Source: Bolinopsis microptera (taxonomy: Eukaryota > Ctenophora > Tentaculata > Lobata > Bolinopsidae). From it: a stretch of DNA of 64,000 nt. A model generated the notes under the pieces. That model was not told the origin of the DNA and did not search any database. It worked only from the letters and a program-made list of their open reading frames with translations. The translations under genes were made by a program, and so were the position numbers. Positions 1-64,000 of this stretch are shown here, piece by piece. The stretch is from NCBI RefSeq assembly GCF_026151205.1, contig NC_087075.1:12818303-12882302 (forward strand), written 5' to 3'. The stretch's first letter is position 1. Every line of letters begins with the position of its first letter.

Positions 1-1127
1 CTTATTACTAGGATCTGATGATCACAATTGAAAACTTCTGATATGGGAATTGATATGATAAGAATTTTGAAAATTTAAATTAAATGCATTTCAGTGATAA
101 TTTATATTAAACAAAAATTGCGGTGGTTCTTGTAATTTTAATCTTTAATCCAATAGGTTAATAACTTCTTTTTCAGTTCACAGTTGGAATATGAGCAGAC
201 TACATGTGCCTGATAATCCTGATTCCTACGAAAAGGAGGTTTTAAATGGGATCGGAGCAACGTGTACACTGTACGTCTGTGTGGCAATGAAAATGTGGCA
301 ATTGTATAATTAAAAATTACTATTCGTAAAAATAAAAAGTTATTTATAAACAACAAGATTTTGTTCAAAATTTAAAACAAACTTTTGGGGATTCACTAGA
401 ATAGAAATTAATAAACGGTTTTGTCAATTTTTAGACCTTTTATTTATTTCACACAGTGTATGAGAATTTTAACAATTTTTAAATCTGCACTTTCTGGCTG
501 TATTATTTCATGGATTTGATCGTAATATAATTATATTTTGTATAACATAACTGTAAATAAAGCAGGTATTTGGAAGAGATGATAATATGCTTTTAAGTGT
601 TTATTATATTTTACTGCATTAAGATTGTTCCATATACAACTGCTTTTTACCGAGTGGAGTTATTCCCAGATTTTGATTTTGATTGCTTAAATTCTTTTAA
701 CTTTTTTACGTTCGAGTTAATAGGTTATTATTATTATGAATTTTGCTTGAAAGTTTGTAATTCTAAAATGTTGTATAAGCACTTAATTTATTAACGAAGA
801 ATTCAAATCTAACATAGCGTGTTTCCCTTCGTGTCTAAACGCAATATGTGCAATGATTCAATTCGACAGGACTGCACTCCATCTAATACCCTTTTGATCC
901 GCAAGGTGAACTTAAAATAACAGCTTTCCTTAAATGGACGACTACGTGACCTTCATTAAAATGTTGTCTAGATGGAAGGAGGATCGAGAAATTTTCAATT
1001 TTAACGCTCCCAGCTGGCCATGCGCGGCTCTTTCACACGTGCTAGATGACCATTTTGTGTAAAGAAAGTACAAATCGTCATCAATTTGTAAAGACGCGCA
1101 TCACATTGCGCGTGATGAGAGTATTTA
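1..1127. other. AT-rich non-coding DNA
   Basis: No ORF here has a recognisable family or codon structure. The sequence is AT-rich with scattered homopolymers and ends at a GC-rich hairpin. I see nothing that supports a gene. Confidence 0.5.
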
Positions 1128-1190
1128 TCTCAATCCGTCGACGATCGTTGCTCTGCTTCGCAGAGCAACGATCTCGACGGATTGATATCG
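1128..1190. repeat. Perfect GC-rich hairpin (palindrome)
   Basis: Two arms of about 28 bp, TCAATCCGTCGA / GATCGTTGCTCTGC and their complement, are separated by only a few bases. The arms differ by about one shifted base around the CGACG/CTCGA step. A weaker relative lies at 2262-2330, containing the GCGAGATGCACC and GGATTGACATCGT pieces. It looks like a small foldback element or the end of a MITE. Confidence 0.75.
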
Positions 1191-1199
1191 TCAATCAAA

Positions 1200-1660
1200 C
1201 TACTACTAGTATATGCTATGTAATGTATAGTATTAGGTAATGAGCCAAATTTGTACGTGGCACGCGTACTACTACTATATAGTCTACTGATGTGTATAAA
1301 ACATAAGTTTACTTTTACTTAGAATTTCTTGAATTACAGATACGTTAAAATACGTTAAATAAGTTAAGTTCTACAGCAATTAAATTTAATTTCAAATGTT
1401 TCCCTAAGCTAGTTAATTGCTCTAACCAGAGCCCTCTCGCTTGCAGTAGCGCGCGACCGCCGTGAAACAAGCGCGTCACGCAGTACGCGTAGGCACATGG
1501 CTATGTTGTATGTGAAGCTAGTTAAAGTATAATTTATTAATATTATTATTATGAAGTGAGCTGATTAGAGCTTATACCAGGCGCACTATAACCATTCACT
1601 ATAACTATAAGCTGCAGTAGTGAATGAAAATCTAGAGTCCGCCTAAACGAAACAATTGTC
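1200..1660 (+). repeat. Dispersed repeat, copy 1 (inverted copy at 61.4-61.6 kb)
   Basis: Several blocks recur as the reverse complement near 61430-61560: the stretch around GTGGCACGCGTACTACTA, the one around ACTGATGTGTAT, and AGTGAGCTGATT followed by a TAACTATAA/AGTGAATG block and a GTCCGCC motif. Order is conserved, so both are copies of one interspersed non-autonomous element. No coding capacity is visible. Confidence 0.6.
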
Positions 1661-3500
1661 ATACGTTGTTGGTTGTATGACCCGCCGCGCATGAGTGCGC
1701 GGCTCCCCCTGTATCGTCGAAACTCTACACTATAGTGAAGCGACAGTGGGGGTCACCACGTGATACAATCACTATCAGTAAAATTGTTTTTTCCCCGTTA
1801 ACCGGTTGTACGTATTTTAATGCAATGCGAAGTCTTGAGAATGTTAGGTTTATTTCTAGACCTGTGGTATTCAATTTTTAAGTAACAGAGGTCAAACTCA
1901 AAGAATATGTTATTTCCTTGGACTGAATTGGAAAATGAATATTATTTTTATCGTGTTGTTAACAACACAATAAGAATATAAAATTTATTTTATTTATATT
2001 TATAACATGTTATCAATATTTATAACATGTTATCAATATTTCGATGCACTCACATTTTACAGAATTTTGTTTGCAGAAACTTAATGTGGTGCTTAAGCTT
2101 AATTGCAACAAACGTTAAATTAGAGTCAGATGAGGAAATATCTGAGAAATTTTGCAGGAAGTTTAAATTTCTTCTAAATTTCTGTTAAATTGTAAAAAGT
2201 TGCAATTAATTAAAATGTTGTAGCGCGATGCACTACTGGGTCGCGCGCGCATCAAATAATGCTTCTCACAACCACGGTAGATCGGCGAGATGCACCACTG
2301 TGCCTCACCGAGCTGCGAAGGATTGACATCGTGAATCAAATTAAAATGTAATTAATTAACATCAATCACATGCTGTAAAAATATCTTTGGGTTGCGTTCG
2401 GGTCAATACCTAGTAGTAGTATTTAGTGAATTAGCTGAAGTTTATTGAATCTTTATTACCGAGTACACTGTACAGCTGCCTTCGGGTAGTTCTTCTTAAT
2501 CTATTACAATTGTAAATGAATGGGAAAAGCGAGCGACCGATTTCATTCTCGGTATCATTTTTTAATTGCATACGGTCATTCCAATTAATATCATTTCCTT
2601 TTGTTTGGGAAAGAGAGACACCGGCAGTGGTCCACTTTACCGGCCCTATTATGGGTTTTGGTCAAATATTTTCAATTCATTGTACGGTAAAAAAACGCAA
2701 CAGAAAATACCCGTAAGGCCCATGCTTTTATAGTTTAAGGTGATAAAAACTAGTCTGACGAACTTGATCCGAAAATTTGGGATGATGTCACGTTTGCAAA
2801 TTGTCACTGGGTTAAGAACTCTCTTGCTGCTCTCTAGTGCTGACCGCCAACCTGAACATGGTGTCGAAGTAAATCAGTCACTTGTACTCTAACCTTATTC
2901 AGGGATGTGATCTAGGTAAATAGTGTACCATTCTGTGGCCACTAATACGGTAACGACTGGGCTCCGCAATCAAGAACTGCTTGATTGTATTGTTTCGACA
3001 ACTAAAAAGTATATTCTCAATCACCGCTTCCAATATATAGATTGGAAAATATAGTATCCCACATACATCAATGAGCTCTGTATAGGCTCTCATAAAACAG
3101 ATCATCATAGCTAGCTTCTTTCAGAACAAAATACTTATTATACCTTGCTATTGTTGTAAATCAGCTATTTGTTGGATCTGCTATTATTGTTGGATCGTTG
3201 TTGATCCCGTCATTACTTTTTGCCGTCAATTCACGTACATGTAGACAGTCTCTAATCATATGGTTCAGGTTCCACCACATCCTTAACACATACACACAAC
3301 CATAACACTAGACTACTCCTTCAACAGGTGATTCAGACCCACCCCTATCCCCCACAATCCAGCACCCCTTGCCTCATCCAATAGACTCAAGTTACTCAAA
3401 GTGCAGACTGACCCATAAGCCCAACTCTCGATCCTGTAAAAACAACTACCCACCCCTCAGTTGATACCACCACTATTAGCAAGCTCCCTTTTCAGCTCTG
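1661..3500. other. Non-coding DNA with degenerate repeat pieces
   Basis: This stretch contains a short direct duplication (ATTTATAACATGTTATCA, twice near 2000-2038) and a decayed relative of the hairpin at 1128. I see no supportable gene; the short ORFs lack family similarity. Confidence 0.45.
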
Positions 3501-3644
3501 GACGATTCCAGTCTGAGATTGATTGCTAACTCAGAATTGCTACAATCAGCATAGGCGACGTCAGGAAGGTGTCTGCTTAAGTGCATCTATGAGACCGGAA
3601 ACGAAGCCTCAACTGAGTATGTTCGGCAACTTGGTCTTTAGTCT

Positions 3645-4170
3645 CCGAACAGTCTATGCAACGTCTAGCAACGTCCATGCAACAACAAAAACCTTCTATG
3701 CAACGTCTATGCAACTTCCCTGCAACAATGTAACACTCCTATCACACTCCCTGCACGGTCAGTCTATGCAAACGTCTATGCAACGTCTATGCAACGTCTA
3801 TGAAACTAACCGCTTAAGAGCCGGTTTATCCGGTTAGTATCCTGGCTAGTGACCGCTTCTCAGTGGCCGCTAGTAGCGCGGTTTGGAACCGGCTACAAGA
3901 AGTCCGCATAAGAGCCGGCTAGTGACCGGTTTAGAGTCGCCGGTTAGTATGACACTTGTGGGTTACTTCCGTTAGTAGCCGGTTATTAGCCGGCTAGTGA
4001 CCGTTTCTAGTGCCGGTCTAGTAGCCGTTTGGAAACCGAGGCTACTAGTAGGTCTGCTTAGAAGCTCAGGCTAATACCATCTAGTGACCGGTTTTAGTAG
4101 CCGTTAGTAGCCATTGGTGTTACTAAGCCGGTTATTTAGCCCGGTTTATAGCCTGGCGAGTGACCGCTTT
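3645..4170. repeat. Two adjacent degenerate minisatellites
   Basis: At 3650-3805 an 11-bp unit close to CAACGTCTATG repeats irregularly. At 3815-4170 a longer imperfect unit based on CCGGTTAGTAGCCGG and TAGTGACCGG repeats. The second array is unusually GC-rich for the window. Neither is coding. Confidence 0.7.
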
Positions 4171-5600
4171 ATCAAGTGATGTTCATAGTGGTGTAGTCCA
4201 GAATCTAACTCAGTGTATGTGATGAACAACGATCGGTCCCAATTCCTGGTATGTCACGGTATAGATGAAACAGGGTCCCCTGCTGAAACTCAGTCTTCAG
4301 TGCAACAGAAGGTTCTCCATCACACTGAAAGCTGTGAGCATACAGTTTAGCCGGAGTCTGCATCATCAGGCGACATCTAACACCAAGCCCATCAAGTTCG
4401 GTGTCGTACTGGAACCCTTGGGACAGTCCTTCCCAGGTGGAACGTGTTAAAGCCAACAATGTGTCCAGTGCAAATAGACCCTAAGCTCTGCATTGGTCAT
4501 AGCAACGTCATTTTAGTTTTGACAACATCTAACGAGTTGAAAATGTGCAGTCACCTGGTGAAATTACACCAGCTGGTTAAGACATTCTCCACCTGAAAAA
4601 TCCAGCAGATCCAAAACAGTGCCCTAAGCAAGTGTTTGTCACAGCAGTTTTACCGTCTAGACTCCGCTAAGTATGAATAAACACATTATGGCATCAACAG
4701 TCTTGGTTGAAGAAATGTTTAACTCGAGCTTTAACCAGACCTGTAAGGCACCTTGGTGTTTGTCTAACTTTTTAGACGGAAAGGGTTGCTTTGCTATGAA
4801 ACTCACGAGAAAGGGAGATGAAAACCATCTCGAGAGCTTGGTATTGCTAATTTGTGAGATGATCCTGAAACATTTGTGTGTATGATGATGGAGGAGACAG
4901 GAGAGAAGACAAAGAACAGGCCACCCGACCAGTGGGTGAGTTTAACCCACTGAAGTCTAACATTCTTATCATGATTATGAAACTTATTAAGAATGTGTGC
5001 GACCCCTGAAGTAAATATATTAATATTGGCCATCCCACTCTTGAATGTGAAAATTGCACAAAGTTGTTCATACTAAGGTGCTTCAGATCCGCGAAATTAC
5101 AAGCAAAAATGGTCTATGGATGTGCAGTGATTGCTGTAGTAACAATAGAATATAGGTATTTGCCCATTTCCCAATCAGCCAAGATCTAATAATCAGATAA
5201 TTCTATGATGACAAACAACCAGCAGATGTCACCATAATCTAAAGATCTGCTTTCAATACTTGAAGTCTGTAAGCGTTACACAAAAACAAGAACTATCAAA
5301 CTCTATCAGCAAACTTTTCTGAGAAAAAAAAAAAAATTCTAGCTTATCTCCCGCTCTGGTTTTGCAATATATATGGGTTGCCCAAAAGTAATTTTGCAGC
5401 TTTTTAATAGAACAAAGACCCTCCCGTGGTAATTTGATGTCCATTGGATTGCTGACCAACATCGATCCAAGCAACAAAAGGCTTATACCAAATCCCTCTC
5501 CTATACAACATGTTTGTCAAGTAACCATTCCCTGATAAGAAAAAAGGAACAGGAGTATCCTATAATGTCTCTGATCGCCTGAATGCTGTAGTAATCGGAA
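4171..5600. other. Non-coding DNA, nothing recognised
   Basis: Overlapping short ORFs on both strands are typical of noise. No domain, splice pattern or repeat is clear, apart from a short poly-A run near 5323. The 3' part may already belong to the decayed LINE that follows. Confidence 0.4.
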
Positions 5601-8420
5601 AATCTATCTCACTGTACAAAAAGATATGAGTGCTTATTGTTGAAATTACTCTTAGCTCGGTGAATAAAACTGACCTATGGAGGGTTGCTTATCGACCTCC
5701 AAATGGCTGTATTGAGACCTTTTTGTCAAACTTCTGTTAGGATATATATCTAAAGAAGTATTTCTGGTAAAAAAGTGTCCATATTCTGGCTGATTTTAAC
5801 TCTACCCCTCCCCCCCCTTCAAAGAACAAACCTCCAGCCAGCTATTTTTGATGACGACGTTACTTCGTACAAAATGAATCCTACTATATCACGATGCTAC
5901 CCACTTCCGACCTAACTGTAAAAACACAGTATTGAACAATAACCTCACATCATAGATATAAACATGTACATCTCTCCGGTGTATTGAATATAGGATTGGT
6001 GAGCCATGCCTTATCTTCACCTTCCACGTCAATTCCAACCGAAAACAGTACTGAAAAACTTAAACATGTTCCGCTACTATGATAATCAATTCCAAACATC
6101 ACTAATTTTGTTAAAGAAACTCTGAGGTGAAGGTGAATGACTTGACTACTCCCTCGGTAAACTTCAATGAGTTCTTTGGACTGCTTCAATGAAACACTTG
6201 ATAAACACTGAAAGCATGATGTACCAAAAGTTACCAAAAGTACTCCCAACTCACCGTGGATTACCGATGTAAATCATTGTCTCAGTTGAAAGAAAACATG
6301 AAACTCTGTAAGACAGGTCGAAGCACTGTAACAAAAAGAAACCCTGATGGTAATGACAGCTCTATAAAGTCCTTCAGTGACTACCGAAGAATGCTAAAAA
6401 TATTATCAAGGTCGCCAAACGATCGTACTACTGCAAAATAAATCCTAAAAAAATAAATAATACATCATAAAAAAACGTGGCAGAAATAATCAATGAGCTC
6501 AGGGGCAATAAAAAAGAACAAAACTAAGCCACCCTTATACATAAACAACGAACTATCATGAATCCTATAGACCCATAGCCAATGGATTCAAGCTCTTACT
6601 TTTTGTTTCTATTTGCCCCTAAGCTCAATGAAACACTTAGTACGGTGATTGGCCTCAGATTACAAATCTCCTATAAAAACAATCTATGTATTTTCCTTGT
6701 AAATGACTAATGGAAAAATCGTATGTTAGAGAGACAGTACACCGTAAAGAGATAACGGAAATACAAAAGGATTTGAAAAATGAAAGCAAGTGAATTCCTG
6801 TTAGTGTAATCAAAGATCATCCATGTAATTACACGATCCTTATCCGATACATCAAAATCTTAATGTCTATGCACGTTCCCCGAGCGTTCTAAAAGACTGT
6901 AGAATAACTCCTGAATTAAGAAGGGGAAACCCTGAAGAGATATAAAACTACCGCCCAATCACTACTCACTCATATTTGGTAAAATCTTTGAAAAGATCAT
7001 TTACTCAATAATATATTCGATTGCTAGCTCAATAGGTATAATATCTAAACACAAATTGGCTTCAGGCAGTCACACTCTACTTCACCATGCAGTTAATCAC
7101 GTCAGTAAACCTTATATACTGAATCTCTAAAACTTAAGCATCAAGTCTTAGGCATATTCATAGACCTTAGCAAAGCTTTTGATACAATAATCATGGTACA
7201 TTACTTGTCAATTTACAGGCTATGGATACGTGGGTGCAAATATCTTATAAAAAGTTAAACTTAACAAATAATCACAATATTACTGAATGTTTGTAGTGAG
7301 AAAACTGACGCCTTGAAATTACAGATTGAGTCCCCTCAGGTTCGATTCTTGGACCTCTCTTATTTCGTCCTATATATTAAATGATATCGCCAACCATACT
7401 CCAGTATGGATCATTTGTCACCTCGCTTGATTACACCAATATTATTATTTTTTTTTGGGTTTTGGGGGGGACTGGGAAATCTAAAAATGAGCATATATAT
7501 TCTTGGTAATTCTCTTGTTAGCTAGTTTATATTCCTACATGCTAAGCAAACAAACTCGCATGGTCAACTTGTCAAAATGCTAGTTTCAATCACTTTAAAC
7601 CAGCAACGTACCGCCCAGACAGACAATAATTCTGAATATACTCTACCCATTGAAAACTTTCCAATAAAACAAGTTGCAATCGCGAATTCTGAGGTCGTCA
7701 ATCATAAAAGCAAACCTGGGTAGAAACATATATAAAAACACATAGGCGATCTCCTCCGCCATGCAACATCAACTCTCTGCCGCCTACGCTGCTCCCTCCC
7801 CAGATTCTAACAACGGCCAGTTGTATTACACTCTATTTTAATCACACCTCTCCTGACTGTGTAATCACTGGTTTGGGGTAGGGCAAGCCAAAACTCGTAT
7901 AGATTCTGTATACCAAGCACAAAAATATAGACTCAGGGAACTGTTTTGGCGACAGGTGGCATACCAAATAAAATTAAGACCAGTACTTCGTGCTCGACCG
8001 ATTGGCAACCAAAAATCTGAACAAAAAATTTTTCTTGGAAAGAGCAACTAAACCATTGTTCAAGAACACGGAATACTTCCGTCCAAAACCTGTACACTTA
8101 CCATAGTTTTCCTTGAGCTCTATAAAATCATAATTCCTTGCACCGATTCCCTCCATGAAGTCTTTCACCTGCTCAAGTAAGTAAACCCACCCCTTATACT
8201 ACCAGCAGACCCCCCTGACAACTTCAATGCAGAACGACTCTTATTTGGGGAACGTAATTTTGCCTAAGCTTGCGGTATACGTGACTACTTACCCTAAGTG
8301 TGGCCTCCTAAGTCTAGGATGAAGCAATTCACTGCTCTTCAACCAGCAAACCATGCTGATCTGATTGGACAAACAAAGAGTTCGATGAGCTCTAATCTAA
8401 AATTTTGACATTAATCTAAA
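5600..8420 (+). mobile_element. Decayed non-LTR retrotransposon (LINE), plus strand
   Basis: Translated fragments carry the LINE order. An endonuclease piece near 5690-5820 reads YRPPNG...F and later ILADFN (APE-type family signature). A reverse-transcriptase palm piece near 7145-7185 reads IFIDLSKAFDTI. A further RT piece near 7365-7390 resembles YxNDIANHTP. Many stops and frame changes separate them, so no intact ORF remains. A long T/A-rich run (8600-8642) lies about 200 bp past the last coding-like stretch, but I cannot link it to the element. The 5' boundary is uncertain. The motif set fits the CR1/Jockey-like group; clade is not assignable by eye. Confidence 0.7.
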
Positions 8421-8579
8421 CCCTAGGGTCCACACATCCAAAAAGATTATCCTTGCAATTGAAAATTAGCTGGGTGTGCATTTTTCCCTTTAGTCTTACT
8501 AACGTGGGTGAGCGCAGTGTATTATAAAGTGATTTTATTAACAGATTTATTATAGACTTAGGATTATGCTTTTTAATAT

Positions 8580-8645
8580 ATAACATTGATATAAGATATT
8601 TTTTTTTTTTTTTTTATTTTTTTTTTTTTTTTTTTTTTTTTTATT
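8580..8645. repeat. Poly-T tract with two A interruptions
   Basis: An almost pure T run of about 60 bases. It could be a retrotransposed tail on the minus strand or simple slippage. Confidence 0.8.
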
Positions 8646-10830
8646 TCTGATAGGTACTTAATAAAGTTGATGAATTTCCCCCTAATAAAAATTTTAAACC
8701 CATTTAGTGAAAATTGATAACCGAGATCTGATATTTAGATACATATTATAACCAACCATTGCTTATATTCCTAGCCTTGTAAACAAAGATTCAAATCATC
8801 TTAAATGCGTTCTTCATGTCCTAAAACTAAAACATCATCCTATTAAGAGTAAAGCCAGTTGTTACCACAAGCTTTATACCGTTCCCTCTCAAAAACATGC
8901 CTCACCTCCATCAAAACAATTTTAGTTTTCAGTCTTCTATTTTCCAAAAATCTTACCGAGCAAGTGTTCTGGTGCTCACAAAGCCCCTAAGCCCGTGCAC
9001 CTTTGCCCCGCTAGCCTGCCATCCTTTGACAAACTCCAATAGCAAAGATCAACTAGGTCATTTTTACAAAATGAGCACTATACAATTTTAATTGTTTTAA
9101 ATATTTGACTTGTAAAATGAGCTAAAACATGATTTATTAGTTCATTGATTTATTAGTTTCATTGACTCACGGTCTGTAGTCTGTTTCTTTTGAACTCAGT
9201 TAAAATGGGGTCTTGATTTCTTCTGTCTCTGTTGTACAGTAATCCCCTCCTCTCTTCTTGTTGACTCCCATAGAAGTTGATCTCTTGCTTCCTCTAGATA
9301 ACAACGGTCTAATCTGAATCTTGGAAGGTCAGATTGATATAAAGGGGTTTTAGTTAACATGTGAAATCAGTTAATCTCAACAGTGCTTTTGTTTGAGTCA
9401 CTCATAGTTGTTATTAGTACATGAAGAATTAGCGATGCTCAGCATGTCACTTTCACTGAGCTGCGCTCCTTCAATAATTAGATATGAAAAAAATAAATCT
9501 GGAATTCCAGTCCACCAGTTTTCATGTTTAGCAAACCTTGCTTTCGTAAAAGTGAATATAACCTTCTTACATAGTTTGTGATCTTACAGCGTCTAATCGG
9601 TAAATTGATCAAATTGGCCCATAAGATCATTGTCGCTTTCATAATACAGTCCAATTTTTTAATGAATTACAGCTACGCTAGTGTCTGCTTCATCAATTAG
9701 TAATCTGACGCCTTGTCATTAGCCATGTCATTATAAGTTAAAGACACCCTTTTTCTTAGTGATCATCCCAGTTCACAACTGTCACCCCACAGGTGACTAG
9801 CTTCTTCCATTTGCTGTACTCACTGGCCTTACCCCACTTTTTTTTTTTTTTTTTTTTAAACAAATTTTAATTTAATACCCACGATATCAATTACATAATG
9901 AAGTTCAAATATTTTAAGTCAAATAACCATTTCACACAAAAGTGTTAATTATAATAAAATAATTTTGTGATAAGATTAATAAATTAATTTACAACACAAA
10001 AATTGAACAAAATATACACAAATTTTTACCTAGAGCAACACTGGTTCAGCGCGCGGTTTGAAACGAAAAGTGTGATTAGATTTACTAACTACATGGACAG
10101 CGTACATGAAGAAAAAATTACTTCCTGAATCTTTTAATACTAGACACATTTAATTCGATGTTGTTCAATAGATTAGCCTACAAAAATGTTCAAAATATTA
10201 GGAGTGTAAAGGACACAATTTCTAGAAGTGCTTCTTGAGCCTTGACTACAAGAACATTTTGCGAGTTTCTCCAGACGGCTTTGTATATCGGATGCGGTTA
10301 TTTACTTGTATGCACAAGCCAGGCCAACATTTATGTTTTTGTGTCATGCCGTGCTACCAAGTGTTGCAGAGTATTATAAACACTAAACAATTATACAGTA
10401 TACACATTTTCGAAATACAAGTATCAAGCAGAGTCCGATCACTGCAGAAACGTCCCAGACACCACAGTTCAGCCGCCAAGTACCGTTTTAAGTGAACACA
10501 CGAACACGAGTTTAGGTGTCATTTTGTAAATCACTTTATGGATAATTAATTTCAGTATTGTTGACATGAAAATTACAGTCACACCACCTATAGCGTAATG
10601 TCATGGTCTGATTATCGGGCCAAGAATAAACCGTAATCGGCGCGCTTAAGAACCCGCGCCAAATGTTGAGGTATGGTAGTACTAGCGGGTCGCGCTTTTA
10701 ACATTTATTACGTATAGCGCCGCACATGAAACGCAATCTTTAAGTAAATAATTATTTGTTTACATAAATTATTCCACGTTTTATCAAATAATCTAGCATG
10801 GTCCCAAAACTGTTAAAAGTTGTCATTATG
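8646..10830. other. Non-coding DNA, nothing recognised
   Basis: AT-rich sequence with a second T-run at about 9838-9858 and a short GC-rich patch at 10600-10730. The 86-aa ORF at 10235-10495 has no domain or splice context that I recognise, so I do not call a gene. Confidence 0.4.
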
Positions 10831-10839
10831 CCACTCTTA

Positions 10840-13800
10840 TCAACCTGCCTTGGGCATCTATGAAGAGATCGAGTTTAGGCCTAGATTTATGAGTTACAGG
10901 ATGTTTTCAACTAAAGTCAGGTTATTCTGTGGATTGGAGTCCTTGAAGTGATTCCAAAGCCAAGAAGATTTAGAAATAAAGTTATGGCTTGTGTTGGTTG
11001 TATTAACGTTGACAACCCTCAGTTCAGACAATTTAAGTAAAGAGAGAGAGATATGGTACCCCTAAAATCACTATTTTAAAAGTTCAGTTATAGTACTAAG
11101 TTTGTAAAGATTATGAACAGTAAGGATTTTAATTGACTGTTAAATAAATGGTATGGTAGATTCCTTGAATAGAATTCAGCTCTAATTTACTGACAACATA
11201 AGGGTCTAACAAGTTATTAATGACTACGATTTAGAGCGGACTACACTTTGCACAAGGTTTAATACGAGGATAAACAGAGTTTATTAACATTAGACTCATA
11301 TATAGACCCAGTATTTTACATTGAATAGGTCTAGACAGCACAATGTTGTTGAATTTGTTTTGTAATGGAGTTTGCATCTCCAAAAATTAATCTAATAATT
11401 CTTCCTGTTTAAGAATCGGGTTTGATAACTTGGTAGAAGACACCACCCCATACTGAGAATGGCGAACGTAAGGTGTGATTCAAATAGTGTGTGGTATATC
11501 TGCTTGGCAGTTTTATAGGTAGACAGTTTTTTATGCGGTAAATTACACCAACTACACTCTAAGTTTCTATTTTAGTGATTCGATGTAGGTTTCCATTCAG
11601 GTTAACATCAATCAGCACACCTAAAAACTTAGTTGTTTAATACACGTATTATTCAGGAGCCGTCTATGGAGATATTTAAATCACGGGTGTACTGCAAAGT
11701 AGACGATTCATTTACACGTTTTTGTTTATTGGGAAAATACATATAACAGCTCTCTTTAGCGTTAATAATGTAGTAATTACATTACATGTATCTAGAAATA
11801 TACGAAAGAATATCGTTAGCTACATCATAAACGTCCTTTTTTCGATTCTGCAGAAACGAATAGGTTAGTGGGTCGTCAGGCAAATAAGATACACTTGCCT
11901 TAATAAGATACTTGCAATAGGTCAATTATATCAAGGAGGAATAGTAAGGACCTAGAACAGAGCCTTGGAACTCCCCACTCAACAGGAAGTTATCGAGTTT
12001 TCATTTAAGACGTGAACATATTGCTCCGGTTTTGACCAGGTAACTTTTTTAACAAATTCATGCGTTGCCCCTAATTCTCGTATTATTTTAATTGAAAAAA
12101 GCTTCTCGTGAGATATCGTGTCGAAAGCCTTATTGAAATCGATGTAAAATGCCAAGGAACCTCGTTTTTCCTGTCTTTTAAGTGTGATTCGAATATGGCT
12201 AACAGATAAGTTCAGTGCGTGGCTGTTGAGTGACCCTTTCTAAAATCCAAATTGATTCTCATTTATGATTCTTAGCAATTAGGAAGCTGTACAAATAACG
12301 CTTTATAAATAAGTTAATCTCTAAAATTTTTTTCCAATACTGGTAAGGTTGTATATTGCCCTATAGTTTTCAAATATTCCAGATTACCTTTTTTATAAAT
12401 GGACTTATCTTTCCTAATTTAAGTTCATCTGGTAATATCCCCTGTGCAATCAATGGAGTTAAAGTGCTTGGCTAAAAAGGAGATATAATTCTAGCAGACT
12501 TTTTTATAACGAGAAATTGTGAATGTCCACTAGATTTACCATTTGTGAACTTCATTAATAATATCTGATAATTTCATACTGTGTAACAATCACTTAGATA
12601 TATCTTGACTCACAGGTTTTAGGTAAGTAAGATTGAGAATGAGGGAAATGCATCCAGGTTAATATAATTTCAAATAATTTTTCATTTAGTTTGGATTCAA
12701 CGACTTGAAAGATATTATTGATTTCATTAGCAATCACCTCGATTTATATTTTTTGATCGTTAAGGATAACAAGGCTTATTTCACGCCCTGGATTTTCCAC
12801 GAATAGTGGTTTAAGATTTCCCACTTTTTCTTACTATCACCAGAGCATCAGTTAATTACCAGCATAATGATTCTTCTTTGACACGTCAATAAGTAACCCT
12901 TGAGATGCTTCCTTAATCCTTTATTCAAGGTATCTTTTTTGCTTATATTCATAACAAGTGAGGCAATTACACATCCTCTCGTTAAATAATATTATTATTA
13001 GGTTAGCAATAACAATTTTTCTTCTGAGACTTTTTTCCACAAATCATAGATGCAGTCTTTCGTTTCGAATTGAGTAACAATAACCACTAGTAATCCATGG
13101 TGTTCAAAGCGGTTTACTTTATATAATTTCGGTTGTCAAGTTTGAAGCCTCTTCTAGGTGCCTTCTGAAAATTAGTGCAGAAACTACTGCGTTATTCAGG
13201 AGATTGGTATGTTGTTCCTTATCAATTTAATGTAGAAAGGCTTCAAATTGAGAAGTGCTATAGTCCGAATATTGGTGCGTGTTTTAAGTTTAGGTATCAT
13301 CAGCTACAAAATTAATGACAACCTATTATTTGAAAGATGCAATTGTGATGAGAAACATTGAGTTGCAAACGTTCCTGTAAACAACGGCTTTCGATTTCCA
13401 TTAGTGAAAATATTATCAATACAGGATGGTTTACATTCAGGCTTTCCGTGTGTTTGGAAAGATATCGTTGGTGAGAAACTAATCCGAGCATTATGTTATT
13501 CTAATTACGTTGTGTGGCATCTTCCATTGCACGTTATGGAGTTAAATATTAAACATCACCAATACCACTACAATTAAACTTTGGGAGTTTACCCATAATT
13601 ACTTTTAGCTCAGCGAGAAACTCGTCAATGTCTCACTAGGTGGTCTATAGATTACTCCTAACGTTTATAGTTTTTAGATTCTGTATGAATATCACAAAGA
13701 GCTTTCAAAATTACTGTGACGTTTGATACATCTAACATTAACGACTGCATAAAGCATTGTGAACATAAACTGCAACGCCCGTATTCCTTCGATTTGTTAT

Positions 13801-14300
13801 GCAAGTTGTAGTCGGTAGAAACTTATTGAATCCATAATAGGGTAAACGAACTCACTTCTGGTCTAATATTGGTTCCGCAAGCCTAATAGGGGAAATTAGT
13901 TTTGAGGCACTACTAAATTCAGATATGAGATGGTCGAGAGTTCTTTTTATTGCCGTCGATATTCAGGAAGAAAGAGCCGCCGATTTTATGAAGATCGCAC
14001 TAAGTCGGTTATTATAAATTTGTTGGTGGAGTAAGCTTACAATATTCTAGAACAAGTTCATTTTTCAGAATCAAGGGGTCGGTGTTATTGGTTAAATCGT
14101 CGACTTACTAAAATACATATCTTTAATACGGTTGTACTTTTAAGGATTAGCGCTTTGCACTGACTACAAAAGTAAATAGATTGATCACGGTTCTTCAGAT
14201 TTTTATGAAACATTTTTCATGTATAATGACAAATGTGCCATTTAAAACATTCACAAATTATTTGACCTATAAACATAAGCTCTTAAGGCAGTGACTGCAT
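10840..14300 (-). mobile_element. Decayed non-LTR retrotransposon (LINE), minus strand
   Basis: Read on the minus strand, an endonuclease-end motif (PSCIDNIFTN) lies near 13445-13390. The RT palm motif YIDFNKAFDTISHEKLF lies near 12150-12100. A block resembling GVPQGSVLGP is near 11970-11930, a degenerate active-site YxxDDP near 11885-11870, and a KFLGVLID motif near 11630-11600. The order endonuclease, palm, active site, thumb is correct for a LINE of the CR1/Jockey type. Stops and frame changes are frequent, so the copy is old and inactive. Neither end is defined; no target-site duplication was found. Confidence 0.75.
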
Positions 14301-15600
14301 TTTCCTTATTTGAGAAAGTTACCATTATACCTGGTAACTGTACCCGGCCTCCACTCTGGAACTGAACTGAAGGTCTTCCGTCAACTCTGCTAGTCGTATT
14401 CCTCTTCGTTATCAACTCCTCGGTAGGAGCCTGGAAAATATGTTTGATTTAATTAGCCAGCAAGGACCCTAGCAACCTAGTTCGTTAAGGTGAAGCTGTC
14501 AGGCCTGATTTTGTCCTGATCACTGCTTGTCAATTGATGGACCAACATGCATAATGATCAGCAAAGCCAATAAAACCTAGCACACTCTGAACACCAGAAC
14601 ACATAGATGTAAGACCGTTCGTCAGCAGTTCATTAAACAAGTTAACTTTTCTATTCAAATCAGCAATTTTGTAGGAAGCAGCCGGCAAACATAAACAAAA
14701 CAATTTAGGGGTTTCATACAGCTTAATTTTCTTTTATTTTTGTAAACAAGCTGAACAACATATACACTCTGACGTTGACTTTTGAGGTTGCTTTTATATC
14801 ATTTAGTCCGCACATGAATAACAACATGCTGTAGGATGACAGCTGTCAGGTCAATGTTTTTTGATTATAGGCGCCCATTCTTTAGGCCATGCTTGAAGTT
14901 TCGACCAATGTAGTTACGTTTATTAGTCCCAAACTTGAGCATTCCTGTATTCTGAATCTCCTATCCAAGATTGTAGAGTTTTTGTTCTCCAGTTACTGAT
15001 CTGAACGTGAACTATATCTTATGTCCAGGTGAGATTACCTTCTGGAATTGATATGATTTGAAAAAGTCCTTGTGATTTTCTTGTCTATGTGATAGATGAT
15101 CGGTGGGGTGGATGTTAGGGTCATACTTGACACCAGACTTTATTGTCAAGGAACAGGATGAGCATTCATGGCCGAGGGACAGTAGACAAAGGATGATTCG
15201 AACATCTATAGATGGGCTCGTCGACTGATTGGCTGGGAAGTGAACTATTAGGTCCTTCGAACCTATGTTATAGACATGAAATGATGACAGGAGTGTGAAG
15301 GATTCCTCTCAGGATGTGACTTGAAGTGGGTGCATGTTCGTAGAATAAGTCCTTTGTAGGACAATGATTTATCTTCACCATATCGGCTGAAGCACCAGGG
15401 AATTTGGGGTTGCATCGGCACCAATTTGAACCTGTATATCGTGTAAGGCGGCTCCGAATGAGCAACAGTTGAGCGCCTGATCATAAGCACGAATGCCCTA
15501 AAATGCTTTAAGTTGCCTTATTTTAGTTGCCTTGGTAACTACAATGCTTGACCTCTAAATGAGTAACACAGATCAAACCACAGGGAAACAAGATCTCAGA
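14301..15600. other. Non-coding DNA, nothing recognised
   Basis: Short overlapping ORFs only, with no family similarity. Part may be 5' sequence of the adjacent LINE. Confidence 0.35.
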
Positions 15601-15627
15601 CAATGTCTGTGAAGATGACAATCTTAA

Positions 15628-15765
15628 CCTGGTAACCTTGTTGCCTTGGTAACCTGGGAACCTGATAACCTTGTTGCCTTAGTAATCTGGTAACCTTGTT
15701 GCCTTGGTAACCTTGTTGCCTTGGTAACCTTGTTGCCTTGGTAACATGGTGACCTTGTTGCCTGC
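15628..15765. repeat. Minisatellite with unit about 17 bp (GGTAACCTTGTTGCCTT)
   Basis: About eight imperfect tandem copies. The GGTAAC core resembles GGTAAC cores in arrays elsewhere in the window (33-35 kb). The 70-aa minus-strand ORF here is only the array read in frame. Confidence 0.85.
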
Positions 15766-16085
15766 ACAAGAGCAATTCTAACTGCACATCCACATTTGTT
15801 GTGAACAAACTGATATGAATCTTATCAGCACAAAATTGTATGTTGTCTGCACACTAAACGTTTATCAAGGCCTGATGATATAACAATAGCATACTATAAC
15901 TGATGACAATATCCACCCTAAAAACCTTGCAGGTTAAATATCAATACACACAGTTACACTATTTATATTGGGTATTATTGTAATAGTACAATGGATCAAA
16001 CTGTTGAGTAGTATAATAGGCAGGTTATTCTGAATAACTGGTTATAAGTTATATACACTGGCAGGAACCCGTATAACCCTAAAAT

Positions 16086-16385
16086 GGTGTCAAGACTCAA
16101 GAGACTAAAATAATTATTACCTATTTAATTCGTGTTTTTGACACTACTTGGGAGTCCAAATTTTGAGCTCCAGAACTCCTATTCCTTGGCCAATTTTTTA
16201 TTTTTTTCATGCTGATTTGAAAAGCATAAAAGAATTTGACCCAGTAGAAAAAGTTTCGGTTGTATATCTTTTACGGTTTTTGCGGGAAGTGGCGTTAAAG
16301 TTGATGCCGTGGTGTCAGTAAAATGGCACGGATCCATCCATATTCCATATATCCATATATATCGTCTCGCTTAATTATATATAGT
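16086..16385 (+). repeat. Dispersed repeat of about 295 bp (inverted copy at 52255-52560)
   Basis: Matches the reverse complement of 52255-52560 over nearly its whole length with moderate divergence. Shared blocks include ATTTAATTCGTGTTTTTGAC, a TTGGCCAA-type block, TTGATGCCGTGGTGTCAGTA and CGTCTCGCTTAATTATA. There is no ORF, so this is a non-autonomous element. Confidence 0.8.
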
Positions 16386-18590
16386 AAGATAATATAATAT
16401 GTAAAATATTAGTAGTAATATTAGTTAAACTGCTGCAGCTATACTAATAGTTATACATGTAAAATATTTTAATAATATTTGTTAAACTATTGCAGCTAAA
16501 AGTTAAACATGTAAAATATTTACATAATAATATTTGTTTATCGATAATTTATTTTGGTCAATATTGGTGTTCGATTTTTACATATAAGTATCATTTTCTG
16601 TCATTAGACTTTGCGATATATTTTCAAGCATACGTTATCAGTCCTTATCTTAATCAAGTACTTTTCTGGGATGTTTAGATTAAACACTGCTGAGTATAAG
16701 TTGTATCTTAAAAGTGGTCTTTATTAAACTTCAATTTATTATTATTATTGTTAAACTGTTGCAGCTAAAAGTTAAACATTTAAAATTTGTGTTGTTCAAG
16801 TACTGCAGCTATTAGTTTAAATACAATAATATGCAAAATATTTATAATAATATTCGTTACAATTGTAGCAAGTAATAGTTGTGACTTGTGTATTATGTAA
16901 ATATCTAGTACACACCCAATCTACAAGATGCTATTTATACAAAATACAGTTTTCAGCAACCTGAAATATCAAGGAACTGAAAAATGTAACGAATGTAAAG
17001 GTATTTCAAAAGAGAACTGATAAAAGTTATATCAAAGTCATTATTATGCGGTTCCTGAGTCAGTATTATGAGCAGAGAAGGGCAAATTCCTCTAGAGTAA
17101 AGGCGGCTCAAGTTATTTCAGCATTTGAAAGAGTTCGGATATACATTTTCGATTTGAATAAAAGGTCGACCCGTCGACCAGCCGCAAATTTGAAATCTAT
17201 AATTGATTAATTAATTAATTATCTATTTGGTCGCACAAATTAATTAATTAATTGGTCGCATAATTAATTAATAAATTGGTCGCATAATTAATTAATTAAT
17301 TGGCCGCATTTTATGTTTAAGTTGTTGTGCGGTTAACCTCATTTGCTATTACCAAATAGATCACTTGGAATGGATAGTTAGTAACTAGTTAGTAAGTTAC
17401 TATTAGTTACCATGACTACCTGGTTAGTTACCATGATTACCTCCTTCACAACTCAATTCTGCGTTCTGCAATGTATCGAAGAAAAATAAGTTGGAACTCA
17501 TTAACAGTGGGTACTACGGAAAGTCGGTAACCATCAGTTGATCACTACTTCTACTATACCATAAATGAAAATGCAATCACACATAATTAATGCAATCACA
17601 CATAATTAATGCACTAAGTTATAATAAAGACCACCTGGGTAACAGTCGCAGAATGAGGATTGCACAGAACGAGCTGAGCTGCCCTATAGTAATAGTGAGC
17701 TGCCTTAATAGTGAGCAGCCGGAATATTAGGGGCCCTCAATTATGGGTAGCAGAGGGAAAATGTCTCAAATAAGGTTCATAAATAAAGTGCACATAGGAG
17801 CATAAGGTACTTTAACAGTGTTGACAACCTCACACTATACAGTATAACTATAATGAACGATACACTCCTGGAAATAGCAGTACAAGAATGAACAAAGTGC
17901 CATAAAAACCGTGTGTATAAGTGTACAAGAATGAACAAAGTGCCATAAAAACCGCAGACACAACCACTAGCAACCTAACACGAGGAGCAACAAAACCGCT
18001 AATACAGATAATCACATTGAAGGAGGAGAAGAGGATGAAGCCCACTAATACCCCCTGTTAGTCACATATCATGAAGACAGTATTACATTATAATAATATT
18101 ATATATAACCCTGTGTAACATGATACGTAAACCCCACGTTAAGGGGAGCCCACTTCATCGCCACTTGTACGGTTTATTGCCCACTAATTCTGGCTTTATT
18201 TTGGGAGCCATGTTTTTCTGGGTATAAATAAAATTTCGTGTTTGTAGTCGGCACTTTCCTGATTCTGTAGCCAATTCTACGTGCCTCACTAAGGTATTTT
18301 CTCAGAGGAGAGGATAGGTGGAACCTCATGGAACAACACCTCCGCATGCAATTAGACCAGTGGGTCTGGTTCATTAACGGCAACGTGTTTTGGTTCAGCA
18401 GTTTTACATAATGTTTCTCAGTCCAGCTGCAGTCTGGTAGTGTTGAATCTCACGAATATTTTTCAAGCTCTCATTTTCTATGCTTTTTTGCCTCACAGGA
18501 GATATTGTGGTTTTTTGTAAATGTAACTGCAATACATTGATGTTAAGTCAGGCTATACTATAAGTTATCATGTAAAACAAGTTCGGTGTG
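16386..18590. other. Non-coding DNA with short tandem and direct duplications
   Basis: A family of about 60-bp pieces around TTAAACTGTTGCAGCTA recurs four or five times at 16420-16830. AATTAATTAATTGGTCGCAT repeats at 17200-17310. A 31-bp direct duplication containing GAATGAACAAAGTGCC lies at 17880-17960. No supportable gene. Confidence 0.6.
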
Positions 18591-18599
18591 AGTAGCTGC

Positions 18600-19075
18600 A
18601 AAAATTGTATTTTCAAGTATGTTCAGGTATATTCAGGTATGTTCAGATATGTTCAGGTTTTTTCAGGTATTTTCAGGTATGCTCAGGTATGTTCAGATAT
18701 GTTCAAATATATTCAGGTATTTTCAGGTATTTTCAGGTATTTCCAGGTATTTTCAGGTATGCTCAGGTATGTTCAGATATGTTCAGATATATTCAGGTAT
18801 TTTCAGGTATTTTCAGGTATATTCAGGTATTATCAGATATTATCTGGTAGGTTCAGATATGTTCAGATATGTTCAGATATTTTCAGGTATTTTCAGGTAT
18901 TTTCAGGTATGTTCAGGTAAGTTCAGGCATTTTCAGATATGTTCACGTATCTTCAGGTATGTTCAGGTATGTTCATATATATTCAGGTATTTTCAGGTAT
19001 TTTCAGGTATTTTCAGGTATGTTCAGATATGTTCAGATATGTTCAGATATGTTCAGATATGTTCAGGTATTACCA
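18600..19075. repeat. 10-bp minisatellite (TTCAGGTATK family)
   Basis: About 47 tandem copies of a 10-bp unit of form (T/G)TTCAGGTAT, with variants TTCAGATAT and CTCAGGTAT. Because 10 is not a multiple of 3, all three plus frames read as a similar FRYVQV/SGIF-type repeat with few stops. This explains the long ORFs of up to 191 aa and argues against coding. Variants are interspersed, with higher-order blocks of about 110 bp. Confidence 0.9.
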
Positions 19076-19224
19076 ACCTGTTAAGATGCTGCTTATCAGC
19101 ACTGTGTCCTTGTTGCTTATCTTCATCTTTTGAATCCTCAGATAGAGGGAGTGGCTCATCTTTACAGACCATTTCCTCACACTCCTTCTTCTGAGAGGAG
19201 ATTACAGTATTGGAACATGGTTAC

Positions 19225-19515
19225 CATAGGGGGGGGGGGGGGTCCAAGGGGAACTTTGGGGAGTTTTGGGGAACTTCAGGAAACCTGGGGGACTTTCCCA
19301 AAGTTCCCCAAAAAATTATCAATGAAACAAATAATTTTGGGGAATTTTGGGGAACTTTTTTTTGGGGAACTTATAATTTTGAATAATTTTGAATAATTTT
19401 GAATAATTTTGGGGAATTTTGGGGAGTTTTGGGGAACTTTTTTTTGGGGAACTTCAGAAATCTTGGGGGATTTTACCAAAGTTCCCCAAAGTTCCCCTTG
19501 GACCCCCCTACCATA
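19225..19515. repeat. Inverted-repeat element with G-run end
   Basis: The left arm starts with a 14-base G run, then TCCAAGGGGAACTTTGGGGA. The right arm (19478-19508) ends AGTTCCCCTTGGACCCCCC, its complement. Between the arms are purine-rich GGGGAACTT/GGGGAATTTT units and three AATTTTGAAT copies. It is a foldback-like element of about 290 bp without coding capacity. Confidence 0.75.
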
Positions 19516-19668
19516 GTTACCATGTACCTCAAACGGAGTACAATATATCCATAACAAGGCAAAAAGGACCTTTCAAAATACAGCATTTTAATAAATTAAT
19601 CAAAAAATACAATTTTTCGCATCTCCCCCATATTTCCCATTTTTTAGCATTTTTGGTAACACAAACAT

Positions 19669-19878
19669 TTAACTAACAGGAAAAAGAAGATGAGAGTAGT
19701 TGGGGAACAGTTCGCTCAGACTCCGCAGCTCCTCCTCCGACACCTCGAACAGCTCCTCGTCAAACGAGAGAGCGTCCTGAGCTGCAAAATCCGTGGGAAT
19801 GGAGTCCAAACCTGACAGAATGTTTGTGATCACCTTATCGGACGTTAATTTTGGACGGACATGAACGCTCGAAGGCAT
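19669..19878 (-). CDS. Small acidic ORF, unknown (doubtful)
   Basis: A 69-aa ORF with an acidic middle (DFAAQDALSFDEELFEVSEE) directly left of the DNA transposon at 19912. I do not recognise a family. Composition is protein-like, not repeat-like, which is the only reason to list it. It may be an exon or remnant of a host gene, or a lost piece of the neighbouring element. At 19834 a 12-bp copy of the transposon tip (ACCTTATCGGAC) occurs, so an older element end may lie here. Confidence 0.2.
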   Translation of the reverse strand: MPSSVHVRPKLTSDKVITNILSGLDSIPTDFAAQDALSFDEELFEVSEEELRSLSELFPNYSHLLFPVS

Positions 19879-20341
19879 TCATGTTTAGTATTAGTATTTG
19901 ATTTAACAAAATTATCGGACTTTATTTGAACAGAAATTCAAATTAACGCTAGGACCTCCAGTAATGTTACCTTGTACTATGTATCTAAGGCATGCTTGTA
20001 TTGCGCTTCTGTGTAAACACACTATTTAGCAGACGTAATCGTCCAAGTAATTCGATTTTTATACGGTTTGCTTCGGCTTTCGAATTGATTTTTGTTTGAT
20101 ACTTACTATTTATCGAAAGAAACAATGGGACCAATGGAAATTGCACGTTTTTTGTATAAATAAGCATGTGAGCATACATAAATCAGTCCAGTCCTATGAT
20201 TTCATTCTCGACTTCCTTTCTCTTATCATGGTAACTTTGTCAGGAAGCGTGGTTCCATGGAAGGTTTTAGGCACTTATTTTTTGACATATCGAGTTTGGG
20301 AAAAGTCACATTTTACCAATATTGTCCCTGACTTCATCTTT

Positions 20342-22657
20342 TCAATGATTTCTTCTTTTATTGCTTTCTTGAAGCTGATATTGTCGTACAGGTTGTTTGA
20401 GAACATAACCTTTCATGGCTCTGGAGTATGCTCTCACTGTGTATGACTTCAATCGATTTTCCTCCTTCAAGTACAGGTTGTTTTGCACAGCAGCGAGCAT
20501 CGTCATAACTGTCATGGTGTCTAGTTCGAAGCTGTGCAGTTTTGGGAGGTATTGTAGCTTCATGGAATGAAACGATTCAAGATTGCCTGTATGAAGAAAT
20601 TTTGCACAATTTCGAAGATCGTTTGAAAACCGTGTCGCCGTTATCACCCTGAAAAGCGCTAAAAAGTCCTCCTCTTCCACATTAAACCAGTCTATTGACC
20701 TATTAGAATGCCTGGTTATTGATCCATGTTTGGATGCAGCGTACTTTACAGGTATCTTCGGGTACGGCCTAGTTAAACCAATGCTCTCTCTAAGTTTTTC
20801 AAAGATCTTAAAGATCTCCTCTTTGTATGTCCACACATGTATATTGTATATTTAACACAATGATGTAGTAAACATGAATGAAACATTTCAATGGATCCCC
20901 TTAACACGCACTGCAAGAGTACCATATGATTAACAAGGGACTTTCTCCATGCTGATATTTTAGGGTGGAACTGAGATGTTTTGGCCGTGTGCCAAATGTC
21001 AAAATTTATTTTTGTCTCAGGATACTTGTCCGCCACTATTTTGGCGATGGTCGCTTGGCGATCTATGACCAAGTCATTTGGTTTGACCCCATCCTCGGTG
21101 ATCAAGCTCTCCCATACCTGACGAAATGCCTGGTGTTCTAGACCGCCACTGACTTGCCCTTTCTGAAGTATCGCAAAGTCGACAACCTCATTAGTGTCAC
21201 AGTTCATGATTGTGTAGGTGCAGTACTTTGCGGAGACGCCAGGGGAATCGAACTGAGCATCTCCGCAAAGTACTACATGTTTACCATCAGTTTAATGTGT
21301 TTTTAGTCCAGTGCAAATACGGTCTCTTCCTTCAGAATACATCATGTAGATTGTTGGGTAGAGCCATGCTCTGACGTGTTCTGTAAAGCGGGGTCGAGAC
21401 AGAGTGGGGAGCTCCACCAGATTCTGGAAATTCATAATGCTCTGGAATCTCAGTCCTGACAAGGCGATACAACATGAGATATGAATGTTTATGACGAATT
21501 TACGGCGAACAATGGGACTGCTAATTGCTGCTAAATGCCAAGTAGAAGGATTCGATCCGAGCGTTCACATTGTGCAAACATAATCTACAGAGACTGCAAT
21601 CCCTTTAAATCGCACTTTCGAACTGAGAACTTTTCCTCCGCATTTTGGGCAGTACGAGAAGAGCAGCAGTTATTCTTGAATGTTCACGTAAACCCAGGAA
21701 ATTGGCTGTGTTTTCTCATGCATCTTTCCATGCGATTTCATTTGAGTTTTACGAGTAACCCTCTTATCAATAACTGCCGTTAGACTTAGTCATGGTCCAT
21801 AGGGGGGGGGGGGGGGTCAAGGGTTATATTCGTCGTCACTGCTACACGGGTTGTGTGAATCTGTATCAAATTCACTTGAAAGATTTTCTTGTCGGTGTGT
21901 TTCGTCTAATAGAGACGAGCTAGCAGTTGATGATGAGCCAGTTTGCGTTGAACAGTCTTTTTAGACGGACTGCATTGCACTCCTTTACTAGTCTCAGTAC
22001 TAGCCGGCGACAAAACTGATAGGTTCCTGTCAGTATCAAAATAGGAAGCAAGGTGAGATAAAGCAGGATTATCACTCGCTAAAAGTCCTTCCACTTCTTG
22101 GTGTTCGTCGATGTTACCTTGATTTGTTGAACTGGAACCTACAGGATTATAAAAATCGTAAAAAATTGTATCGCTTTTTAACATCCACACAGTATTTTCA
22201 ACTCACCCTGTAGAATAGCATCGTTTTCTGATATGAGTTGATCTATGTACTCGATGTCTCTTCTGACTCTTTTTCGCCCTGGTCTCACGGGTGTAATTTC
22301 TTCCGTAATCTGACTCGACAGGTGCACCTTCATTCTACCAGTCTGCCTATCAGTGTTTGGAACAGAGTCAGGTCGCAATCGTATCCACATCTTCTTGGTA
22401 GATTCAGCTTTCTGAGCGTTGGCCAGATCATATGGATCGAAATCCTGTTCGGTAAAATGCTCAGAGCAAACTCTGGTGCTCTTTTTGACATCTTCAGGCT
22501 GCCTTCGAATTCTCTGTCGCCATTTCAGAAATAAATGCTTGTTTTTCTCGGGAACTGGCATTCGATAAAATCTTATGAATCGTCTCCCGGGCCATTTAGA
22601 AACCATGTTATTCTTACTGAAGTTGTTGGTACAGTCACCTTCGCCACAGTGCACCAT
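20342..22657 (-). pseudogene. THAP-domain DDE-type transposase, broken
   Basis: The N-terminus (22657-22205) is a THAP zinc finger. It starts MVHCGEGDCTNNFSK and continues with W-P, R-x-x-RF, then VCSEHF and a late RLRPDSVPN (the C2CH layout). A GTGAGT donor near 22203 suggests an intron. A linker exon follows (22190-21906). Further down come LSGLRFQSIMNF (about 21450), HVVLCGDAQFDSPGVSAKYC (about 21270-21210) and DRQATIAKIVADKYP..FDIWHTAK (about 21080-20980). Last is a C-terminal block with FLHTGNLESFHS (about 20610-20570). The D...D spacing and HTGNLE block match an uncharacterised metazoan DDE transposase family. One stop lies between the LSGL and CGDAQ blocks and the frame changes near 20790, so it is a decayed copy. 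Confidence 0.75.
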
Positions 22658-22798
22658 GATGAATCTGCAAGATGGAAAATTCTGATGAAGTATTGAACCT
22701 GTTTGCATTTCAAATTGTACAGCAGATGTAACTATCGTGTTGTAACAAGGTAACAGTTATCATGTATTTGCACTACGTAATTATACTAAGTTAATTAG

Positions 22799-23523
22799 AT
22801 GAATGCTAACGAGGATGATGACGAATACAGCAGCCCTCCTAGTGCTTCTGAAAGTGATGCAACAATGTCGGAGAGTTCCTCTTGTGACGACGATTGTGGG
22901 CCAGCCGTGAATAATGATCGAATTCATCGGGACAAGCAAAATGAAGAGTTTCATGACATGAGCTTAGATCCACAGTTGGCTGTTAGCGACCATGAAAGCG
23001 ATGAAGAGCTAAGCATCGTAGGTTTCAACGAATATGACACGGATGATGATGAGGGTGCGGTGAACAAAGAAGCTAAGCCTTTACGAAGATTGAAGCAAGA
23101 CCCAAGGCCAGGGAGTGGTGCACTTGCGAAAACTGCTCCGTCATGGAATCGGAAATGGAGAGCTACTGTTGCAGGGAAAGCACACTTATGGCTGACACAG
23201 TAATAGGGCAATCAGAGAAAACCTGCGTAACTTTGGTTGATATTTTTAGGAAAACGATTGAAGACGAGGAAATCTTGAAACTTCAAGCAACTAGTCTACA
23301 AGATGTCAAGAGGAACGTTGACGGCACCATTCGGCCCGAGGGTTTACGATACGTCATTGCCTACACAACCTTCTTACAAATGTGCTCTTTAAGGTTTTGT
23401 GGCAAGGGGAGGAGATATGTTTTGACATCATGTGCAGTAGTGAAACGAATCAGAAATCTCTACCCATCCCCAGCCGGAAAATACAAAGACTTCTTACCGG
23501 GAGCAATTAACTCGCTGATTTAG
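22799..23523 (+). CDS. P2X7-receptor C-terminal-like domain protein (frame break inside)
   Basis: Residues from about 23118 on read EWCTCENCSVM..SYCCRE, then KTCVTLVDIFRKTIED, GLRYVIAYTTFLQMCSLRF, CAVVKRIRNLYPS and GKYKDFLPG. This follows the cysteine-rich cytoplasmic ballast of vertebrate P2X7 (CGRC.., ELCCR, ACITTSELFRK, HCAYRCYATWRFG, CCRWRIRKEFP, GQYSGF). The N-terminal part (22799-23090) is acidic and Ser-rich and ends GFNEYDTDDDEG, as in stand-alone members of this family. The two parts are in different frames. The switch lies at about 23085-23100, and is either a base-level break, a sequencing error or an unseen short intron. It lies inside the transposon tips, so it is probably transposon-borne. 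Confidence 0.65.
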
Positions 23524-23905
23524 AGCGTTTTAATGGATGTTTTATGGTTTTAAAGTCTGTTTTTTGTCAAATACCGATGTAAAACTTTCTCATACAATTG
23601 CTCAGTAATAATTTAACGATCCAAAAATTACAAAAATGAAATATTGAGCCTTCTAACGAACGGAAAAAAGAAGGCAAACATCACATAAACACTGTACTGA
23701 GAGGGAACAACATTCCAAACTAGGAACGTTCTGCGTGCAGCGATAAATTTAGTGTGCGTGATATCTCCATTTATGTGTAAGCTAGAAATTCCGTTCTTTG
23801 ATCATATAAGAGAATGCGAGGCCTAGGTTAACGTAACATGCACAAAAAATCTTTGCCAAAAGTGAAAAACTCATTTACGTCATCCGTTCAAATAAAGTCC
23901 GATAA

Positions 23906-24940
23906 GGTAGTTACACTACAAGTTACCATAGTTACACTACAGGTTACCATAGTTACCATAATAGCCCCTGATACCTATTTAATTATTCATTATTTACTTA
24001 TTCATAACAAATAAATAAATTAGCTCATATTTTATTACCCGGTAGTTAGAATCCGATATAAATACACAATAAAGGAAACCAATAATTTAAATAATGAAAC
24101 ATATTCGTTTGTTATCAACAATGTATAATTTGTATTTTTAGTACGTTATTTAAAGTTGTGTTTGAAAAAGTTGAGTTTCTAAAAACAGTTATAATTACCT
24201 CTAAAAAAAAGTAATATTCACCTCTTAAAAAAGTAATAATTACCTCTAAAAACATTAAAAATTACCTCTAAATAGCGTAGTCAGGAAGTGGCCATGAAGT
24301 TGGTCGTGGAAGGTGGACCGTTTGTCCGACTCCTCCCCTTTCCTCCTCCCTGTCCTCTCTATCAGGTCCCTCCCCCAGCTTTTGTAGCGGCTTGTGAAGC
24401 TACTTCGTCTTGACACCTCGCCTGAACGGATGTGAATAAATATATAATATATTTATAAATATATTATTTGTTTATAATTGTTTAATTATATAAATATATT
24501 AGATAAGTGTAATGTGGTAAGCCAGTTACAGCAGAGGCTTAGCGTAGTTAGCATTTCTTTGGGATATTGTAGATTAGCGGAAATAACCGTTGGATTTGGG
24601 TGTAAGCTGAGTGGGTTATGCGGAGTAAGTGTATCGATGGTTTTGAGTGTAGACACGTGTTAGTCGGGTGGACTAGTTTTAGTATTTAGAGAGGTGTATT
24701 CACGCCTCGCCTGAACGCGAACGGTGGGATGTGAATAAATAAATAATATATTTATATATTAAATTCTTACATTTAGTACACGCTTCGACATTAAAATATA
24801 CCCAACAAAGATGATGTACACTTAAGTCATTGAAGCGAGAGTTAGTGTGGAAATATCAAGATCCTGCTCTTCTTTATCAGTTCAGAATTTATGGGCAAAT
24901 TATATATTATATTATCTTAAATCATGTAAATGAAGAGGAG
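23906..24940. other. Non-coding DNA with short duplications
   Basis: Holds three or four AATTACCTCTAAAAA units (24195-24270). Two related blocks start CGCCTGAACG and continue GATGTGAATAAAT plus ATATATTTATA, at 24419-24470 and 24706-24765. They look like two short copies or ends of an AT-rich MITE. No gene. Confidence 0.55.
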
Positions 24941-25596
24941 TGCAATTTGGACTTTTCTAAGAGTAAACAGCCTACTTTATAGACCCAATTGAGATATTTA
25001 TTAATGTGCAGTGGTTCACATCTTTTTCAAACGCCTCATTCCTGTCAAGTAAAAACGTCATTTATAAACTATAGGGTATGGAATATTTTTAGAAAAATTG
25101 CTGTTTCTGGCAAAATATCACCTTTTTTCAATTTTCATCTTTTACAAGTTACAGCCACTTGATGCCTGGAATGAATGGCTAACATAGAACAGAATAATTT
25201 ATAGACCTGATGGAGATGTTGATTAATGTGCAGTGCTTCAACTTATCTTATTTCTGGAATGAATGGCATATATTATGGTGGCAGTTCTACTTCTAGAAGG
25301 TTAATTTACAGCCCAGAAAGGGTAAGTGAAGAAGGGAATCTCTTAAACATTATGCGTCTTATTAACCTAAGTGGAGCAACAGTAATACCTTATAATACAG
25401 CCTATTTAACCAACAGGGCTGCATTATGGAGATAAGATAATTATATTTTCATCGTGATAATACAAAATATGATTCAATTTATAAAGATCGTTATAATACG
25501 ATTGTTTATCAAAGATTCCCCAATTATCACCAATAAGATCGGAACAACTTGAGGTTACTTCAGATCACAAGTTCCAACTTTTGAGTTTTGAGTACA

Positions 25597-26036
25597 CTTG
25601 ACTTAAGGCGGTAGTATTCCCGAGATCCATTGACAACAGTTCTCCACAGCTTTCTGTCCTCCATCAGTCTAGCTATCTCATCTACTGATTTCAGCCCAGT
25701 ATCTGCTTTTAGGTTATCTAGTAGTGTTAAGTAAGGTCGCCCCCTGTTAGTATGCCCATGACTCGGCTTCCAGAGGATAAGCTTGTTCAGTGTCAGCTCC
25801 GGATGTCGGTGAGCATGACCTGCAAGTCTGAGCCTTCGTTGGGTTATCTTGGAGCTGACTTTGGGAAGATCACCGTACAGGCTGTGGTTGCTGACATGGT
25901 CTCGATATTGATTGATGTTAAGGGCCATTCTTAACATTCGTGTATAGCAACCATCAACCATCTTCTCTAGCCTTTTCGTCATAGTCCAAGTCTCGGAACC
26001 GTATAGCAGCACCGACTCGACTAGTGCTGTGAACAC
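25597..26036 (-). mobile_element. 5'-truncated LINE fragment with 10-bp target-site duplication
   Basis: The minus strand encodes a reverse-transcriptase C-terminal region: LLYGSETWTMTK, GCYTRMLRMALNI, SLYGDLPKVS, ITQRRLRLAGHAHRHPE, ILWKPSHG. This is the usual end of a cnidarian-type endonuclease-RT LINE. The 10-bp sequence TTTGAGTACA flanks it exactly (25587-25596 and 26037-26046), and paralogous copy 2 near 30145 has the empty site. The insertion therefore postdates the segmental duplication. No A-tail is visible, which fits families that end in short repeats. Confidence 0.9.
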
Positions 26037-26166
26037 TTTGAGTACAGCAATGTGTTATAATACGGTCTAGGGGGTTACTTAGTTGTATATAAATATTATT
26101 ATTATATTATACGATGATACTGATTCACATTTCACTACGCTCATTTTGGTCCATTTCATTTTTAAA

Positions 26167-26285
26167 CAGATGATAATTTCTGATTATTCTGATTTCTGGG
26201 ACAAATGATACTGCACTGTTAGGATAATCCTAACAGTGCCGTATCATTTGTCCCAGAAATCAGAATAATCAGAAATTATCATCTG
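26167..26285. repeat. Near-perfect 119-bp hairpin (foldback/MITE)
   Basis: Two arms of about 59 bp with one or two mismatches meet at GTTAGGATAATCCTAAC. The tips read CAGATGATAATTTCTGA. The paralogous region in copy 2 (near 30235) lacks it, so it is a recent insertion, flanked by a duplicated TTTCATTTTTA-like stretch. Confidence 0.9.
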
Positions 26286-27386
26286 TCTATTTTTATGCGA
26301 CTAATTAATAATGTTCCAGTCCGTAATCTTTATTTCATTTTTAGATACATAAAATATTTTGATGCCATGATCTGAGGTGGATACTATACTCCTTGATAGC
26401 TTGACTTAGTCCTAGTCTATAATTTGGTGCAGTATTTCGATAATAGTCCTGTAAGCCGTGATTATTTGATAGATTTTAGGCAGTATTGTGTAATATCGAT
26501 GCTAGTGAGTTATAATTATGCAGTGGAAGTGGAACATCAAGCTCTCGTCTGCGTGAAAGGTTCGGCGGATTTGCACCTGGGAGAGTACTAAATGCACCAA
26601 CTCAGAGGGGAGGGGCTATGAGACAATGGAGCTAGAATTAAAGGCTGTAAAACACAATATTGCTATAGTTGGGCGGTTCAGACTACACCTGGGATAACTT
26701 CAGAGTTAGGGGTAACAGCGTCATAGAGATTAGAGAGGAACAGTGGTTTGTCAACAGATTGCGAAGGTAACAGGTGAGAGGTCTAAAACCACGAACAGGA
26801 CATTATATTAGGTCCGGTGGAAAGGTCAAAAAGAGAAATTTAGTTTGCCCTATTCGATAGAGGGTCATTGATGCCGGACTATAAGGGATCAGAAACAGTT
26901 ATGGTTAGGCCCTGGAGAGCACGGATGGGGCATGTCGTTAAGGAGGAACAACGAGGGTTGATTTGGGTCAACTAGATTAGGTTAGGATTAGGTAAGTGAC
27001 GGTCAACAAGGGTTGACCGTGATATGTTGTGTTAGGATAAGAGCATTAGATCTGTGGGCGTTTTTAGGCGATACAAGTCTGGTTAAAATAGGAGTTAAAG
27101 TAGGAATTTGTCGAATTAGTCATTGTGTTGTTTTATAGTTTAATATCTTGTAACTATCTTTATTACTCTCGTTTTAGTTGTTCGTAACCTAAATTACTAC
27201 AAATAATCTACGAATCTGAAGCGAATGATGACTGCTTACAGTCCTTTTATTTAGAATCATGTTGTTGTTTGGATCAACATTATCTTTTCCCTGAACGTGG
27301 ATTTAATTAAGACTCGCATGTTGTCGCTCAAATTAATACTTTTAACGAAAATAATAAGTACTGAACACTTTCTTAGCCTTTAAACG

Positions 27387-28589
27387 ATGAAGCGTTCCGT
27401 TGGGTTGGTTATGTGTGCAGCTCTTGTTGCGGTAATATCATCGACATCAGCCAATGAGGTAGGTCTAATTTCTTTAATTCCAAAAACAACATTTACAACC
27501 GACCACATATGGATAATATTGTCACTCCTCATTTCTCACTTCTCAGTGTCAAGATTTAGAGGCAGAAATAGAAGTTTTACAAGGCCTGCTTTGCACCTCA
27601 ACGAAATTTAACCTGGAGGCAGAGATCGCTAAAGAAACTTTGTCCCAACAAATAGAAAGCTTGAAGAAGTAAGAAATCTTATAAGATGGGCTTGGCAAAA
27701 AATTTTATGAGGATCGTTTACAATTTCATAATTCAGTATAAGCATTTTTGAGTCGCACGGTAATCTTGAATATCAACCCAAAGATCATTCGCATACTAAA
27801 TTGACTTTTAACAGGGAAATCTCTAGCATTCAGAAAGACTTGAAAATTAATGAGGATTGTTGCAAGAAAGATGATAAAACGGCCGAAGGTAAGAGTGGCT
27901 AACAGTAACAGGGACAAAATGAAATCGCGGCATGTGCGGAATCGCGATTTTCCCCATTATTTGCGACAAATTTCATGTATAGTCTTATGAATAGTCTGCT
28001 AAAATCGCTACATTGCGATTTTTGGGCAAATTTTCTTTTGTCCCTGGTGGCCAAGCTTTTACATTTTCGATCACTAATTAATAAACGCTATCTCAAAGGC
28101 CCAAGAGAGAGAGGTGATAAATACCGTAATTTATCGTTACCCACCAGACACACTTATCTGATTTTCCACCAATTTACTTGGTGTCGTAAGAAAGTTCTGC
28201 CATGGTCCTTTCTGATCTGAACTTATTCAGGAGAAAATGTCGTGTACACTATCATACAACAAACCAGTACTGGTACTAATCACGGAGGAACTACAAGCGG
28301 CGCCTATCTTTTTACCCTGATAGGAACTGAGGATGAAACCAGCCCACACGACTGCTCGGCAGACCGTTCTGAAGGATCTCAAAGTCAGTGCTCCTTCGAA
28401 GATGATATAAATATCGGGCAACTCAAGGCAGTGAAGATCGAGAACACAAGCGACGACACCTGGATTTTTGTTAACATGGCTGTGGAGGTAGATGGAGTTG
28501 TAGCGGGAAGATGGCACGGTAGCATGACGGTCGGTGATTACCTTACAAAGACGATCAGCTTGAATACGAACATAGGTATACATACTTAG
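27387..28589 (+). CDS. Secreted coiled-coil/PLAT-like domain protein
   Basis: Exons: 27387-27458, 27547-27668, 27815-27888 and 28231-28589 (stop) or a donor at 28575. All have GT-AG ends and agreeing phases (0, 2, 1). Exon 1 is a signal peptide (MKRSVGLVMCAALVAVISSTS). Exons 2-3 form a short heptad-like coiled coil with Cys at its start and a CC pair at its end (DLEAEIEVLQGLL, ISSIQKDLKINEDCC). Exon 4 reads VVYTIIQQT..GAYLFTLIGTEDE..GQLKAVKIEN..WIFVNMAVEV, close to the beta-strand pattern of PLAT/LH2 domains. This suggests an extracellular oligomer with a lipid- or ligand-binding head; that function is inference. Exon 4 is followed by two extra tandem copies. The exon can end at a stop 14 nt past a GTATAC donor, or be spliced on. 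Confidence 0.7.
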
Positions 28590-29635
28590 ATTGTTTTGTG
28601 AAGAACTAAAATTTACTGTGTTTAAGGAGATTTTGCCGTAATGTAAGTTCAAAATTAAATTTAAACCTGAAAATACCTTAATTTATCGTTACACACCATG
28701 ACCAGGCACACTTATCTAGTTTTCCACCAATTTATTTGGTGTCGTAAGAAAGTTCTGCCAGGGTCCTTACTTCTTTCTGATCTCAACTTATTCAGGAGAA
28801 AATGTAGTGTACACTATCATACAACAAACCAGTACTGGTACTAATCACGGAGGAACTACAAGCGGCGCCTATCTTTTTACCCTGATAGGAACTGAGGATG
28901 AAACCAGCCCACACGACTGCTCGGCAGACCGTTCTGAAGGATCTCAAAGTCAGTGCTCCTTCGAAGATGATATAAATATCGGGCAACTCAAGGCAGTGAA
29001 GATCGAGAACACAAGCGACGACACCTGGATTTTTGTTAACATGGCTGTGGAGGTAGATGGAGTTGTAGCGGGAAGATGGCACGGTAGCATGACGGTCGGT
29101 GATTACCTTACAAAGACGATCAGCTTGAATACGAACATAGGTATACATACTTAGATTGTTTTGTGAAGAACTAAAATTTACTGTGTTTTAAGGATATTTT
29201 GCCGTAATGTAAGCTTAAAATTAAATTTAAACCTGAAAATACCGTTATTTATCGTTACACACCAGACACACTTATCTGATTTTCCACCAATTTATTTGGT
29301 GTCGTAAGAAAGTTCTGTCAGGGTCCTTTCTGATCTTAACTTATTCAGGAGAAAATGTAGTGTACACTATCATACAACAAACCGGTACTGGTACTCATCA
29401 CGGAGGAACTACAAGCGGCGCCTATCTTTTTACCCTGATAGGAACTGAGGATGAAACCAGCCCACACGACTGCTCGGCAGACCGTTCTGAAGGATCTCAA
29501 AGTCAGTGCTCCTTCGAAGATGATATGAATATCGGGCAACTCAAGGCAGTTAAGATCGAGAACATAAGCGACGACACCTGGATTTTTGTTAGCATGGCTG
29601 TGGAGGTAGATGGAGTTGTATTTATTAAATTTTAA
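28231..29635 (+). repeat. Tandem triplication of the PLAT-like exon
   Basis: Copies of the acceptor-exon-donor unit begin at 28231, 28796 and 29349 (periods 565 and 553 bp), nearly identical in exon and flanking intron. Each complete copy is 345 nt in phase 1-1, so copies can be spliced together or exchanged without losing frame. The third is cut after VEVDGVV at about 29620, where duplicated flanking DNA begins. Confidence 0.85.
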
Positions 29636-30590
29636 TTTATAGACCCAATTGAGATATTTATTAATGAGCAGTGGTTCACCTCTTTTACAATTTGAAGAGG
29701 AGTGCAATTTGGACTTTTCTAAAAGTAAACAGAATAATTTATAGACCTGATGGAGATGTTGATTAATGTGCAGTGCTTCAACTTATCCTAATTCGGGAAT
29801 GAATGGCATATATGGTGGCAGTTCTACTTCTAGAAGGTTAACAGCCCAGAAAGGGTAAGTGAAGAAGGGAATCTTCTCACTTATATGCTTATTAACCTAA
29901 GTGGAGCAGCTGTAATACCTTAAAAAACAGCCTTATCAACCACCAGGGCTGCATTATGGAGATAAGATAATTATATTTTCACCGTAATATATTAAAATAT
30001 GATGAAATTTAGAAAAACTCGTTATAATCCGATGGTTTACCAAAGATTCTCCAATTATCACCAATAAGATAGGGCTAACTTGAGGCTACTTCTAATTGAA
30101 GTTCTGATTAATCAACGAAAAATCAGATCAAAAGTTCCAACTTTTGAGTACAGCAATGCCGAGCGTTATAATTCGTTCGTATATAAATACGATGATAGTG
30201 ATTCACATTTCACTACGTTCATTTTGGTCCATTTCATTTTTAGACACATAAAATATATATATGCCATGATCTGAAGTGGATAATATACTCCTTGATAGCT
30301 TGACTTAGTCCTAGTCTATAATTTAGTGCAGTAAATCGGTAATAGTCCTTTTATTTAGAATCATGTTGTCATTTGGATCAACATTATATTTTCCCTGAAC
30401 GTGGATTTAATTTAGAATCGTTCTAACAGGATTCGCACGTTGTAGCTCAAATTAATAATTTTAACGAAAATAATAGGTACTGAACACTTTCTAAGCCTTT
30501 AAACGATGAAACGTTCTGTTGGGTTGGTTTTATGTGCAGCTCTTGTTGCGATAATATCATCGACATCAGTCATTGAGGTAGGTCTAGTTT
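29636..30590 (+). repeat. Segmental duplication, copy 2
   Basis: Same block order as 24950-27470, without the LINE and hairpin insertions. It joins directly onto the third PLAT exon copy, which shows how the array and the flanking DNA were duplicated together. Confidence 0.85.
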
Positions 30591-30730
30591 CTTTAATTCC
30601 AAAAACAACATTTACAACCGACCACACGTGGATAATATTGTTACTCCTCATTTCTCAGTGTGAAGATTTAGAGGCAGAAATAGAAGTTTTACAAGGCCTG
30701 CTTTACAACTCAATCTTGCCCATTGTGACA
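30506..30730 (+). pseudogene. Second copy of the secreted-protein 5' exons, truncated
   Basis: Exon 1 (30506-30577, MKRSVGLVLCAALVAIISST) and the start of exon 2 (30659 on, CEDLEAEIEVLQGLL) match the gene at 27387 with few changes. Similarity stops at about 30714, inside exon 2, where unrelated AT-rich sequence begins. No PLAT exon follows. It could splice to the exons at 31.4-31.8 kb, making a chimeric secreted protein, but I cannot show this. Confidence 0.6.
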
Positions 30731-31109
30731 CAATTAGTATTATCTAATACTGTACTAAATGGTGGGTCTGCTGCTCATTTCCCAGAAAAACAGTTAGTAG
30801 GTACATTGTACTTAGGGGGTGTCCAACCCCAAAAAACCCATTTTACCTCTAATTTCAATTTTGGGAATGGGTTTTGAGGTTTTTTTTCCTATTTTTTTGG
30901 GGTTTTTTTAATGTTCCTTTTTTTAAAACTTTTATCTAATTCGACTACATTGAAAGCAAAACCCCTACTAAATAATGGGTACAATTTCCCAATGTTTAAT
31001 GAGCTGTTTAAAGCAATGTATGGGTGGGTATCTTATTTTATATACCAAGACACAGTTAGTACCGTGATTTCTCAACAGTTAGTACCGCAAAAGTGGTGGG
31101 TGTCCTAAA

Positions 31110-31250
31110 TACTATCCGAAGTCACGTACGTGGAATCACCTATGAACCCCGCACCTCATATTACACCCTACGGAGAGGTTCCACTCTTTACAGAAGTCGT
31201 AGTGGGGAAAACTCCTGGAGGCTTGGAGTTGGTCCACAGGAAGCTGAAGG
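31110..31250 (+). CDS. Exon of Cys-containing extracellular repeat domain (partial)
   Basis: Reads RGITYEPRTSYYTLRRGSTL, then SRSGENSWRL and a GTAGG donor near 31249. The motif GITYEP..YYTLR..S.SGE.SW recurs in the exon at 31698. The Cys half that should precede it is missing here, so this is a stray or degraded copy. Confidence 0.5.
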
Positions 31251-31419
31251 TAGGAATGGACTAAACAATGAACGTATTCCCACTATTTTTAGTCAAAATC
31301 TTGCCTATCATAACACAATTGTATTACTACTGCTTTTTTATTGATAGGTAATAAACTACTTTGGGTACTTTCCTACTTTATATTCATTGCAATGCTAAAA
31401 TATGGCTTTTAAATTTCAG

Positions 31420-32003
31420 GAACCTGGCTAAGTCATCGGGGTCAATATCTCCCATATTACCCCGCAGGACAACACAACTATGACAGTCTAGAACAGGCGA
31501 AATATGCGTGCCTCAGGAATACCGGTAAATTTTCATATGTCATAGGAAATTGAATAATATGCCTTTCATAAATCTGGTGTACTAATACAGCTTTAACTTT
31601 AAGTGTAAATATACAACAACAAATGTTGATTAGAAGTTTTTTTTATTGACCTAAGATAATTTGAATTTTATGTATATCTACACTAATCCTATCGCAGACT
31701 GTTGGGGAATCACCTATGAACCCTACACCTCATATTACACCCTACGGAAAAGTTCCCTTCTTTTCCAAAGTACTACTGGGGAAGTCTCCTGGACAGTGTC
31801 TTCCACAAATATTCCAGACTTCTATACCTTACATCACGGTAGAAGGTTCCGCACTTTTCAGAAGTCCTAGTGGGGAAATCTCCTGGACATTGACGGATGT
31901 GTCTCCCACAAATAGTTCAACCAGTCCACACTTCTCTACCTCTTCCCCCCCCCCCCCCCCCCCCCCCATGGGTACAACAGTAAGAACAGCAGACACACTG
32001 TAG
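31420..32003 (+). CDS. Exons of Cys-containing extracellular domain (YDSLEQAK..C..DCWGITYEP)
   Basis: Exon 31420-31524 reads GTWLSHRGQYLPYYPAGQ, then YDSLEQAKYACLRNT. Exon 31698 onward reads DCWGITYEPYTSYYTLRKSS, then GEVSWTV. Joined at GT-AG sites the frame is kept, giving a short module with one Cys pair (C-x5-C) and a GE-SW end. I recognise this as a recurring invertebrate extracellular repeat but cannot name a database family. A second GSALFRSPSGEISWTL unit follows at about 31840 in another frame, then a Pro run made by a 23-base C tract at 31947-31969. The 3' end is not resolved. Confidence 0.5.
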
Positions 32004-32690
32004 ACTGCTCGAACCTTCTAGAACCTTCTAGAACCTTCTCGAGTCAATGTGAAGCAGACTTCTTCAAGAAACTGGGATCTTTTTTTTTTCTTTTTTTTAT
32101 TAAAAGTTTAAAATTTAAAAAAAAGTTGAAAACAATTTTAAAAAATTTAAAAAACTGGGATCTTTCTAATTTATACTTTATGATATTTCAATCATACATT
32201 TCATCTTCAGAACATTTTGAAATTTTTATTGGGTAAAATTTTTATTGGTTAAAATATTAATTGTAATTATTTATTATTGTCTAATTTAAACACGTTAAAG
32301 CACGTGTTCTATAATATAAGTCTATTGTATAAGTCTACAAATACAAACCATAGCAATAATCATGAGACATGATCTACCAAAAAATAAATCATACTATTAA
32401 ATATATATATTACATATATGTATAAGGCTTACAGTCATTATTTAAGGATAAAATTGATCCGAGTTATTGAAAAATATCAACAATGAATCTGAAATTACAT
32501 TAAAATATGACTTTCCACGCCGCAACGTGCTGTTAATTTCATGGGCTATTGAATTCCTGACAAAATTTGGATTGGATGCAGTCCGTGGTTATGTTTTTAC
32601 CTTAATTCAGTTATTAAATCAGATAAATACTAATAATAATACTTACAATAATATCTAATTAATTATAAGATCTAATTATGATAATATTTA
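32004..32690. other. AT-rich non-coding DNA
   Basis: AT-rich sequence with a poly-T/A patch (32080-32130) and an AATAAA-like context. It may be the 3' flank of the plus-strand exons to the left and of RB1CC1 (minus) to the right. No gene seen. Confidence 0.45.
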
Positions 32691-32696
32691 ATAAAT

Positions 32697-35600
32697 CTAA
32701 CCGAGACACTTGCAGTAGAGAATAGGAGCCACGTTTATCTGCTCTAGTATAGCAAATCTTCTCTTCACCCTCACCAAATTCTCTGATATCATGGTGAGAC
32801 GACCGTCACAGTTCCAGATAGCTTTCTGACAGTGTGTCACCCAGTTCAGTCTTATCAGCAGATTCTGGGACAGCTCCTGTAATATGGTTGTCATGGTAAC
32901 CATTTCTATCGCTAGAAAACTAATTCGGAAGCTTCCTCACGGCACATGACACCTAAACAAACCAATTAAATGAGAATCTCAGAACATTTCATATTCATGT
33001 TCTCAAATTATTTGTTATATATTATATAGTAGTATTGAAAGTATTGTCACTCACGGCTTTAGCAGCAGCGAACTTGTTGTAAAACTCGACGAGGGAGCGG
33101 TTGTTGCTGTGTAGTCTCTTCAACTGTTCTCTGTGTGCTACTAACAAATCTGCTAACACTGAGATGTCTCCCTGGACCATGAAACTCTCCTGCTGGTTAC
33201 TGATCGCTGGGGAGGTAACTAATGGTAACTAATGGTAACTAATGGTAACTAATGGTAACTAATGGTAACTAATGGTAACTAATGGTAACTAATGTAACTA
33301 ATGTAACTAACTCCCTCACTCCCTGTACCATGAAACTCTCCTGCTGGTTACTGATCGCTGGGGAGGTAATTAATGGTAATTAATGGTAACTAATGGTAAC
33401 TAATGGTAACTAATGGTAACTAATGGTAACTAATGGTAACTAATGGTAACTAATGGTAACTAATGGTAACTAATGTAACTAACTCCCTCACTCCCTGTAC
33501 CATGAAACTCTCCTGCTGGTTACTGACCGCTGGGGAGGTAATTAATGGTAACTAATGGTAACTAATGGTAACTAATGGTAACTAATGGTAACTAATGGTA
33601 ACTAATGGTAACTAATGGTAACTAATGGTAACTAATGGTAATTAATGGTAACTAATGGTAACTAATGGTAACTAATGGTAACTAATGGTAACTAATGGTA
33701 ACTAATGTAACTAATGTAACTAACTCCCTGTACCATGAAACTCTCCTGCTGGTTACTGATCGCTGGGGAGGACATCTCCGTTACTTTAGTACTGTTTAGT
33801 TTGTTTGAACCTTCTAACTGGTGTTGATTTGTCCGATTACGAAGAATCCAGAGAGCATATAAACTCAAAACTGGTACAATAATCGTCCCTAAAACCACAT
33901 GGGTTCATTGTAACCAATGTGTAGTGGGTACAGTGGGGGCTGCCATATGTGTTGGTCATTTCTGACGTGCAAGTTTGAGTGCATTTTAGGTCATATTGTT
34001 AGCATTGAGTGGAATTATGATTTTTGAAAATTATTAACTGCTAATTAATTAACGTTAAAATTAATTATTGTTAATTACTTACTGTTAGTATTGTTTGCTA
34101 AATTGGTAACTGCTAATTAATTTACGTTAATTAATTACACTTAATTACTGTTAATTACTTACTGTTAGCATTGTTTGCTTGCTCCTCGCATATCCTCTCA
34201 GTCTGTCCTAACAGATTCTTCAGTTGTTGTAACCTTTCTTCCAGTCCTTTGATATCTCTCATTCCTGGATGATAACACTTTAGTTACCATGGTAACACTA
34301 ATGATAACACTTTAAATTACAAATTAATCGAGAGATTTTTTATCTTTGATCTCTCAGAAATTTATTAAGATTACCTCGATAGCTTGAAGAGGTCTCATAA
34401 ATTGTAGATCAACATGATGTCCACTGCCAATTCAAACATTACGAAGAATACCAAACGGTGAAATAACCAATATGAAATTGAAATAAAAAACAACTTGAAA
34501 TAATTGAAATAAGACGACTTCGTGATAAAATGCAGCACAAACCTGGTGCCTGCAAGCTTTGTTTAACCTTAATACATTTCCTTAAATTATAATGGTAACA
34601 ATGGTAACTAATGGTAACTAATGGTAACTAATGGTAACTAATGGTAACTAATGGTTACTAATGGTAACTTATGGTAACTAATTGTAACTAATGGTAACTA
34701 ATGGTAACTAATGGTAACTAATGGTAACTAATGGTAACTAATGGTAACTAATGGTAACTAATGGTAACTAATGGTAACTAATGGTAACTAATGGTAACTA
34801 ATGGTAACTAATGGTAACTAATGGTAACCTGGTGCCTGCAGGCTCTGTTTAACCTTGTCCACCTCCTCCTGTACACGGGGTAGGAAGGACAAGTTGATCT
34901 GATCCATGGCTCTACCACACTGGAGCACTAGCGAGTTAAGGGAGTTCTGGGAGTCTTGTGCTTCTATCCAGTGCAGCAAGGAGATAAACTCACTCTGTGA
35001 GGGAGCAGTGGGTAACGATATTATTTTATTTAAAAAACTTGATCAGAATATTCCAGAATTTTGGTACCAGTGAAGCTAACTGATAGTAACGCTCGAACCA
35101 AAAGAAATAAATTGTATAATGGTAACTAATGGTAACTGGTGATAACTAATGGTAACTAATGGTAACTATCCTACCTTCTTAGAGTCGAGTGTGTGGATAT
35201 TAGGAGACTGCTGGAGATCAAGAGGGCTGTGTCCGGGGTCCGGGGCCCTCATACTCTCAGGATCCGGGGCCCTCATACTCTCTGTTATACCCAGTCCGTG
35301 TTCTTTAGAACACCTGATAACAATGGTTACCATGGTTACATCAAACAAGTAAGTAAGATTATATCATAGGTAGGTAATTATATGGAACCTAGGTAATTAA
35401 ATGTGATTTAAGGTAATTATATGGTAATTATATGGTAATTATATGGTAATTATAGGTTATTATAATATGGTAATTATGGGTAATTAATAATTATATGGCA
35501 CCTGATACTGTCGATCATCTTTGTGTCCTTCATCTGATCTACGATTCCTTTAGTAAGAGGTATCTGAGACAACACCTTCACATCTTCATCGAACTGGGTC

Positions 35601-35838
35601 AGCATAGTACCTGGTGGGTTGTTAAATAATGTTAATATGTTTAATAATATGTGCATAAAACTGTGCAAATATGTTGAATATGTGCATTAAACTGTATGAG
35701 TTGGTGAATATTGAGCTGGATTTGTTTTAAATGCTTTGATAGTAGAAATGAAGTAAAAAGGGGAAGAAGGTCTGATCAAATGAACTAGGTATACAAAATA
35801 ACAATAGGAGGAAATAACAATGGACGTCACCTGTGGTG

Positions 35839-35881
<43 letters not shown>

Positions 35882-37596
35882 AAGTGTTAAAGTGAAACTA
35901 ACTGTAATCGTCTCTGTTCTTGAGGAATGTCTCGTACAGATCGTGGAATATTGCGACCCGTTTCTCAAACCCTACTGTGACCTGATCCAGATTATTGATA
36001 ACAGCTGCCCAACCAGCTCGCTGTAACTCTTGATCCTGTACCTGTACAGGGGGTGAGTGAGTTGAAACACAAGGAAATATTCTTTAGTATAACACATGCC
36101 TCTAATTCTATTGTGCGAGGTAATTTGTAAAGCTCGACTTCTGGTGAAGGTTACCAATCAAATTTAAATCATATCAATACTCCGCAAGCAACCCGCCCTG
36201 GTGTATTAATACAATTGATAACGGAAAGGTATCAATGTAGATGCTATGCTTCGCTATCAATAAATTAATCAAATCGGTACTAATTGGTACAATTACGAGC
36301 TTAAATTAAATAAAACACCTCGAATAGAAACATACCAATTGGCGAGTTCGAGATAAAATGTTCTCAGAATACTTGTGGTAGTCCTTAGCAAGATCTGCTC
36401 CAAACTTTAGTGTTTCGCAAGTCTGGGAGTCTTTCAAGTACTTTTCTAAACGTTCCTGAACAAATAGGGTGTTTAGTGTTTCGCAAGTCTGGGAGTCTTT
36501 CAGGTACTTTTCTAAACGTTCCTGAACAAATAGGGTGTCCCGGGTGTTTAGTGTTTCGCAAGTCTGGGAGTCTTTCAGGTACTTTTCTAAACGTTCCTGA
36601 ACAAATAGGGTGTTTAGTGTTTCGCAAGTCTGGGAGTCTTTCAGGTACTTTTCTAAACGTTCCTGAACAAATAGGGTCTTTAGTGTTTCGCAAGTCTGGG
36701 AGTCTTTCAGGTACTTTTCTAAACGTTCCTGAACAAATAGGGTGTTTAGTGTTTCGATAATCTGAGAGTCTTTCAGGTACTTTTCTTAACGTTCCTGAAC
36801 AAATAGGGTCTTTAGTGTTTCGCAAGTCTGGGAGTCTTTCAGGTACTTTTCTAAACGTTCCTGAACAAATAGGGTGTTTAGTGTTTCGCAAGTATGGGAG
36901 TCTTTCAGGTACTTTTCCAAACGTTCCTGAACAAATAGGGTGTGTTCAGGGCATGTTCGCCATTCAGTTATTAATTATTATCAAGTTTTATTATCAAGAA
37001 CTACTACTTATTATTAGTTATTAATTATTATTAATTAAATATCAATTAAATATCAATTAATATTTCAGTGATAACTAACCTGCAGGTTGTAGTCCTGTGG
37101 TAAAGCCACGTGGGGTTGAACAATGTGACACTCAATGTTACTCTTACTAAACAGGAAGACAGGCTGGTCGAGTGAGAATGAGGTGATGTAGTGGTACAGC
37201 TGCTGGGAGGCATCCAGCGCTCTGCCATCGTGTGTTAGCAGCACCTGCAACAAACTAGTTGGTAACTAATGGTTACTAATGGTTACTTATGCAAATGGTT
37301 ACTAATGGTTACTTATGCAAATGGTTACTAATGGTAACTAATGGTAACTAATGGTTACTAACTTGGTACTATTCATTGGAACTGCAAGAGATTCAGTCAA
37401 CACACAAAATAATTAAACCACTGCAGCCACCAAAACCCTCAAACGGAACACAAGGAAATATTTCTTCACTGACCTGTTTATCAAGAGGGATATCAGCAAG
37501 GTCGGAGAGGATGACCTGGAGGTCCTGAACCCTCTTGGAGATGACACTCTGGTCTAAGGGGAAGAGCTTGCCAGCGTCCACTAGGAACACGTTCAT
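32697..37596 (-). CDS. RB1CC1: RB1CC1/FIP200-like autophagy scaffold, N-terminal half only
   Basis: Ten exons (minus): 37596-37474, 37244-37080, 36455-36336, 36041-35903, 35610-35502, 35313-35175, 34994-34829, 34264-34163, 33206-33055, 32876-32697. Phases agree throughout and give 464 aa. It starts with the ubiquitin-like fold (MNVFLVDAGKLFPLDQ; LDQPVFLFSKSNI, compare NPIFLFNKEMI in human). Then come DQELQRAGWAAVINNLD (human DEHLQHQGWAAIMANLE), LLHWIEAQDSQNSLNSLV (LLDWINVQDRPNDVESLV), IKGLEERLQQL and LIRLNWVTHC..APILYC. FIP200 scaffolds the ULK1-ATG13 autophagy-initiation complex through this N-terminal dimer region. The family's long coiled coil and C-terminal Claw domain are absent: a TAG stop follows LYCKCLG. 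Either this is a short isoform/gene, an alternative last exon, or the 3' part lies elsewhere. Arrays flank most exons. Confidence 0.88.
33214..33775. repeat. GGTAACTAAT satellite with four copies of an exon edge
   Basis: Three blocks of a 10-bp unit (33218-33300, 33368-33475, 33538-33720) alternate with about 48-bp copies of the start of RB1CC1 exon 9 plus its acceptor (real one at 33206; extra copies at about 33315-33362, 33490-33537 and 33726-33773). Each extra copy keeps the pyrimidine-CAG acceptor and about 35 bp of exon. Confidence 0.95.
34590..34830. repeat. GGTAACTAAT satellite at RB1CC1 exon 7 donor
   Basis: About 24 copies of the 10-bp unit start exactly at the exon 7 donor (34828). 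On its far side (34533-34562) lies a second copy of the last bases of exon 7, CTTGCAGGCACCAG with its GT, so the array separates two copies of the donor edge. Confidence 0.92.
35390..35490. repeat. GGTAATTATAT short array beside exon 5 donor
   Basis: About seven imperfect copies of an 11-bp unit lie just intronic of the RB1CC1 exon 5 donor at 35501. Confidence 0.75.
35837..35886. repeat. GAAAGT hexamer array beside exon 4 donor
   Basis: Eight copies of a hexamer, 11 bp from the exon 4 donor of RB1CC1. The same hexamer in the other orientation abuts an AP4M1 donor at 54012-54058. Confidence 0.92.
36411..36950 (-). repeat. 66-bp array containing RB1CC1 exon 3 acceptor, eight units
   Basis: Units begin at 36411, 36477, 36552, 36618, 36684, 36750, 36816 and 36882 (period 66, once 75). 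On the minus strand each has CCCTATTTGTTCAG (a good acceptor) followed by exon sequence coding ERLEKYLKDSQTCETLNTLFVQ. Because 66 and 75 are multiples of 3, the five acceptors nearest the exon (36455, 36521, 36596, 36662, 36728) keep the frame and would add 0, 22, 47, 69 or 91 residues. The sixth unit carries an in-frame TAA. Confidence 0.95.
37258..37365. repeat. GGTTACTAAT/GGTAACTAAT array beside RB1CC1 exon 2 acceptor
   Basis: About ten copies of the 10-bp unit, with ATGCAAATGGTTAC variants, begin 13 bp upstream of the exon 2 acceptor (37245). Confidence 0.88.
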
Positions 37597-37599
37597 CTC

Positions 37600-38460
37600 G
37601 TCCTGGATTAGTGTTCACCTGCTGAACAGAATTGTTACAATATCTCAGACACTTCTGTCAAGATTACCTGCATTAAAGATTTGGATTATGGTGGAGAGAC
37701 ACGTGACAGCAATAAACCAATCAGCATCCACTTTTTACCCATCAAATTCACTGGTTCTAAAGTTCTAAGTTTGACGACCCTCAATTTTGTGCTGTCATCA
37801 CTATTTATACGTCACTAATTGATGATATGATCATAATTGGGGGTCCCCCTTGGCCCCTTTGTCGGCCTGCCATCTTCTCCGCCAGAATCGACATCTATAT
37901 GCACATCTATGTGTATCATTCAATCTAGACGAAAGTAAGGACAGCATTCATAATAAAATAATAATATAACTTACAAATACTCACGTAATATAGTTTGTTG
38001 TCTTCACACTCTGTTGAGGACTGTGAAACGTTTTATTTCATGGTTACCATAGTTACTCATCGGTCATAAAGTCTAGAGAGATAATTACATAATTGAAGTT
38101 AAGTAAACGACAATTTACGTACATCATTTTAAATAAAAATGAATGTATCATCGTACAGGAGCTGGTGGGGCATTTCCGAAATTAAAAACGATTATATAAA
38201 TAATATCATAATATAATGAACAAAACAATTAATAAATTATATTCTGCAACAGCAACATGCTGTAAATTAAGTTATTCTAAATTAAGAAGTTTAAATAATA
38301 CATCTCTGGTCAAATACCATTATTTAAAGACAACTTAATGTCGTTCGTCAACATAACAACTTTCAACAGAGCACGATGTATTATTTTGAACTAATTACAC
38401 CACTACAAATCTATTACATTAAAGGAAAAAAATGTAATGTAACGTGATGGAAATATTTTA
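37600..38460. promoter_or_regulatory. Probable 5' region of RB1CC1 and intergenic DNA
   Basis: Upstream (minus) of the first coding exon. A CAG eight bases before the ATG (37605-37603) could be an acceptor from an upstream 5' UTR exon. No TATA box or clear start site can be named by eye. The rest is AT-rich intergenic sequence. Confidence 0.35.
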
Positions 38461-38464
38461 AACG

Positions 38465-39235
38465 GGCATATAGTCAAGGATCTGAAGACATTCCCGTCTA
38501 TATATATGTATAACTTCCGCCCCGAGGTTTGAGACAATTTTGGCTATGGTGCAGTTTTGCGCAATTGACCACGCCCTTTTCGGCGCTTTCGCGACTTTAA
38601 AATCAAAATAACTCTGCTTTTAATTGGAATTAGAAGCTCAACTTGGCTTTGAAGTTGTTCAGAATCATCACATTTAGGGGGGGGGGGGGGGGCGGGGGGG
38701 GGGGGGGGGTAAAGCACAATTTTAAAGTCACCAGACATCAAGTTGTTGAGTTAAGTGACCACACCCTTTTTTGATCTCGCGAGTCGTTATTTTCACACTA
38801 AATAGGAGATATCTCGGCTTCTGATTGAGCTAAGTGCTCATCCTGGGCACTAAAATGTTCGGAATCATCATATTAACTAGGGTAGAGCACAATTTCAAAG
38901 TCCTCGGACGTCATGTTGTTGAGTTATTAGGCAAAAACCCACTTTTACACAGTCACGAGTAGCGATTGCAGCGCTTAAAATCAAAATTACTCAGCTTCTA
39001 ATTAAAATTAGGAGCAAAATTCGGGCAGCAAAATCTCAAAATGTTCACAATTATCATATTGAGTGGGGTAGAGCATGGTTTCAAAGTCCTCAAACATCAG
39101 GTTGTTGAGGTTTTAGGCCAAACTCTATTTTTACGCTCTCGCGAGTAGCGATTACAGCGCTTAAAATGAAAATAACTCTGATTCTGATTAGAGTTAGGAG
39201 CTAAACTCGGGCAGCAAAATGTTCAAAATTAATAG
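38465..39235 (+). repeat. Left arm of long inverted repeat around TAF1B
   Basis: Starts GAAGACATTCCCGTCTATAT, followed by a CGAGGTTTGAGAC block and the CAGTTTTGCGCAATTGACCA block. It continues as three or four diverged units of about 185 bp, each with TCAAAGTCC, GTTGAG and GAGCAAAATTCGGGCAGC-like cores. A G-rich tract lies at 38678-38709. It pairs with 40640-41955 in inverted orientation. Confidence 0.9.
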
Positions 39236-40644
39236 GGTAGACTAGTATTTTTCTATCATAATGTAACCCATCTGACTTCCTCTTGTATTTCCGTTTGCCA
39301 CTGTTTTTAGGACAATCATTTTTATGTTGTTCTTCATTCTGCACAATGTGATTTTCAGATTTAACCTCAAGAACACTTGAAAACTGCTGTTTGAGTTCGC
39401 TAGTCAATTCGGAGTCTTTTAGGACTTTAACATTCTGTGATATGATGGCTTCCACCGATTTTAAGTAATCTTCGAGAGGCATGTTTAAGAAATGTTTTTC
39501 GGTGACAAAACCGTGCCTTTCCACTATAGATTTATCAACTAAATTACCTACACTGTTTTTATGCCTAGATTTAAGATATGGTAAAAACCAAATGAGCCAT
39601 GGTTCTTTGGGTGAATCAGGGTTTTCGAATTGGAAAAAGAGACGTAGAGCAGTGACAAAGCACCCCGCTATGATAAGTTCAACATTTACCATGGTTTGGT
39701 TTTCAGTCCTATAAAACATTTTGAAAAGTCCGACGCACAATAAATGGACATCATTAGCTGAGATTTCAAATTTAGTTCGAAGTCTATTGAACAGAGCTGC
39801 TAGAACACTAAAATAAAGCTTGAGTTTGGGTACATCATCTAAAATATCTGAAACAACTAGGACCCTTTCTTTCAAACTTTTTAACGTAGGTAGACTGCGA
39901 ACTCGAAGTGAACTCCCCAGAAGCTTTTTTGGTTTGAAATACTCAGGCAACAATCGAGTTGTGTTGAAATAGCACAAAGTCCCATCACCTATCCAACTCA
40001 GGATATCACAACACAGCACCGGATAGTGTATAGAAAGTAGGAATAAATACAGGATAGCCAAGTTATCAAAAATACTGATCTTATAGATATCAGTCAAAAC
40101 AACTCACAACTGGCTCCACTTTTGGCACGTTTACTGTCGTTTATAGTTCCGATCTTAGCAACGAACCGGAACCAGAGGTTTCCTACAATGTTTGTTAGCT
40201 GCTCCGGACTCCTTGACTGACGAGACCGTTGGTTTGGATCAAGAGGATTGCTTGTACGGCTTCTGTTACCGTCCATATTCTGTCTGGGATTCCAGTGGTT
40301 TTGGTGCTGTTCAAACCTTTGGCTACTCGCCTGCAACCATTTTGTATTCATTTATGACAAACGTTTTTGATATGTGTGCGATGTTATTTAACTAGACATT
40401 TGATGAGCGGGACTGATAACGGGATAAACAATTCTTCTCTCATGTTCACTTCATTTGCTCATTTGATAGAAAATCATCAAAAAGCAAATCACAAATTACA
40501 CGATTAACAGCTGTATCTATCTGGATTACATCATGACCCCTAGTAACGTCTCTACCCCAACTCACCTGACACTAGCGTTATGTTGGGTGAATATTGTATC
40601 GTCCACCACCTCCTCTCTGATGTCCTGAGACTGGGTACCAGTCT
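39201..40644 (-). pseudogene. TAF1B: TAF1B/Rrn7-like Pol I factor fragment between inverted repeats
   Basis: Exon a (40644-40566) reads ETGTQSQDIREEVVDD, the end of the TAF1B zinc-ribbon region. Exon b (acceptor near 40334) reads RVAKGLNSTKTTGIPDRIW, AILLIQTNGLVSQGV, then after a one-base frame change near 40208 EQLTNIVGNLWFRFVAKIGT (compare GPELKNDVLHNFWKRYLQK). The last part (40097-39201) reads LAILYLFLLSIHYPVLCCDILSWIGDG..CYFNTTRLLPEYF (human LAFCYLSLLWQREAITLSDLLRF..YINAFQHFPEQM) and VNVELIIAGCFVTALRLFF (cyclin fold). TAF1B is the TFIIB-like subunit of SL1, for Pol I initiation. The Cys-rich first exon is not found, the join near 40100 lacks a plausible intron, and the end runs into repeat sequence. 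I judge it a pseudogene or captured fragment. Confidence 0.7.
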
Positions 40645-41955
40645 CTAAACATTTTGCTGCCCGAATTTTGCTCCTAATCTTAATCAGAAGCCGAGTTATA
40701 TTGATTTTAAGTGCTGTAATCGCTACTCACGAGAGAGTAAAAATAGGGTTTGGCCTAATAAATCAATAACCTGATGTCTGAGGACTTTGAAATTATGCTC
40801 TACCCCACTTGATATGATAATTGTGAACATCTTAATGCCCAAGTTTAGCTTCGAACTCCAATCAGAAGCCGAGTTATACTAATTTTAAGTGTAAAGTCGT
40901 TACTCGCGAGAGCTTAAAAATATAGTTTGTCCTAATAAATAAACAACCCGATTGTCTGTGGACTTTGAAATTATGCTCTACCCCACTCAATGAGATAATT
41001 TTGAGCATTTTTCTGCCCGAGTTTAGCTCCTAACTCTAATCAGAATCAGAGTTATTTTTATTTTAAGCGCTGTAATCGCTACTGACGAGAGCGTAAAAAT
41101 AGGGTTTGGCCTAAAAACTCAACAACCTGATGTTTGAGGACTTTGAAATTATGCTCTACCCCCTTAAATGTGATAATTCTGAACACTTTAATGCCCAAGT
41201 TTAGCTCCTTACTCCGATCAGAAGCCCAGATATCTTGTATTAAGTGCGTCGATCACTACTCACGACAGCGTAAGAATAGGGTGACGCCTAATACCTCAAC
41301 AACATGATGTCTGAGGACTTTGAAACCATGCTCTACCCCACTTAATATGATAATTGTGAACATTTTGTTGCCCGAATTTTGCTCCTAATTTTAATTAGAA
41401 GCTGAGTAATTTTGATTTTAAGCACTGCAATCGCTACTCGTGACTGCGTAAAAATAGGTTTTTGCCTAATAACTCAACAACATGACGTCCGAGGACTTTG
41501 AAATTGTGCTCTACCCTAGTCCCTAGTTAATATGATGATTCCGAACATTTTAGTGCCCAGGATGAGCACCTAGCTCAATCAGAAGCCGAGATATCTCGTA
41601 TTTAGTGTGAAAATAACGACTCGCGAGATCAAAAAAGGGTGTGGTCACTTAACTCAACAACCTGAGGTCTGGTGACTTTAAAATTGTGCTCTACCCCCAC
41701 CCCCCCCCCCCCCCCGCCCCCCCCTAAATGTGATGATTCTGAACAACTTCAAAGCCAAGTTGAGCGGAGTTATTTTGATTTTAAAGTCGCGAAAGCGCCA
41801 AAAAAGGGCGTGGTTAATTGCGCAAAACTGCACCATAGCCTAAATTTCTACCCGAGCCAAATTTGTTTGTAATGGTTCCCTTAAGCTATTCCAAGTCTCA
41901 AACCCCGGGGCAGAAGTTATATAGACGAGAATGTCTTCAGACCCATGACTAATAT
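40640..41955 (-). repeat. Right arm of long inverted repeat around TAF1B
   Basis: About six diverged units of roughly 185 bp with the same cores as the left arm in opposite orientation. It ends with the CCAAAAAAGGGCGTGGTTAA and TGCACCATAGCC blocks, then CCCCGGGGCAGAAG and GAGAATGTCTTCAGACCCAT, the complement of the left outer end. Its C-rich tract (41697-41725) mirrors the G tract of the left arm. Both inner ends stop at the same point of the unit (CAGCAAAATGTT). Confidence 0.9.
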
Positions 41956-42151
41956 CATGTCCAAACCCAGGATGCACTACATGAAGAATTCGTTGTAACT
42001 TTGTTTGAAAAGCACTAATAGTCAATTAATAAATTTTCCCATGTGTCCATTATTTCATGTTTTACATCGCCGGGCCTTCACACCGTATAACAGTGAAACG
42101 TGAAAGGGAACTATAGACGAGTGAGACAGTATTGAACTTGCAACATTAGAG

Positions 42152-42157
42152 TTTATT
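42152..42157 (-). terminator. AATAAA poly(A) signal, GTF2E1
   Basis: AATAAA on the minus strand, about 140 nt after the GTF2E1 stop. It is the nearest canonical signal. Confidence 0.45.
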
Positions 42158-42213
42158 AAATACCCTTGGAATAACGTTTTAACAAGTTGAGCCCCACAAC
42201 CGGCGAGCCATGT

Positions 42214-42650
42214 GGTTACATTACCATATAAGGTAGTGTTGCTGTGGTTACATTACCATATAAGGTAGTGTTGCTATGGTTATATTACCAGCACGCTCAC
42301 ATCATGATGGAATCACAGTACTCTCGGTACTTCTGATCGTAAAGTTCTTTTTCCTTGTCCGTCATTTTAGACACGTGCTCTCCTTCAACCTCTGTCAGCG
42401 GCATGGACTTACCTGACAAGAGTCATATAAGGTAGTGTTGCTATGGTTACATTACCATATAAGGTAGTGTTGCTATGGTTACATTACCATATAAGGTAGT
42501 GTTGCTATGGTTACATTACCATATAAGGTAGTGTTGCTATGGTTACATTACCATATAAGGTAGTGTTGCTATGGTTACATTACCATATAAGGTAGTGTTG
42601 CTGTGGTTACATTACCATATAGTGTTGCTATGGTTGCTATGGTTATTGGT
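42214..42650. repeat. 31-39-bp array on both sides of GTF2E1 last exon
   Basis: Units of CATATAAGGTAGTGTTGC plus TATGGTTACATTAC lie downstream of the stop (42214-42290, about two copies) and in the preceding intron (42424-42650, about seven copies). The last exon (42297-42412) is thus embedded in the array. Confidence 0.93.
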
Positions 42651-45600
42651 TATTGGCTAAAACAAGAATCCATGCCATCAAGACGAATATCAAATAAATA
42701 ACACATGTAAATTGTTTGTAGTTAAACCAAAAGGAAAGTGCCACGAAGGGTCCATAACAAACGTCTACGTAGTGCAGCTCAAAAGTTTGAAGCGATCAAT
42801 TAACTAATCACATCAGTAATGATGTAATTAACTGATTGAATGAGTAATTATGTAATTACCCTGAACAGTAACCAGCCACTCCTCATCTTCCTCTTCTTCG
42901 TCAGGAACTGGAGAGGAGGAACCACTTGTCGGAGCTGAAGATGTCGTCATCATCTCACTCTGCGGAGGAGAAATGCTTAAAATTATTTCGTAGGCCCTAA
43001 AATAACTCCTGCAGATCCAGTCTTAACCTTAAATTGAACATAACTCACTAGCTGAAAAAGCTCTGATACGTCAGATTATAACCTGCAAGACTGACCTCCA
43101 GCTCGCCATTTTTGAGATTCAAGCAAATCGAGGATGTTCAAAGGATGTAGGATGTTCAGCTCGACAAAATACCGGTGGAAGATATTTTGTAAAGTATAAT
43201 CGTTAAAGAAGCGATTATCATCGCTGATTAAAAAAATCATTTTTTGGAAACTTGCCAACAATCTAACCTGTATTAGTTGTGAAATATAATCGTCCTTCAG
43301 CGCACTGACAGGGGTCTCCGTTCTGGAGACTTCAGCTCCAGTTAAACTATCATTAGAGTTAGTACTGTAGTTACTGTTTATTACTGTGCTCTCGGATAGC
43401 CAGATGGGGAGCTCCTTTTTCTGGGTTTCTGTCTTGTCGTTATCACCCGCAAGGTTTACCTTTATTGAATTTTCCTGTTGGAAGATAAATGTTACACTAT
43501 AAAAGGAGATTTGTTTAAACTTATAATCATAAATAGTAAATAGTAAAATCATAACTGAATCATTGCTATAACGAAGTTGATCATCCACAACAAGTTTCTG
43601 CCATCTAATTTCAGGCTAGAGCATTCGACTTTTAGTAACCAAAGCTAAGCGGATCAGAAACACTTTTAAAAGAAACATTTTAAACAGAAACACTTATTTA
43701 GTGAAAGAGAAACACTTTAAACTCACCGCATAAAGGTTATATTCTTTACGGTTGTTCTGCCACAGAGGAATGTTTTTAGTTCGTTTTTCTGCTATTTTTA
43801 ACTTTAGCGGCTCTGGCGCCAATAAATCCTCTGTAAAATGATGTAAGTTACATTTTTCAGAAGAATTATATCCAAAACACATATTCAGGGAACAGAACAA
43901 ATAAAGGGTTATTTAAAATGAAGCTGGCAGAATGCCAGAATTATGGTAGGTTGCAGAAGTCTGAGTTATACATAATACATTTTTATAGGACCAATAATAA
44001 TTCTCACCTGAAAGTTTGGTATTATCAGTTATTTTGAGGTATTCAGTAAATGATTTAGTCTGTTCGTTAAAGAGCGACACTGAACTCCTGTCTTGCAGAG
44101 TCTTTAACTGTGCCTGTGGAGAGCATTGTAACTCTTGGAGGTGGCAACATCGGTTCTTTGATGATAGTGTAAACGCGATAGCGTTAGCGATAACAAGTGC
44201 TGGATGGCATCATCCAGCGCTATCCAGCGTTAATTAGCGCTGGATGGCGCTAGCTATCGCGTTTACACTATCGCAAAAGACCCGAAACAGCTGAATCTTT
44301 TGTAGCATGACGATAAGATATATATATATATAAGATATTCGTGCACAACGTCAAAATTGAAAACAAACTGCCACTATATTACACACTATTACAATAGTAA
44401 ATAACTTATCGTGAAACTTTGATTTCATTTTGGGATATTATGGGGGACATAAAGATGGGGGTTTTTTTTTGATTCCCCAAATTTCCCCAAAATTTCTCAA
44501 CATTCTCCAAAATTCCCCAAAATTCCCTTAAAAATGACTTCTCAAATGACTTCTAAAATGACTTCCCCCAAGTTACCTCATCCTCAACTAGCTCAGTGTC
44601 GCAGTGCTGGCAGAGCAGTGTTCCTGTTTCCAGGTCTATAAGATCCTTTACATCTAGATCACTGAACCTGTGCATTTAGTAATTGATAATCTAGTAATTG
44701 ATAATTAAGTAATCGATAATTAAGTAATTCATAATTTAGTAATTCATAATTTAGTAATTCATAATTTAGTAATTCATAATTTAGTAATTGATAATTTTGT
44801 AATTGACAAATTTAAAGATAATAGAGCACCTGTGGTTTCTAAAATTCATGTACTGAAATTCCATTTGAACGGAACCTCTTTACCTCAAACTAACCTCTTT
44901 ACCTCAAACTAACCTCTTTACCCCAAACTAACCTCTTTACCTTAAACTAACCTCTTTACCTCAAACTAACCTCTTTACCTCAAACTAACCTCTTTACCTC
45001 AAACTAACCTCTTTACTTCAAATTAACCTCTTTACCCCAAATTTGGTAACTGTGATAACTAACCTAAGATAACTTGGTAACTATGGTAACTAACCTAAGA
45101 TAACCTCAAACTTGGTAATTATGGTAACTAACCTAAGATCACCTAAACTTGGTAACTATGGTAACTAACTTGGTAACTATAAACTATGGTAACTACGGTA
45201 ACTAACCTAAGATCACATGATTTACACAGGTGGAACTGACAATTCTGATGGAGCTGGTCGTCCTGATCTATCTTCTTTCTCATTCTGTCTAACTTGTACT
45301 TGACAACGTCAATAAATACTTTGTAGCTGGAACATAAAGCTGGTTAAGACTATAAAATAACTTTCAGTTCTATATCTTCCAATCGTAGTAAATTGGTGAC
45401 AAAATGTATGTTAAATCATTTGATTAGCTACTTAATTATAATTGATAACATGGTACCGGTTAGTAACCAGATAATTATTATTAAATACAAGTTCTAAACA
45501 AGGAAGGGGTTAGTTAGAGACCACAGCCCAAGTCTAATATTTCCTCCTCCCCCCCCCCCCCCCCCCCCCCCAATATAAACCTGATAAAATAGTGATTGAA

Positions 45601-46868
45601 CTTGACCCCCCAATATAAACCTGATAAAATAGTGATTGAACTTGACCCCCCAATATAAACCTGATAAAATAGTGATTGAACTTGAGTACGCCCCCGCCGG
45701 GCCCCAGTTCCTCTTTCTCTCCTTTAGTTATACTTTTTATCAACTTGTCTTTCCTTAGAGTTTCTAGACTTGCCCTCACCTGAGACACAAAAAGTGTTAA
45801 ACTTTGACGAACATCAAGTACCTTTAAAAGCATTCGTTATAATATTTACCTTCACTGAATTTTACATGATTCTCAAAAAGAAGTCCGAATCTTATTTAAT
45901 TAAATTCTGGAGAGATTTCATACATTTTAAAGCTCTAATACATGTCTGTACATGCTTTTCGAATAAAAGGGATATTCTCATGTACAAGTAGGATCACTGT
46001 GAAGACTAATCTAACACTCAGTTACAATGCCCCTTCAGATTCAGTTACTTCCTACTCCTAACTCCACAAATGTGTAAAGTGTAAACATTTCAACTCCAGA
46101 TACAACTGTTTTAAACTATTTGCAACTGAAGATCATCAGATAACTTAGTAAAACCCCGATTTACCGTTTGGGGGAAAGGAAGCAACCGCGGTTAACCTCG
46201 GTCTTGTAACATTATGCATGTTAAGCCCCGCTTAGGGAAAGAAATAGCCGCGGTAGATCGGGATTTGCGGTAAATCTGGGTTCTACTGTTGCTACGAACA
46301 TACTTCTCATTAAATTTTTTTTTGATAAAAAAAACGAACATGTTTCTTGTCGAATTTAAGAAGTTCGATGATGGTACGAACATGTTTCTTTTCGAATGAA
46401 AGAATTTAATTTTTGGTACGAACATGTTTCTTGTCGAATTTAAGAAGTTCAATGAGGTCGTCTTCTCTGATACACGGATGCTTGAGGAGAATATCAATGA
46501 TGAGGGCCTCCTCAGCACGGTAAAACGTGTTGGCCACCATCTTTATCAGCTGCCTCATATCCTGCGTTATCTCTGGGAGGGTGGTTACCAGTTTACAGTT
46601 AGTGTAATATACATTATACATTATACGTAATCTGGGTAAAATTATCTTTAAAAAATCAGGACATTTTTTATGAAACACACTGTACATTGTTTTATTTGTG
46701 CTGATAATATCTGTTTTGGTCCAGCTTTTTAAAAAGTATTGTTTTTGACTATAATGTTTTTAATGATGGAGTGTACTTGGTTTTAAGAGGAAATACAAAC
46801 ATACTAAGATAAAATAATCTCAACAAACCTTTGAGGCCATCTTCAGAATCCACCTCCAAGTTACTCAT
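42297..46868 (-). CDS. GTF2E1: General transcription factor IIE subunit 1 (TFIIE alpha)
   Basis: Ten exons (minus): 46868-46829, 46572-46424, 45779-45661, 45326-45207, 44667-44577, 44113-44008, 43830-43727, 43474-43268, 42959-42860, 42412-42297. All have GT-AG ends and matching phases, giving 383 aa (human 439). TFIIE alpha recruits and stimulates TFIIH at Pol II promoters. The winged helix reads MRQLIKMVANTFYRAEEALIIDILLKHPCIREDDLIELLKFDKKH-VRASLETLRKDKLIKS (human [33 protein letters not shown]). The zinc ribbon is C-x2-C-x21-C-x2-C (LCKSC..LLCQHC), identical spacing to human. Then come SLFNEQTKSFTEYLKIT, ELPIWLSESTV, the acidic stretch DEEEEDEEW, and a C-terminus SKMTDKEKELYDQ like human AQMTPEEKEAY. 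The start is the first ATG of a short first exon (MSNLEVDSEDGLKE). Several splice edges are tandemly duplicated. Confidence 0.93.
43870..44007 (-). other. Intron 6 of GTF2E1
   Basis: Ordinary short intron with no visible array, in contrast to its neighbours. Confidence 0.6.
44163..44272. repeat. 110-bp hairpin MITE in GTF2E1 intron 5
   Basis: The tips GATAGTGTAAACGCGATAGC and their complement enclose nested GCTGGATGGC/GCCATCCAGC repeats. It lies about 50 bp upstream of the exon 6 acceptor. It is GC-rich compared with the intron and has no ORF. Confidence 0.85.
44680..44815. repeat. TAATTCATAATTTAG array beside GTF2E1 exon 5 acceptor
   Basis: About nine copies of a 15-bp unit start 10 bp upstream of the acceptor at 44668. 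Confidence 0.85.
44875..45200. repeat. Two arrays in GTF2E1 intron 4
   Basis: An 18-bp unit, CCTCTTTACCTCAAACTAA, repeats about nine times (44878-45043). A looser unit, TTGGTAACTATGGTAACTAACCTAAGATAACC, then repeats up to the exon 4 donor at 45206. The TAACCTAAGATCAC part of that unit contains the donor edge of exon 4 (CTTAG-GTTA), so the donor is again copied several times. Confidence 0.9.
45580..45695 (-). repeat. 40-bp array with three copies of GTF2E1 exon 3 donor
   Basis: Each unit holds, on the minus strand, CAATCACTATTTTATCAG followed by GTTTATATTGG: the end of exon 3 and its donor. Donor copies are at 45660, 45620 and 45580. Only the first keeps the frame into exon 4, as 40 is not a multiple of 3. 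A 22-base C tract ends the array. Confidence 0.95.
46149..46290. mobile_element. Pogo/Tigger-type MITE
   Basis: The left tip AGTAAAACCCCGATTTACCG and right tip CGGTAAATCTGGGTTCTACT are near-complements of 19-20 bp, with internal CCGCGGT-like inner repeats. The tip sequence is typical of the pogo/Tigger group, whose elements use TA target sites. A partial relative lies at 50055-50150. Length about 140 bp, no ORF. Confidence 0.75.
46290..46445 (-). repeat. 43-bp array with copies of GTF2E1 exon 2 donor edge
   Basis: Copies of the last exon 2 bases (minus: AAATTCGACAAGAAACATGTTCGT) occur at about 46418-46442 (real), 46375-46398, 46333-46357 and, decayed, 46293-46315. Each keeps the GTTCGT donor. 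Confidence 0.9.
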
Positions 46869-48073
46869 GCTAAAACCTAACTTAAATCAGGGAGTTGTAA
46901 GAGAGGTTAATATAATTTTAGTACTTTAAATCAATTTAAAGTACTTTAAATCAATAATGCATTGGGATGGGATTGGGATCATGTATATTGTATAATCTAA
47001 GGAACAAAGTATATAGATAAAAGCGAAAAATACTTACAGTTACATTTATTTTTGTCAGTGAAATCGGGGAAAACATTGAAGCAAACGCGGGATAAAATAT
47101 TTTTTCTGTCAAAATTACAATTAAATACGTAAAACAATCAAATTCAAAACAGCAAATATAACCAACTTAATCATTAATTAAGGATAAAGAGCTTGTGAAC
47201 AAGCAGCAATGTCGAACCCCAATTAACCAGGTATTAGAAAAATTGAAGAAAATAGCAACGATGAACTAGTTGTAGTGATATGAAAGGTATTTCAACATTA
47301 AAGGTGAAAACGAATTCCGAAAAAAATCTGAAGCAAGGTTTAATACTTTAATACCAATACAATGGCCATAAATTTGCCAAATTTGCCATATTTAAAATTA
47401 GACTCGGAATTCGTCAAAATAAACAGTGGTTCAGTGGCAATACTGGGTAAAAATTAATGAAGACCTAAATGAAATACAGTATCTAATGGTTATCCGATAC
47501 TTCACTCAATGCAAAATACAAATCTGATATGAAAATAATTGAAATTTAAACCAACTCAAGTTACTGCTGGTATAGTTCATATCATGATGATGTTTGGAAT
47601 AACTCCGAACCAAGTTGTAACTCTTATTGTTTATTATTAATTATTATTATTCATTATTACTTATTAGTTTATAAATCAGAACACCGAAGACTAAAGTAAT
47701 AATTCAGGACTATGGAAGCTGTGAGGCAGGGGAAGTCTCGCAATCTGACCTAACAACATCACATCATGGTATCATGCAGCACATCAGCCACTCGTGACAA
47801 CAACAATAGTGTCACAGCAATATTACAACAGTGTCACAGCAACGTCACAGCAACGTCGTAACAGTGACAACCCTTTTCAAATCCTAATTTCTGGATGTTT
47901 TAAGGTTACCATTTCAATAATTCTTTATGGATTAAACTACAAATGCAATTCCAGCCAACAGGCTCTGAAAACTTGTCACAGCAGTGTCACAGCAATATTA
48001 CAACAGTGTCACACCAGTGTCACACCAGTGTCACACCAGTGTCACACCAGTGTCACACCAGGCCAGTGTAACA
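46869..48073 (-). promoter_or_regulatory. AP4M1 3' flank and GTF2E1 promoter region
   Basis: 1.2 kb between two same-strand genes. It must hold the AP4M1 3' UTR and the GTF2E1 promoter. A GTCACACCAGT array (47985-48065, about six 11-bp copies) begins just after the AP4M1 stop. A related GTCACAGCAA array lies at 47800-47855. No TATA box can be assigned with confidence. Confidence 0.5.
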
Positions 48074-51000
48074 TCAGACTCTGAATATGTAGTTTTCCCC
48101 GTGAGTGACACTTCGTGCCCACTTGTAGGGAAGGTAATTCTGTCTTTGCTCTGTCACCTTCAGTTTCTGTAATATACATTATACATTATACATTATACAT
48201 TATACATTATACATTATACATTATACCTTCAGTTTCTGAGGAGGAACAGAGTTCTTAGAGAAAATAAGAAACAGTTATTTTAATTGTAGTGGTGTAACAG
48301 AGATTGAAAATTTGACAAATATCTTACCACTTTGCAGTCTGCATATAATAAAACTGGAGGAAGTAACGTTGCAGATCAACGAATTATTAACTTAATTCTA
48401 TAATACACATTACTTACTTTTATATTAATGTCACTACAGGTGTAACTCTGACACTCGAACAATATGGAAATAGGTCCGATATTGTTGGTTGGGTGTTCGG
48501 GCCACTCTCCGCTCGGTTTTACCTGATAGACCAGACTCAGTTAATTGTTAGTTACAATTAATTTTATTTCTAGCTTTATTTGAAATGAATTGTTAGTTAC
48601 AATTCATTTTATTTCTAGCTTTATTTGAAATGAATTGTTAGTTACAATTCATTTTATTTCTAGTTTTATTTGAAATTAATTGTTAGTTACAATTCATTTT
48701 ATTTCTAGTTTTATTTGAAATTAATTGTTAGTTACAATTCATTTTATTTCTAGCTTTATTTGAAATGAATTGTTAGTTACAATTCATTTTATTTCTAGTT
48801 TTATTTGAAAGCAAAGTATATCTAAAAGTATGATTCAAGTAAAAAAGGACTTGGAACAAGGTTCTTTTTTCCCAAAGGTCAACTTTAAATCCCAATAATG
48901 TTTTCTTGGGTAAATTTCTATTGATCCCGTTTGATGAGACATTCGAACACTCGTAATTAAACACAACAATAAATACTTGTTCTAAATAAATACCTAAACA
49001 CAACAATAAATACCTCTTAATTAAACACAACTAAATTTTAAATAAATACCTAAACACAACATTAAATACCTTCAAAATGACATGTTTCTCATTCCCGCCG
49101 TCCATATGTGGGATCTGCCAGTGTATAACTCGTTTACAGGACACAGTCACATTTGTAGTCTTATCATTAGAGTGTACACTTGTTACATCGTACGGGAAGG
49201 GGATCGTTAGACCTATCACTGAACATCTGCAAATATTAGTTTCCTTAGTTAAGACCTATCACTGAACATCTGCAAATGTTAGTTTCCTTAGTTAAGACCT
49301 ATCACTGAACATCTGCAAATGTTAGTTTTCTTAGTTAAGACCTATCACTGAACATCTGCAAATATTAGTTTTCTTAGTTAAGACCTATCACTGAACATCT
49401 GCAAATATTAGTTTCCTTAGTTAAGACCTATCACTGAACATCTGCAAATGTTAGTTTCCTTAGTTAAGACCTATCACTGAACATCTGCAAATGTTAGTTT
49501 TCTTAGTTAAGACCTATCACTGAACATCTTTAAATTTTAGTTTTCTTAGTTAAGACCTATCACTGTTTATTATACTGCATACGTCATCCAGCTTATTGTT
49601 TATTATAAAATGATAGTACCCCCCCCCCCCCCCCCCCCCCCCCACTATAACATAATAAAGGGGTCCAAAGTACTTCCTTACATATTCGTATTTATACGAA
49701 TATCTTATTTATAAATAAGATTGGATGCACACGAAATACTATCCTCTACTTTTTACTGACGTTTTACTCTTAGTCAGATCCACAACAATATCATAATACC
49801 CGTTAAAATTAGAGACAAACACCACGGGAAGGGGATCGTTAGACCTATCACTGAACATCTGCAAATGTTAGTTTTCTTAGTTAAGACCTATCACTGAACA
49901 TCTGCAAATGTTAGTTTTCTTAGTTAAGACCTATCACTGAACATCTGGAAATATTAGTTTTCTTAGTTAAGACCTATCACTGAACATCTCTAAATATTAG
50001 TTTTCTTAGTTAAGTTTCAACTCCATTCAACTGTTTATGTCTATTTACAACTGAAAATCATCAGATAACTTAGTAAAACCCCTATTTACCGCGGAGTTTG
50101 GGGGAAAGGAAGCAACCGCGGTAAACCGGGGTCTTGTAACATTATGCATGGAAATATTAGTTTTCTTAGTTAAGACCTATCACTGAACATCTGTTGATAC
50201 ATAGTACTTTTGTTGGTTCTATTTTTTCAAATGGGCGTTTTCTATAAATTATACATTTTTCACGGAATAAATTCATCAAGTATTAATACAAAAGGGAACT
50301 GTTGATAGTTGAGTATAACATAGTACTATGATAACATGATGTCTAGCTTTTTCAGCTCTCAACCCCTCATGTAATCCTTGAGCCGCGAGATTACCTGTAA
50401 ACCTAACTGATTTCCAGCTTATTGTTTATTATACTGCATACGTCATCAAACAGCCCCACGAAAACCTCACCGAACCTCCACGCGGTGTGGGGTGGGTGGC
50501 TCGAACGGGAGGTGCATGGGTGTTTCTAACCTATGCAAAGGAAGGGACTAGCCATCTCTACAACAAAGGAAAGGCTCTAATAGCCTCTACTAACCTTAGA
50601 ACCGCAGCATAACCGATTTTCCCACAGGCAAATTATATCATTATTATACTGCATAGTGCATACGTCATCAAACAATACCATACCTTAGTCTTAAAACCTT
50701 AAATATCTTAGTCTTGAAACCTTAAATACCTTAGTCTTGAATCCTTAAATACCTTAGTCTTGAAACCTTAAATACCTTAGTCTTGAATCCTTATATACCT
50801 TAGTCTTGAAACCTTAGATTGGATGCACACGAAATACTATCATCTACTTTTTACTGACGTTTTACTCCTAGTCAGATCCACAACAATATCATAATACTTG
50901 TTAAACTTAGAGACAAACACCACGTCACCGAAATTCTAAATTTAGCAGTTCTCTTTCAACCGGAAGAAGTCGGACACTAAAAGTCTTCATGGTAACGACA

Positions 51001-54000
51001 CTGTAACCATGGTATTTAAAGAGTAGTGGGAAGGTAGTCTGATTGTTATGAAGTGTGGTAACTACACTGTTACCATGGTATTTAGTGTGTTGCTTGCACT
51101 TTGCACTGCATTCTTTAAGTCCGTGCTTTTATTTAATTTTTTTACAGTTTTTAAGGGGGGGGGGGGGGGGGGGGGGGGGGGTTCACACATTTTTTTGTGA
51201 AACTTGGTTTCGAGATAGCAGTTGACCAACAAACCAAGACCGGTGACCTAACTTTTGAGGGGGTCCCCGACCCTAACTGCCAAACGCCCATATTTGGTCC
51301 AAATTAGGCCCAATTTAACCAAATACCCTGAGCATGCCCAAAATCCAGATGCTCTACTTGTAGCTAGTGGTCCCCTGAACTCGTATATGAATTTTCATCA
51401 AGATTGGACAACCAAATATGGTCATATGGTTTTTGGCTCATAACTCAGTCATTTTTTGTCCAATCTTGATGAAAATTCATATACGAGTTTGGGCTTGTTC
51501 AGGGTATAATTTGGTTAAATTGGGCCTAATTTGGACCAAATATGGGCGTGGCTGCCCCGCATGCACCGTTTGGCGGTTGGGGTCCGGGACCCCCTCAAAA
51601 ATTCGGTCACCGGTCCTAGTTTGTTGGTCAACTGCTATCTCGAAACCAAGTTTCACAAAAAAATCAGGGTGAACCACCCCCCCCCCCCCCCCCCCCCTTA
51701 ACTTGTATAGTTTTTAACTTGTATAGTATCTAAAATTAAGATTCCAGTCGCTCCAAAAATGATTCCCGTCTGTTGCAATTGTACGCAAATCATCAAGTAA
51801 AAGATATCTTACATTTTACAATATAAATTGCAAATTCCGGTCATTCCGTTAACCTAATTAAGCGAGTAAAAAAATACATTCTAATTAAATAAATTAGCAG
51901 AAACTACGATGAAGTTTTGATATTAAGTTCTTTGTTTTGGGGAAAAATTAGACTTGGGCGTTGTTTTTTAACTATCTATATCCCTTGTTTAGAACTTTTA
52001 TCTAATAAAATTTGTAGTCTAACAGAAACATGAAGGTGTTCATTTTACTGGTTGCAGTGTTCGCAGTCGTCTGTGTCAACGCTATTGAAGAGGAAGGTCG
52101 GTCCACTCTTTATTATACATCAATATTAATTATTTAATCAATTAATTAATTGATATAGTTGTCATTTTATTATTCGATAAACTTCATTTGTATCTCATTG
52201 CTAAGTAAATAAAATTGTAACTATTTGTCAATCGTGTAGAAATAAAATTTCTCTCATCTTACTATAGATAAAGCGAGACGATATATATACATTATATATA
52301 TATAATATATGTTTATCCGTACCATTTTACTGACACCACGGCATCAACTTTAACGCGACTTTCCGAAAAAACCGTAAAAGAAACTTTTTTGACTGGGTCA
52401 AATGCTTTAATGCTTTTCAAATCAGCATTAAAAAATAAAATATTGGTCATGGAATAAGAATTTTAGTGCCAAAATTTGGACCCCCAAGAGGTGTCAAAAA
52501 CGCGAATTAAATAGATAATAATTATTTTACTTTTAGTCTCGACACTATTTAAATTAGGGTTAGACGGTATCATGCTAATGACTGTAAAGTGTCTTTTAGT
52601 TACTTCCTTACAACTAAACGACATTTTAGCGATTAAGACTAACAGTGCTTGTGTTTCCAGACAATTTCCCTGAGCTCGAGGGTGAACTACCAGAGACCGT
52701 TGATTTAATGGAGGAGGAAGCTGCAGAGATGGAGATGGAAGAGAGGAGGGGAAGAAAAAAAACTGTCCGAAATTTAAAAGGCCAAGGGCAATAACTCGTA
52801 CTGTTGATTAATAAAGAAAGATGCAGTATTGGACTGATTAGTGATTTTAACTAAATACGACATTTAAAGTTAAAGTTGCTGGATGACTAAGTTTTAGGGA
52901 TAGTTTATAGATCAAAATTAAACATTACTAGACATTAGTATATATTTGTTATCACCCTGTCTTATTATCTAATTAAAATAGAAATAACCTTCAAATAATA
53001 TAATAAAAATTGTGTTTATGATATGTGTATTGTGTAATCTTTTTTTCAATACTTGATAATTCGAATTTTTATTTTTGCTTCCAAAAGTCGAGCATTCATA
53101 AGTATAGCTATTAATTCGAGCATATGGCTTACCTGATCAATATCTCAAACACCAGCTGTTAAAAGCTTTTAAAAGCTGATTAGAGCCAGTTAAAAGTCTG
53201 ATAAAAGCCTGTAGAGGGCCGCGTAACAACCGCTGAAGACTTTAACAATCGGAGCTGTGAACCATATCCGGGTACACTTTGTGTATTTTACACGTGCAAA
53301 ATAAGAAACTGTATACAATCACACGTGTAGTAGGGTTGTGAAATGAATTACACGTGTAGTAGGGGTGTGAAATGAGTTACACGTGTAGTAGGGGTGTGAA
53401 ATAAGTTACACGTGTAGTATGGGTGTGAAATGAGTTACACGTGTAGTAGGGGTGTGAAATGAGTTACACGTGTAGTAGGGGTGTGAAATAAGTTACACGT
53501 GTAGTAGGGGTGTAAAATGAGTTACACGTGTAGTAGGAGTGTGAAATGAGTTACACGTGTAGTAGGAGTGTGAAATGAGTTACACGTGTAGTAGGGGTGT
53601 GAAATGAGTTACACGTGTAGTAGGGGTGTGAAATGAGTTACACGTGTAGTAGGGGTGTGAAATGAATTACACGTTTGGTGTTAACGAGATCATTTGATAG
53701 TTGTTTAGTATTAATATAGATACTTTATCGGATTACATTTGGTCGGACATCACGTATAGTCAGTGGTGGAGGGTTTAGCCCTCACACAATGTCCAGCTAG
53801 AATATATTATGTTCAAAGAAATTGTTGTGTCCATAACTATATCCACTCCAAAATAATGTCCGTCCACGAATGTCCGTCCAGATAAGATCCGGTAAGTTCT
53901 CTCCTGTAACAACTGTTCGCTGGACAAGTTTCCTGTACAAAATAATCAAGCCCAACAAGATGTTCACCTTTTGTCAGTTTGGATGTTACGCTAGAGTTTA

Positions 54001-54014
54001 GTCGTCATAAACTT

Positions 54015-54051
<37 letters not shown>

Positions 54052-57000
54052 CACTCACCTCTTGTTAGTGGGGATGTTACACTTGAGTTTTATCGTCATC
54101 ACCACCTCTTTACAGTCGGGATCAGCAGATGAGGTTACTGACATACGGAAGGGGAGCGGGTTCTTCAGCTTATCTGAAACAATTAGCAATTTCGATTAAA
54201 ACATTCCGCATAGAGGGTCCGCAGTAGTCACATTACCTTAGTTATATTGCTGTACAACTACTACTAAAACATTAATTAATATACTCACTGATCTAGACCC
54301 TCCCCCCAACCTGAAACAAATGCCAAGGTAATTAAGTAAAGAAGTAATTACGTAATTATACCGATTACCTCTGATAATGTAGGTAAAGATAACACATTCC
54401 CCAACGGGAGGTTTGAAGTGTAACGTTCTCTCTGAGCTGAACAACTCTCTGTTAACACATTTGTGGAAACAACACTCGTCCAGAACAATCGCTGAAATAA
54501 ATAAATATTTATTTAATATTAATATTAATATTAATATTAATATTAATATTAATATTAATATTAATATTAATATTAATATTAAATAAATAATAAATATAAT
54601 TCTTGGTGAGGGATTAGTTTCAAGTGATAGTGGATCAAGTCCTTCCTTAGATAAGCAATATGACGTAATTCAAATCAAATGTAACAAGAAGTTCGTGGAA
54701 TCATCACTATCCTAGTCTCCTACGTGTTGATATCCCTTAAGTATACTACTTTCCCATGACGTCACACCACGTGCCATGACATCACACCACGTGCCATGAC
54801 ATCACACCACGTGTCATGACGTCACACTACGTGTCATGACGTCACACCACGTGTCATGACGTCACACCACGTGTCGTGACGCCACACCACGTGTCATGAC
54901 CTCACACCAAGTGTCATGACGTCACACCACGTGTCATGACGCCACACCACGTGTCATGACGTCACACCACGTGTCATGACGTCACACTTACCTTTCTTTT
55001 TGTACTCGGGAGGTGTGCCCCCTACAAACAGATCTCTGTTTAACATTATCTTGAGGTCTGGGGCCCCATGAAGGAAGCTCTTCAGTCTGATAGAGCCGTG
55101 TATAGCTGCCGAGGAGATGTCACCGTCACGTTCCACCGTTATGTTCAACTTCTCTATCACATCTGGTGTGACAGTGTGTAAATAGTTAGTGGTTATACTG
55201 GACACCTCGTTAACCCAATCAATGTCTGGAAGACAGATCACCGTGAGACCCCGGATCTCATGGGGCCTAGTGGTTAGCCACCGTGGTTTGTGTGGGATTA
55301 AGAGCTACGAAGTGTTCAGTGAAGTTACACCAACTGTTACGCTGACTTTATTGATGGTGGAACCGCATGATACTGGTACTGATAATTAATCTATTAATGA
55401 CGTGGTTAAACTTGATGGGTCGTTTGCGACCCGGACGAGTGCAAGTGGGTCGTATGCGACCGCAGTTAGGACACAGCGTCTAGCTCTGTTTGTGAACATC
55501 TGATTATCACGGGCTTTTCGCTAGCATTCAAGAAATCGTTTCCCGCAACTTTTGTCGCATAGCAACCGTGGCATTCATGACGTTTTAATGAAGGCCAGAA
55601 GTTAATTGGAATAATTTCCAGTTATCACGACTAAGTAACTAAATTATCTAATTGTTAGTTACTCATTAGGCCCATATTCCGAACTAAATAATGTAGCCTA
55701 ATAGTTTTGAACATCCGTGCATAAAATTTTTGTAATCAAATATTTTGGTTTGTCATCCATAGCCTCTAGAAAAGATGCGTCGTCAACGACTCTATCGTCC
55801 CTAATGGTTTAATATCAATTGAGGATTGGGCACCGTTTCAGTATCATTGTTTCTTTAGTCTAAAACACCATGTACATTGTACTATAACATAATAAATGTA
55901 TAATATAAGAGGTAAGTGTATTAATATACTGTAGACAGTTACACCGGCCACAGCTAAGTATGCCAAAAAAGGACCGGCCCCTCATTACATCACCAGAAAT
56001 ATAAGAATGGAGCGAATTGCGAGAGCTCAGATAGGATGAGCTTTCGCTCCATTCTTATATTTCTGGTCACGGAAATCCAATGGTTCCATCACGAGTCTGT
56101 TTACTTTGTAAATGAAACATAAGAAGTGTGAAACACAATGCTTGTGCTTGATATCCGATCCACTTTTATTTCAGTTCCTGATCAACGCATCAAGTTCCGT
56201 CAAACGAGTTACACTAACTCTTTTGTCTTCACACGCTGGCCACGTTTCTGTTTATCAAATTACGGACCACAGAAATATTCCGTGTTGGTTTCTTTATATC
56301 ATTCACACGTAATATATAATATAATTGCGCGCCAGTGTGTTTGTTTGCTTTCAAAGTTCACTCGTTATTAACTCGTTATTCAGTAATTGTGTCGCTGTGT
56401 GTTTGCGTTGCTAATTGCTTTGTGCAATCCGAACATTCCCCTGTGATTTAGCTCGCATTTAACTCGATTTTTATTTCTGCATTTTTTTTACTCTTGCGCT
56501 ATAATTTATTAATTACTAACGTTAGTTATGAAACTCTGAGTTTGATTATATTAATTTCCGCATTTTTTTAAATGTTTCACTATAATTACTATCGTTATTC
56601 GTTAGTTGTAATATTCATAGGGAGTTATTTAAATCATCCCTTAATTAAAATCGAATTCCTGAATTGATTATGGGATAAGTTATATAGATTTATTTTACCT
56701 TTCGTATCGATAGTTGAAATCCATATTCAGTGTAACTTACAATCCTATTTTAAGCCTCTCTTGAAAAAGAAGCAGTCCTGGTAACTAATGGAGTCGCGTG
56801 AATATGGTGAGGCAAAGAACCTTGATTATGAAAAAGATTATGAACTACGAGTACTTCATGAAGAAGAAGAATATACGACTCAAATTTGCGAACCAGCAGT
56901 TTGTGAAATTACAAGCTCACCTTCACCAGAATTAGAAAGATGTCCCGATAGCAGGGCAGTATGTCCTGCGACTCTTGAACATTATGTTGATTGCACTCCT

Positions 57001-60000
57001 GATTGGGAACCTGATTATGCAGTAAACTCTGCGACTCTTGATGAACCAGTTATAGAACGTTGTATTCCGAGAGAGAGTCAGTATGAAGAACCAGTATATT
57101 ATAAGACTCAATCTTACGAGCTTTTGGAAGCAGTATGTCCTGCGATTCTTCAATATGATGAACCAGTAGAAAGTAGGACTCCAATTATGAAAAGAGCTGA
57201 ACCAGTGGTTTATGAAATGACAAGAGAGATTCCTGAACCAGTGGTTTATGAAATAACAAGGGAGAGTCCTGAACCAGTGGTTTATGAAATCACAAGGGAA
57301 CCTGAACCAAAAATATATTTAAAATCCGAGATTTTATCTGCAGTATGTTCTGCGACTCTTCGATATGATGAACCAGTAGATTATAAGACTCAATCTTACG
57401 AGCCTATATATAGAGTAGAACCTGCGACTTATCAGAGATACTTAGATCCAGAGGATATAGTACATCCTGAAGCTGATTTTGCAATCGACATACCCGAAAA
57501 CGATGCAAATCGTCAAGAATACTCTGATAATGTCCAAGTGAAAATAGAGCGTGCGGTATGCCCTGCAACTCTTCATGCCATTCCTAACTTCATGCCTCTG
57601 TATAAATATGCTGATACTGACAGTAAGTATTTCGTAGCTGTTAAAGAGGGTCACCGTCGTAGGGACACTCATTTAAGACTGGAACATTTGCGCGAAGAAT
57701 TCGGTTACTCTACAGATGAGGTTAACAAACAAGGAGAGGGCAAGTGGGGCCCTCTCCAACTAGCTGCTGCTTTTGGAGACGTAGACATTGTGGAGGAGCT
57801 GTGTAAGTACAGACGTATAGATCTAGTACAGCAGGATGATGATGACGATACGCCGCTCCATACTGCTGCTTATTGGGATTATGATAGCACGATTGAAATT
57901 ATCTTGAACAGAGCTAAGGATCCAGATGAGGCGAGACTTGCTATAAATATGTCTAACAAAGCCAAGGAGACTCCATTTACTTTCGCCGCAACGCGCTATC
58001 ATAAAAAATCATGTGCTATGATGATCAGGTACAGTCCTCCTCTTGCTTACACATTTCATTTCGTTCATCCTGGGCGGAATCCTGGCACGCACAATGTAGA
58101 AAAAGAAAAAGACAGTGGAATATTTGGAAAATTGCGAACGAAAGAGGCAGTGAAAAATTTTGAGAAAATGAATGAACACATTATTAAGTATCACCAGCGA
58201 AACGGTCAAGGCAAATCCTCTATCAATATCATGATAACTAAAATGCCAGAGTTGGTATTCGAAATCCTGGATAAATCGATAATCACAACTAAAACTGCTG
58301 TCCTCACTAAAAGTAGCAAAGGTTCTGAAAATAAGCATGAAGACATTCAGCGAGTCATCGTTGACTTCGGAGCATTGGAAAACTACGGCGAAGAGGAAAA
58401 GGAGGAGAAAAAGGAAACGAAAGACTCCGAAGTATTGGAAAAAAAAGATGAAAAGGAGCCTCTTGTGACTGTCAATGCGGAGAAGGAGGAGAAAAATACG
58501 AAGAAGAAGGAGAAAAGGGACAAGAAGGAGGAGGAGGAAACAGGAAAGCCTCTAACTTCGGGATATTATAAGCACGGTTCAAACCCGCTCCAGATCATGG
58601 CAAAGATGAATCATAGTCTTCTCACACATCCAGTGGTAGAAGCTTTGATCGTTACAAAGTGGGAAAAATTTGCCAGAACTTACTTCTACATTTTCACCTT
58701 CCTTCTTTACCTTATCTTCTTCTCTGTGCTGATGGGATATCAGTCCACTCAAATCAAACCATTTGAACTTTTGGAAAATGACAAAGCTATTACATCCTGG
58801 ATTGAAAATTCTAGCCATACTTGTGATGAATTTCCCGATGGCTGCTCAAAGAAGAAATCTGGAGAGTGTGATATCTTTGGATACATACTTTTGGTGATGT
58901 CTGCTATTCGCCTATTTCTTGAGCTTCTGGATCTCCTCGATAATGTTTTCAATGGATCAGATCTTGATAGTGGAAGTAATAGCCCTCTTGAAACTGGCAG
59001 AGCGTGGTTGCAAGGTTTGATGAACTATCTTATTGACCCTGAGAACTATTTAGAGGTTATCTTATACGGCAGCTGTCTGTTTTTTTCTCTCAATGTGCTG
59101 GAACCGCAAAGTGTCATGTCCCCTTTTCATTGGAAGATTGGAGCTCTCTCCGTTCTAACCAGCTTTATTAACCTCCTCCTTCTTCTACAAGTATTCCCGA
59201 ATATTGGAATATACATCATCATGTTCTTCAAAATAGCATGGACATTCGTCTCAAAGATATTATCCTTGCTAGTTTTCTTCTTGATCGCCTTTATGGTGGT
59301 ATTCCACATGCTGTTGAGCCACACAAATGTTTTTAGGAAAATACTGTCCGCAGATGCTATCTTCAAGACCTTATCTGCGGGAGTATCTGGAGTCGAATAC
59401 GACGATTACGCCGACCAAGAAATGATTTACCCAACAACAACGCTGGTGGGTCTCATTGCTTTCGCTCTGTTTGTCCAAGTTCTCTTCTTGAATCTTGCAA
59501 CTGCTCTGGCAATAGGAGATGTGGATGCAATCCGAAGTGGAGCGGAAAAGGCCATCAATGCACTTAAAATCAAGCACATCTATAATGCAGAGAGAATAGT
59601 GAATCTCATACAGTGGGTCGCCAAACCCATCTATTGTGGAAGTGCTCTAAACTTTCTAGAACATCAGAAACGATTCCGAAACATGCCAGCAAAGAGATTT
59701 AAGGAAGATCGACTTGCATATATCCAAACATGTACAGAGAAATCAGAGAAATCAAAGCTATGTACAAAGAAATGCACAGGGAAATGCACAGAGAAATCTG
59801 AAGATTTGGTCATTCCATTTTCAGATTTTTATGAACAATTTTTTCATAAAAATTTGTAATATAACTGTTAAATGTCGTAGTAATCATAAATCAAGTATTG
59901 TTCTTTAAACTATATGGAGAATAAACTCACGATTTTAGGTTATTTGCACGTTTGGATCGAAGGAGATTTTACAACGGGTATACATTTCAACTAGAAGAAT

Positions 60001-63000
60001 GTTTAATCCTTTATTTTTAGGATAGGAGGGAATAATAAACTGCACTATATTTGTGTTACCACTTATCAGTCTTTTACGATATTTTACAAGTTTTAGATTG
60101 TTTTAAAGTTGTTCAGTAATACAAGATGATAATAATCGCTTACTCGCTTTTGAGAAATGCATGTTGTTTTTAAAATAGTTACTTACAAATGTTTTTGCGT
60201 ATTAGAATATGTGAATTGTGAATCTTTTATAACACTATTCATTAACTCTTAACCTATGTTTGCTTTGATCTACAATTTAAACGGAAATTACATGCCATGT
60301 CTAATGTCGATTGAACTAAAGTGTTAAATACATACAATCAGTCGCAATCGATCATCCCCATCCGAAAGTGACAAATATAAGATGAATTTCAATTGTAGCA
60401 TGCAACGTGAACGTGAAGAGTATCGTTTTTAATTCAACATGACTGCTTTCTCCAAATTCATCGAAGGACAGAGAGGATCTCAACGGCTGGTGGACACGGA
60501 CGGGTACATCTACTCCAGAAAGAAGCCTAAAGTCAAAGATACAGCCATCTACTCTGCTTGGCGATGCCGGAAGAATAACCCTTCTACCAAGTATGAATGG
60601 ACAATAGTAAAAAAGAGGGATTTTAGAGTATGGTTTAGTATCCAACTTAATTATATAATATTATACAAGTTGTTAATGTTTCATCTCCAATACAAGCAGA
60701 TGGTGTCTGGCTTGCTCTTCATGTGACCGATCCGGAGAAATGAACACATTTTTGTGGTGCAGACTGCAGACTCATTCACAGGTCCTTCGACTTCGATAAT
60801 ATCTCATGGATATTATTGGATTTTTAACGATATTTCCTTCCAATCCTGACAGCTTCAAAGCGTGGTTTCACTTCAATCTGTTGAAACAGTTCGTCTACTT
60901 TATCATATAGTTTCTCATCATCAGTCTCCTTTAAACCAAAGATGACAAGGCAACAGGATAAGAGACCTACTTCGGTCCTACTATCAGTTGTCATGGTAAC
61001 TGTAACAAGATATTATCTACTACTACTTCTGTCCTCTTGATACAATACTCTGAACAACCTTTTTCAAGGTTATATTTATTTATAAAAGCAACTTCATTTA
61101 TTACTCCTCATTAGCAGTGTTTCTGAGATCAGAATGGCAATACAGCGATACCAAAAATTTGTAAATCCGAGAAACTAATTATTGTTCGATTACCACCTAT
61201 GACATGTAGTAGCATGTGTAGTAGCAGCAAACTACACAACTAACAGTAAACTTGCAGTGTATCAGGTGCCAAATAGCAATTATATCTATAGTGCCACATC
61301 TAACCGGCCCTAGCTTGCCAGAACTGACCTCAACCAGTCAGCCTGCCACAACTAGTCCTAACCAGCCAATAATAGTATTAACAAGATTCGTCTCAGGATA
61401 GTGTATAACAAGAATTGCGCCCGTTGTTTCGTTTTGGCGGACGCTAGATTTCCATTCACTATAACTATAAATATAATCCAATCAGCTCACTTCATAATAA
61501 TAATATTGATACACATCAGTACACTATACTACGCATGCCACCTACATAAATTGGGCTTATTACCTAATACTATATAGTATATACTACATATTATACATTA
61601 AAATACAGTCGCGCCGCGCATTCATTGACAGGCTAGCTATATACATCATATCTCCGCAAGCAATACTCGCGCGCTGCACTGCGCGCTAGTTGACATGGTT
61701 ACTAACGGAAGTACGTACCGACGACATATTTTAACCCACCTACAACGTTCTCCAAAATCCACGTTTTTCTGCAAAAACGTCCATTCGTAACCTTTCACTA
61801 TTGCCTTTTTATAAATAAAAAGGGTGAACGGAAAAAATCACGTAAATATCAATAGCCCCCCCCCCCCCCCCCCCCCCCCCCTTCAACATCAATATCAATA
61901 TCAATTCACCTAATGATATCGTTTAACCAAGCATTAAGCAGTCCCCTGACAGGGTCTACCTCCGCAAACCAACAAACCTATAAATATCTCGTTTCGTTCC
62001 TCCGTCTGTTTCTGAGCTCCAATAGCCAGTGGTTTGGTGGCAGCGTTACTGCTTATCTGCATCTGTGGGAGTTAACGTCCGCTCATGAGAGGACAACAAT
62101 TTAACAAGCAGTTAAAGTTAGATAATATCTTGTTACAGTTACCATGACAACTGATAATTATATCTTGTTACGGTTACCATGACAACAGATAATATCTTGT
62201 TGCGGTTAACATGACAACTGATATTATTTTCATGGTAACCGTAACAAGTTAATATCAATTGTCCTAGTTATCATAACAAGATTTGTTCAGTTGTCAATAT
62301 TATAAAAGTAACAAAATATTATCGGTTGAGTGAACATAGCAGCTGTATCTATACTAGATATATCAACTTTATCAGTTTTCATGGTCACCGTAATAAAATA
62401 TTGTCTGTTTTCACGGCAGCAGTATCTAGATATTATCAGTTGTCAAGGTAACTGTATCTAGATACTATCAGTTGTCAAGGTAACTGTATCTAGATACTAT
62501 CAGTTATCAAGGTAACTGTATCTAGATATTATCAGTTGTCAAGGTAACTGTATCTAGATACTATCAGTTGTCAAGGTAACTGTATCTAGATACTATCAGT
62601 TGTCAAGGTAACTGTATCTAGATACTATCAGTTGTCAAGGTAACTAGATATTATCAGCGTAATATAACTGCACCATGTATCACCTGATTCAGAAAGTTTA
62701 GTCCCAGGTCGAATATGGCGTCTGGAGAGAAGCCCACTTCTTCCTTGATGTTGTGTACCACCACAGGTTCGTAGTGAACTGTAATAGAACGGCAAATGAA
62801 GTGTGGAGAACGAAGGAGGGGGGGGGAGGGGGCTCCTTAAGTGGAGGTAGTGTTATTGACAGGGGGGCTTCTTAAGTGGAGGTAGTCTTATTGACAGATT
62901 TACACTGCAGGGGATGTGAAACAAACTAACCTAACGTTCTCAGATCTGAGGTGTTCAAACACTGAAAGATCCCAAAGTCAAGATTCTCCTCCAGTAGTTC

Positions 63001-64000
63001 GTGGACTAAGAACAGGTTGGCTCGAATGGCTTTGACGTTGAGAGTGCCACAGTAATCTTTTATTATCTCTGAGATTAGGTTAATTAATTTAATCAGGAGT
63101 ATTAATAAACTGGGACAGTATTGATTGAAGAAATTCTCCGAAAAAATGCCTGTTTCCTGATCACAGATAGAAATTAGAAATAATTCCAACAAACGAGGGA
63201 CAAGAGTAGGCCCATCAGAGTTGGAATGGCCTGACGTCACACCACGTGTCATGACGTCACACTGTATTATGAAGTGCTTATCTCGTATAGGGGGGGGGGG
63301 TTATCGTGAGTATTTTTAAGAGTCCCGACGAAAATGGCAAAATTCTCATTCTCAAAAAAAAATTTGAGCCAGAGAGTGTGCATCTCCAGTTGAAGCTGCT
63401 TGTTGACAGACCGACTTGTCACTTGCATCAGACCGGATTTGAACCCGGGACCTTCTGCATAACACCATCCAGCCGAAAGAATCCCAACATACCGGATAAT
63501 AAATGGAGATACCTGCTAACTCACAAACCTGCTATTCTGCCGAGAGACTCTATAACATAAAGTGGGGAGAGGTCCGGTTCAGCTAGTACCACCACACAGT
63601 AAAGCCCACTACTGAACACAGACACATACGTCTTCTTACCTGGGGGGTAGAAGGGCTCATTAAAATAGCGTGCCTGACAGAATGGAATTATTAGACAGCC
63701 ATTCCTGCCACTAATAACAGTCAGAAAATTTGAATTTTGATGAGGATACTATCTAGCAACAACAGCAGATACTTATGTGTGAATGATTAACGATATGAGT
63801 GGTATGACGTCACACCACGTGTCATGACGTCACACCACGTGACATGACGTCACACCACGTGTCATGACGTCACACCATGTGTCATGACGTCACGTATTGA
63901 AACTTACCAATAACAAGAACTGGAGGTATCCTACTGACACCCTTCTTCTTGATTACATCTATAAAATCCTCTGTAACAGTTCGTGTGAACTGTTGTCTGA
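48074..64000 (-). CDS. AP4M1: AP-4 complex subunit mu-1 (5' end outside window)
   Basis: Exons (minus): A 64000-63908 (partial), B 63639-63590, C 63156-62931, D 62778-62684, E 55225-54992, F 54491-54369, G 54173-54059, H 49226-49070, I 48522-48418, J 48166-48074. AP-4 mu sorts cargo at the trans-Golgi network; the C-terminal mu-homology domain binds tyrosine-type signals. The N-terminal longin-like part reads PPVLVIGKKTYVSVFSSGLYCVV, DYCGTLNVKAI and VHELLEENLDFG (human DYCGSLGEGTI, VYELLDEVLDYG). The mu-homology domain reads IHGSIRLKSFLHGAPDLKIML (human [21 protein letters not shown]), LHFKPPVGECVIFTYIIRG, KNPLPFRMSV, LTIPFPYDV, RVIHWQIPHMDGG and KWARSVTHGENYIFRV-stop. Phases agree except D to E, so a short exon may be missed in that 7.4-kb intron. 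Two plus-strand genes are nested in its introns. Confidence 0.92.
48176..48240 (-). repeat. ATTATAC array between two copies of AP4M1 exon J edge
   Basis: About eight copies of CATTATA separate the real exon J start (CAG-AAACTGAAGGT, 48169-48160) from a second copy of CAGAAACTGAAGGT at 48239-48226. Confidence 0.9.
48545..48812. repeat. 48-bp array in AP4M1 intron H-I
   Basis: About five and a half copies of a unit reading GAATTGTTAGTTACAATTCA then TTTTATTTCTAGCTTTATTT. It begins about 20 bp upstream of the exon I acceptor. Each unit contains an inner GAATTGTAACTAACAATTC-like palindrome. Confidence 0.92.
49205..49568 (-). repeat. 43-bp array with copies of AP4M1 exon H acceptor
   Basis: About nine units. 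On the minus strand each has AACATTTGCAG followed by ATGTTCAGTGATAGGTCT, which is the acceptor and first 18 bases of exon H (true one at 49226). Later units diverge (CATCTTTAAAT). A second array of four units, one with 33 bp of exon (to CCCTTCCCG), lies at 49828-50015. Confidence 0.95.
49617..49644. repeat. C tract of 26 bases
   Basis: A pure C run in the AP4M1 G-H intron, between the two exon H edge arrays. Confidence 0.9.
49828..50185. repeat. Second exon H edge array and MITE piece
   Basis: Four 43-bp units with exon H edge copies (49828-50015) are followed by a relative of the 46149 MITE (AGTAAAACCCCTATTTACCG at 50071 on). One more array unit (50155-50190) follows. The same MITE plus its flank (CAACTGAAAATCATCAGATA) occurs in both places, so flank and element moved together. 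Confidence 0.85.
50186..51150. other. AP4M1 intron DNA with a 23-bp array and a duplicated block
   Basis: TACCTTAGTCTTGAAACCTTAAA repeats about six times at 50685-50815. A block with GATTGGATGCACACGAAATA and TAGTCAGATCCACAACAATA occurs at both 49710-49825 and 50817-50925. No gene seen. Confidence 0.75.
51152..51698. mobile_element. Foldback element with poly-G and poly-C ends
   Basis: Starts with a run of about 26 G and ends with about 22 C. In between, two arms of about 250 bp are near-complements (outer TTTGTGAAACTTGGTTTCGA, inner CAAGATTGGACA..), with a loop near 51420-51460. There is no real ORF; the ORFs on both strands mirror each other. It sits in the AP4M1 G-H intron. Confidence 0.9.
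52030..52794 (+). CDS. Small secreted peptide precursor, 66 aa
   Basis: Two exons: 52030-52096 and 52661-52794. The donor AAG-GTCGGT is weak; the acceptor GTGTTTCCAG is good, and phase 1 agrees. Signal peptide MKVFILLVAVFAVVCVNA, then an acidic propart (IEEEDNFPELEGELPETVDL, MEEEAAEMEMEE), then RR and a basic end GRKKTVRNLKGQGQ. Acidic pro-region, dibasic site and cationic C-terminal peptide is the layout of antimicrobial-peptide and neuropeptide precursors; which one is inference. No Cys remains in the mature part. AATAAA follows at 52810. It is nested in an AP4M1 intron on the opposite strand. Its own intron carries a dispersed repeat (52255-52560). Confidence 0.7.
52255..52560 (-). repeat. 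Dispersed repeat copy 2 (see 16086-16385)
   Basis: Inverse orientation to the copy at 16 kb, same boundaries (AAGCGAGACGATATATATA end and CGAATTAAATAGATAATAAT end). It lies inside the intron of the peptide gene. Confidence 0.8.
52810..52815 (+). terminator. AATAAA poly(A) signal, peptide gene
   Basis: 16 nt after the stop codon, a usual place for a short 3' UTR. Confidence 0.6.
53315..53675. repeat. 29-bp satellite (ACACGTGTAGTAGGGGTGTG)
   Basis: About 12 copies of a 29-bp unit with very low divergence, each containing the palindrome ACACGTGT (E-box core CACGTG). Confidence 0.95.
53676..54011. other. Intron DNA, nothing recognised
   Basis: Part of the AP4M1 G-H intron; contains GTCCGTCCA/ATGTCC short direct repeats near 53850-53885. 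No gene. Confidence 0.4.
54012..54058. repeat. CTTTCA hexamer array at AP4M1 exon G donor
   Basis: Seven copies run directly into the donor: on the minus strand GTGAGTGAAAGTGAAAGTGA. The donor GTGAGT looks like a variant of the repeat unit. Confidence 0.92.
54506..54590. repeat. TAATAT hexamer array
   Basis: About 13 copies of TAATAT, 15 bp upstream of the exon F acceptor. Confidence 0.92.
54755..54990. repeat. 20-bp satellite with CRE and E-box (TGACGTCACACCACGTGTCA)
   Basis: About 12 copies. Each has TGACGTCA (the CREB/ATF palindrome) and CACGTG (bHLH-zip E-box). The array reaches to within a few bases of the exon E donor GTAAGT (54991). The same unit occurs in two other AP4M1 introns (63232-63258, two copies; 63803-63895, about five copies). 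Confidence 0.95.
55226..56787 (+). promoter_or_regulatory. AP4M1 intron DNA and 5' region of the TRPA-like gene
   Basis: Contains a hairpin at 55990-56068 and AT-rich sequence up to the TRP start codon. A purine-rich GAAAAAGAAGCAG and GTAACTA precede the ATG. No intron acceptor is needed, and no TATA box can be named securely. Confidence 0.4.
55990..56068. repeat. Hairpin with 22-bp arms
   Basis: CCAGAAATATAAGAATGGAG and its complement flank a 30-bp loop with its own GAGCTC and GAATTGC pieces. Small foldback or MITE. Confidence 0.85.
56788..59859 (+). CDS. TRPA-like cation channel, single exon, 1023 aa
   Basis: N-terminal 270 residues are low-complexity repeats: AVCPATL-type motif five or six times and EPVVYEITRE three times. 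Ankyrin-type units follow at about 320-345 (GPLQLAAAFGDVDIVEELC), 353-380 (TPLHTAAYWDYDSTIEIIL) and 392-410 (ETPFTFAATRYH). Then NIMITKMPELVFEIL, a Lys/Glu-rich linker (about 535-590), and NPLQIMAKMNHSLLTHPVVEALIVTKW, the TRPA pre-S1 signature. Membrane segments: S1 about 633-651, S2 696-718, S3 754-771, S4 783-803, S5 825-844, S6 884-908. The pore loop is about 848-873 (ADAIFKTLSAGVSGVEYDDY). After S6 comes NLATALAIGDVDAIRSGAEK, then a short tail with CTEKSEKS and CTKKCTGKCTEK. TRPA1 usually has 14-18 ankyrin repeats and many introns; here three are visible and there are no introns, so a retrogene or lineage paralogue is likely. AATAAA at 59920. Confidence 0.88.
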   Translation: MESREYGEAKNLDYEKDYELRVLHEEEEYTTQICEPAVCEITSSPSPELERCPDSRAVCPATLEHYVDCTPDWEPDYAVNSATLDEPVIERCIPRESQYEEPVYYKTQSYELLEAVCPAILQYDEPVESRTPIMKRAEPVVYEMTREIPEPVVYEITRESPEPVVYEITREPEPKIYLKSEILSAVCSATLRYDEPVDYKTQSYEPIYRVEPATYQRYLDPEDIVHPEADFAIDIPENDANRQEYSDNVQVKIERAVCPATLHAIPNFMPLYKYADTDSKYFVAVKEGHRRRDTHLRLEHLREEFGYSTDEVNKQGEGKWGPLQLAAAFGDVDIVEELCKYRRIDLVQQDDDDDTPLHTAAYWDYDSTIEIILNRAKDPDEARLAINMSNKAKETPFTFAATRYHKKSCAMMIRYSPPLAYTFHFVHPGRNPGTHNVEKEKDSGIFGKLRTKEAVKNFEKMNEHIIKYHQRNGQGKSSINIMITKMPELVFEILDKSIITTKTAVLTKSSKGSENKHEDIQRVIVDFGALENYGEEEKEEKKETKDSEVLEKKDEKEPLVTVNAEKEEKNTKKKEKRDKKEEEETGKPLTSGYYKHGSNPLQIMAKMNHSLLTHPVVEALIVTKWEKFARTYFYIFTFLLYLIFFSVLMGYQSTQIKPFELLENDKAITSWIENSSHTCDEFPDGCSKKKSGECDIFGYILLVMSAIRLFLELLDLLDNVFNGSDLDSGSNSPLETGRAWLQGLMNYLIDPENYLEVILYGSCLFFSLNVLEPQSVMSPFHWKIGALSVLTSFINLLLLLQVFPNIGIYIIMFFKIAWTFVSKILSLLVFFLIAFMVVFHMLLSHTNVFRKILSADAIFKTLSAGVSGVEYDDYADQEMIYPTTTLVGLIAFALFVQVLFLNLATALAIGDVDAIRSGAEKAINALKIKHIYNAERIVNLIQWVAKPIYCGSALNFLEHQKRFRNMPAKRFKEDRLAYIQTCTEKSEKSKLCTKKCTGKCTEKSEDLVIPFSDFYEQFFHKNL
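59860..60438. other. 3' flank of the TRPA-like gene
   Basis: AATAAA at 59920-59925 is about 60 nt past the stop. The rest is AT-rich AP4M1 intron sequence. Confidence 0.5.
60439..60726 (+). pseudogene. FLYWCH-type zinc finger fragment
   Basis: Reads SKFIEGQRGSQRLVDTDGYIYSRKK, then YSAWRCRKNN: the F..G..L..DGY.Y...WRC half of a FLYWCH finger. The second Cys and the His pair are missing. A possible GTATGA donor follows at about 60590, so it may be a lone exon. FLYWCH domains are common in MULE-type transposases and in small host regulators; either origin is possible. Confidence 0.45.
60727..61410. other. AP4M1 intron DNA, nothing recognised
   Basis: Includes short CCAGCC/CTAACC pieces near 61310-61365. 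No gene, array or hairpin is clear. Confidence 0.4.
61425..61640 (-). repeat. Dispersed repeat, inverted copy 2 (see 1200-1660)
   Basis: Carries the same blocks as 1200-1660 in reverse complement and in the same relative order. Confidence 0.6.
61855..61881. repeat. C tract of 24 bases
   Basis: Another pure C run, followed by a short AATATC repeat. Confidence 0.9.
62105..62655. repeat. GGTAACTG-based arrays in AP4M1 intron D-E
   Basis: Loose TATCTTGTTACGGTTACCATGACAACTGATA units (62125-62290) are followed by seven clean copies of a 32-bp unit (TATCAGTTGTCAAGGTAACT then GTATCTAGATAC, 62435-62650). The array ends about 30 bp from the exon D donor. Confidence 0.92.
63225..63260. repeat. CRE/E-box 20-mer, short copy in AP4M1 intron B-C
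   Basis: Two copies of the unit of the 54755-54990 array. Confidence 0.9.
63405..63480 (-). repeat. tRNA-derived fragment (SINE-like)
   Basis: On the minus strand the sequence GGTCCCGGGTTCAAATCCGG has a paired T arm and a Pol III B box (GGTTCAAATCC). An anticodon-arm-like CTGGATGGTGTTATGCAG lies before it. The 5' half with an A box is not recognisable, so it is a SINE head or a tRNA relic, not a working tRNA. Confidence 0.5.
63800..63897. repeat. CRE/E-box 20-mer array in AP4M1 intron A-B
   Basis: About five copies of TGACGTCACACCACGTGTCA-type units, ending 10 bp from the exon A donor (63907). Confidence 0.95.

Follow-up and report, generated by a model that had tools for sequence, protein, structure and literature searches.

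The window analysed here, a stretch of 64,000 nucleotides from the ctenophore Bolinopsis microptera, lies on contig C4 of an assembly of 264.65 Mb in 232 contigs. It holds three neighbouring genes, RB1CC1, GTF2E1 and AP4M1, all on the minus strand. Their homology-supported models have 10, 9 and 8 exons respectively, 27 in total, and the reading is open across the exon joins in all three. The RB1CC1 model matches the solved (human) RB1CC1 sequence with an E value of 1.6e-41, and a protein search with the model gave no match at E <= 0.001 among the 7,998 scored candidates that shared most words. This model stops after exon 10, and no further exons were recognised by eye at window position 32702 and below. 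The identity of GTF2E1 is backed by matches to Pfam and to sequences of solved structures, and a DNA search with the gene returned one full-length match, which was the gene itself. The AP4M1 model is an adaptor medium subunit according to Pfam and solved-structure matches. The one exon searched scored slightly higher for AP-1 mu than for AP-4 mu, and the name AP4M1, which follows a preliminary description, is presumptive.

Other features were seen in the window. An open frame similar to TAF1B/Rrn7 (39201-40103, PF20644) lies between long inverted arms (38597-39231 and 40648-41765) consisting of tandem subrepeats of about 178 bp, pairs of which are 70-97% complementary, and the last codons of the frame fall inside one arm. 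The whole structure (38597-41765) is perhaps an element of the foldback type that encloses a host-like gene. A unit of ~500 bp with an open frame occurs three times on the plus strand at 28221-29635. The 6.8-kb intron of AP4M1 contains a single-exon open frame of 1024 residues with ankyrin repeats (56785-59859, plus strand), possibly a TRP-type channel. One monomer of a ~210-bp repeat, which forms tandem runs on many contigs, is found in a GTF2E1 intron (42980-43191).

Splice junctions copied in tandem arrays

The border set comprised 50 exon-intron borders (26 donors and 24 acceptors) from the 27 exons, without TAF1B and without a possible non-coding first exon of GTF2E1. A border was regarded as matched when an ungapped copy within 1 kb ran through it, and the strict rule demanded a score of at least 8 on the exon side and at least 4 on the intron side (match +1, mismatch -1.5). 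Under this rule a local copy extends across the splice site at 7/50 borders, which comprise 5/26 donors and 2/24 acceptors. In RB1CC1 they are acceptors 3 and 9 together with donor 8, in GTF2E1 donors 1, 2 and 3 and in AP4M1 donor 8. RB1CC1 donor 7, where 28 exon bases but 3 intron bases are copied, is an eighth border that passes looser rules only. The count changes little with the cut-offs for exon and intron side, being 8/50 with 8/2 or 10/3, 7/50 with 12/2 or 6/4 and 6/50 with 6/6. The copies of splice junctions in the three genes are real; they are direct copies lying nearby that include the exon edge, the splice dinucleotide and intron sequence.

The features in RB1CC1 are listed below, with a slash at the exon-intron join.

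36336..36455, minus strand: exon 3 (model), open reading through 10 exons
36406..36943, minus strand: exon 3 acceptor array, 66-bp unit of 16 nt intron end and 50 nt exon (TRF)
34829..34994, minus strand: exon 7 (gene model), donor CACCAG/gttacc
34590..34828, minus strand: 10-bp (GTTACCATTA)n array beginning at donor 7 (tandem repeat scan)
34540..34570, minus strand: exon 7 end repeated beyond the array, 28 bp of exon with gtt
34035..34179, minus strand: unit at donor 8, present twice, with the second donor at +80
33168..33771, minus strand: acceptor 9 region, three decoys with TTACCATTAG arrays ahead of the real acceptor at 33206
33055..33206, minus strand: exon 9 (model), open reading and alignment to solved human RB1CC1

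The exon 3 array displays eight acceptors, which share a site score of 6.5 and frame 0. Reading from any of the first three runs into one stop, and the last five are in frame without a stop, which makes this exon a functional oddity. Four of these five lie at 36728, 36662, 36596 and 36521. The last acceptor (36455) fits the gene model, and the protein read from it has no gap here when aligned to solved human RB1CC1. Within the exon part of the unit, CACTAAAC is a putative branch-point-like sequence. At exon 7 the two copies of the exon end have two differences, both synonymous on direct reading, and the array behind the donor resembles many other places in the genome. The 10-bp TTACCATTAG arrays are likewise common to several RB1CC1 introns and to many further genomic places. 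Each of the decoys at acceptor 9 consists of an acceptor with about 39 nt of exon, followed by a TTACCATTAG array.

In GTF2E1 the arrays are found at three consecutive donors.

46334..46455, minus strand: first coding exon donor array, 42 bp x3
45566..45685, minus strand: donor array of the second coding exon, three identical 40-bp units
45034..45213, minus strand: third coding exon donor array, units of about 37 bp

The 40-bp unit is made up of 25 nt of exon and 15 nt of intron, and in the third array the site TCTTAG/gttagt occurs at 45207, 45133, 45095 and 45064. When the 42-bp and 40-bp arrays of GTF2E1 and the 66-bp array of RB1CC1 were each searched against the genome, in a search that skips very common words, they matched themselves only.

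The AP4M1 arrays are of two kinds.

53964..54173, minus strand: exon 8 donor region with exon, array and diverged copy
54059-54173, minus strand: exon 8 (gene model)
54011-54055, minus strand: GTGAAA array behind exon 8 (tandem repeat scan)
53964-53998, minus strand: diverged copy of the exon 8 end with GTGA, beyond the GTGAAA array (alignment)
54755..54987, minus strand: 20-bp array with TGACGTCA and CACGTG at donor 6, abutting the donor from +5

The array at donor 6 begins at +5 of the intron and contains no copy of the splice site or of exon sequence, and the same applies to the array behind donor 1. The 20-bp unit with TGACGTCA and CACGTG is arrayed in introns 1 and 6 and occurs about twice in intron 2 (window 54755-54987, 63804-63893 and 63235-63275).

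The preliminary description had placed copied splice-site edges at RB1CC1 exons 3, 7 and 9, at GTF2E1 exons 2, 3 and probably 4, and at two AP4M1 exons lettered H and J, with units that differ between introns. This is borne out in part. Sequence and alignment bear out acceptor 3, donor 7 and acceptor 9 in RB1CC1, and all three GTF2E1 donors (its exons 2, 3 and 4 being the first, second and third coding exons here) have their 42-bp, 40-bp and ~37-bp units. The correspondence of H and J to the present exon numbers is uncertain; the donor of AP4M1 exon 8 has a diverged copy, and the array at exon 6 has no copied splice site. The copy at RB1CC1 donor 8 had been overlooked. The 66-, 40- and 42-bp units do differ between introns, but the 10-bp TTACCATTAG arrays recur in several introns of RB1CC1 and the 20-bp unit in three of AP4M1.

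Borders compared with their surroundings

Matched borders are far more frequent than in a first-order Markov resample of the window, where 0.3% of positions pass, and than among 1,500 random exon-interior positions of the three genes, where 2.3% pass. They are less frequent than among 1,500 random intron-interior positions of these genes (39.1%, the 6.8-kb AP4M1 intron being left out). When the border map was moved around the concatenated gene spans in circular shifts, the mean was 13.3 matches (sd 2.4) against 6/46 observed, and 1/1,747 shifts was as low as observed; the number is 46 and not 50 because borders at the span ends drop out.

Duplicated sequence covers 6/50 borders at -60, 16 at +1, 24-25 at +43 to +49 and 15 at +150, although in very short introns +150 can be near the following exon. 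The maximum is reached about 40-55 bp into the introns, and the position profile of the 50 borders has no peak at the border itself. The drop deeper in the intron is mainly on the donor side (16/26 at +49 and 6/26 at +150), and the repeats are therefore biased towards donors but do not peak at the splice site. Attraction of repeats to splice sites was thus not seen in the three genes, either in the circular shifts or in the intron-interior rates. The pattern probably reflects selection, which would keep exons clean and let repeats fill introns, with the junctions in between.

Repeat coverage is 0.33 at 32-64 kb and 0.115 in the first half of the window. In 15 arbitrarily placed 10-kb stretches the mean is 0.147 with a range from 0 to 0.47, so the stretch with the three genes is repeat-rich but not unique.

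Other genes in the same genome

Exons elsewhere in the genome were modelled with Pfam matches as a guide (AP mu 12/19 rows, myosin heads 34/73, chaperonins 28/35 and adaptins 17/29). The 91 rows gave 83 exons and 166 borders. Eight rows had no usable exon: two myosin, two chaperonin and three adaptin rows without a candidate and one below the score floor. The borders were chosen by splice-site and codon scores trained on the window, the joined frame being unchecked. None of the 166 borders passes the strict test, and the numbers with other cut-offs are two with 8/2, three with 6/4, one with 6/6 and none with 10/3 or 12/2. Intron interiors of these genes pass at 16.2% and exon interiors at 0.6%.

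Fisher's test of 7/50 against 0/166 gives 2.5e-5. This figure describes a concentration and not an unbiased rate, because the window was picked as striking and the guided genes are strongly conserved. From the repeat density near borders roughly 4 matches would be expected elsewhere by our own arithmetic, and since none was observed, something beyond density may contribute, for example weaker constraint in the three genes.

Ab initio gene finding in 20 stretches, with codon and site tables trained on the window, was also tried and matched 16/232 borders. These counts were not used as evidence because false exons had been placed inside arrays; exon interiors pass at 18.4% in these models and intron interiors at 9.6%. 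Two neighbouring myosin-head matches among the guided genes (C3:9154012-9154203 and 9154255-9154485) cover the same profile stretch (105-167 and 102-167) and constitute a duplicated, perhaps mutually exclusive exon.

A second copy of RB1CC1

A DNA search with RB1CC1 revealed a second copy, 94-96% identical, which may be either an allele or a paralog. Its chromosome and strand are those of the window copy, and it lies 60-75 kb away at C4:12.777-12.792 Mb. The similarity begins 50 bases before the end of exon 4, continues past exon 10 and is interrupted by about 8 kb in intron 6. All differences between the two copies in exons 5-10 (11/11) are synonymous. The arrays differ in unit number: acceptor 9 has one decoy in the second copy against three in the window copy, donor 8 has three units (the middle one without GTAAGT) against two, and the donor 7 array is longer in the second copy. 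The second copy of the exon 7 end has identical letters in both. Junction-spanning arrays have therefore gained or lost units within about 5% divergence. The insertion of an element that duplicated its target site was considered for exons 7 and 9 and set aside, because acceptor 9 has four copies and their number is unequal in the two RB1CC1 copies.

Discussion

The copied junctions are very probably the result of tandem duplications that arose in situ, crossed splice junctions and were tolerated in a repeat-rich stretch. A tandem duplication whose two ends lay in an exon and in its neighbouring intron would copy the exon edge, the splice site and some intron. The copied pieces would then expand, presumably by slippage or unequal exchange and sometimes together with a dispersed 10-bp minisatellite, and the extra junction copies would lie in the intron as decoys. 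Such duplications would be tolerated because the exons can still be joined correctly through one intact junction, and the arrays would cluster here because the stretch is unusually rich in tandem repeats and not because splice sites attract them. To judge from reading frame and homology, the decoys are probably for the most part unused. At the seven junctions besides RB1CC1 exon 3 (GTF2E1 donors 1-3, RB1CC1 donors 7 and 8 and acceptor 9, and AP4M1 donor 8) every alternative site that was examined causes a frameshift or introduces a stop.

The preliminary description suggested replication slippage across borders as part of a genome-wide process that could supply splice sites. Its interpretation is supported in part. 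Duplication across the border was the right explanation, as the change in unit number between the two RB1CC1 copies illustrates, and a supply of splice sites is possible but would be mostly unproductive at the seven frame-breaking junctions. A genome-wide process that targets splice junctions for tandem duplication is most improbable. It might be suggested by the eight junctions that the looser rule finds in three adjacent genes, and by the 66-, 40- and 42-bp arrays, which match nothing else in the genome and therefore arose locally, whereas the 10-bp spacer arrays of RB1CC1 are dispersed. Against it are the absence of strict matches at the 166 borders elsewhere (two when the intron side is at least 2), the under-matched borders relative to circular shifts and the coverage without a peak at the border. 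An assembly artefact is equally hard to credit. Matches to AP-mu on the small contig C100 are like those on the large C9, and an uncollapsed haplotype might account for the second RB1CC1 copy, but there are differences between units inside the arrays, and the same arrays occur with unequal counts in the two RB1CC1 copies.

Two alternatives concern single exons of RB1CC1. At exon 7, by direct reading, AG/GT is present in both copies, which is predicted to permit a precise splice. Since the two bases that distinguish the exon-end copies are synonymous, the exon could end at either AAGGTTAAACARAGCYTGCAGGCACCAG copy and the protein would be unchanged. The arrangement could be the configuration proposed for intron sliding or gain. 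That an intron is being moved or created here by AG/GT tandem duplication is nevertheless unlikely; AAG/GT and CAG/GT are kept in both copies and the two differences are synonymous, but two differences are too few to prove constraint. For exon 3 it is unlikely, though conceivable, that some copies are functional and form a coding variable-number repeat with up to five in-frame acceptors. The shared site score and frame of all eight acceptors, the stop-free reading from the last five and a 9-nt insert that preserves the frame are consistent with this, while 3/8 acceptors lead to a stop and use of the last one alone gives a gap-free alignment to solved human RB1CC1 at this place. A broader suggestion, put forward tentatively, is that tandem duplications spanning junctions have a local hot spot here, where the number of splice sites changes within one genome. 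Exon 3 would then be a self-contained acceptor repeat, where the exon copy of CACTAAAC in each unit might serve the acceptor of the next and give rise to a protein of variable length.

In situ duplication across junctions has parallels in other organisms. In potato, a tandem duplication across an intron-exon boundary made a new intron (PMC4974935), and a single junction-crossing event is therefore already known. The cases are alike in that the duplication crosses the boundary and copies splicing signals; one duplication gave a new intron in potato, whereas the present arrays are multi-copy and found at several junctions, with no intron gain shown. Intron sliding and exon tandem duplication near intron pairs in Drosophila similarly involve duplicated AG/GY proto-splice sites as alternative sites (PMC2891723), but were inferred from intron positions across species and not, as here, from duplicated sequence in one genome. 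The AGGT model of intron gain by tandem genomic duplication (PMC3443670) resembles RB1CC1 exon 7 with its AAG/GT and CAG/GT in both copies, but begins with an exonic duplication, while here an existing junction was copied. Introners are also repetitive sequences with splice signals in introns (PMC9860276). Many similar introns across genes, as expected of introners, were not found for the 66-, 40- and 42-bp arrays (three of the eight junctions); these locus-specific arrays match themselves alone, and therefore do not belong to a mobile family as introners do. Titles found in the literature included none on such a cluster of junction copies in an animal, which is weak evidence given the partial coverage. 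The Hormiphora genome is reported to have 13 chromosomes, a tandem repeat content of 13% and numerous nested genes.

A high density of repeats can give the appearance of attraction to splice borders, and the junction test used here can be repeated in any annotated genome. If the coding repeat in RB1CC1 exon 3 is true, the resulting proteins would carry between 0 and 4 additional units, each of 22-25 residues. The region catches, several times, a proposed step of intron sliding or gain in which an additional splice site lies next to one that works, and this is accompanied by two RB1CC1 copies with unequal unit numbers.
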